Shown here: positions 1 through 37,873 of the stretch, one piece after another | Position numbering within the stretch: the first letter of the stretch is position 1 | Layout: each line of letters begins with the position of its first letter | DNA from: Bacillus sp. ISL-37 | Lineage (GTDB): Bacteria > Bacillota > Bacilli > Bacillales > Cytobacillaceae | DNA: 37,873 bases | Assembly: GCF_018613315.1 (NCBI RefSeq) | Contig: NZ_JAGGQL010000048.1 | Coordinates: forward strand, 1 to 37,873 | Direction: 5' to 3' | Translations under genes and position numbers: made by a program | Notes under the pieces: model-generated | Seen by the model: only the letters and a program-made list of their open reading frames with translations | What the model was told of the DNA's origin: nothing | Database searches by the model: none

Positions 1-54
1 TGTGTTTTTTATGAAAAAAGTCAGTTTAAAAAGAGGGATTAAACCAAATAAAAA

Positions 55-118
55 AGCTTGTGGAAGAAAAAATAGTACCCTTTCTCCACAAGCTGAGAGC
101 CTGAGGGCTCTTTTTTTG
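55..118 (+). terminator. Tandem hairpins with T-tract, terminator of a gene left of the window
   Basis: A 10-bp perfect inverted repeat (AGCTTGTGGA at 55-64, TCCACAAGCT at 85-94) is followed directly by a second short hairpin (AGAGCC at 96-101, GGCTCT at 106-111) that runs into seven T residues. The second hairpin has the form of an intrinsic terminator on the plus strand. The first could be an extra stabilising stem or part of an attenuator. The gene it would end is not in the window. Confidence 0.7.
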
Positions 119-158
119 TACTTGGATAAGAAAGTAGAAATTTTTCTACTTAGATTAG

Positions 159-280
159 TGTCTAGCTCCAGCGCCTAGCCCCTCGAGACGTTTCGGTCCG
201 CCCGATGAAGTCAAAGAGCGACTTCACCGGTCGGCCCTCCAACGCTTGTCGGGGCTGACCAAGGCGCTTGCGCTTTTCTA
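159..280. repeat. GC-rich structured intergenic element, probably a dispersed Bacillaceae repeat
   Basis: This block of about 120 bp is much richer in GC than its AT-rich surroundings and has nested complementarity. AGCGCC (170-175) faces GGCGCT (263-268), AGCCCC (177-182) faces GGGGCT (251-256), and GAAGTC (207-212) faces GACTTC (220-225). The nested arms predict one long branched fold. It resembles an intergenic element that I remember as recurring many times in Bacillaceae genomes, but copy number cannot be judged from this window. No open reading frame of note lies in it. Confidence 0.6.
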
Positions 281-378
281 ATTTTTTACCCATTGAATCG
301 AACATACGCTCTTGTTAAAATATAGTGAGGTTAACTATATAAAAATAATTTAATTATGCAGTCTAACATTGAATAAAT

Positions 379-407
379 TTGACTATACTATCTAATTTAT
401 ATAAAAT
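379..407 (+). promoter_or_regulatory. Sigma-A type promoter upstream of the SatD-like gene
   Basis: TTGACT at 379-384 is separated by 17 nt from TAAAAT at 402-407. Both are close to the sigma-A consensus at ideal spacing. The transcript would start about 30 nt before the SatD-like start codon at 449. Confidence 0.55.
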
Positions 408-448
408 TAGCTTAATTAATCAAATTATAAATGTTGGGTGGAATGGCA

Positions 449-1192
449 ATGGTGCCAGTTTCTATATTCATAATGGATGTAACGAAGTCTTCTTCTGCAG
501 ATTATGGTGAGGAGCTGAGCAATTATTTAGCGCAGCTTGAGAGCTATATTGGAGATTGGTATGGAAAGAGCGGTTCAGTTCAGGTTAAACACCGTTCTGG
601 GGATGAACTTATTCTTCTGTCCGAGGGATTTTCATCCGCTTTTATTACAGCCTTTTATGTAAGCTCGCTTTGGAAATATGAAAAAAACCCGCCTTATTTC
701 GGGCTCTCCTATGGAAGCCTGGATAAGAAAGTAGCGGAAATTGATATTGAAAAGTGGATCCATCCATTTGTGAAGCAGGCTAGAAACGCGAATGACCATC
801 TAAAAAAACAGAAGGACAGGGAATCCTTCCATTTTCAACTTAATGATGTTGAGCCTAGTTTGCAGACATTAATAAATAGCATGCTCATGCTGCAGCATGT
901 ATTGAGAATAGAGCAAACTGATGTGCAACGGCTAGTGTGCTCGCTTTATCTCATCTATGGCAAGCAAAATGCTGTAGCCGAGCTTCTTGATCGCTCGGCT
1001 CCTACAGTATACAGCCATGTTAAGAAGGGCCATTGCGAGCAGATCATTCGTAGTTTCCGTAATATCGTCAGTTTTTTGGATGCCTGTCAGGCAAAGGAGT
1101 TCCCGGAAATGGGAAATAACCACACGAAGACTCTTGAAGAAAGCATTAGAACAAATATTAAAAGCCAGGTGCAGGATATTTTCAGCTTCTAG
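449..1192 (+). CDS. SatD-family protein (function unknown)
   Basis: A protein of about 247 aa. It has an N-terminal alpha/beta part (hydrophobic strand VPVSIFIMDVTKSS, later an SGDELILL strand) and a C-terminal helix-turn-helix-like part with a YGKQNAVAELLDRSAPTVYSHVKK-like stretch that resembles a sigma/HTH recognition helix. I assign it to the SatD family from its layout and from the DUF3307 membrane protein directly downstream, a recurring pair in Firmicutes. The name comes from the Streptococcus sat (secretion and acid tolerance) locus; its biochemical role is unknown. The longer ORF starts at 431, but GGGTGGA at 436-442 sits 6 nt before ATG 449, so I choose 449. The downstream gene begins about 20 nt after its stop, so the two are likely one transcript from the promoter at 379. 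Confidence 0.65.
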   Translation: MVPVSIFIMDVTKSSSADYGEELSNYLAQLESYIGDWYGKSGSVQVKHRSGDELILLSEGFSSAFITAFYVSSLWKYEKNPPYFGLSYGSLDKKVAEIDIEKWIHPFVKQARNANDHLKKQKDRESFHFQLNDVEPSLQTLINSMLMLQHVLRIEQTDVQRLVCSLYLIYGKQNAVAELLDRSAPTVYSHVKKGHCEQIIRSFRNIVSFLDACQAKEFPEMGNNHTKTLEESIRTNIKSQVQDIFSF

Positions 1193-1213
1193 ATTCTGGT
1201 GAAAGGAGCAAGC

Positions 1214-2086
1214 ATGCTTTTATTGAGTTTAATTATTGCGCATCTACTAGCCGATTTTTACCTTCAGACTGATCATATGGTGCAGGATAAGCTGAGAAAT
1301 CTTAAAAAGCATATACTTCATCATTTCCTGGTAAACACAGCTGTACTCACGGCAGGGTGGCTCTTATTTTATCAGGAGAATGATCCGGTAACTTCTGTCG
1401 TCTGGCCAGTTCTATTCATAACAGGAACTCACCTAATCATTGACCTGGTGAAGATTAAACTTGTTGACCAATTTACGGTACGGGAAAATTTAAACAAGCT
1501 ATGGTTTTTTGTATTAGATCAGCTGCTGCATCTTTTCATGCTATTGATAACTCTGCAGTTGTTTTATCAAAAATCGCTAGTCTCCAATGTTGATAGGTTT
1601 ATACAGCTTCTGTTCGAGGAAGGGCGGCCATTGGACGCTTCTAGTACGATCCTCGTCATTGTCATTATTTTAATATTGGGGACAACGGTCAGCGGACATA
1701 TAATACGTATCCTTCTTGGCTCTCTGCCTGGGCAGCTGTTAACCTTTGAAGGGAAATATACTTTTAAAAATGAGCTGAAGGAGCCGGCAAACCCGCAAAA
1801 AAGTAATGGTGAAAGAGGACTGTCCGAGCAATACAGCTACATGATCTTCAACAAACACGATATGTCACGGGGGAAGCTGATTGGCTATATCGAGAGACTT
1901 CTAGTTATCTTACTTACATACTACAGTTCGTATCCGGCAATCGCCTTTATTGTTACCGCGAAATCCATCGCCCGATTTAAACAAATGGATGATCGTGACT
2001 GGGCGGAATACTTCCTCCTTGGTACCTTGACATCCATGTTCATCGGTATCATGTTCGGAATCCTTTTAAGAGAAATATTAAATTAG
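1214..2086 (+). CDS. DUF3307 family integral membrane protein
   Basis: About 290 aa, strongly hydrophobic, with some seven predicted membrane spans. The N-terminus LLLSLIIAHLLADFYLQTD carries the typical DUF3307 signature: a short hydrophobic segment with a conserved H, D and Q, followed by a basic loop with paired histidines (KHILHH). The family has no established biochemical role. It commonly pairs with SatD-like proteins, as here. A GTG at 1199 would extend the protein by five residues, but AAAGGAG at 1202-1208 lies 5 nt before ATG 1214, which fits translation from 1214. Confidence 0.75.
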   Translation: MLLLSLIIAHLLADFYLQTDHMVQDKLRNLKKHILHHFLVNTAVLTAGWLLFYQENDPVTSVVWPVLFITGTHLIIDLVKIKLVDQFTVRENLNKLWFFVLDQLLHLFMLLITLQLFYQKSLVSNVDRFIQLLFEEGRPLDASSTILVIVIILILGTTVSGHIIRILLGSLPGQLLTFEGKYTFKNELKEPANPQKSNGERGLSEQYSYMIFNKHDMSRGKLIGYIERLLVILLTYYSSYPAIAFIVTAKSIARFKQMDDRDWAEYFLLGTLTSMFIGIMFGILLREILN

Positions 2087-2184
2087 TAGTGTATTGCTGC
2101 CTTTAGAAAACCTGATTACTTGATACGTCCTTTCGGTTTTTTCAGCCTCAAGAGTGAAAAAGAGTAAATAGCGGAGTGATTCGA

Positions 2185-3570
2185 ATGAACATCGTCTTAT
2201 TCAATAATGATTTGCGTATTTCCGATCATCAGCCTTTGACCGAAGCAGCCAGGGCGGGAGAGGTATTGCCGGTGTATGTAGTTGAACCTTCACAATGGAA
2301 GGAAACGCCGCTTTCAGCCCGCCATTTTCAATTTGTTGTTGAAAGTCTCGAGGAGTTGTCAAAGGGTATTGAGGAAAAGGGAGGGAAACTCCTTTTCGCA
2401 ATCGATGAGTTGGAGACGGTTCTCGGGAAATTGCTGGATACTTATGATTCTATAAACTTATTTGCACACAATGATAATAGGTTAAAGGACATAGTGGGGG
2501 AATGGGCGAAGCAAAATCAGCAGCTTCTTTTTTCTTTTGGTCCGGACCTTGAAAATATCTCAGTAAAGCTTTTTAATAATCGTTTGAACTCTTATTTAAA
2601 TGAGCCGATAGCTGAAGTTCCAAACAGGATTGATGTACCGTCAAAAACACCGGATTTTCTGTTCACTGATTTTAAAAAACTTAATAATTTCAGAGTCAAG
2701 GGATCTAAAATCCGCTTTGGACAGCAAGGGGGAGAAGTGAAGGCTATTGAAACGCTGGATTCTTTCCTCGAAGGCAGATTCGCAAATTACATCGAAAACC
2801 AGCAAAAACCATTACCATCTTCGCTTTCATCCTCAAGACTTTCTGCTTATATAACATGGGGGAACATATCGGTCAGGACCATTTACCAGAATGTTGACGA
2901 AAAATTGCAAGCATGTGAGCTGGAGGAAGATAAGAAGCAGCTTGAAGATTTTTTATCAAAGCTTACTGCCCGGGTCAAAATTTACAGTATAAAAATACCA
3001 CATCAGCAATTGGGTGATGTAAGGGAAATTAAAAGGGAATGGAATGAAGATTGGTTCCAGCGCTGGCTTCAGGGAAGGACGGGAATCCCGATTATCGATG
3101 CAGCCATGAGGAGTCTGGATAAAACGGGATGGATGAACTTTTCGTTGCGTGCTATGGTTACGTCTTTTCTTGCTAATACTTTATTGCTGGATGAGCAAAA
3201 GCTATCCGCTGCCCTGGCAGAGTTGTATTTAGATTACGAACCAGCTGTGCATGATTTTTATATTCAGCAACAAGCGGGAATGAAAGGGAAGATGAAAATC
3301 ATTGACCCTGTTAAAATCGGCAGGCAGCTTGACCCAGATGGCACGTTCATCCGCCGATATATCCCTGAGTTAAGCAAGCTGCCGGACGAATACATTCACG
3401 AACCGTGGCTTTACCCTGCTTTTTATCAGCTTGGCTATGAAGCACCTATGGTCGATGTGAAAAAGGCGTATAAAAATGCCAGGGTTCAAAACCGGGCCAT
3501 AGAGAACAAAGGAAAGCCCGGCCGGAAAAAAGAGGAAGGAGAAACGGAGCAGCTATCCTTTGATATTTAA
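2185..3570 (+). CDS. Divergent cryptochrome/DNA photolyase family protein
   Basis: About 461 aa. The N-terminal photolyase alpha/beta domain opens with MNIVLFNNDLRISDHQPL, the usual 'RNDLRxxDN' type start. The C-terminal FAD-binding helical domain contains GIPIIDAAMRSL (300-311), GWMNFSLRAM (315-324) and a DPxKxGxxxDPDGxFIRRYIPEL block (374-396). It differs from classical CPD photolyases: the usual GWMHNRxRM motif is GWMNFSLRAM, and the NNGxWQW segment that follows is replaced by a VHDFYIQQQAG-type segment. This matches a less studied cryptochrome/photolyase lineage rather than PhrB or DASH. It probably binds FAD; whether it repairs DNA or senses light is open. GGAG at 2173-2176 supports ATG 2185 over GTG 2176. 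Its 3' end overlaps the convergent EamA gene by 18 nt. Confidence 0.85.
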   Translation: MNIVLFNNDLRISDHQPLTEAARAGEVLPVYVVEPSQWKETPLSARHFQFVVESLEELSKGIEEKGGKLLFAIDELETVLGKLLDTYDSINLFAHNDNRLKDIVGEWAKQNQQLLFSFGPDLENISVKLFNNRLNSYLNEPIAEVPNRIDVPSKTPDFLFTDFKKLNNFRVKGSKIRFGQQGGEVKAIETLDSFLEGRFANYIENQQKPLPSSLSSSRLSAYITWGNISVRTIYQNVDEKLQACELEEDKKQLEDFLSKLTARVKIYSIKIPHQQLGDVREIKREWNEDWFQRWLQGRTGIPIIDAAMRSLDKTGWMNFSLRAMVTSFLANTLLLDEQKLSAALAELYLDYEPAVHDFYIQQQAGMKGKMKIIDPVKIGRQLDPDGTFIRRYIPELSKLPDEYIHEPWLYPAFYQLGYEAPMVDVKKAYKNARVQNRAIENKGKPGRKKEEGETEQLSFDI

Positions 3571-4440
3571 AGGTGCCATTTCATTCCTCCCTTTGAAGTA
3601 GGTCAGGGAAACTCCTATAAGGGTCATCACACCGCCTGCTACTGTCAGGATCGCCGGTACTTCTCCCAGCCAGATCCAGGCGATCAGAAAAGAAGCAGCA
3701 GGCGTAAGGTATAAGGAACTTGCTGCTTCAGAGGCTCCGGATTGAGCTGTAATATAGGCTATAGCAAAGTAAGCAATCACCGTAGGAAAAAGTCCAAGGT
3801 AAATAACACTAATCGTTGCTCCTAACGGGGCTTCAGTAATCTGAGACACAATGCCAGGAGAAAAGAAAGCCATGAAAATGGTGGCGGCCCAAATCGTATA
3901 GGCCGTGAATGGAAGAGCTCCATATTTATCTAAATAATTCTTTTGAAAGACAAAGTAAAGTGATTCAGATAATGACGCAATTAGTATAAGAAGTACGCCA
4001 ATACCAAGCTCCAAACCCCCACCAGCGCCAAAAGAAATGAAGAAAATCCCTACCATACTGATGGAGGCGCCTGACCAGTACCATTTCCCAGTGCGCTCCT
4101 GGAAGAACATCCTCCCTAATAATCCGATAAAAACTGGTGAAGTTGAAACAAGAAGACTGGCAGCACCGGCGCTGACAGTTAGTTCACCAAAACTAAGCGC
4201 CGTTTGATAGACTGCGAAACCCAGGAATCCGAATAAAAAGATCACAGGCCAATCTTTTATTTCCGGAAGTTTCATTTTTATGACTGCCGCGTAGCTAACA
4301 AGAGCCATTGATCCGATTAAGAGCCTCAAGAAAGACAAATGCTCTGGTGAATATCCTTCGAGACCATGCCTAATCCCCGTGAAGGCAGATCCCCATAATA
4401 AAATAACAAGCATGTGTGCTGCTCCCATTCTAATGTTCAT
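3553..4440 (-). CDS. EamA/DMT family transporter
   Basis: About 295 aa with ten hydrophobic segments arranged as two repeated EamA halves. The N-terminal half has the typical LLWGSAFTGIRHGL and FLRLLIGSMAL signatures, and the second half is marked by SLSESLYFVFQKNYL and FLIAWIWLGEVPAIL. Members export amino acids, purines or other metabolites; the substrate cannot be read from sequence. It is divergent from a MocR-type regulator with direct repeats between them, so regulation by that neighbour is likely. AGGTGG lies 5 nt before ATG 4440, which is preferred over GTG 4449. The stop overlaps the end of the convergent photolyase gene. Confidence 0.88.
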   Translation of the reverse strand: MNIRMGAAHMLVILLWGSAFTGIRHGLEGYSPEHLSFLRLLIGSMALVSYAAVIKMKLPEIKDWPVIFLFGFLGFAVYQTALSFGELTVSAGAASLLVSTSPVFIGLLGRMFFQERTGKWYWSGASISMVGIFFISFGAGGGLELGIGVLLILIASLSESLYFVFQKNYLDKYGALPFTAYTIWAATIFMAFFSPGIVSQITEAPLGATISVIYLGLFPTVIAYFAIAYITAQSGASEAASSLYLTPAASFLIAWIWLGEVPAILTVAGGVMTLIGVSLTYFKGRNEMAPLNIKG

Positions 4441-4526
4441 GTAAACCACCTCTGTTAAATACCATCCAATTTACTCCTATAGTCAGTTTTATCTTTCAAA
4501 TATAACTGGGTCTTGGTAAAATGTAT

Positions 4527-4559
4527 CCAACCAATAGCGGTTTATAAAAACCAACCAAT
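4527..4559. promoter_or_regulatory. Direct repeat, probable MocR-type operator
   Basis: Two identical copies of CCAACCAAT (4527-4535 and 4551-4559), 24 nt apart start to start, lie in the 140-nt gap between the divergent EamA exporter and MocR-type regulator genes. An inverted TTGGT at about 4514 adds a third half-site. MocR/PdxR/GabR-type regulators are known to bind direct repeats in such divergent regions. The assignment is inference from position and repeat form. Confidence 0.5.
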
Positions 4560-4580
4560 TTTTTTGAATGGAGCAGGGAC

Positions 4581-5990
4581 ATGAAAGCGCCAAAATACAA
4601 AGTGATAATCGATTATATAAAAGAGCAGATTACAAACGGGATTTGGCCAGTTGGCAGCAGGCTCCCGAGTCAGCGTGACCTTGCCAAGCAATTCGGTGTG
4701 AACAGAAGCACAATCGTAACAGCACTGGATGAATTAGCTGCAGATGGGCTGGTTGAAGGTAAGCTGGGAATGGGAACGGTAGTCATTAACAATACCTGGA
4801 CACTCATGCGGTCTGCACCACCGGTAAATTGGAATGAACAAGTGGGACTGGGCTCCCATCAGGCAAGCCTGTCGACAGTCCAGGCTATAAATCTGGCAGA
4901 GGCCGATGAGAATTTGATTCAGCTGAGTAAAGGAGAACTATCGAAGGATTTATTCCCACTGGAAGAAATGAGGGCTGTTTTAACTAAGGTTGGGCAGGAA
5001 CTGGAGCCGTTCGGCTATGAAGATCCAAAAGGAAATCCACTATTGCGGGAAGCGATTGCTAAATACCTTAATCAAAAAGGAATCATGGTCCATGCTTCAT
5101 CTATTTTAGTCGTTTCGGGTGCTTTACAGGCTTTGCACCTCATTTCGATTGGGCTATTAGAAAGGGAGTCAACAGTTTTCCTCGAGAGCCCATCTTATTT
5201 ATATTCTTTATCCACCTTCCAATCTGCAGGCATGAAACTCCATGGAATCCCGATGGACAAGGAAGGCATCATCCCAGAGATGGTAGAGGCATCGCATCAC
5301 AGTAAGAAATCGGTGTTATACTGCCATCCAAATTTCCATAATCCCACAGGTACTGTTATGGGAGAAAAACGAAGGCAGCAACTGCTCAAACTCGCAGAGA
5401 GTGCACAGCTTCCGATCATCGAGGACGATGTGTACGGCGATCTATGGCTAGACTCTCCTCCACCGTCTCCCATTAAATCGCATGATAGGCACGGAAATGT
5501 TCTATATCTTGGCAGCCTTTCGAAGAGTCTGAATCCCGGATTGAGAATCGGATGGATTGCCGGTCCGGAAGCGGTCATTGACCGGCTGGCTGACCTAAAA
5601 ATGCAGACCGACTACGGTTCAAGCTCTTTATCACAGCGTGCCGCCGCAGAATGGTTATCCAGCGGATTGTATGAGAAGCATTTATCGAAGGTAAGAAAAC
5701 AGCTTAAGGTACGAAGAAATGCCGCCTTGGAAGCACTGGAAAAACACTTGAGCACTTTTGCTGAATGGGACAGGCCTGCTGGTGGATTTTTCATATGGGT
5801 AAAAATGAATCCTAATATCTCGTTGCCTGATTTGTACAGGAAAGCTCTAGCGAATGGTGTGTTGATCAATCCTGGTCGGATATATTCAACCAATAAAATG
5901 CAGCATTTCAGGCTTTCGTTCGCGAATGCTCCGGTTGAGGAAATACAAAAGGGAATCGCCATATTAGAATCGCTGATTCAAGACTGCTAG
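4581..5990 (+). CDS. MocR-type regulator (GntR winged helix fused to class I aminotransferase fold)
   Basis: 469 aa. Residues 1-70 form a GntR-type winged helix (PVGSRLPSQRDLAKQFGVNRSTIVTALDELAADGLV pattern). Residues of about 110-469 form a PLP-dependent aminotransferase-like domain with HPNFHNPTG and the Schiff-base lysine in GSLSKSLNPGLRIGW (Lys315). Proteins of this build (PdxR, GabR and relatives) use PLP or a PLP-adduct as effector rather than acting as enzymes. The divergent neighbour is an EamA exporter, so I infer control of export of an amino acid-like or vitamin B6-related compound. The two intergenic CCAACCAAT repeats are candidate operators. Confidence 0.9.
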   Translation: MKAPKYKVIIDYIKEQITNGIWPVGSRLPSQRDLAKQFGVNRSTIVTALDELAADGLVEGKLGMGTVVINNTWTLMRSAPPVNWNEQVGLGSHQASLSTVQAINLAEADENLIQLSKGELSKDLFPLEEMRAVLTKVGQELEPFGYEDPKGNPLLREAIAKYLNQKGIMVHASSILVVSGALQALHLISIGLLERESTVFLESPSYLYSLSTFQSAGMKLHGIPMDKEGIIPEMVEASHHSKKSVLYCHPNFHNPTGTVMGEKRRQQLLKLAESAQLPIIEDDVYGDLWLDSPPPSPIKSHDRHGNVLYLGSLSKSLNPGLRIGWIAGPEAVIDRLADLKMQTDYGSSSLSQRAAAEWLSSGLYEKHLSKVRKQLKVRRNAALEALEKHLSTFAEWDRPAGGFFIWVKMNPNISLPDLYRKALANGVLINPGRIYSTNKMQHFRLSFANAPVEEIQKGIAILESLIQDC

Positions 5991-6049
5991 AATAGAAGAA
6001 TATGAGTTTTTAACTAAGGACGAAAAAACATCAAGGAGAATAGGGAATT

Positions 6050-6805
6050 ATGAAATTAGTATCATGGAATGTGAATGGGATAAGGGCTTGTGCTCGTAAA
6101 GGATTTTTAGATTTCTTTAAAGAAGCGGACGCTGACCTTTTTTGTATTCAGGAAACGAAGCTGCAGGAAGGCCAGATCAGCCTTGAGTTGGAAGGGTACC
6201 ATCAGTTCTGGAATTACGCAGAAAAGAAAGGCTATTCCGGAACTGCCGTTTTTTCGAAACAAGAGCCTCTATCTGTTAAATATGGGATTGGATCAACTGA
6301 ACACGATCATGAGGGCAGGGCAATCACTGTAGAGTTTGAAGAGTTTTATCTCGTTAATGTCTATACCCCAAACTCTCAGCGTGATCTTGCGCGCCTCGGC
6401 TACCGCCTATCCTGGGAAGACAAACTCAGAAAGTACTTGCTTGAATTAGACAAAACTAAGCCTGTAATCCTTTGCGGCGATTTGAATGTCGCCCACAATG
6501 AAATCGATTTGAAAAATCCAAAACCAAACCGCGGCAATTCCGGATTCACCGATGAGGAACGGGGGAAGATGACAGAACTTCTCGACACCGGCTTCGTTGA
6601 TTCCTTCCGCCACCTGCACCCTGAAGCTAAGGATGTCTACACCTGGTGGTCTTACATGAGTAAAGTAAGAGAAAAGAACATTGGGTGGCGTATCGATTAT
6701 TTCATTGTTTCAGAAAAATTGTCACCTGCAATCAAAGAAGCAGGAGCAGAATGCTTTGTCATGGGCAGTGACCACTGCCCTGTAACGCTTGAACTAAGTC
6801 TATAG
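6050..6805 (+). CDS. exoA: Exodeoxyribonuclease III / AP endonuclease ExoA
   Basis: 251 aa, the usual length for Bacillus ExoA. All active-site motifs of the ExoIII/APE1 family are present in order: WNVNGIRA (N-terminus), IQETK (metal-binding Glu), VYTPNS, GDLNVAHNEID, the HLHP and TWWSY segment, RIDYFIVS, and the final GSDHCPVTLEL with the catalytic Asp-His. The enzyme cleaves DNA at abasic sites and removes 3' blocking groups in base excision repair. AAGGAG lies about 11 nt before the ATG. A strong terminator follows at 6816. Confidence 0.96.
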   Translation: MKLVSWNVNGIRACARKGFLDFFKEADADLFCIQETKLQEGQISLELEGYHQFWNYAEKKGYSGTAVFSKQEPLSVKYGIGSTEHDHEGRAITVEFEEFYLVNVYTPNSQRDLARLGYRLSWEDKLRKYLLELDKTKPVILCGDLNVAHNEIDLKNPKPNRGNSGFTDEERGKMTELLDTGFVDSFRHLHPEAKDVYTWWSYMSKVREKNIGWRIDYFIVSEKLSPAIKEAGAECFVMGSDHCPVTLELSL

Positions 6806-6815
6806 AAGTGAATGT

Positions 6816-6847
6816 ATCCCCTGAATAGTGCTCAGGGGATTTTTATA
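6816..6847 (+). terminator. Intrinsic terminator of exoA
   Basis: A perfect 9-bp stem, ATCCCCTGA (6816-6824) with TCAGGGGAT (6832-6840) and a 7-nt loop, is followed by a T-rich tail. Confidence 0.85.
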
Positions 6848-6870
6848 TGGCTATTTTCATTGTTAAGTGT

Positions 6871-7141
6871 AGCTTTTCGCTGATTTTCGCCGAAGCTGTT
6901 CGAAGTGATCCAGGTTCGCACAGCTTTACCCTTATTTCCTTCAAAGCTGTCAGAAGTAGCCCCAAGTTCAGACAGCTTTTCGCTGATTTCCTTCAAAGCT
7001 GTCAGAAGTAGCCCTAAGTTCAGACAGGTTTCCGCTGATTTACCCCAAAGCTGTCAGAAGTAGCTTCAAGTTTCCGCTGATTTCCTTAAAAGCTGTCAGA
7101 AGTAGCATCAGTTTCAGACAGCTTTACCCTGATACCAGAAA
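6871..7141. repeat. Tandem repeat array A, about 52-bp period, each unit with an inverted-repeat core
   Basis: AAGCTGT recurs at 6893, 6944, 6996, 7048 and 7090, giving steps of 51, 52, 52 and 42 bp. Each full unit carries AGCTGTCAGAA, 11 nt, then TTCAGACAGCT: an imperfect palindrome with 11-nt arms. It is followed by a CGCTGATTTCC-like spacer. The short fourth unit lacks the ten bases that form the right arm. A period of 52 is not a multiple of three, so a coding repeat is unlikely. The array fills most of the 540-nt gap between exoA and ccpN. A second array at the right end of the window has the same period and arm spacing with different bases. Confidence 0.85.
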
Positions 7142-7243
7142 CAGTATGACATATTTAAGTTTATAAAATAAAAAAATATCCCAATCAAACGCCAGTAATG
7201 CTGTTGTTTTAATATATTCAAAGAATTATAAAAACCTTTTCTT

Positions 7244-7272
7244 TTGATTTTTAGCTTAATGTTATATACTAT
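7244..7272 (+). promoter_or_regulatory. Possible sigma-A promoter of the ccpN-yqfL-ppdK operon
   Basis: TTGATT at 7244-7249 is followed by overlapping -10 candidates: TACTAT (7267-7272) at 17-nt spacing, or TATACT (7265-7270) at 15 nt. The region is AT-rich and lies about 75 nt before the ccpN start. Which -10 is used cannot be told by eye. Confidence 0.4.
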
Positions 7273-7344
7273 AAATTAATAAGGATAACACATTAAAATA
7301 ATCCTTGATAATGTTACATATTAATTATTGGGGGTACGTTGGTG

Positions 7345-7992
7345 GTGAGTTCTATTAAACTAACAAAACGGCAGGAAGAAATCGTTCAAATTGTCAAGGA
7401 GGATGGCCCGATAACTGGTGAACAGATTGCCGAAAAGCTGAAGTTGACACGGGCAACTCTCCGTCCCGACTTGGCGATTCTGACGATGGCTGGCAGCCTT
7501 GAGGCCAGGCCCAGAGTCGGCTATTTTTTCAATAAGGATAGAGAGAGACTGTTTGAACCGACAGAATTTCTTAATCTTAAAGTCAATGACTATAAAGGCC
7601 ATCCGATAGTCGTGCAAAAATCATCTTCTGTTTATGATGCGATTGTCCAGATGTTCCTGGAAGACGTAGGGACGCTTTATGCTGTTGATTCTGAAAGTTG
7701 CCTGGCTGGAGTCATTTCAAGGAAAGACCTGCTAAGGGCTGCTATCGGAAACAAGAATCTGGAGGATCTTCCTGTAAGCGTCATCATGACGAGGATGCCA
7801 AATATTATAACGGTGAACCCTGAAGAAACATTGGTCCAGGCTGCAAAAAAGCTTGTAACAAACAGAATAGATTCTCTCCCTGTCGTCCGTGAACTCAAGC
7901 ATAAACCCGATTCATATGAAGTCATCGGACGAATAACGAAAACAACCATTACAAAGGTTTATCTAGAAATCGCAGAGCAAAAATCTGTCTAG
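7345..7992 (+). CDS. ccpN: CcpN-type transcriptional repressor of gluconeogenic genes
   Basis: About 215 aa. An N-terminal helix-turn-helix (KLTKRQEEIVQIVKEDGPIT, then EKLKLTRATLRPDLAILTM) is followed by two CBS domains (about 75-130 and 140-205; SRKDLLRAAIG and VIMTRMPNIITVNPEETL mark them). This is the layout and sequence style of B. subtilis CcpN, which represses gapB and pckA during glycolytic growth and senses adenine nucleotides through its CBS pair. In-frame TTG 7339, GTG 7342 and GTG 7345 all follow GGGGGT at 7330-7335; similarity to the known N-terminus and spacing favour 7345. It is followed after 14 nt by yqfL and then ppdK, forming one operon on pyruvate/PEP balance. Confidence 0.9.
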   Translation: MSSIKLTKRQEEIVQIVKEDGPITGEQIAEKLKLTRATLRPDLAILTMAGSLEARPRVGYFFNKDRERLFEPTEFLNLKVNDYKGHPIVVQKSSSVYDAIVQMFLEDVGTLYAVDSESCLAGVISRKDLLRAAIGNKNLEDLPVSVIMTRMPNIITVNPEETLVQAAKKLVTNRIDSLPVVRELKHKPDSYEVIGRITKTTITKVYLEIAEQKSV

Positions 7993-8006
7993 GAAGTGAG
8001 CGCATT

Positions 8007-8825
8007 TTGGATATGAAGGAAGTTGTGTACGTGGTATCCGATTCAGTCGGGGAAACGGCAGAATTTGTAGTTAAGGCTGTGGCAACCCAGTTTAACGGCG
8101 GCCAGGTTGATATCAGAAGAAATTCATATGTTGAGGACGAGGAAGACATTGAAGATGTCATCTTGGTTGCGAAGCAAGGGCGTTCGATTATTGCTTATAC
8201 CATCGTTGTTCCAGCACTCAAGGCTTATCTTGATAAAAGGGCTCATGAGGAAGGGATTTATGCGGTAGATTTACTGAATCCGCTGATGAATGCCTTTGAA
8301 AAGAAGTTCAATAAGGAGCCAAACCACCGACCGGGAATGATGCGAAAGCTAGATGATGAATACTTTCGTAAGATTGAAGCGATTGAATTTGCCGTCAAAT
8401 ATGACGATGGCAGAGACCCGCGAGGCATTTTAAGAGCGGATATCGTACTGGTAGGCGTTTCACGGACTTCAAAAACACCATTATCGATGTACCTTGCACA
8501 CAAGCGTTACAAGGTAGCCAATGTACCAATCGTTCCTGAGGTAAAACCGCCAGATGAATTGTTCCAGATACCGAGAAGCAAATGTGTCGGACTGATCATC
8601 TCGCCAGATAAGCTTAACGAAATCAGGACTGAAAGGCTAAAAGCGTTAGGACTTGGTGCCAGGGCAAATTATGCAAGCTATGAACGAATCCTGGAAGAAC
8701 TGGATTATGCAGAGAAAATCATGAAACGTGTTGGCTGCCCTGTTATCAATGTTTCCAATAAGGCGATCGAAGAAACGGCAGGATTGATACTCGATATTTT
8801 AAAAAGTGAGAGGAGTTTTGGCTGA
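8007..8825 (+). CDS. yqfL: Pyruvate, phosphate dikinase regulatory protein (kinase/phosphotransferase, DUF299)
   Basis: 272 aa. It opens with VVYVVSDSVGETAEFVVKA, the conserved start of this family, and carries the P-loop GVSRTSKTP at about 150-158 and the FAVKYDDGRDPRGILRADIVL block. The family both inactivates PPDK, by ADP-dependent phosphorylation of a threonine next to the catalytic histidine, and reactivates it by phosphate-dependent dephosphorylation. The target enzyme is the next gene, with stop and start sharing one base (TGATG). The ORF begins at TTG 8007 with GTGAG 6 nt upstream; ATG 8013 is the alternative, two residues shorter. Confidence 0.93.
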   Translation: MDMKEVVYVVSDSVGETAEFVVKAVATQFNGGQVDIRRNSYVEDEEDIEDVILVAKQGRSIIAYTIVVPALKAYLDKRAHEEGIYAVDLLNPLMNAFEKKFNKEPNHRPGMMRKLDDEYFRKIEAIEFAVKYDDGRDPRGILRADIVLVGVSRTSKTPLSMYLAHKRYKVANVPIVPEVKPPDELFQIPRSKCVGLIISPDKLNEIRTERLKALGLGARANYASYERILEELDYAEKIMKRVGCPVINVSNKAIEETAGLILDILKSERSFG

Positions 8826-11497
8826 TGTCTAAATTTGTTTATCTTTTTAATGAAGGAAATAGCGGAATGAAAGAAATTCTGGGAGGTAAAGGCGCGAACC
8901 TCGCGGAAATGACACGTATCGGCCTGCCGGTACCTTTTGGTTTCACGATTTCCACGGAAGCATGTAATGCTTATTATGACGCTGACAAGACTATCCCAGC
9001 TGAAGTACAGGCACAGGTACTCGAAGCACTGGGTGAGCTTGAAGAGAAAACAGGCAAGAAGCTCGGTAACCCTGAAAACCCGCTGCTAGTCTCAGTGCGA
9101 TCTGGTGCAGTGTTCTCGATGCCTGGAATGATGGATACCATCCTGAATCTTGGAATGAACGACGAAACAGTTGAAGGGATGGCAAAGCTTACGAACAATC
9201 CAAGATTTGCTTACGATTCATACCGCCGTTTTATCCAGATGTTCAGTGATGTCGTCCTGGATGTTGATGTGTTTTTCTTCGAACGCTTGCTTGAAGAAAC
9301 TAGAGAAGCAAAAGGTTATTCAGCTGATCCTGAAATGTCAGCAGAGGACTGGAAGGAAGTCATCGAAGGTTATAAGAATATCGTGACAAAACATACAAGA
9401 AGGCCTTTCCCGCAGGATCCAAAGGAGCAGCTTTTCCTTTCCATCAATGCAGTATTTGATTCCTGGAATAACCAGCGTGCGATTGTTTACCGCCGCTTAA
9501 ATAAAATCCCTTCACACCTGGGAACAGCAGTAAATATCCAGAGTATGGTATTCGGCAATATGGGTGATGATTCCGGAACTGGTGTTGCATTTACCCGTGA
9601 CCCATCCACTGGGGAGAGTCTACTGTACGGTGAATACTTGATCAATGCCCAGGGTGAAGATGTCGTGGCAGGCATCAGGACTCCTCAGCCAATCCAAACC
9701 TTGAAAGATGAAATGCCTGCTGTATACCAGCAATTCGTTGAAACTTGCAATCACCTTGAGCAGCATTACGAGGATATGCAGGATATTGAATTCACAGTAG
9801 AGCGAGGAGAGTTGTTCATCCTTCAGACTCGTACCGGGAAACGTACTGCTCAAGCAGCAATCCGTATCGCCACAGAACTTGTCAATGAAGGGATCATTGA
9901 TAAGAAGACCGCTCTGCTACGCGTGGATCCAGAACAATTGGATCAGCTTCTGCACCGCCGTATTGATGAGGATTTCGAGCGCAATCAGCTGGCAAAAGGA
10001 TTGCCTGCTTCACCAGGTGCCGCTACCGGGAAAGTAGTATTTGATGCGGATGAGGCAGAACTGCTTGCGAATGATGGTCAAAAGGTCATTCTTGTCCGAC
10101 CAGAAACAACTCCAGATGATATCCATGGAATCATTGCCGCACAAGCTGTCGTTACGAGCCGGGGTGGGATGACAAGCCACGCTGCTGTAGTTGCGCGGGG
10201 TATGGGTAAAGCTTGTATCTGTGGCTGTGAAGCAATGAAAATTGATCTTCATGAAAAGCTGTTCCGTGTTGGCGAAGTGGTAGTAAAACATAGTGATATC
10301 ATTACAATTGACGGTGGAACCGGTGAAATCATGCTTGGTGAAATCCCAATGATCGAACCTGAGCTTTCAGAAGAGTTCCAGCTATTGCTTGCATGGGCTG
10401 ACGAAGAGCGTAAAATTGGAGTCCGCGCCAACGCTGATAATCCTGAGGACTCTGCCAAGGCCCTGGAATTTGGTGCAGGCGGTATTGGTCTATGCCGTAC
10501 TGAACATATGTTCATGGACGCAGCAAGGGTGCCAATTGTCCAGAAAATGATTCTTGCTGAAACATACGATGAGCGAAACGCAGCACTTGATGAACTATTG
10601 CCGATGCAGCAGGGGGATTTTGAAGGGATTCTTGAAGTGATGCAGGGGCTGCCTGTAACAATTCGTTTGCTGGATCCACCTTTACATGAGTTCTTGCCTG
10701 ATAAAGAAGAACTTATAGTCGAGATCACCAAGTTGCAAATTCAGGACCCAGAATCGAAAGAGCTTAAGGAAAAGGAAGCATTGCTTAAGAAGGTACGCCA
10801 ATTGGACGAATTCAATCCGATGCTTGGCCACCGTGGCTGCCGACTTGGCATGATTCATCCGGAAATCTATGAAATGCAGGCAAGAGCGATTTTCTATGCT
10901 GTAGCGAACTTGGCTGATAAGGGTATCGATGCACAGCCTGAAATCATGATTCCTCTAGTCGGTCATGTCAATGAGTTAAAGGAAATGCGTGAGCTGGTAA
11001 ACGCGGCTGCTCAAAGCATTAAAGAAGAAACTGGCAAGGATTTTGAATATACAGTAGGTACCATGATCGAGATACCGCGTGCTGCGCTGACTGCAGATCA
11101 AATCGCGGAGGAAGCTGATTTCTTCTCATTTGGTACGAATGACCTGACACAGACAACATTCGGATACAGCAGGGATGATGCTGAAGGTAAGTTCCTTCAG
11201 GCGTATATCGAACAAAAGGTCCTTCCAGAAAATCCGTTTGCAGTCCTTGATCGTGAGGGAGTGGGCAAGTTGGTCGAGATTGGAGTGGAACTTGGCCGCC
11301 AGACTAAGCCTGGCCTAAAGACCGGTATTTGCGGTGAGCACGGCGGTGAAAAGAGTTCGATCGAATTCTGCTACAATGCAGGACTTGACTATGTAAGCTG
11401 TTCTCCATACCGTGTGCCGCTTGCCAGACTGGCTGCTGCACAGGCAACGATCCGTCACGAGAGGAATAACGAAAAAGAGGCTGTTATTGCCAAATAA
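8825..11497 (+). CDS. ppdK: Pyruvate, phosphate dikinase
   Basis: 890 aa, the usual length for bacterial PPDK. The order is an N-terminal ATP-grasp nucleotide-binding domain (GGKGANLAEMTRIGLPVPFG, SVRSGAVFSMPGMMDTILN), the phosphohistidine swivel domain with GGMTSHAAVVARGMGK (catalytic His452, regulatory Thr450), and the C-terminal PEP/pyruvate TIM barrel with GTNDLTQTTFGYSRDD and TGICGEHGG (Cys836). It interconverts pyruvate + ATP + Pi and PEP + AMP + PPi. The start codon overlaps the stop of its regulator, so translational coupling is likely. B. subtilis, as I recall, has ccpN-yqfL without ppdK, so this operon shows the complete pairing. Confidence 0.97.
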   Translation: MSKFVYLFNEGNSGMKEILGGKGANLAEMTRIGLPVPFGFTISTEACNAYYDADKTIPAEVQAQVLEALGELEEKTGKKLGNPENPLLVSVRSGAVFSMPGMMDTILNLGMNDETVEGMAKLTNNPRFAYDSYRRFIQMFSDVVLDVDVFFFERLLEETREAKGYSADPEMSAEDWKEVIEGYKNIVTKHTRRPFPQDPKEQLFLSINAVFDSWNNQRAIVYRRLNKIPSHLGTAVNIQSMVFGNMGDDSGTGVAFTRDPSTGESLLYGEYLINAQGEDVVAGIRTPQPIQTLKDEMPAVYQQFVETCNHLEQHYEDMQDIEFTVERGELFILQTRTGKRTAQAAIRIATELVNEGIIDKKTALLRVDPEQLDQLLHRRIDEDFERNQLAKGLPASPGAATGKVVFDADEAELLANDGQKVILVRPETTPDDIHGIIAAQAVVTSRGGMTSHAAVVARGMGKACICGCEAMKIDLHEKLFRVGEVVVKHSDIITIDGGTGEIMLGEIPMIEPELSEEFQLLLAWADEERKIGVRANADNPEDSAKALEFGAGGIGLCRTEHMFMDAARVPIVQKMILAETYDERNAALDELLPMQQGDFEGILEVMQGLPVTIRLLDPPLHEFLPDKEELIVEITKLQIQDPESKELKEKEALLKKVRQLDEFNPMLGHRGCRLGMIHPEIYEMQARAIFYAVANLADKGIDAQPEIMIPLVGHVNELKEMRELVNAAAQSIKEETGKDFEYTVGTMIEIPRAALTADQIAEEADFFSFGTNDLTQTTFGYSRDDAEGKFLQAYIEQKVLPENPFAVLDREGVGKLVEIGVELGRQTKPGLKTGICGEHGGEKSSIEFCYNAGLDYVSCSPYRVPLARLAAAQATIRHERNNEKEAVIAK

Positions 11498-11506
11498 TCT
11501 TGAACT

Positions 11507-11540
11507 GGAGCGTGTTACTAAATCACGCTCCTTTGTTTTA
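11507..11540 (+). terminator. Intrinsic terminator of the ppdK operon
   Basis: GGAGCGTG (11507-11514) and CACGCTCC (11524-11531) form a perfect 8-bp stem with a 9-nt loop, followed by TTTGTTTT. Confidence 0.88.
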
Positions 11541-11675
11541 AAATCCTTTATTTCCTTATTAATAGGTAACTGATGGAAAAAAGGGTATACTATCTATATA
11601 CGCAATTCCTCGGGTCTTCTGGTGTTTCCACTTACCATGAGAAGGCGTGAGACCAAACCAGAGAGGATGAGGGAA

Positions 11676-12056
11676 ATGTTAGTAAAACTATATCAGGCAA
11701 AAGCTGGCGATGGCAGCAAAAAAAAGGGGTTAAGGAGAACGCAATCCTATTTTATGACTCCGGAGGATGCATTATCTGAAGCATTTGCTTTAAAAGAAAA
11801 AATGGATTCAAGATATAAAAATGAAATAGAATGGGATTATCAAGGTGCTTTCACAGGTACCTCTGAAAAAATGAAAATTCTAAAGGGGTATTTGAAGGGT
11901 AATCGGCAAACTACTCCTTTTTACCTTGAAATCCTAAGTGTCGATAACATCGATAAAATTAAACCAGTTTCACCGATTAAACCTAAAAGTGTAACAAAGG
12001 ACGATAAAAAGGTTCTAACCAAAGTCATGAAAAAGTTAAAGGTGAAGAACGCATAG
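11676..12056 (+). CDS. Small basic protein of unknown function
   Basis: 126 aa from ATG 11676, which lies 9 nt after GAGAGG (11661-11666). Upstream in-frame ATGs at 11622 and 11667 lack usable ribosome sites. The protein is lysine-rich and soluble, with no membrane segment. It has a KKKGLRRTQSYFMTPEDALSEAF stretch near residue 15-35 and a very basic tail (KKVLTKVMKKLKVKN). I do not recognise the family. A lysine-rich body with mixed strands and helices could suit nucleic acid binding, but nothing proves it. It is flanked by terminators on both sides, so it is its own transcription unit. Confidence 0.6.
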   Translation: MLVKLYQAKAGDGSKKKGLRRTQSYFMTPEDALSEAFALKEKMDSRYKNEIEWDYQGAFTGTSEKMKILKGYLKGNRQTTPFYLEILSVDNIDKIKPVSPIKPKSVTKDDKKVLTKVMKKLKVKNA

Positions 12057-12097
12057 TCAAGCCGTTCCACTGATTTTATGAAGAATCCTAAATGGAA

Positions 12098-12131
12098 GGG
12101 CACGCACATCTCGTTGTGCGGCCTTTTATTT
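12098..12131 (+). terminator. Intrinsic terminator after the small unknown gene
   Basis: A GGC-A-CGCAC arm at about 12099-12107 pairs with GTGCG-GCC at 12116-12123 with one bulged A, followed by TTTTATTT. Confidence 0.75.
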
Positions 12132-12221
12132 AGGTTCTTTTTATAACTTTTGCTTTCAGCCGATATTCTTTTTGGCGCTTGTCTTAAAGCTTATATTTTA
12201 CAGATTTTAAGGGGTTCAGAT

Positions 12222-14798
12222 ATGAAACAAATTGAATTGATTCATCAGCAGGCAGTGGAGAACACGAAAACTAAGATAATGGATGATATCGAGAATTTTC
12301 TAGGTGAACTGGAAACTCTTCCGGAATTCAAGGAGTATCTAGATAAAAGAAGCACTTACATCAGCCAGATCTGGCTGAATGTGTGGCTGACCAAGTCTAC
12401 AAATGATTTTTCAAAACGTGATAAAAAGGCTTTCTTGAGTGAACGCGGATATGTTGTAGAAGGTGTCGACCGGAAGTTAATCAATAAGCTTTTCAGGAAT
12501 GAAATGAGAGACTATAAACCCTTCAATACAAGGGAGTGGATCAAGTCTGCAATCGATGAGCACAACTGGGAAGTACAGTATACTCATGCGAGAAAGAGCT
12601 TTCTCAAAAAAGCTGAGGAAGACCGGCTGCTTGAAAAAAAGGCGGGCATAAAGGAAAAAATTTACCAAGTTGCCCACACGGTTTTAAGTGATTTCCAGGA
12701 GTCGGCATATCTAAAAATCCGGCATGAGATGGCAAAGGAATTAAAGAGAATTTTAAATGAAAATCAGAAGTACAAGGATATCGACACATACATGCTGGAA
12801 GAAAAATTGACCGTTATTGGCTCTTTCATCCCCGATGATTACAGGACGATGGCTGACTTTTTTGATGAATTGACGGGGCAGATCCATCAAACAGCTAGCT
12901 GGGGGCGGTTTTATTTTGAATATGAGACCTACCAGTATCATTTTGAGAACAGTGTTTTAAAGTATTTTACACGGATAGCGGCTGAGGAGGTAATGAAAAA
13001 TCTTGACCAGCAAATCCTGAGCGAATATGAGGAAGTTTTCGCGGACAAGCTTTCGGTCGCTGAGACAAAAAGAATCATTAACGACTTGGCTGATGTTTAT
13101 TTAGATGGTTTTCTTTTCAAGCTTCAGGAAGAGTATGTAACAGACCTATTGGCTCTAGCTGAATTAGAATTTGAAAAACGGTCGCATCTTGCGATCTATG
13201 AAAGAGACCTTGCAGAGAGGCAACAAAGAAAGGCAGAGGAGCTGGCCGAGCTTGAACGGAAAAAGGAAGAAGAAGCTCGCATGCTTGAGGACATATTCGG
13301 CAGAGAATACAATCCTTCACTGAGAAGAAATGTTAGATATATTCTGCACATAGGTGAAACAAATACAGGGAAAACCCACCATGCTTTGGAAAGAATGAAG
13401 GATGCAAGAACTGGTTTGTATCTGGCACCGCTTCGTCTGCTGGCTCTTGAGGTTTATGAAAAGCTCAATGCAGAGGGCTTTCCTTGCTCGCTTAAAACAG
13501 GTGAGGAAGAAAAGCCTGTGGAAGGCGCAAACCATATATCCTGCACAGTAGAAATGTTTCACGAAAAGGAATTTTTTGAAGTAGTCGTCATAGATGAATC
13601 ACAGATGATCGCTGATAAGGATAGAGGATTTTCCTGGTTTAAAGCCATTACAAAAGCAAATGCAGAGGAAGTCCACATCATCGGGAGCAGGAATATCAAG
13701 GAAATGATGTTGGGCCTTCTGGATGATGGGGTGGCGGAAATATATGAATACACTCGTGATATTCCTCTCCAGGTAGAGAATAAAGAGTTCAGTCTGAAGG
13801 ATACCAAGAAAGGCGATGCACTTGTTTGCTTCTCCCGAAAACAAGTGCTTGAGAATGCATCGAAACTACAGAACAACGGTCGCCAGGTAAGCATGATTTA
13901 TGGAAGCATGCCGCCCGAAACAAGGAAAAAGCAAATCGACCGATTCATCAGCGGAGAAACAAGTGTGGTAGTGGCGACCGACGCTATTGGAATGGGTCTG
14001 AATTTGCCAATCAGGAGAATCGTCTTTTTGGAAAATGAAAAATTCGATGGTACGAGGAGAAGAAGGCTCACTTCCCAGGAGATAAAGCAAATAGCGGGGC
14101 GTGCCGGAAGAAAAGGGATTTACAATGTCGGCCGAGTAGCGTTCACCTCAGATATTAGCTTGATGACAAAGCTGCTTGAGAAAGAGGACAATCCTGTAGA
14201 GACATTTTCCATTGCTCCAACATCTGGTATTTTTGAAAGGTTCCAAAAATACCACCGTTCACTTGCTGTGTTCTTTGAATTATGGGATAAGTTCGAGAGT
14301 CCTAAAGGGACGAACAAAGCTTCGCTGTCAGAAGAAAGAGAGCTTTATGAGTACATCAGGGATACTGAAATTGAAGCGAGACTGCCAATTATGGAGCTGT
14401 ATGGATTTCTTCACCTGCCTTTTTCATCAAAAGAACCTGCCCTTATTGAACAATGGCTTGAAACAATCAGAGCAATTGTTGTAGATGCAGAACTTCCGGA
14501 GCCGCCAGTCAAAACCGCCTCCCTGGAGGAACTGGAGCTTTCCTATAAAGCAATCGGTCTTCATTTGTTATTTTTATATAGGCTTGGAAGAAAAACTGAG
14601 GCTGTTTACTGGGAAAGAGTTCGTACAGGATTAAGCGACGATGTTCACGAATTTTTAAAGTCAGAAGTGAAAAATTATAAAAAGAAGTGCAGGCATTGCG
14701 GAAAAGGGATCCATGTTGATTCCCCATACCAGATTTGTGAATCCTGCTATTCAGCTAGAAACAGAAAAAGAGTGGACAACAGAGACCGCTGGAGGTAA
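12222..14798 (+). CDS. Suv3-like DExH-box RNA helicase with C-terminal zinc-ribbon-like motif
   Basis: About 858 aa. Residues 1-370 are a long, charged, mostly helical region of unknown fold, ending in a K/E-rich coiled coil. The helicase core follows: Walker A GETNTGKT (378-385), APLRLLALEVYEKLNAEGFP, TGEE, SCTVEMF, DESQ (458-461; Suv3 has DEIQ), then VCFSRKQV, IYGSMPP, VATDAIGMGLNLPIRRI and QIAGRAGRKG (623-632). This pattern is that of the mitochondrial RNA helicase Suv3 rather than of DEAD-box or RecQ proteins. The C-terminus has CRHC-X12-CESC (Cys823, 826, 839, 842), a likely zinc site. AAGGGG at 12209-12214 supports ATG 12222; the ORF extends to 12150. I infer RNA unwinding, perhaps with RNA decay. 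Confidence 0.88.
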   Translation: MKQIELIHQQAVENTKTKIMDDIENFLGELETLPEFKEYLDKRSTYISQIWLNVWLTKSTNDFSKRDKKAFLSERGYVVEGVDRKLINKLFRNEMRDYKPFNTREWIKSAIDEHNWEVQYTHARKSFLKKAEEDRLLEKKAGIKEKIYQVAHTVLSDFQESAYLKIRHEMAKELKRILNENQKYKDIDTYMLEEKLTVIGSFIPDDYRTMADFFDELTGQIHQTASWGRFYFEYETYQYHFENSVLKYFTRIAAEEVMKNLDQQILSEYEEVFADKLSVAETKRIINDLADVYLDGFLFKLQEEYVTDLLALAELEFEKRSHLAIYERDLAERQQRKAEELAELERKKEEEARMLEDIFGREYNPSLRRNVRYILHIGETNTGKTHHALERMKDARTGLYLAPLRLLALEVYEKLNAEGFPCSLKTGEEEKPVEGANHISCTVEMFHEKEFFEVVVIDESQMIADKDRGFSWFKAITKANAEEVHIIGSRNIKEMMLGLLDDGVAEIYEYTRDIPLQVENKEFSLKDTKKGDALVCFSRKQVLENASKLQNNGRQVSMIYGSMPPETRKKQIDRFISGETSVVVATDAIGMGLNLPIRRIVFLENEKFDGTRRRRLTSQEIKQIAGRAGRKGIYNVGRVAFTSDISLMTKLLEKEDNPVETFSIAPTSGIFERFQKYHRSLAVFFELWDKFESPKGTNKASLSEERELYEYIRDTEIEARLPIMELYGFLHLPFSSKEPALIEQWLETIRAIVVDAELPEPPVKTASLEELELSYKAIGLHLLFLYRLGRKTEAVYWERVRTGLSDDVHEFLKSEVKNYKKKCRHCGKGIHVDSPYQICESCYSARNRKRVDNRDRWR

Positions 14799-14807
14799 TC
14801 AGCTGTA

Positions 14808-14840
14808 AGCGGGGCTTTCATTTGGAAGCCCCGCTTTTCT
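14808..14840 (+). terminator. Intrinsic terminator of the Suv3-like helicase gene
   Basis: AGCGGGGCTT (14808-14817) pairs perfectly with AAGCCCCGCT (14826-14835) over 10 bp with an 8-nt loop, followed by TTTTCT. Confidence 0.92.
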
Positions 14841-14910
14841 AATGACAGAAGTATATAACAGCTCAATCGCCATATGATTATAGAAGGAAAAAATAAAAAG
14901 GTGTGATTAG

Positions 14911-16176
14911 ATGGCTGTCCACGTAGTTAGGTCAGGAGAGAACCTTTGGGCAATCGCCAGAACATATGGTGTATCGATCCAAAGTATTGTCGATGTCAAT
15001 GGACTTCCTTCCACTAGCTTAATCATTCCCGGGCTGGCACTCTATATCCCAGATCAACAGCCAATTACTCGCTATTATCAAATCAAGGCTGGCGATACAT
15101 TATGGAGGCTTGCTTTACAGTTCAGGACGAGTGTCAGCAGCATTGTCAGTGCAAATCCGGGACTGGATCCCAACAGATTATATATTGGCCAGAACATTAA
15201 TATTCCTTCACCTGTTAAGCCACGGTTTTCTACACTTGGATTCATCGTACCTGGCGCCTCTCAAACCTTTCTAACTGATTTAGAAAGAATGGCCCCCAAT
15301 CTTACATTCGTTGCTGTTGCGGCCTTTACCTTTACAGCAGAAGGATATGCCTATGTGGTGGGCAATGATGCCCCTATTGTTCGTAAAAGCAAAGAATTGA
15401 ATGTTATCCCCTTATTATTAGTCCAAAACACCACGGCATCTGGATTCAGCAAAGAACTTGCAGGCAATGTACTGGCTTCTCCGACTTACCGAAGGAACCT
15501 TGTTGCCAGTCTCGTGAATTTAGCAAATCAAAGAGGCTATGGCGGCATAAGTGTCGACCTGGAATTTATTCCGCCGCCGCAGAGGGAAGATTTCAATACT
15601 TTCCTCCGTGAACTGAAGGCGGGGATGGGAAATCTAATTTTACATGTAAATGTCCATGCAAAGACAGAAGATATCCCGACAAATCCAATAATCGGAGCGT
15701 ATGATTATAAAACGATAGGGGAGATTGCTGACATTGTTGCGGTTATGACCATTGATTACGGATACCCGGGAGGCCCGCCTGATCCTGTTTCTCCTTTATG
15801 GTGGATCGCACTCGTTGTCAGGTATTCAATAACATTGATTCCACGTGAAAAATTGCAAATCGGTCTGCCGCTTTACGGGCATGATAAAGTCGTCTCGACC
15901 AAACAATATCGAGCACTCTCCGTACTGGACGCACAAAATCTCGCTATTTCTACTGGTGCGGTCATCCAATATGATACCGCAGCCAGGTCACCGTGGTTCA
16001 GGTATTGGAATGGAACCGAAGAGCATATCGTCTGGTTTGAGGACATCCGAAGCTATATTGAAAAGTACAGATTGATTGATCAATATCAGCTTTATGGCGC
16101 AACCTATTGGCAGCTCAGCTTGAAAGCTCCGCAAAATTGGGCTTACTTGGAAAAAGTGGATGTCATCAAACTGTGA
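14911..16176 (+). CDS. LysM-LysM-GH18 glycosidase, spore cortex/coat type
   Basis: 421 aa. Two LysM domains (residues 1-46, VHVVRSGENLWAIARTYGVS; 52-97, RYYQIKAGDTLWRLALQF) precede a GH18 barrel from about 105 to the end. The layout matches Bacillus SleL/YaaH/YdhD, N-acetylglucosaminidases that act on spore cortex muropeptides during germination or sit in the coat. There is no signal peptide, as is usual for coat-targeted members. The catalytic motif reads GGISVDLE: Asp216 and Glu218 are kept, while the first two Asp of the GH18 DxxDxDxE consensus are Gly and Ser. Late barrel residues such as YWQLSL are intact. GGTGTGA precedes the ATG. Confidence 0.9.
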   Translation: MAVHVVRSGENLWAIARTYGVSIQSIVDVNGLPSTSLIIPGLALYIPDQQPITRYYQIKAGDTLWRLALQFRTSVSSIVSANPGLDPNRLYIGQNINIPSPVKPRFSTLGFIVPGASQTFLTDLERMAPNLTFVAVAAFTFTAEGYAYVVGNDAPIVRKSKELNVIPLLLVQNTTASGFSKELAGNVLASPTYRRNLVASLVNLANQRGYGGISVDLEFIPPPQREDFNTFLRELKAGMGNLILHVNVHAKTEDIPTNPIIGAYDYKTIGEIADIVAVMTIDYGYPGGPPDPVSPLWWIALVVRYSITLIPREKLQIGLPLYGHDKVVSTKQYRALSVLDAQNLAISTGAVIQYDTAARSPWFRYWNGTEEHIVWFEDIRSYIEKYRLIDQYQLYGATYWQLSLKAPQNWAYLEKVDVIKL

Positions 16177-16241
16177 ATTTATCATTAATTGCTCCACCTC
16201 TTGTATTCATTGTGAAAGTGAATGTTATCTAGTAAGGAGTA

Positions 16242-16278
16242 AGCATCTGTTTTCCAATAGAAACAGGTGCTTTTTTTA
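16242..16278 (+). terminator. Intrinsic terminator of the LysM-GH18 gene
   Basis: AGCATCTGTTT (16242-16252) pairs with AAACAGGTGCT (16261-16271) over 11 bp including one G-U, followed by seven T. Confidence 0.9.
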
Positions 16279-16350
16279 TTTAATAAGGTGATTGCTCGCT
16301 TTTTTGGGGTATTAATAAGTAAATTGACTTATATAAGAGGAGGATCATAG

Positions 16351-16734
16351 ATGAATAATTTTCTGAAGAGCGGCTTTCTGCTTGGACTGGGAGCAGCGGT
16401 TGCCGGTAAGGAAAAAGTAGATGAAACCATTATGAAGCTGGTTGAGAAAGGGAATATGACGCAGGCTGAAGCAGACACCATCTTTGACGACTTTTTCAAA
16501 AAGGGTGAATCGAAGAGCGGGGAATGGAATAAGGAATTCAAGGAGATGGCGAGAAGCCAGCTGACTGAGCTTGGTTTTGTCACAAGGGAAGAATTAGACA
16601 CTGTGCAGGCACAGCTTGTTTTATTGCGGGAGGAAATTTCACAACTTCGAAACAGTGGATTAAATAAAGAAATTGACCAGGTTGAAAACGGAATGGAGAA
16701 TATTCCGCCTGGATTTTCAAAAGACATTGATTAG
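16351..16734 (+). CDS. Phasin-like small coiled-coil protein
   Basis: 127 aa. A short hydrophobic N-terminal segment (FLLGLGAAVAGKEK) is followed by helices typical of phasin/PhaI-PhaF relatives: VDETIMKLVEKGNMTQAEADTIFDDFF, then a heptad-like end (REELDTVQAQLVLLREEISQLRN). Such proteins either coat storage granules or are simply helical bundles; no polyhydroxyalkanoate genes are visible here. It has a strong AGGAGGATC ribosome site and ends 14 nt before a UbiB/ABC1 kinase gene, so the two are co-transcribed. This pairing suggests a membrane or lipid-associated role. Confidence 0.7.
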   Translation: MNNFLKSGFLLGLGAAVAGKEKVDETIMKLVEKGNMTQAEADTIFDDFFKKGESKSGEWNKEFKEMARSQLTELGFVTREELDTVQAQLVLLREEISQLRNSGLNKEIDQVENGMENIPPGFSKDID

Positions 16735-16748
16735 CAGCGGGTGATGGA

Positions 16749-18425
16749 ATGTTGACGGACCGATTGAGACGTTTAAATAGATATAGAGAGATAGCTTCAT
16801 CATTTGTGAAATATGGATTTGGCTATGTACTGGAAGAGGTGGGGCTGTTCCATGTCCTGTCATTGAAGGACCGGATCGCTGCAGACGTAAAAAACGGAAA
16901 TACAAAGGAAGCTGGTTACCGTATAAGGTGCATGCTGGAGGAATTGGGGCCCGCTTTTATAAAGCTTGGCCAACTCCTCAGCATAAGGAGTGATATGCTT
17001 CCTGAAGAGATTGTTAAAGAACTGGAACTGCTTCAGGATCAGGTTCCCCCAGTGCCTGTTGATGAAATAAAAGAAAAGCTTCACCACGAGTTTGGCAGGC
17101 CTGTTGAGGAAGTCTTCACCTATTTTAATGAGGGTTATGTAGCAGCAGCGTCGATTGGACAGGTTCATGAAGCGGTACTGTCAACAGGGGAATCTGTCAT
17201 GGTGAAGGTCCAGCGACCGGGCATTAAGCATACAGTCCATACAGACCTTGAAATTTTAAGGGATATTGCGAGATTGATTGAACAGCGATATGACTGGGCT
17301 CAATATTACAATATCACTGATATGGTTGAAGAGCTGTCTGAATCAATCCGCAGGGAGCTGGATTACACAGAGGAAGCCCGTAATACGGATATGGTCCAAA
17401 TGCAATTTGAGGATTGCGAATCGATAAAAGTGCCGGTTATCTTTCTTGAATACTCAACTCCACAGATTCTCACCATGGAAAAGGTCGAAGGTATCAAGCT
17501 CAACGAACTGAATACTATTGTTATTGATTATGAGGAAAAACGAATGATTGCGGATTTATTGGTAAGTGCATTCATAACCCAAATTTTAAAAGAAGGTTTT
17601 TTTCACGGTGATCCGCATCCTGGTAATATCCTTTATAATCCAGAAACTCAACAGCTGATTTTCATAGACTTTGGGCAGGTAGGTCGTCTGTCAGCAAGCT
17701 TGAGATATGATTCTGCATCAATGATGATGGGAATCATGCAGGAAGACACCCACCAGATTGTCAGGTCTATTTTCAGGATGGCTTATGTGCCATCTGATAT
17801 TGATGAACAGCATTTTTATGACCGAGTAGATGGAATCAGGAAAACGGTTGAAAGGTCGTCAAAGGAAGGTATAAGCTTAGGCTTGACGGTCAAGGAGTTG
17901 TTTGCTGCGGCACAGGAACATCGGATCATCCTGCCTAAGGAAATGACAATGATGGGGAAAGCGTTAATCACGATTGAAGGAATCATCTCTGAAATTGACC
18001 CAGGCCTAGATATGATTGAATTAGCCAAGCCTTATGGTGAACAGATTATGAGGGAGAGGTACGATCCGATAAAAATGGGCAAAAGGCTTTGGAATAAAGC
18101 CGAGGACTTATCAGATACGTTCACCAATATTCCGAATCAGGTTGAAAATGTGTTGGATCAAGCTTCCAAAGGTGATTTGAAATTTGAAATCAGCTTATCG
18201 GAAATCAATCGGATTCTTCATAAATTCGACCGGATCAGCAACCAGGTTTCCTTCAGTTTGACACTGCTTGCCTTCAGTATTGTTGTTCTCGGTCTGATTG
18301 TCGGGGCAACATTTGGCAATAATACTATACTGACAAGCGTACCGGCAATCGAAGTAGGGTTTATCATTGCATTCGGGATGTTTTTATGGATAATTTATTC
18401 TATATTGAAATCGGGACGCTTTTAA
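16749..18425 (+). CDS. UbiB/ABC1/AarF family atypical kinase
   Basis: 558 aa. The family marks are present: KLGQ (72-75) in the KxGQ extension, an Ala-rich nucleotide loop AAASIGQVHEAVL, MVKVQRPG with the conserved lysine, ELDYTEEARN, HGDPHPGNILY (catalytic loop) and FIDFGQVGRL (DFG). Two hydrophobic helices close the protein (about 500-558). UbiB/COQ8 proteins are atypical kinases/ATPases that support isoprenoid lipid (quinone) metabolism at the membrane. A menaquinone-related role in Bacillaceae is inference. A terminator follows at 18438. Confidence 0.93.
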   Translation: MLTDRLRRLNRYREIASSFVKYGFGYVLEEVGLFHVLSLKDRIAADVKNGNTKEAGYRIRCMLEELGPAFIKLGQLLSIRSDMLPEEIVKELELLQDQVPPVPVDEIKEKLHHEFGRPVEEVFTYFNEGYVAAASIGQVHEAVLSTGESVMVKVQRPGIKHTVHTDLEILRDIARLIEQRYDWAQYYNITDMVEELSESIRRELDYTEEARNTDMVQMQFEDCESIKVPVIFLEYSTPQILTMEKVEGIKLNELNTIVIDYEEKRMIADLLVSAFITQILKEGFFHGDPHPGNILYNPETQQLIFIDFGQVGRLSASLRYDSASMMMGIMQEDTHQIVRSIFRMAYVPSDIDEQHFYDRVDGIRKTVERSSKEGISLGLTVKELFAAAQEHRIILPKEMTMMGKALITIEGIISEIDPGLDMIELAKPYGEQIMRERYDPIKMGKRLWNKAEDLSDTFTNIPNQVENVLDQASKGDLKFEISLSEINRILHKFDRISNQVSFSLTLLAFSIVVLGLIVGATFGNNTILTSVPAIEVGFIIAFGMFLWIIYSILKSGRF

Positions 18426-18437
18426 TTCGTAAAATTA

Positions 18438-18466
18438 GGCAATGTTAACACCATTGCCCTTTTTCT
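18438..18466 (+). terminator. Intrinsic terminator of the phasin-like/ubiB unit
   Basis: GGCAATG (18438-18444) and CATTGCC (18452-18458) form a perfect 7-bp stem followed by CTTTTTCT. Confidence 0.85.
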
Positions 18467-18517
18467 GTGGAAAGATGGTTAAGAATGTTATGAACTAATG
18501 ATTCGGAGGAGTTAATT

Positions 18518-19444
18518 ATGCCTTGCAGAACTACTGATGAAATAAATGAACTTGTCCAAGAAGCAAAAAAATACACTGACGGCGGGAGGGTTGCAGACTA
18601 CATTCCTGCTTTGGCAAAAGCGAATCCTGAAGAGTTGTCTGTCGCTATTTTTCATGATGACGGAACTTGTGTATCGGCGGGGGACATTCATCAGAAGCTA
18701 ACTTTGCAAAGTGTTTCAAAAGTATTGACACTTGCCCTTGCCCTAATAGATTACGGGGAAGAAGCCGTTTTTGACAAAGTGGGTTATGAGCCAACTGGTG
18801 ATCCATTCAATTCAATTGTTAAGCTTGAATTCAGTCCTTCGAAACCGTTGAATCCAATGATTAATGCAGGCGCACTTGCAGTTACTCATATGATCAAGGG
18901 GAAGGATGCTGATGTACGATTTGAACGAATTCTCTCGTTCATCCAGGAACTTGCAGGTAATTCTTCCATTGGATATTCACATGAAGTTGCTCAGTCTGAA
19001 TATGAAACTTCAGATCTGAACAGGGCTTTATGCTATTTTTTGAAGCAGCACGGGGTTATTGATGAGGATGTAGAGGAATTGTTGAAGGTGTATACAAAGC
19101 AATGCGCGATTGAAATGGATTGCCTGGATCTCGCCCGAATTGGTTGTGTGTTCGCTATGGATGGTTTGGAGCCTGTTACTAACAGACGATTGATACCTGC
19201 CCATGTGGCTCGCCTATGTAAAACGTTCATGGTTACCTGTGGAATGTACAATGCGTCTGGAGAGTTCGCTGTCAGGGTCGGAATTCCTGCGAAAAGTGGT
19301 GTATCAGGCGGGATTATGGGGTCAGTCCCAAACAGATTTGGAATTGGCATTTTAGGGCCGGCCCTTGATGAAAAAGGGAATAGCATTGGCGGGATCAAGC
19401 TTCTAGAAAGCATGTCTGCAAAGTATAAGATGAGCATGTTTTAG
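18518..19444 (+). CDS. glsA: Glutaminase A
   Basis: 308 aa, the normal length for bacterial serine glutaminases of the beta-lactamase-like fold. The catalytic S-x-x-K is SVSK (Ser65, Lys68). Other family blocks are NPMINAGAL, the segment [49 protein letters not shown], and [23 protein letters not shown]. It hydrolyses L-glutamine to glutamate and ammonia. GGAGGAG precedes the start. It appears monocistronic: a terminator lies upstream, and the next gene has its own ribosome sites about 100 nt away. No transporter partner such as GlnT is adjacent. Confidence 0.95.
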
Positions 19445-19511
19445 CGCATGTTAAATTTGTAAGAATTCAGACGAATATTACCCGTGTGCGTATTTGCTTT
19501 CTTGTTATGAT

Positions 19512-19556
19512 AAGGAGGTGATGATTCAATTGAAAGGAGAAAAATATGACAGTTGA
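19512..19556 (+). other. Full-length Shine-Dalgarno and possible mini-ORF overlapping the next start
   Basis: AAGGAGGTGAT (19512-19522) matches eleven bases complementary to the 3' end of Bacillus 16S rRNA. It cannot serve ATG 19546, which has its own AAAGGAG 7 nt upstream. It could serve TTG 19530, inside an 11-codon frame beginning at ATG 19521 (MIQLKGEKYDS) that ends at 19556, within the next gene. Coupling of a leader peptide to the downstream gene is possible; this is inference. Confidence 0.35.
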
Positions 19557-20199
19557 ACAAAAGGTAATCTCAATTCAGGAGAAATTAAAAGATTTGGCTT
19601 TTGAAGAGATTGGAGAAATATTCATTTTCAGCAGTGATTACTATGGAGCATATTTACTTGGATTAGTTGATGACTTTTTGGAAGCAGAACAGATTCCTGA
19701 AGAAATTGCCTCCGCACTGGTACCTCACTTTATTTCTTGGGCTGTGTTTTCCCACCGCCTCAGCGATGAGAAGAAGTCTATTTTCGAGTTTTATCTGGAC
19801 TCGCCAAAATATAAAAGCAGAATGAAACCCAAAGTGCATACACTCATCAGTGAATGGAAATATGCACTTCCTGGAGTTTATTACATTGAGGAATTTCTTG
19901 GGGAAAGAGTGCTAGTACTTAATGATCTCATTCTCATGAAGGAGAGATTAGTCGGAGTATATAATGAAATATACCATCAGCCAAGGGAAAGCGATTTGCT
20001 TATAGGATATCTTCTTCCCGCAGGCGATGGCACCTACTCCCCAATTATAGACTTTTTCCACATTCCTGCTATCCACAAAAAACAAGCGGCAAATAGAATC
20101 ATTGAGTTCTATAATAAGGCCGAGACCACAGATTATGAATTCTTCGCCCGCCAATATCCAAAACTACTCTCAATTATTTCAAACGTACTTAAAAAGTGA
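19546..20199 (+). CDS. Unrecognised soluble protein
   Basis: 217 aa, mixed helical, with no signal peptide or membrane span. The N-terminal half is helical and acidic; the middle has ERVLVLNDLILMKERLVGVY, and then GYLLPAGDGTYSPIIDFFHIP. That late pattern recalls the beta-rich region found in longer SEC-C-type proteins, where a similar 'GxLLPxGDGxY' block occurs. This protein stops without a SEC-C cysteine motif, so it may be a short relative or a 3'-truncated form. It has an AAAGGAG ribosome site and ends at a strong bidirectional terminator shared with the convergent ParM-like operon. Confidence 0.6.
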   Translation: MTVEQKVISIQEKLKDLAFEEIGEIFIFSSDYYGAYLLGLVDDFLEAEQIPEEIASALVPHFISWAVFSHRLSDEKKSIFEFYLDSPKYKSRMKPKVHTLISEWKYALPGVYYIEEFLGERVLVLNDLILMKERLVGVYNEIYHQPRESDLLIGYLLPAGDGTYSPIIDFFHIPAIHKKQAANRIIEFYNKAETTDYEFFARQYPKLLSIISNVLKK

Positions 20200-20257
20200 T
20201 GTATTTTCAATGGAAAATTGTTTCAGAACTTTAAAAAGGGTTGTTAAAACCAATCCA

Positions 20258-20296
20258 AAATTGAAGGACGTGTACATGAGTACCGTCCTTAATTTG
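20258..20296. terminator. Bidirectional terminator between convergent units
   Basis: AAGGACG-T-GTAC (20264-20275) pairs with GTAC-CGTCCTT (20280-20290) around an ATGA loop, with one bulged T. AAATT and AATTT on the flanks extend it. It lies between the 19546 gene and the minus-strand ParM-like operon and gives U-rich tails in both directions, better on the minus strand. Confidence 0.7.
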
Positions 20297-20305
20297 AATA
20301 TATAA

Positions 20306-20689
20306 TTACCCCCCGAACGCTTCAAGGATATCTTCTACTTCCTTCATATTGAGTAATTTAGCAGCATCCGTTTGTTCTTTTATGGTTCTTGCCTTTACAG
20401 GCGGCTGTATGTGGTAGATTCCATCTTCAAGCATAGAACGAATGTCAGCGAGCTGCTGAAGGATTTCAGCAGAACCACCACTCAATACTGGCTTTGGATT
20501 TAGGTAATGGTGGAGAGCGGATAGAACAAGATGGCTCAGCGAACTGTTTTCAGCATGGTATTCGATTTGGTCCACGATCTTTGGAGAAACCGAATACGAC
20601 TCACCAGTCTTGACATCAATATATCGTTCAGGGACAGTTATCGCGATCTTATTTGCATAATCCGTATAAGTGTTTGACATACCGATCAT
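20306..20689 (-). CDS. Small partner of the ParM-like actin (probable adaptor), unrecognised
   Basis: 127 aa. Its ATG overlaps the TGA of the ParM-like gene (ATGA), a sign of translational coupling. The N-terminus (about 8-60: IAITVPERYIDVKTGESYSVSPKIV, then HAENSSLSHLVLSALHHYLN) is followed by a proline-rich linker, a helix (SAEILQQLADIRSMLEDGIY) and a conserved-looking end (LLNMKEVEDILEAFGG). ParM-type operons encode actin followed by a small DNA-binding adaptor (ParR); this gene sits where ParR would. I do not see a convincing ribbon-helix-helix, so the DNA-binding role is inference. An in-frame ATG at 20680 is an alternative start. Confidence 0.7.
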   Translation of the reverse strand: MIGMSNTYTDYANKIAITVPERYIDVKTGESYSVSPKIVDQIEYHAENSSLSHLVLSALHHYLNPKPVLSGGSAEILQQLADIRSMLEDGIYHIQPPVKARTIKEQTDAAKLLNMKEVEDILEAFGG

Positions 20690-21876
20690 CCTTCAATGGA
20701 AATTAGTTCCTCGGTATTCTCATGTTGTTTTTTGAGTTGATTCATTTTGGCTAAAATCATGAGTCCGAAGACGTTCAATTTTTCCAGGTTTTCTGGAAAA
20801 GTCAGCTCAATCGGGCGCCCCTTATCAGCCCATCTTACTGCGGCTTCCTGTATTTGCGTTTGGGCGAGTTTTGCTGCCCCACCAACAGCGATATAGCGGG
20901 ATGCCCCTTTGATTTCACTGGAACTGCTCCTGGCGCGGTCAAAATGCTCAAGGTACTTTATAGCCATGATCCTCAATTGAGGGATCACATACTTGCTAAT
21001 ATCTTTCCTTACACCGGCAAAAGGTTCGACATACCATTCTGATTGGCCGGCGTATAGTTTTTCTTCTAGCTCAGACCTGGAGTCGAAGGTGTATAATTCA
21101 TTCTTGCTGACTTTTTTAATGATTGTATCCAAAAACAAATTGATTCCAAAGTGGTCTCCTTCAACTGAAGCAACAGGTTTACTGTTCTTAATCCCAACGA
21201 AATCTACTGAATCACCGCCCAGGTCTCCAATGATAATTCCTTTCTTGGAATCCTTCACCAGGTGATCGTCTTTAATTGTCAGTGTATCGACGTCCCGGAT
21301 CAAACCTAAATATGCACAGGCTCCTTCTGCACCCACAATCACATCCTTGATTTCAAGCTTGACAATCAGTTCTTTAGGTTCAGGAATTCCTGGCACCTTA
21401 TGGAGTGTAATGGTATGGTTTCCAATCAATCGCTGCTTCAATAACTCTTTCTTCTCTTTGTATTGAGTGGTTGGAAGAGATACAGCTAATTGGTCTATAC
21501 AATAGCTTAGTTCAATGTCGGTTGGATTAATGATAGAAGCATGGTAGGCTGCAGCGGCAAACAGAAGGATATATGTGCGGTCTTCGTCAGCTTTCTGATT
21601 ATTGCTTGCTGTCAGGCTGACGTTTCTTTGCTTGGCAGCCGCCTTTCCAGCGTAAAAGATTTCTCTTTTGTTTGTGATCGCCGGGCTTTTTATCTCTACG
21701 ATCAAATTTTCCTCGAGTTCAATATCTTCCTCGTCATAGGGCTTTTCATAAAATTCATCGTCATACAATGCAATGGCGTTTGGCATTTGGTATTCCCTCA
21801 GCTCTCCGTGATCAGAGGCCAGAACCTTATACCAGCTGTTGCCTATGTCGACTGCTAAATAATTATAATTGTTCAT
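20686..21876 (-). CDS. ParM/StbA-family actin-like ATPase
   Basis: 396 aa. Actin-fold marks are in order: phosphate-1 loop AVDIGNSWYKVL (residues 8-19), phosphate-2 loop IIIGDLGGDSVDFVGI (about 214-229) and the adenosine motif YIAVGGAAKLAQ (about 328-339). These, with its length, place it among ParM/Alp-type bacterial actins rather than MreB or DnaK. Known members form filaments that segregate plasmids or organise phage and chromosomal DNA. Here it is chromosomal, next to likely spore surface genes, and followed by a coupled small partner. The longest ORF starts at 21906, but AAAGGAGGAGG directly before ATG 21876 fixes the start. I see no obvious centromere-like iterons in the 200 nt upstream. 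Confidence 0.87.
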   Translation of the reverse strand: MNNYNYLAVDIGNSWYKVLASDHGELREYQMPNAIALYDDEFYEKPYDEEDIELEENLIVEIKSPAITNKREIFYAGKAAAKQRNVSLTASNNQKADEDRTYILLFAAAAYHASIINPTDIELSYCIDQLAVSLPTTQYKEKKELLKQRLIGNHTITLHKVPGIPEPKELIVKLEIKDVIVGAEGACAYLGLIRDVDTLTIKDDHLVKDSKKGIIIGDLGGDSVDFVGIKNSKPVASVEGDHFGINLFLDTIIKKVSKNELYTFDSRSELEEKLYAGQSEWYVEPFAGVRKDISKYVIPQLRIMAIKYLEHFDRARSSSSEIKGASRYIAVGGAAKLAQTQIQEAAVRWADKGRPIELTFPENLEKLNVFGLMILAKMNQLKKQHENTEELISIEG

Positions 21877-22017
21877 TTTATCCTCCTCCTTTTGAATCCT
21901 ATGCAAAAAGCAAGTTCAATTGTGCAAGTACCTAATTTTTATGTAGTAAAGAATGTAAATAATGAGGGAACATTGATAATCTGAAAAAATCCGCATTTGT
22001 GCTGATTCATTCATCTA

Positions 22018-22046
22018 GTCCAAAAAATCTAGTAGGAATAGGATAA
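22018..22046 (+). promoter_or_regulatory. Possible sigma-K type promoter of the first SPOCS-like gene
   Basis: AATAGGATA (22037-22045) matches the sigma-K -10 form CATANNNTA except for the first base. The surrounding bases (CCAAAAAATC, then GGATAAA) parallel those before the paralogous gene at 23141, where the promoter is perfect. The -35 dinucleotide is poor. The similarity between the two regions is the main support. Confidence 0.4.
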
Positions 22047-22078
22047 ATTGTACAAGAAATTTTAAAGGAGGAAATAAA

Positions 22079-22846
22079 ATGACTAACGACCATAAAGGTA
22101 AACGTGGTTGCGTGAATGTAAATAAGTCTGCGTCCAGGAACGAATGTGTGAACGTTCCAACTCCTGATTTAATACCGGTTGCCAACCTTCCTGTTACTCT
22201 TGCGGACATTACAGTAACTGACCATCTAGTTGCCGATATCCATTTTCCGGATCCAGTACTTGAAATCAAGGATATCAAAAAAAGGGTGAAAATCGTCCAG
22301 TGCAGATTGCTCTTAGGTCCTACTTCAGACCCTGTTACAGGAATCCCACTATTTATTAAAGGATTCATCCGCAAGAATATCCAATATGCTACGCCATGTC
22401 CTCATGCTAAAAGCGACTGTGTTTCTTCAGAAATGCGCTCTTTGACTGTGGATGTGCCGTTTGAGTGTGTAACGATTATCACTGATTTCCTGACTGATCC
22501 AGTACTTCCAGTATCCAATACTCGTGAAGAATTTGACTTCTTCAGAGCACAGAGTCTGGGCCATGGGTACCCGGAAAAAGATCAGATGCTATCCAGCGAC
22601 CTATCACAATTCCATCAGGTAAGCACACAGTTCTACAATCAAATCCCATTCTGCGAACTTGTATCCAGCAGCATTGTTCAATGGGATGAAGCAACAGATC
22701 GTTATCCTTTACCTAACAATGGACCATTCGAAGAAGGAACATTCCACAATATGGTTGAAAAAACTTTCTTGCAATTCCGTGTAAGAGTTTACCAGAACCA
22801 GCAAGTTGCCATTAATGGTAATGGCGACGACAATGGCAATGGCTAA
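22079..22846 (+). CDS. SPOCS-like/CsxC-like domain protein, probable spore surface protein (paralogue 1)
   Basis: 255 aa. After a basic, Cys-containing N-terminus (to about 35) comes the domain shared by the four paralogues here: LADITVTDHLVADIHFPDPVLEIKDIKKRVKIVQCRLL, then LFIKGFIRKNIQYA and SLTVDVPFECVTIITDF. The G-x-hydrophobic-x-x-N-I-x-Y then hydrophobic-VPF pattern recalls SPOCS (DUF3794) domains of SipL and exosporium proteins such as Clostridium CsxC; this is from memory and unverified. The C-terminus ends in a short Asn/Gly/Asp repeat. It has an AAAGGAGG ribosome site. I infer a structural protein of the spore coat or exosporium made late in the mother cell. Confidence 0.72.
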   Translation: MTNDHKGKRGCVNVNKSASRNECVNVPTPDLIPVANLPVTLADITVTDHLVADIHFPDPVLEIKDIKKRVKIVQCRLLLGPTSDPVTGIPLFIKGFIRKNIQYATPCPHAKSDCVSSEMRSLTVDVPFECVTIITDFLTDPVLPVSNTREEFDFFRAQSLGHGYPEKDQMLSSDLSQFHQVSTQFYNQIPFCELVSSSIVQWDEATDRYPLPNNGPFEEGTFHNMVEKTFLQFRVRVYQNQQVAINGNGDDNGNG

Positions 22847-22860
22847 CCTCATAATCTATA

Positions 22861-22903
22861 GCAAATGGCGATGGCAGCTGTCATCGCCATTTGTTGTTTT
22901 ATA
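22861..22903 (+). terminator. Intrinsic terminator of paralogue 1
   Basis: CAAATGGCGATG (22862-22873) and CATCGCCATTTG (22882-22893) form a perfect 12-bp stem, followed by TTGTTTTATATTT. Confidence 0.92.
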
Positions 22904-23073
22904 TTTCTATATATATATATTCGAGTCAAGGTTCCATCGATATAAGAATAGAAGCAAAAAAAGTGTTCAAAAAATTTTTATGCTGATGGTCGGCCAGTAC
23001 AACACATGTTAAATCAAGGGTTATATTGGGTACTTGCCTTGGATTCTGTTTATACATAAGGGCATACGCCTAG

Positions 23074-23100
23074 ACCCAAAAAATCATGGCGCATAGGATA
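23074..23100 (+). promoter_or_regulatory. Sigma-K consensus promoter of the second SPOCS-like gene
   Basis: AC at 23074-23075, a 16-nt spacer and CATAGGATA at 23092-23100 match the sigma-K consensus (AC-N16-CATANNNTA) exactly. It lies about 40 nt before the start at 23141. Sigma-K acts in the mother cell late in sporulation and drives coat genes, so this supports a spore surface role for the cluster. Confidence 0.7.
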
Positions 23101-23140
23101 AAACATCTTCACTCTAAGGAGTTATAAGGAGGAGCCATGT

Positions 23141-23920
23141 ATGTTTGAATTAGATAAAAATAAAAAGCCAGATTTTGAGTGTAAGCCTTCAACTGATCAT
23201 TTTGAGTGCTCACCTCAACACCATCATCCACATGTAAGTCTTGGAAAGGTGGTTACCAAAGTTCCTGTCGTTCTTGCTGAATTGACCTTGCATGTGAATC
23301 TGGATACGATGATTAATTTTCCAGAACCGGTGCTTGAGATCAAGGATATAAAAAAGAGAATAAAGCTGACCCAATGCAGACTGCTATTGCCGACAAATAA
23401 ATTATTTATCAAAGGGTTTGTTAGAAAGAACATCCAATATGCAAGTCCGAGCCAGGAGATTGAAGCTTCCTCATCATCATCAGTAGCTTCTGACCTGCAC
23501 TCATATACAGTCGATATTCCGTTCCAGGTAATAACAGAGGTAAAGAACTTCCTTTCGAAGCCGGTATTGCCTCAAGTAAACAACCGGAAGGAATTTGATT
23601 TCTTTGTCTCAAAACCTTTGTCAACGGGATTCCCGGAAAAAGATGAATTGCTTACTAGCGACTTGAGCCAATTCCACCAGGAAAGCTCGCAGCATTATAA
23701 TGAATTGCCTTTCTGCGAATTAGTATCCAGCCAAATTATTGAATGGGATGAAGCGATTGACCGTCAGCCGCTTCCTACATCGTCACCGATTGATGAAGGA
23801 TATTTCCAGACAATTGAAGAGAAAATGGTCATTGATTTCACAGTACGGGTACTTCAAAATCAACAAATCCGCGTTTCATCAGCAACTAATGATCCAGATT
23901 GCTATGACGAATCAGAATAA
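23141..23920 (+). CDS. SPOCS-like/CsxC-like domain protein, probable spore surface protein (paralogue 2)
   Basis: 259 aa, closely similar to paralogue 1 along the whole domain: INFPEPVLEIKDIKKRIKL, LFIKGFVRKNIQYA, then EKDELLTSDLSQFHQESS, ELPFCELVSSQIIEWDEAIDR and DFTVRVLQNQQIRV. The N-terminus is a His/Pro-rich stretch with two Cys, and there is a run of serines in the middle. An AAGGAGGAGCC ribosome site precedes ATG 23141. A perfect sigma-K type promoter lies just upstream. The closeness to paralogue 1 indicates a recent tandem duplication. Its function as a coat/exosporium structural protein is inferred. Confidence 0.75.
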   Translation: MFELDKNKKPDFECKPSTDHFECSPQHHHPHVSLGKVVTKVPVVLAELTLHVNLDTMINFPEPVLEIKDIKKRIKLTQCRLLLPTNKLFIKGFVRKNIQYASPSQEIEASSSSSVASDLHSYTVDIPFQVITEVKNFLSKPVLPQVNNRKEFDFFVSKPLSTGFPEKDELLTSDLSQFHQESSQHYNELPFCELVSSQIIEWDEAIDRQPLPTSSPIDEGYFQTIEEKMVIDFTVRVLQNQQIRVSSATNDPDCYDESE

Positions 23921-23936
23921 ATATTAGATAAATGGC

Positions 23937-23985
23937 GGGGTATTATACTAGGCAACAATAGTATATACCCCTTTATGTTTTTACC
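23937..23985 (+). terminator. Intrinsic terminator of paralogue 2
   Basis: GGGGTATTATACTA (23937-23950) pairs with TAGTATATACCCC (23959-23971) with one bulged base, followed by a T-rich tail. Confidence 0.85.
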
Positions 23986-23997
23986 TCTAAAAAGAAA

Positions 23998-24035
23998 GGA
24001 GGGTAGGGAAAGGTTGCAATAAAAGCAGACCCTCC
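23998..24035 (+). promoter_or_regulatory. Hairpin that sequesters a Shine-Dalgarno-like GGAGGG before paralogue 3
   Basis: GGAGGGT (23998-24004) is perfectly complementary to ACCCTCC (24029-24035). The GGAGGG is the only strong ribosome-site-like sequence before the ATG at 24044, but it is 40 nt away. Folding the stem would bring it to about 8 nt from the ATG, though base-paired. It could be a translational control structure or a coincidence; no T-tract follows, so it is not a terminator. Confidence 0.35.
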
Positions 24036-24043
24036 CATTTAAG

Positions 24044-25147
24044 ATGGAAAACAGAAATAGAACGTTCCATGAAATGAATCTGTTCCAGGGCAATTGGGGA
24101 AAAAATTATGTGGATCCCAGGGGATCACAAAGTGAATCAGAGATGGAAAATGTTTTTGAGGAAATCGATAAAGATCTTGCCGAGAATGTCAATGAAAACA
24201 GATTGCGTCCCAAAGCAAAGAGTTCAGGCATACCATTGATCCTCGCTCCTCCTGTTATTAAAAGCGTTGAAGAAAAGCCTTCTGCATCAAAAAGACGATT
24301 TACAATAGATGAGGAAGCGGAAGAATCAAGTGATTCGATGGGAATAGTTGATGATGTGGGGGAACATTTAAAGGAAGAAATTCAGGGAGGCTTTGATGAA
24401 TCCTCTGATGAAAAAATGTATGAGGAGTCCAGTAGTTTCCTATATGAAGAGGAATCTGCCAATCAGTTATCAGCCATAGACGAGTCAGGTGATGAACCTC
24501 ATTATTATGAAAACCACGAGGAATCAGTTGATTTTCAATATGAATCATCTGAATCATCCTCCGAACCTATGAAATTGGCTACGGCGGCTTACAGTGGAAA
24601 AAATAATAGGATAGAAATGACGAAGGTGAGACTTCCTTTACACCTGGCAGATGTTGACCTCGAAATAGATATCTTTGATACATTCAGCCTCTCAAGGCAG
24701 ATTTCATCTGTTTCTAATGTAGAGTGCTCGCTTCAATCGATTGATGCTGAGGTTTTAGTCCCGTCAGCCAATTTATTCACAAAAGGAATACTTCTGATAA
24801 ACATTGATTATGTAAGTGCTGACAATGCAGGGACGATGCATTCACTTAAGATTCACATCCCATGGAAAAAAATCATTCCGGTAAAATGGATTCATAGGCC
24901 CGAACTATCTTCCAAAGACAGCAAGGAATACTTATTCACTTCAAGTCTTGGTATGGAAGAAGGGTATACACGCGAATATAGTGAGAGTTTAGTAGAAAAA
25001 GTGAATTACAGTCTATCGAGTTTGCATTGCGTATGGAATGAACAATTCATTCAAAACGACCGAGTGATGATTCAGGGTACGGCAAGGATGAAAATTGATC
25101 TATATCAAAAACAATGCCTGGATTTACAAAAGCTGCTTTCACTATAA
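24044..25147 (+). CDS. SPOCS-like domain protein with long acidic, serine-rich N-terminus (paralogue 3)
   Basis: 367 aa. Residues 1-185 are low-complexity and rich in Glu, Ser and Asp, with many ESS/DES clusters and no predicted fold. Residues of about 190-367 form the same domain as the neighbours in a more diverged form: TKVRLPLHLADVDLEIDIFD, LFTKGILLINIDYV, then MHSLKIHIPWKKIIPV. The acidic part could be a disordered, cation-binding or spacer region. No normal ribosome site precedes ATG 24044; the frame is closed by a stop at 24020 and there is no other start before it. It likely belongs to the spore surface cluster. Confidence 0.68.
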   Translation: MENRNRTFHEMNLFQGNWGKNYVDPRGSQSESEMENVFEEIDKDLAENVNENRLRPKAKSSGIPLILAPPVIKSVEEKPSASKRRFTIDEEAEESSDSMGIVDDVGEHLKEEIQGGFDESSDEKMYEESSSFLYEEESANQLSAIDESGDEPHYYENHEESVDFQYESSESSSEPMKLATAAYSGKNNRIEMTKVRLPLHLADVDLEIDIFDTFSLSRQISSVSNVECSLQSIDAEVLVPSANLFTKGILLINIDYVSADNAGTMHSLKIHIPWKKIIPVKWIHRPELSSKDSKEYLFTSSLGMEEGYTREYSESLVEKVNYSLSSLHCVWNEQFIQNDRVMIQGTARMKIDLYQKQCLDLQKLLSL

Positions 25148-25155
25148 GGAAAACA

Positions 25156-25177
25156 GGGTGCCTCATGTGAGACACCC
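25156..25177. terminator. Bidirectional terminator between convergent paralogues 3 and 4
   Basis: GGGTG-C-CTC (25156-25164) pairs with GAG-A-CACCC (25169-25177) with one mismatch and a tight ATGT loop. The T content after the stem is better on the minus strand (TGTTTTCC), which would end paralogue 4. Confidence 0.6.
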
Positions 25178-25187
25178 TTGATGCATG

Positions 25188-26003
25188 TTAACCCTCATGG
25201 CGTTTCATTAATTCTTTCATCCTGTCCTTCATGCTTTTTGGCTGAGGAGCCATCTTATAACCTGTGTCACAGGAAGAAGATGAGGATTCTTCTTCTTTGC
25301 CACCATAGCAATAGCCTAAGTTAACCTGCTGCTTTTGTAGCAATTTGAAGAATAAGCCAACTTCCATCTTTTCTGTGATTCGGCTAAATCGGCCCCAGTT
25401 GTCAAAATCCTTGTAAAGGTCAAGGTCATTGACAAAAGATGCAAGCAATTTGCATTCAACTGGTTCATTGTAGTATTCGTACGTATAGGCTCCTGAAGTA
25501 CAATTATCAGCACCGTGTCCTTTCTTATCAATGAACCTTCTTTCATACACAGTGTTCTTTTGGCTCAGGTGTTCATAGTCAGGGTAATTGTAGACTTTAA
25601 CAGCTTGACTGCAAGTAAAAGGCACATCGACACTGTAGTCCTTAAGAACTCCGCTGCATTGCTCTACATATTGGATATTCTTGTGGACAATACCGGTGAT
25701 ATACAGTTTAACCTTGTTATAGTCCATTGCTGAACGGATCGCCTTACATTGGGTCAGGGATACATTCCTGCGCATGTGTTTGATCTCACGTGCTGCAGTT
25801 GGAAGTTCGATGTCGCTTTCAACTTCTACCTGTAGCTCCACTTCTGCTAATGCAACATCAATGTCAGCGACTGGGTACTGAAGGTAGTTGCCATAAGGAT
25901 AGTAAGAATCATTATCGCAATCAACCCGAAGCGTTTTTGCTTCATCACATGAAAGCTGTGGCGGGCAGCCATGGTTAGAATTGCAACCTGTATTTCTCTT
26001 CAT
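25188..26003 (-). CDS. SPOCS-like/CsxC-like domain protein, probable spore surface protein (paralogue 4)
   Basis: 271 aa, on the opposite strand to paralogues 1-3. The shared domain is clear: DIDVALAEVELQVEVESDIELP, REIKHMRRNVSLTQCKAI, LYITGIVHKNIQYVEQC, YSVDVPFTCSQAV. It is rich in Cys (N-terminal NTGCNSNHGC and CDEAK) and Tyr, has a run of five serines near the end and a basic tail (KSMKDRMKELMKRHEG). Cys and Tyr richness is typical of cross-linked coat or exosporium proteins. AAAGGAGTG 8 nt before ATG 26003 is preferred over GTG 26012, which overlaps the ribosome site. I infer a spore surface role. Confidence 0.7.
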   Translation of the reverse strand: MKRNTGCNSNHGCPPQLSCDEAKTLRVDCDNDSYYPYGNYLQYPVADIDVALAEVELQVEVESDIELPTAAREIKHMRRNVSLTQCKAIRSAMDYNKVKLYITGIVHKNIQYVEQCSGVLKDYSVDVPFTCSQAVKVYNYPDYEHLSQKNTVYERRFIDKKGHGADNCTSGAYTYEYYNEPVECKLLASFVNDLDLYKDFDNWGRFSRITEKMEVGLFFKLLQKQQVNLGYCYGGKEEESSSSSCDTGYKMAPQPKSMKDRMKELMKRHEG

Positions 26004-26189
26004 ATCTTTCACTCCTTTTTTTTATAATCAAAAGCAGTAAGAAACAGTAAAGGACTGCTCCTTTCTTTTGACTTACTATTTTATATGCCAGTACAACGGT
26101 AAATGAATAGACGAATGATAGAGGGCAATCACATATTTTTTTCTTTGAAAGGAAAAGTTGAGAGTTTTAGGGACAAGTGCGGATTATTT

Positions 26190-26377
26190 TACATAGGCTG
26201 TTTTCGTAAAGATTGTTGTTAAAATCCTAAAGCCGATTTTAACGAATATAAGGCCATTTTGCAGTTCGGTATTAAGATTGCACGCTCTTTTCTCATAAGA
26301 AGCGTCAACTTTACGAAGGAATATAGGTAATTCAATCCAATTTTGTATTCAATAGCAACAAAGTTTGAGAAAAGAGC
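26190..26377. repeat. Highly structured intergenic element inside the spore gene cluster
   Basis: The 426-nt gap between paralogue 4 and the CotZ-type gene holds three perfect inverted repeats. GTTAAAATC (26218-26226) pairs with GATTTTAAC (26235-26243), loop 8 nt. TTCGTAAAG (26203-26211) pairs with CTTTACGAA (26309-26317). GCTCTTTTCTCA (26284-26295) pairs with TGAGAAAAGAGC (26366-26377). The second and third cross each other, so they cannot both form in a simple nested fold; alternative structures or a pseudoknot would be needed. It may be a mobile (MITE-like) or RNA element; parts resemble a sequence I recall from other Bacillaceae genomes. No ORF is supported here. Confidence 0.6.
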
Positions 26378-26390
26378 CTTTACATAAAGG

Positions 26391-26411
26391 AACCCCACAT
26401 AGAGCGGGGCT
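26391..26411 (-). terminator. Probable terminator of the CotZ-type gene
   Basis: On the minus strand AGCCCC and GGGGTT (plus-strand 26406-26411 and 26391-26396) pair around a 9-nt loop just after the stop. The T-tract is weak (CCTTTATG), so confidence is limited. Confidence 0.45.
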
Positions 26412-26429
26412 GTTGAGCTATTCGGAGAA

Positions 26430-27158
26430 TTAGCGTCCAGAGCATAATAGCTTCTTAGGGTCCATCTTCTTTGCTTTTACAGGTGGGAAGCAGGTAATCC
26501 CGACAAAATCTTTTAAATCGACTTCAAAGCATGCTCCAGTCCTGACGAATCCCTCAATTCCATGGTGTTTTCCTTCACATCGTTCTGGACAGAGCAACTC
26601 GAGGATCGCACAGCATTTGGAACCTTTCGTAAAATCAACTACACGAAAGAAAGTAGATTTAATGTCATAAAAGCAGCCATTAATTTTAACAACTCCTGTA
26701 CCCACGAAGGTCTCGCAGTCACCTTTGCTGCATCCGCATAATAACTTGAAAGGAATGGTATCGAAGTTTGACTGTTTACATTGATTAAGAAGTTCTTTGA
26801 TTGACCGATCACAGCTTACATCACAGCCGTGTTTTTTGCGGGTAACTTCATGCTGTGCATCATTGATATCCCTTACCTTTTTGCAAACGCAGCTTTGGGA
26901 ATGATTATCATAATGATTTTTTTTGCAGCCACAGTCATGAAAATCGTGATCCCTGTCTTTATGTTCATCTCTGTCCTTGCCATGACCCCAATCTTTATGA
27001 TCGTCCCAATCCTTGTGCTTATCTTTATGCTTCCGTTTCTCCCAATCCTTGTGGTCATCCCATTCCTTATGTTTCTCCATATCGCGATGCTTAGACTTTT
27101 CCTTCTTATGACCGTAATCATCGTCAGGTCGATGGTCATCTTTGTAATAATAATTCAT
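26430..27158 (-). CDS. CotY/CotZ (ExsY)-family spore coat protein with a charged repeat N-terminal extension
   Basis: 242 aa. The C-terminal part (about 88-242) is a CotY/CotZ/ExsY coat domain: SCVCKKVRDINDAQHEV, CDVSCDRSIKELL, FDTIPFKLLCGC, STFFRVVDF, CCAILELLCPE, and many Cys. These proteins self-assemble through disulphides into the outer coat or exosporium. The N-terminal 75 residues are made almost only of Lys, Asp, His, Arg and Trp, with repeats such as KDWDDHKDW and near-copies; this extension is not part of the CotY/CotZ that I know (148-162 aa). It may be a disordered, hydrophilic or metal-binding surface. GGAGAGG precedes the ATG. A CATATCCTG upstream is one base off a sigma-K -10. 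Confidence 0.85.
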   Translation of the reverse strand: MNYYYKDDHRPDDDYGHKKEKSKHRDMEKHKEWDDHKDWEKRKHKDKHKDWDDHKDWGHGKDRDEHKDRDHDFHDCGCKKNHYDNHSQSCVCKKVRDINDAQHEVTRKKHGCDVSCDRSIKELLNQCKQSNFDTIPFKLLCGCSKGDCETFVGTGVVKINGCFYDIKSTFFRVVDFTKGSKCCAILELLCPERCEGKHHGIEGFVRTGACFEVDLKDFVGITCFPPVKAKKMDPKKLLCSGR

Positions 27159-27353
27159 AAAAAGCGCCTCTCCTTTCTTATAGAGTGGTGATGTATTAAC
27201 AGGATATGGGGAAAAGCAGTGGTTTGTATGGGGATGTGACTATACAGACGAAATTCTTAATGAAATTTTGGGAAAACTGATAAAGAATATTTGCTATTTG
27301 CAAATTTACCATTCAATATAAATAGCAGCTTAATAAATATGGAGGCAATAAAA

Positions 27354-27938
27354 ATGTTAAAAAAACAGGTGGAGAAGTATATAACAACGCTGAAGGATCC
27401 AGTTGAATTACATACTGAAGAAAAAGAATATGCACAACGTCATGGACTGCTTCATGGAGTTGAAGTAAAAGAATTAGAATCAGATGTTCGTTTTGCTGAT
27501 GCTTATGTTGAAAGAGGCAACAAAGAAACTGAGGAGTTCCTAGGTGAAGAATCATTTGAGTTCCTGAATCAGCCAATTGGTTATTTTAAAGAGCGAAAAA
27601 ATGAATTCATGTATTTGGAATCCAAATGGTTTGATCTGATTAGCGTTGATGCCGTCAGTCTAGAAAAAGATGATGTGTTCGGAACATATGATGTCATGCT
27701 GGGACTTAAGGTTCAGAAGAAATATGAAGCTGTCATAAAAAAATACCTGGAGGAAAACCTCCATAGTGAAGGGGCTAGATATAATTTAATGTTCGATGCC
27801 AATGAAGGAGTATGGAACCTTAATTTCCCATTGAATGAGCTGGAAAGATTCAAAGAGGATTTTTCTGTTAGAGAAGCTTACACTTTAATATACGGTTTTC
27901 TTTTTAGGCTGGCAGAGTCAATTGAAAATAAGCAATAA
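27354..27938 (+). CDS. Unrecognised conserved-looking protein upstream of hutP
   Basis: 194 aa from ATG 27354, with GGAGG at 27341-27345 8 nt upstream; the ORF extends to 27291 without ribosome-site support. It is acidic and soluble, with a likely alpha/beta C-terminal half (GTYDVMLGLKVQKKYEAVIKKYL, then SEGARYNLMFDANEGVWNLNFPLNEL). I do not assign a function. Its own terminator (27941) and the strong hut promoter downstream make it a separate unit. Confidence 0.65.
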   Translation: MLKKQVEKYITTLKDPVELHTEEKEYAQRHGLLHGVEVKELESDVRFADAYVERGNKETEEFLGEESFEFLNQPIGYFKERKNEFMYLESKWFDLISVDAVSLEKDDVFGTYDVMLGLKVQKKYEAVIKKYLEENLHSEGARYNLMFDANEGVWNLNFPLNELERFKEDFSVREAYTLIYGFLFRLAESIENKQ

Positions 27939-27940
27939 GA

Positions 27941-27962
27941 AGCGCCTTTTGGGCGTTTTTCA
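27941..27962 (+). terminator. Short intrinsic terminator before the hut promoter
   Basis: AGCGCC (27941-27946) pairs with GGCGTT (27952-27957) around a tight loop, followed by TTTTTC. Confidence 0.7.
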
Positions 27963-28018
27963 ATGCTTTAACAAGTTATCATACTACTATATTAGAATAC
28001 TAAAATTTACCATATGTG

Positions 28019-28047
28019 TTGACAATGGCATGAAGGAAACATAAAAT
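28019..28047 (+). promoter_or_regulatory. Sigma-A promoter of the hut operon
   Basis: TTGACA (28019-28024), a 17-nt spacer and TAAAAT (28042-28047) form a near-consensus promoter about 50 nt before hutP. The strength fits an operon whose induction is controlled mainly by antitermination downstream. I see no clear CcpA site overlapping it. Confidence 0.8.
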
Positions 28048-28096
28048 TAATATAAGTTATTAGTCAATAGTTAAAATTCAGAAAACGGGGTTAGTC

Positions 28097-28531
28097 ATGA
28101 GCAAAATTGCGATTGGGAAAACAGCGGTCCTGCTTGCATCTTTTACAGAGGAAGAAATGGCTTTCTTTCAGGATACCTTAAAAGAAGTAAGCTATTGCCT
28201 TGGCAAAGTAGGATCGATGAACATGCAAAAAGTTATTTCCGCAGTGGAAACAGCTGCCAAACGCCATGGCCTCATACATCCCAATTTATACCGTGAAACC
28301 CATGCACTATACCATGCGATCATGGAAGGGATGGAGGGGGTCACGAGAGGTCATCTTTCCATTGGTGAAATGAGTCGCACTGTAGGTCTTCGCTTTGCCG
28401 TTGTCCGTGGAACACCTTTTACAGATGAAGATGAAGGAGAATGGATTGCTGTCGCTTTTTATGGAACGATTGGCGCTCCTGTAAAAGGGTCTGAACACGA
28501 AACGGTTGGTTTAGGAATCAATCATATATAA
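28097..28531 (+). CDS. hutP: HutP, L-histidine-dependent antiterminator of the hut operon
   Basis: 144 aa (B. subtilis HutP is 148-151). The characteristic body is present: [47 protein letters not shown] and [42 protein letters not shown]. HutP forms a hexamer that binds L-histidine and Mg2+, then binds XAG triplets in the leader and prevents terminator formation before hutH. Matching triplets and a 14-bp terminator lie directly downstream at 28546-28610, as in B. subtilis. It is the first gene of the operon. Confidence 0.95.
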
Positions 28532-28545
28532 AGTTGCATTGCCTA

Positions 28546-28610
28546 TAGTCCACTAGTCAGTAGGAGGCGATGATGGTTTAAGTATGCCATTGTCGTCTCC
28601 TTTTTATTTT
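28546..28610 (+). promoter_or_regulatory. HutP antiterminator/terminator between hutP and hutH
   Basis: GGAGGCGATGATGG (28563-28576) pairs with CCATTGTCGTCTCC (28587-28600) over 14 bp with three G-U pairs, followed by TTTTTATTTT: an intrinsic terminator. Just before and into its 5' arm lie XAG triplets, the form recognised by HutP: TAG at 28546, TAG at 28554, CAG at 28558 and TAG at 28561. HutP bound there with histidine should stop the terminator from forming and allow hutHUIG transcription. Confidence 0.85.
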
Positions 28611-28635
28611 ATCCACAGATTTGGAGGTTACGAGA

Positions 28636-30156
28636 ATGGTTGTTTTAACAGGTGCAACGTTAACTCTGGAGCAAATCAGGCAGGTTTGCTATCTCGACGA
28701 GGTAGTCGCTATCAGTCCCGATAGTATGAAGAAGGTTACTGAAAGCAGGGAAGCAGTAGAGAAAATCGTTGCCGACAAGCGTACGATTTATGGAATCAAT
28801 ACAGGATTCGGCAAGTTCAGTGATGTCATCATTAATGAACAGGATGTCAATGCATTGCAGCTAAACCTGATCAGGTCACATGCATGCGGCGTAGGAGAAC
28901 CATTTCCAGAGGTCGTTTCACGTGCCATGGTCTTACTCAGACTCAATGCGTTGATTAAAGGGTTTTCCGGGATCAGACCGGTAATCGCTGAGAGGCTTAA
29001 GGAATTGCTTAACCTGCAGATCCACCCGGTTGTCCCGCAGCAAGGCTCACTTGGCGCTTCGGGTGATTTAGCGCCACTATCGCATCTGGCCCTAGTACTG
29101 TTAGGTGAGGGCAAAGTTTTTTATGAGGGAAGGGTTTGTGCAACAGAAGAGGCATATAACAAAGAAGGTCTTGAGCCAATTGTATTACAGGCAAAAGAAG
29201 GCCTTGCCTTGATTAATGGAACCCAGGCAATGACGGCAATGGGTGTTGTCAACTGGATTGAAGCAAATGATCTGGCAAATCAATCAGAATGGATTGCAGC
29301 CCTTACAATGGAAGGTCTAGAAGGTGTCATTGATGCATTCCATCCCGCGATTCATGAAGCGCGCGGCTACCAGCAGCAAATGGATGTAGCGGAGCGCATG
29401 AGAAATTTACTGGCTGGCAGCACCCTGACGACTCGCCAGGGTGAAAAAAGGGTACAGGACGCTTATTCATTAAGATGTATTCCTCAGGTACATGGGGCCT
29501 CATGGCAAGCTCTTGATTATGTAAAAGAAAAGCTAGAGATCGAAATGAATGCAGCTACGGATAATCCGCTCATTTTTGACGGGGGAGAAACCGTCATTTC
29601 GGGAGGTAATTTCCACGGCCAGCCAATTGCAATCGCGATGGATTTTATGAAAATAGCTGTTGCTGAATTTGCCAGTATCTCTGAAAGAAGGATTGAAAGA
29701 CTGGTAAACCCACAATTAAATGATCTGCCCCCATTCTTAAGTCCACAACCTGGACTTCAATCTGGTGCGATGATCATGCAATACAGTGCTGCGTCACTAG
29801 TTTCTGAAAATAAGACTCTCGCTCATCCTGCAAGTGTGGATTCCATCCCATCCTCTGCCAATCAGGAGGATCATGTGAGCATGGGAACGATTGCTGCCCG
29901 ACATGCACACAGTATCATCCAGAACGTCAGACGTGTTCTGGCAATTGAATGTATATGTGCCCTTCAAGCAGTCCAATATCGTGGTGTAGAAAAAATGGCA
30001 CCTAAAACAAGGAGCTTCTATGAGGACGCAAGAAAAATAGTTCCATCTATTACTGAGGACCGCATTTTCTCTGAAGATATCGAAAGACTTGCAGAATGGC
30101 TAAAAAAAAATAGACGCCAGTGGACAGCTATAAAAAATCAGGAGAGCCTGGTTTAA
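28636..30156 (+). CDS. hutH: Histidine ammonia-lyase
   Basis: 506 aa. The MIO prosthetic group triad Ala-Ser-Gly lies at 141-143 in [17 protein letters not shown]. Other family blocks are [34 protein letters not shown] and a [15 protein letters not shown] stretch. It converts L-histidine to urocanate and ammonia, the first step of histidine degradation. GGAGGT at 28623-28628 supports ATG 28636 over the TTG at 28621. It is the first gene after the HutP-controlled terminator and 29 nt before hutU. Confidence 0.97.
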
Positions 30157-30185
30157 AAACTTAAAAATTGAGGAGTGTGGAAACA

Positions 30186-31847
30186 ATGGCAATCGAAGCA
30201 AAGCGAAATATTAAAGCAAAAAAGGGTCTTGAACTGGAATGTAAAGGCTGGGAGCAAGAAGCTGCGTTAAGAATGCTCTATAACAATCTTGATCCAGAGG
30301 TCGCTGAAAAGCCGGAGGATCTAGTTGTATACGGTGGAATTGGCAAAGCAGCACGGAACTGGGAGGCATTCGACGCAATTGTTGATACGCTGCGCAGGCT
30401 GGAAAATGATGAAACAATGCTCGTCCAGTCAGGCAAACCTGTGGCTGTATTCAAAACGCACAAGGCTGCACCAAGAGTGTTAATATCGAACTCCGTATTA
30501 GTTCCTAAATGGGCGAATTGGGACCATTTTCACGAACTCGATAAAAAAGGCTTGATGATGTACGGGCAAATGACTGCGGGGAGCTGGATTTACATTGGTT
30601 CTCAGGGAATCCTGCAGGGGACATATGAAACATTTGCCGAGGTTGCGAGACAGCACTTTGGAGGCACATTGAAAAATACTATTACGTTGACAGCTGGATT
30701 GGGAGGCATGGGTGGAGCGCAACCTCTCGCGGTCACGATGAACGATGGGGTGTGTATAGCAGTTGAGATCGATCCAGAACGGATCAAAAAGCGAATTGAT
30801 ACCCGATATTGCGACCGGATGACACATTCAATCGATGAAGCCATTGAGTGGGCAAAGGAAGCCAGGCATAAAGGAGAAGCCCTATCAATCGGTCTGGTTG
30901 GAAATGCAGCCGAAGTCCATCTTGAATTATTGTCCAGGAATTTTAAAGTTGATATTGTTACGGACCAGACATCTGCTCATGATCCGTTGAATGGATATAT
31001 TCCCGTTGGTCTTACTTTGGAAGAAGCAGCTAAACTTCGTGTGGAAAATCCTGAAGAGTATGTAAAGCAATCATCTTTCTCAATGGCTAAGCACGTCGCT
31101 TCCATGCTTGAATTCCAGCGGAGAGGCTCAATCACATTTGATTACGGCAATAACATTCGTCAGGTTGCCAAGGATCATGGGGAGGAGCATGCTTTCGATT
31201 TCCCTGGTTTTGTTCCTGCTTATATCAGGCCCCTGTTCTGTGAAGGAAAAGGACCATTCCGCTGGGCAGCTTTATCAGGAGACCCGGCTGATATCCACCG
31301 GACAGATGAACTGATCAAGGAACTTTTTCCGGAAAATGAAGCCCTTCAGCGCTGGATTGACATGGCCCAGGAAAAAGTGGAATTCCAGGGTCTGCCTTCA
31401 CGGATTTGCTGGCTAGGCTATGGTGAGCGAGTGAAAATGGGATTGGCAATCAATGAACTCGTTCGAAAAGGTGAATTGAAAGCGCCGATCGTAATTGGAC
31501 GCGACCATTTAGATAGTGGGTCAGTTGCCTCTCCAAATCGCGAAACAGAAGCAATGAAAGACGGCAGCGACGCAGTCGGTGACTGGGCGATCCTCAATGC
31601 ACTAGTCAACGTCGCAGCTGGTGGCTCCTGGATCTCTGTCCATCATGGCGGCGGAGTTGGCATGGGATATTCCCTTCACGCAGGGATGGTCGTAGTGGCA
31701 GATGGCACAGACCTTGCTGAAGAAAGACTTAGAAGAGTACTGACTACAGACCCAGGCATGGGAGTAGCCCGCCACGCAGATGCAGGCTATGATAAAGCCA
31801 TTGAAACAGCGAAAGAAAAAGGCGTCGACATCCCGATGCTCCCTTAA
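30186..31847 (+). CDS. hutU: Urocanate hydratase
   Basis: 553 aa, as in B. subtilis (552). Family features include [14 protein letters not shown] near the start, [20 protein letters not shown], an NAD-binding [20 protein letters not shown] stretch, [20 protein letters not shown] with the conserved active-site Cys, and [15 protein letters not shown]. It hydrates urocanate to 4-imidazolone-5-propionate using NAD+ as electrophile. AGGAG at 30171-30175 supports ATG 30186 rather than TTG 30168. A hairpin with a short T-tract lies in the 102-nt gap before hutI. Confidence 0.97.
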
Positions 31848-31858
31848 AATGTAAAGAG

Positions 31859-31898
31859 ACGGTGTTTGGACTGATAGAGACCAAACATGGCCCGTTTT
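31859..31898 (+). terminator. Terminator-like hairpin within the hut operon
   Basis: TGTTTGG (31863-31869) pairs with CCAAACA (31881-31887), and ACGG (31859-31862) with CCGT (31892-31895), giving a stem with one side bulge, followed by TTTT. It lies between hutU and hutI. It may cause partial termination or mRNA processing that lowers hutIG expression; the role is inferred. Confidence 0.45.
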
Positions 31899-31910
31899 GC
31901 AACAATTTAA

Positions 31911-34140
<2,230 letters not shown>

Positions 34141-34155
34141 CACTCAATTTTAAAT

Positions 34156-34195
34156 GCCTGCAGACATTCTTGTCTGCAGGCTGAACTTTTTTAGG
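34156..34195 (+). terminator. Intrinsic terminator of the hut operon
   Basis: GCCTGCAGACA (34156-34166) and TGTCTGCAGGC (34171-34181) form a perfect 11-bp stem with a TTCT loop, followed by TGAACTTTTTT. Confidence 0.95.
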
Positions 34196-34211
34196 TGTAA
34201 ACTCTAGAATA

Positions 34212-34643
34212 TTATCCTATATCTAGCTTCGCTACCAGGGTAACCAGAATTTGAAGGAGCGCCTGGATATTCACAGCGACATCAGTATCTGTTGTTTTGA
34301 CTTCTACATGTTTTGAACCTTCAATAATTGTTTTTTGCGTATTTCGCTGCTTCGTTTTGATTACTTGTTTGATTTCGTTGACAACGGCATTGCCTTTATT
34401 AGTATCCCCAATCGCAATGCTGATGACTGCAGCAATTGCGGCCTGAAGACCAAGTTGCAGGGAGATAGCCGCCTGAGTATCAGTTGTATGAACATCGATG
34501 CATTCTGAATCCTTGATGATAATCCATTCGAAAGACTGTTGCTTTGTGACCAGCTTTTGATCAGCTTCCTGTGTCACATCAGCCTCATTTCCTTTTCCAG
34601 TATCACAATGATCCAACGCTCTCCACTTTTTTTCTTTGCTCAT
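34212..34643 (-). CDS. CotX-family spore coat protein (copy 2)
   Basis: 143 aa from ATG 34643 (AGAGGTG about 6 nt upstream); the 29 extra residues of the longer ORF have no ribosome site and overlap the next gene. The protein carries the CotX-type repeat twice: VHTTDTQAAISLQLGLQAAI and then VKTTDTDVAVNIQALLQILV, each preceded by an I-x-x-S short strand. Hydrophobic helices in these repeats are typical of insoluble-fraction coat proteins (CotV/CotX). It lies 28 nt after its paralogue, so they are co-transcribed. It is convergent with hutG. Confidence 0.85.
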   Translation of the reverse strand: MSKEKKWRALDHCDTGKGNEADVTQEADQKLVTKQQSFEWIIIKDSECIDVHTTDTQAAISLQLGLQAAIAAVISIAIGDTNKGNAVVNEIKQVIKTKQRNTQKTIIEGSKHVEVKTTDTDVAVNIQALLQILVTLVAKLDIG

Positions 34644-34671
34644 CCTTTTCACCTCTTTCAAGATTAATAGA

Positions 34672-35106
34672 TTACAGAATGTCCAATTCAGCAACAAGGG
34701 CAACCAAAACCTGCAGTAATGCCTGAACATTTACTGCTATATCTGTATCAGTTGTAGTGACATTGACATCTTTGGAATTATTGATGATGATTTTTTGTGT
34801 GTTAGATTGTTCAGTTCCCATTTCCTGAATTAATTGTTGGGAGACGTATTGGCCTTGGTCAGAGTCACCAATTGTGATGCTGATGACTAATGCGATAGCT
34901 AACTGAAGGGCAACCTGCAGTGAGACCGCAGCTTGTGTATCGGTAGTGTGAACCTTGATGTTACAAGAGTCTTTAATCCAAATTAATTCATCAGAATCCT
35001 GCTCCGTATACTCCAACTGGTTTGCCTCCTGCTCCACATCCGCTTTTTTCTTGCAGCTTTTACCAGAATGATGTGGCCTATGGTGATCATGATAATAGTT
35101 TGACAT
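34672..35106 (-). CDS. CotX-family spore coat protein (copy 1)
   Basis: 144 aa from ATG 35106, with AAAGGAGTG just upstream; the ORF extends to 35214 without support. A His-rich start (NYYHDHHRPHHSGKSCKKK) is followed by two CotX repeats (VHTTDTQAAVSLQVALQLAI and VTTTDTDIAVNVQALLQVLV), ending VALVAELDIL. It is closely similar to the downstream copy, so a tandem duplication is clear. CotX proteins in B. subtilis belong to the insoluble outer coat/crust made under sigma-K and GerE. CATACTAGA upstream resembles a sigma-K -10 with one mismatch. Confidence 0.87.
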   Translation of the reverse strand: MSNYYHDHHRPHHSGKSCKKKADVEQEANQLEYTEQDSDELIWIKDSCNIKVHTTDTQAAVSLQVALQLAIALVISITIGDSDQGQYVSQQLIQEMGTEQSNTQKIIINNSKDVNVTTTDTDIAVNVQALLQVLVALVAELDIL

Positions 35107-35195
35107 TGCTTTCACTCCTTTTATTCTAGTATGGAATATCTTATTAATAAAACCTCTGGATAGCTTGTGTATATACCCTAAATAGAGTCCCATTT

Positions 35196-35227
35196 TGAAA
35201 AAATAGACACCCATTTATTAGGGTGCC
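35196..35227 (-). terminator. Intrinsic terminator of the small spore-type gene (minus strand)
   Basis: On the minus strand GGCACCC (plus 35221-35227) pairs with GGGTGTC (plus 35206-35212) around an 8-nt loop, then TATTTTTTC follows. Confidence 0.88.
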
Positions 35228-35240
35228 TAGGGAAAATCTA

Positions 35241-35465
35241 TTATTTTTTATCGGATTCTTTATTAGCCTTGCTGTTTGCATTGACAAAAGACTCCACTTG
35301 CTTGCTTAGATCCTCAACTAATTCTTTGATGGCCTGTTTTTTATCATCAGTGATCTTTTCCTTTATATCCTTTTTGCTAATTCCGTTTTTCTGCAAGATG
35401 TCTGTTACAAACAAGTCAACTAGACTATTGGGGATTGGGTTGGGTTTTTGATTTTTGTCGCTCAA
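35241..35465 (-). CDS. Small hydrophilic protein, probable spore-associated
   Basis: About 74 aa from TTG 35465, with AGGGAG about 9 nt upstream; a GTG at 35474 lies within the ribosome site itself. The sequence has NPIPNSLVDLFVTDILQKNG, then a Lys/Asp/Glu-rich helical end (KQAIKELVEDLSKQVESFVN) and a Ser/Lys tail. I do not recognise it with certainty. It lies beside CotX genes and has CATATCTTA, a perfect sigma-K -10 form, upstream, so a spore coat role is a fair inference. Confidence 0.65.
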   Translation of the reverse strand: MSDKNQKPNPIPNSLVDLFVTDILQKNGISKKDIKEKITDDKKQAIKELVEDLSKQVESFVNANSKANKESDKK

Positions 35466-35498
35466 TATAATCACTCCCTGTAAATTATTTCGTCTTAT

Positions 35499-35527
35499 TA
35501 AGATATGAATGCGAATTAAATATGGAC
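35499..35527 (-). promoter_or_regulatory. Possible sigma-K promoter of the small spore-type gene
   Basis: On the minus strand CATATCTTA (plus 35499-35507) matches CATANNNTA exactly. Sixteen bases upstream the -35 dinucleotide is CC rather than AC. It lies about 35 nt before TTG 35465. Confidence 0.45.
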
Positions 35528-35669
35528 AGGGCGGAAATCTTGACTTGAGAATATTCTTTAATTTAAAGCATGTGTCTGTAGAAATATACTTGTCTAATTT
35601 TCGTTGCTTGAACTATTTTGTTTTTAAAGTTAGAGTTATTTTATACATAATAAAAGAGGGTGTCAGCAT

Positions 35670-37553
35670 TTGAGCAAGAGGTATTTTACCATTGGAATGG
35701 CAGGTCATATTGACCACGGGAAAACGTCGCTGACCAAGGCGTTGACAAACGTGGATACGGATCGCCTGAAAGAAGAAAAAGAGCGGCAAATTTCAATTGA
35801 ACTTGGCTTTGCACCATTATATGGGGATGAGGAACTGCAAATTTCCGTTGTCGATGTCCCGGGTCATGAGCGCTTTATCCGCCAAATGATCGCTGGCGTT
35901 GCAGGAATTGACCTTGTAGTACTAGTGGTTGCTGCGGATGAAGGTGTTATGCCTCAAACAAGGGAACATCTTGATATACTAGGTTTCCTAGGAATAGGTT
36001 CGGGTATTATTGCGATCACAAAGATTGACAGAGTTGAAGAAGAATTCGTTGAACTTGTTAAAGACGATATCTTAGGCGAGCTTGAAGGGACAGTCTTTGA
36101 GAATGCCCCTTTTATGATGGTCGATAGTTTATCTAAAAAAGGAATCAATGAATTAAAAGAAATAATTATAGAAACGCTGAAAGAGCAAGAGATGCGTGAT
36201 GCAAAAGGAGCCTTCCGACTGCCGGTTGATCAGGTATTTACGGTTAAGGGGCAAGGTACCGTTGTCAGAGGTACTGTTTACGAAGGGACGGTCGAAGAGG
36301 GCCAGCTTTTAAAAGTCTTGCCTTCCGGGCTTGAAGTGAGAGCACGTCAGTTGCAGGTGCATCATAAGCCAGCAAAAGCGGCTTTCGCAGGGCAGCGAGC
36401 CGCCATCAATCTATCGGGCGTTTCGAAGGATGATCTTGAACGGGGCGAAGTACTTGTTTCGTCTGAACATTTCATTGTAACGAATACGATTGATGTCGCA
36501 ATCAGAGTTGTCGAGGACCTCGAGCATTTGGTAAAACAAAGGACGCCAATAAAATGCCATATCGGTACCGCCGAAGTAATGGGACGGATTGTCTTTTTTG
36601 ACCGAAATGAACTTAAAGAAGACAATGGAGAAATCCTTTGCCAGCTTCGTCTGGATGAAAAAATCGTCACAAAGCGCGGAGACCGGTTCATCGTCCGTCG
36701 GCCTAGTCCGCAGGAAACGATTGGCGGCGGTTGGGTAATTGACCCGCGTGGAAATAAATATCGATTTGGCCAGCAGACTATTGAAGAGTTGGAGAAAAAG
36801 AAGGCGGGTACACCAATTGAACGAATTAATGCCGCTTTATATGAAGCGAAGAGTTTATCTGTCGAAGAACTGATTAAACGAACTGCTCTTGATGAAGGAT
36901 CGATTTTGACCAATCTGAACGATGACCAGTTTGTCCAGATTTCGAATAAGGAATTTGCGCTTGTCTCAGTTGTCGAACTCATTGAAGAGGATATCAAGGA
37001 CCGGCTGGAAGATTACCATCAGGAAAACCCTATGAGAACAGGGATAAACAAAGCCGAGCTGCTTCAGTCACTGCAAAAATCATTTTCTAAAAATTTGCTT
37101 GAATTCATTATCGATAATGGTATCAACAAGGGTTTATTTCTAAGGAAAGAACAGTATATTTACCTGGCAAGCTTCGTTCCTCATGTCCCGAAAAATTGGG
37201 TGAAGCGGACAGAGAATATGCTTAATGAACTTAAGGCAGATGGCCTAAAAGTTGCTTACCTGAATGATTATATAAAAAATGCCGGTATCCCGGACTCCAT
37301 AGCAGTTGAGTTGAAACGCTTCCTTGAAGACCAGGGTGAAATTGTCCCTTTAGATGATCAATATGCCTGGTACGGCGCTCATTTTGCGGATGCGGTTGAT
37401 AGGCTAAGAAAACATACAGGAGATGAGTTTGAGGTACCCCAGGCTAAGGAAGCAGTGGAGTTATCGCGGAAATACATGATTCCTTTCCTGGAGCGTCTCG
37501 ATTCACTCGGATACACAAGAAGAGTTGAGAACAAGAGGGTTTGGAGGAAATAA
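35670..37553 (+). CDS. selB: Selenocysteine-specific translation elongation factor SelB
   Basis: 627 aa. The EF-Tu-like GTPase domain has GHIDHGKTS (12-20), DTDRLKEEKERQISIELGFAPL, DVPGHERFIRQMIAG and TKID. The typical SelB domains II/III follow (QVFTVKGQGTVVRGTVYEGTV; VRRPSPQETIGGGWVIDP), then a C-terminal region of winged helices that bind the SECIS hairpin, ending GYTRRVENKRVWRK. SelB delivers Sec-tRNA to UGA codons with a SECIS element. It starts at TTG 35670 with AGAGGGTG upstream. selA, selD and selC are not in this window and could lie to the right. Sec use is patchy in Bacillaceae. Confidence 0.95.
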   Translation: MSKRYFTIGMAGHIDHGKTSLTKALTNVDTDRLKEEKERQISIELGFAPLYGDEELQISVVDVPGHERFIRQMIAGVAGIDLVVLVVAADEGVMPQTREHLDILGFLGIGSGIIAITKIDRVEEEFVELVKDDILGELEGTVFENAPFMMVDSLSKKGINELKEIIIETLKEQEMRDAKGAFRLPVDQVFTVKGQGTVVRGTVYEGTVEEGQLLKVLPSGLEVRARQLQVHHKPAKAAFAGQRAAINLSGVSKDDLERGEVLVSSEHFIVTNTIDVAIRVVEDLEHLVKQRTPIKCHIGTAEVMGRIVFFDRNELKEDNGEILCQLRLDEKIVTKRGDRFIVRRPSPQETIGGGWVIDPRGNKYRFGQQTIEELEKKKAGTPIERINAALYEAKSLSVEELIKRTALDEGSILTNLNDDQFVQISNKEFALVSVVELIEEDIKDRLEDYHQENPMRTGINKAELLQSLQKSFSKNLLEFIIDNGINKGLFLRKEQYIYLASFVPHVPKNWVKRTENMLNELKADGLKVAYLNDYIKNAGIPDSIAVELKRFLEDQGEIVPLDDQYAWYGAHFADAVDRLRKHTGDEFEVPQAKEAVELSRKYMIPFLERLDSLGYTRRVENKRVWRK

Positions 37554-37616
37554 TCCTATCAAATGGATTATTGAACGGTGCAGTTCTTGCACACAGTCCT
37601 AAAGATGGGTATAGGC
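37554..37616 (+). other. Short spacer after selB with small hairpins
   Basis: TAATCC and GGATTA just after the stop, and GTGCA (37578-37582) with TGCAC (37588-37592), form small stems without a good T-tract. No convincing terminator is seen before the tandem array. Confidence 0.4.
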
Positions 37617-37873
37617 TTCGGGCAAATTAGAAGAAAACCAACGGGATTATGTCTGAACATGAGTGAACTTCGGACAAATTAAAAGAAAACCAACAGGATT
37701 TTGTCTGAACATGGGTAGCCTTCGGACAAATTAGAAGGAATGCAACGGGATTTTGTCCGAACCCGAGTAGCCTTCGGACAAATTAGAAGCAATGCAACGG
37801 GATTTTGTCTGAACAAGAGTAGCCTTCGGACAAATTAGAAGGAAACAAACGAGATTTTGTCTGAACAAGGGTA
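37617..37873. repeat. Tandem repeat array B, exact 52-bp period, running off the window
   Basis: TTCGGACAAATT or one-base variants begin at 37617, 37669, 37721, 37773 and 37825: five units spaced exactly 52 bp, the last cut by the window end. Each unit holds ATTTTGTCTGAA, 11 nt, then TTCGGACAAATT, an inverted repeat with arms of about 12 nt, and a GAAGGAATGCAACGG-like spacer. Units differ by a few bases. The period is not a multiple of three, so it is not a coding repeat. Array A at 6871-7141 has the same period and the same arm spacing. The full length lies beyond this window. Confidence 0.9.

Follow-up and report, generated by a model that had tools for sequence, protein, structure and literature searches.

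The locus and its two arrays

The window, a stretch of 37,873 nucleotides, is contig 43 in the genome of Bacillus sp. ISL-37 (G000; 4.74 Mb, 62 contigs). It carries two tandem arrays, A and B, which lie among the following features:

6050..6805, + strand: xth (name inferred), exodeoxyribonuclease III-like ORF, Exo_endo_phos domain (Pfam PF03372, E 8.8e-33)
6812..6850, + strand: intrinsic terminator-like hairpin of xth from the terminator scan, ends approximate
6871..7141, - strand: array A, about 5 units of 52 bp
6949..6973: array A, exact GTCNGAA-N11-TTCNGAC dyad
7001..7025: array A, exact GTCNGAA-N11-TTCNGAC dyad
7095..7119: array A, last exact dyad
7339..7992, + strand: ccpN (name inferred), ORF for a CcpN-like regulator with HTH_11 and CBS domains (Pfam PF08279, PF00571)
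35670..37553, + strand: selB, ORF for the SelB selenocysteine elongation factor (Pfam SelB-wing_2, SelB-wing_3, GTP_EFTU), left of array B
37612..37873, + strand: array B, about 5 units of 52 bp, 3' of selB
37651..37675: array B, exact dyad 1 of 4
37703..37727: array B, exact dyad 2 of 4
37755..37779: array B, exact dyad 3 of 4
37807..37831: array B, exact dyad 4 of 4

Array A is located between the xth terminator, whose hairpin starts about 10 nt past the stop codon (-14.0 kcal/mol), and the upstream region of ccpN, its right-hand neighbour. Tandem Repeats Finder (TRF) reports a period of 52 for both arrays (array A: 6871-7133, 5.3 copies, 77% matches; array B: 37612-37867, 4.9 copies, 85% matches) and, together with the exact dyads, it agrees with the first-pass annotation, which had described two arrays of this period whose units all hold GTCNGAA-N11-TTCNGAC in one and the same place. 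The array B dyads start at 37651, 37703, 37755 and 37807, every step being 52. In array A the step from 7001 to 7095 is 94 (52+42), so that a 42-bp shortened step precedes the last exact dyad. The same annotation took the outer arms of array B as a full pair, yet ATTTTGTC and GACAAATT have one mismatch. Array B is truncated by the contig end. Arrays are also found in the first few hundred bases of three other contigs of this genome (C1, C4 and C12), and such positions are expected since short-read assemblies break at repeats.

A published class of 52-nt repeats

The dyad is far above chance throughout G000, where GTCNGAA-N11-TTCNGAC occurs 235 times and a backwards-read control pattern once, which bears out the expectation of one genome-wide repeat class of fixed architecture. 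The relatives carry arrays too. Two-unit arrays were found in 88 of the 193 genomes of the family and the distribution is patchy, with 105 genomes giving no match to the two-unit pattern, which misses diverged classes. GTC-N19-GAC, a wider frame that recurs in 52-bp steps and encloses other inner motifs, is present in 65/299 genomes of the order, and at class level 7/299 genomes carry arrays. The period is strict: of 1377 steps inside arrays, 1289 measure exactly 52 (chaining window 50-54), and a motif-free lag scan over 2.39 Mb gave 331 runs at lag 52 versus 2-8 at lags 48-51 and 53-56. In another genome, G078, the 37 arrays within the fetched stretches show at least five inner motif classes by eye in the GTC-N19-GAC frame, too many for one protein alone. 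Viral contigs, phages and plasmids were rejected as a source of the arrays, as no sequence match was found (two-unit pattern against viral contigs, 0 exact matches; array A against plasmids and array B against phages, none).

The window arrays belong to a class that is already in print, although the first-pass annotation knew no named family for them: the constant-length 52-nt satellites of Bacillus (Subirana and Messeguer, IJMS 2021, PMC8161180). These have a period of 51-53 and a sequence that differs from species to species, with many families in each genome and a patchy occurrence among Bacillaceae, and sequence conservation was reported only as short species-specific signals (PMC8161180). 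The arrays analyzed here share the constant length with varying sequence (period 52, several inner motifs), the non-coding, dispersed placement with several families per genome, and the patchy range within the Firmicutes (Bacilli). The dyad itself is present in two of the published consensus repeats (oceanisediminis 79_52_5 and alkalitelluris 71_52_7), and TGTC-N19-GACA fits 7 of the 21 tested with at least 7 of 8 bases; the published table holds 27 repeats, of which 6 of length 50, 51 or 54 were excluded from this test. Among 80 named loci compared, B. selenatarsenatis was the best match to one G000 stretch (96% DNA identity, L289), and this species is listed with many 52-nt repeat families (PMC8161180). 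No dyad frame, footprint, polarity or replication link is described for the satellites in that paper, and none of the titles and abstract openings surveyed in the literature names a dyad frame or a replication polarity for these repeats. Thus the repeats are already known, and the unit design and direction, which are added here, appear to be new.

Location between genes

All 67 arrays placed relative to genes are intergenic once ORFs crossing the arrays are set aside as spurious; many arrays contain a through-running ORF, and a 52-bp period is not divisible by 3. Most arrays occupy convergent or tandem gaps (24 convergent, 37 tandem and 6 divergent, versus 116, 376 and 166 among 658 array-free gaps), and they avoid divergent, promoter-bearing gaps. 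The neighbour genes come from a simple ORF script and some of these calls are wrong. A terminator-like hairpin stands between gene and array on 14/16 gene-facing sides in G000 and G072. This pattern is not general, because the same count over all genomes is 31/83 gene-facing sides versus 247/567 ordinary 3' ends.

Arrays stay at one locus throughout a clade. At the orthologous ccpN locus, compared in 20 genomes (1 of 21 genus loci, the partial G079, was left out), 10 genomes hold 2 to 18 units and 9 hold none, and in G074 a decayed array remnant can be seen by eye.

Unit footprint and symmetry

The footprint of the unit was measured as the mismatch of each unit to the consensus of its own array, in 43 arrays with 433 interior units (5 were dropped as unalignable). 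The mean mismatch is 0.010 at GTC/GAC, 0.016 at +4 to +6/+18 to +20 and 0.017/0.007 at the flanking bases -1/+25; it rises to 0.057/0.071 at the free base +3/+21, and outside the core the spacer reaches 0.090 and the loop 0.096. Unit calling relied on GTC/GAC alone, about half of the stretches were found with a pattern that also holds GAA/TTC, and positions -1 and +25 were part of no search pattern. The conserved footprint agrees with a probable protein-binding constraint, as had been suggested: W-GTC-n-GAA with its mirror is the pattern that a binding dimer may leave, with one candidate site per five helical turns. A/T shows little helical phasing inside the unit, where 10.4 bp accounts for 0.147 of the variance.

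It had also been suggested that the arms compensate one another, with a covariation test set beforehand. Within the GTCNGAA class the outcome went against hairpin covariation. In 93 arrays, the halves of the same unit are, outside the core, no more alike than halves of different arrays: the likeness within a unit versus between arrays of the same genome is 0.12 versus 0.39 at +8, 0.23 versus 0.36 at -3 and 0.54 versus 0.53 at -5, the sole level position, and even at the variable core base +3 it is 0.65 versus 0.69. Double changes at +3/+21 within arrays number 5, of which 4 are compensatory, versus 3.7 expected if the two positions were independent. Hairpin covariation within this class is therefore rejected, the half-sites being unlike and their changes uncompensated. 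In favour of the suggestion, the two halves do change jointly between classes (in G078 at -6, -4 to -2 and +3 to +8; in G402 at +6 to +9). Such joint change is predicted by a dimer site, and a hairpin would predict it too. Symmetric arms are longer in classes other than GTCNGAA.

Polarity and replication

The 52-bp unit is asymmetric, with unlike half-site flanks and a purine-rich spacer strand. It thus has a polarity, and this goes with replication, not with transcription. Polarity was assigned by an iterative weight matrix with its sign set, for each genome set, by how rich the unit is in A/T or purines; the GC skew of the flanks played no part in fixing this sign. The counts come from 10 genomes, with arrays taken from among the matches listed as a non-random draw, and they leave out arrays with a margin of 5 or less (4/66 in the first set, 12/37 in G078, 2/16 in G314 and 0/16 in G402). 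Polarity has the GC skew direction in 99/117 arrays and, after loci with homologous flanks are merged, in 74/90 (p 4e-10). At convergent genes it follows replication in 37/41 arrays, or in 29/33 merged loci (p 1e-5). Where tandem neighbours oppose the skew, 12/15 arrays follow the skew and 3/15 follow the genes, with a GC skew under 0.02 in 5 of these 15. In the first set of 62 arrays, polarity matches the local gene direction in 48 and GC skew in 53. With replichores defined from dnaA it agrees in 42/53 arrays, and 5 of the 11 misses fall within 10% of the assumed terminus.

Two sequence markers track the G-rich strand, C at both +7 and +17 (34/45 arrays) and A..A at -1/+25 (38/41), so that the polarity is not mere base skew. 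There are exceptions. In the window, array B (margin 16.2) has the same direction as its GC skew of +0.122, and array A (margin 12.1, minus strand) runs against its local skew of +0.095, as do its orthologues by eye. In G402 polarity agrees with skew in 11/16 arrays, which is not significant. The arrays of G005 and G020 were fetched but stood outside matrix scoring; two from G020 entered the marker test and both disagree, with the +7/+17 marker opposite (0/2). Strand-specific folding of single-stranded DNA is a weak candidate for the cause, given that the strands differ by a mean of only -0.009 kcal/mol per nt, with the plus strand favoured in 65% of 117 arrays.

Comparison with known systems and search for a partner

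REP/BIME elements and REPINs, the latter associated with RAYT transposases, are extragenic palindromic repeats that occur in hundreds per genome with a bias to gene 3' ends. The present arrays share these features, but differ by their strict 52-bp tandem period and replication-linked polarity. REPIN arms are complementary and form hairpins; complementarity in the GTCNGAA class is confined to the core and does not covary, and the cognate Y1 transposase (PF01797) has no match in G000 nor in the array-bearing G088 and G063. This family is present in 221/299 genomes; G088 and G063 are among the 20 listed of the 78 genomes without it. CRISPR loci are likewise regular tandem arrays with a partly palindromic unit. 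Their spacers are unique, whereas the spacers here repeat within an array (mismatch 0.09); also in contrast, a single genome, G078, has 37 arrays in its fetched stretches, and of the 25 neighbour families listed, out of 199, none is a Cas family.

RTP/Ter, Tus/Ter, Chi and KOPS/SRS are polar sequences oriented by replichore, which is the feature they have in common with the arrays. A strong RTP match (PF02334, E<1e-30) is found in 4/65 array-bearing genomes versus 50/234 others, and G000 has one weak match of 22.9 bits, below the cut-off. Chi (AGCGG) is not enriched on the leading strand (88 observed versus 86.6 expected from composition), and GAGAAGGG and GGGNAGGG occur 1 and 3 times in the first 300 nt of 117 arrays. 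RTP, Y1 transposase, Chi, SRS and KOPS were accordingly rejected as partners or readers, by rarity, absence or non-enrichment. Pfam analysis of 100 of the 227 array neighbours gave no shared neighbour gene; the commonest family was GNAT, with 6/100 proteins. None of these candidates and neighbours thus supplied a partner protein for the arrays.

Possible function of the arrays

Only the length of the 52-nt repeats seemed conserved, and for this reason they have been called enigmatic. With some reserve, we favour the explanation that they are cooperative, replication-oriented DNA-binding arrays with a putative function. Each 52-bp unit would be one site for the dimer of a DNA-binding protein that is sequence-specific and would read the two inverted half-sites W-GTC-n-GAA of the 25-bp dyad. 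Because 52 bp corresponds to five turns of B-DNA, successive dimers would share one helix face and could bind cooperatively side by side. Since polarity follows replication, an array in its bound state probably acts directionally, and this action may be turned toward the fork or a DNA translocase in nucleoid organisation or segregation. Against this reading weigh the search for a partner protein, which found none, the several inner motifs of G078, the joint change of both halves between classes, the weak helical phasing, the patchy distribution, the partial agreement of polarity with local gene direction and the exceptions to the polarity rule.

The arrays could also be a selfish or neutral satellite that spreads with replication, by lagging-strand single-stranded DNA, hairpin slippage or a single-stranded DNA transposase; polarity would then come from the mechanism of insertion or survival, the intergenic position from loss of harmful insertions, and the core would be the target of the copying machinery. 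The patchy presence, the variable unit number at the ccpN locus with its empty and decayed sites, and the avoidance of promoter gaps all speak for such an origin, and single-stranded DNA transposition of the IS200/IS605 type is known to leave a polarity linked to replication. Yet the missing PF01797 match in three array-bearing genomes, the uncompensated +3/+21 changes with halves anti-symmetric outside the core, the near equality of the strands in folding and the persistence of arrays at one locus through a clade argue against it, and we regard it as unlikely, though by no means negligible. Improbable, in our view, is a transcribed RNA element, in which a string of hairpins would act as a 3' UTR element, small RNA or sponge. 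An RNA role for the 52-nt repeats was proposed by Subirana and Messeguer, and their paper reports that 52-nt repeats of B. coagulans are visible in RNA-seq (Genes 2021, PMC8625621). The position downstream of genes, the polarity agreeing with neighbours at 23/31 tandem sites of the first set and the joint change of both halves between classes would suit such an element; it does not account for a polarity that follows replication at convergent genes and against opposing tandem genes, nor for the lack of within-class covariation, the terminator-like hairpins that precede most arrays in G000 and G072 (though not in general) or the absence of Rfam matches in the window at the gathering threshold. 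A replication-fork barrier that is polar, as in RTP/Ter and Tus/Ter, and has every site in the permissive direction would explain why the dyad is imperfect and asymmetric and why its polarity tracks the replichore. Such a barrier is very improbable, as sites span the whole chromosome and not the terminus alone in the six genomes with a located dnaA (ori-ter fraction quartiles 0.08 to 0.84), and strong RTP is rare in array genomes and below cut-off in G000.

The half-site footprint, the 25/52 frame and the replication polarity give this puzzle predictions that can be tested. If a protein does bind, that protein may prove to be a missing component in the organisation of these chromosomes. A broader and rather doubtful extension is a chromosome-wide, replication-directed DNA-binding system found widely in Bacillales, in which tens of phased dimer arrays per genome, set in the GTC-N19-GAC frame and directed along the replichores, would have interchangeable inner specificities and putative paralogous readers acting with the fork or a translocase. 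A literature search on the resolvase half-site TGTCYGNTA found nothing; some inner classes read TGTCCGWTAGA, which resembles this half-site consensus of serine-resolvase res-sites, in resemblance only.

Arrays in the window and their known class

Both period-52 tandem arrays seen in the first-pass annotation were recovered with their exact dyads (GTCNGAA-N11-TTCNGAC, 25 bp). Its proposal of a genome-wide family was also confirmed, as the dyad occurs 235 times in the genome of Bacillus sp. ISL-37 versus once for a reversed-pattern control.

Features of the window
6871-7133, minus polarity: period-52 array A; exact dyads start at 6949, 7001 and 7095
22079-27158: spore-coat-like proteins, with DUF7852 (22079-22843) and a highly charged His/Lys/Asp-rich protein (26430-27158)
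28097-34140: ORF run like a histidine-use (hut) cluster, with HutP-, HutH-, HutU-, HutI- and HutG-like translations (read by eye)
34212-35214: spore-coat-like proteins, with a Coat_X domain (34675-35211)
35670-37553: SelB, selenocysteine elongation factor, with array B directly downstream
37612-37867: period-52 array B; exact dyads start at 37651, 37703, 37755 and 37807

SelB is known from few Bacillus-like species. The array A dyads at 7001 and 7095 are separated by 94 bp, which includes a single 42-bp step in place of 52; about one helical turn is lost and the phase is kept. Contigs C1, C4 and C12 of this genome, and the window itself (37873), begin or end at or near 52-bp arrays. Because several contigs start or stop in this way, draft genomes probably understate array counts and lengths.

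The class itself, for which the first-pass annotation knew no named family, is already published as the 52-nt Bacillus satellites (PMC8161180): the dyad is present in two consensus repeats of Subirana & Messeguer, and TGTC-N19-GACA fits seven of the 21 tested (of 27). These tandem repeats, constant in length and variable in sequence, occur in ~30% of the species represented by 176 Bacillus genomes; their function was left unexplained, and the proposals offered were a nucleoid protein or small RNAs (PMC8161180). The half-site architecture, the footprint and the replication polarity were not found in those portions of the Subirana & Messeguer papers and literature listings that were searched; the class is known, and its architecture and polarity appear to be new.

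Footprint, period and half-sites

The footprint set comprised 43 arrays at exact multiples of 52 bp, with all 433 alignable interior units included even where the motif was lost (five were dropped). Counting positions from the start of GTC, GTC/GAC had a mean mismatch of 0.010, and +4 to +6 with their mirrors one of 0.016, core values that are partly preselected since many stretches were found with a core-containing pattern; the figures were 0.017/0.007 at -1/+25, which lie outside that pattern, 0.057/0.071 at the free base (+3/+21), 0.09 for the spacer and 0.096 for the loop. Across 93 arrays, -1 of the consensus halves is always A or T (C and G frequencies 0.0). Judged from the sequences, such a profile is the signature expected of sequence-specific recognition at two inverted half-sites.

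Exactly 52 bp separate the units in 1289 of 1377 steps (chaining tolerance 50-54; three others came from merging adjacent chains), and a motif-free scan of array-bearing stretches totalling 2.39 Mb gave 331 runs at lag 52 versus 2-8 at lags 48-51 and 53-56. Five turns of B-DNA make 52 bp; the strongest A/T periodicity tested inside the unit is 10.4 bp, which explains only 0.147 of the variance.

The arms had been read as diverged or compensating, and compensation of the hairpin kind found no support within the class. Identity was measured between the two half-sites of a unit and, for comparison, between half-sites from different arrays in one genome (93 arrays, 31 genomes). The core is identical in both comparisons and the free base +3 is similar (identity 0.65 within units versus 0.69 between arrays), whereas identity within units is lower at +8 (0.12 versus 0.39), -3 (0.23 versus 0.36) and -1 (0.41 versus 0.65), so that beyond the core the two halves tend to be unlike rather than to pair. 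Where the +3/+21 consensus is complementary, 449 units keep both bases, 80 differ on one side and five on both (four compensatory), versus 3.7 two-sided changes expected under independence. Since the halves diverge and the double changes are near independence, the class itself gives no support for a hairpin. The picture changes between classes: in G078, an array-rich genome with several inner motifs, the halves of one unit resemble each other more closely than halves of different arrays do at +3 to +8, -6 and -4 to -2 (at +6, 0.95 versus 0.49), and the same holds at +6 to +9 in G402, from another family. Such joint change of both halves is expected of dimer sites and equally of hairpins. In many units of sister species (L155-L185 of G078; G084, G085) the core GAA has become AAA or TAA in both halves with base pairing unrestored, as if recognition specificity had shifted.

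Unit polarity and replication

The difference between its halves gives each unit a direction, which we assigned by a weight matrix (margin >5) and compared with the GC skew calculated over as much as 18 kb of flanking sequence. Unit polarity follows replication. In seven genomes the direction matches the skew sign in 53/62 arrays and the overall gene direction of the stretch in 48/62. Agreement with skew is 22/25 in G078 and, in two genomes from other families, 13/14 (G314) and 11/16 (G402, not significant), giving 99/117 pooled, or 74/90 loci when arrays with homologous flanks are merged. At convergent-gene loci, where transcription is directionless, it holds in 29/33 merged loci, and of 15 arrays between tandem genes that run against the skew, 12 take the direction of the skew (below 0.02 in five of the 15). 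Against replichores defined by dnaA, polarity agrees in 42/53 arrays, with five of the 11 misses within 10% of the assumed terminus. In 34/45 arrays the strand with C at both +7 and +17 is the G-rich leading one, contrary to the skew, and in 38/41 the G-rich strand carries A..A at -1/+25. By these counts, base skew alone does not explain the polarity. Counterexamples exist: array A opposes its local skew, and its examined orthologues keep the same direction relative to ccpN; L038, L039 and L043 have good margins; and G020 scores 0/2 in the marker test.

The most likely reading is that each unit is a dimer-binding site, that one site recurs every five helical turns, and that the arrays are cooperative and have a direction linked to replication; the binding, the cooperativity and the job of the arrays are what we infer. 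No partner protein was found among the candidates tested. Strong RTP occurs in 4/65 array-bearing genomes versus 50/234 others, Y1 transposase has no match in the genome of the window, no gene is common to the 100 of 227 array neighbours scanned, and Chi is not enriched.

Genomic place and distribution

Between called ORFs, 67 arrays lie in 24 convergent, 37 tandem and six divergent gaps, versus 116, 376 and 166 among 658 array-free gaps (three further arrays at stretch ends were unclassed, and ORFs crossing arrays set aside). A terminator-like hairpin stands between gene and array on 14/16 gene-facing sides in the window's genome and G072 (counted by hand), but over all genomes on only 31/83, versus 247/567 ordinary 3' ends. 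The array A locus, flanked by the terminator of xth and a conserved ccpN-upstream element, holds 2-18 units in 10 of 20 genomes of the genus, none in nine and a decayed remnant in G074; the array was probably gained within one clade and kept in place while length and sequence altered.

The two-unit pattern occurs in 88/193 family genomes and 15/25 genera, with 0 to 253 matches in each genome and none for the control in any row, patchily even within single genera, and was not found in viral contigs. Among the matches listed are Mesobacillus, Neobacillus, Cytobacillus, Robertmurraya, Litchfieldia, Evansella, Aquibacillus, Texcoconibacillus, Halalkalibacter and others. In a comparison with 80 named loci, an M. 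selenatarsenatis record shared 95-96% identity with one stretch of the window's genome, and Bacillus sp. ISL-55 shared 93% with the window over 6.4 kb; by these identities the genome probably belongs to Mesobacillus. Records titled Chryseobacterium sp. ISL-80, Paenibacillus sp. FSL R5-0490 and Sporosarcina globispora also carry arrays among the matches listed (L254, L274, L298, L300; L250, L270, L293; L276), and these names look outdated or wrong.

The wider frame GTC-N19-GAC, over three successive 52-bp steps, is found in 65/299 genomes and 31/117 genera of the order, with inner motifs that include CTTCAT, CAGTAGAA, ACATAGAA and ATCGA; at least five inner classes were seen by eye among 37 arrays of G078. 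A class-wide scan found the frame in 7/299 genomes, among them the GTCNGAA core itself in three genomes of f73, a family that lies outside the order. Specificity of the frame alone is imperfect, since the reversed control matched repeatedly in a few genomes (for example G273, 7; G353, 11; G263, 11; G314, 8). This control, CAG-N19-CTG at 52-bp steps, has several matches in these four and in G378 (g85), and may represent another 52-bp repeat class.
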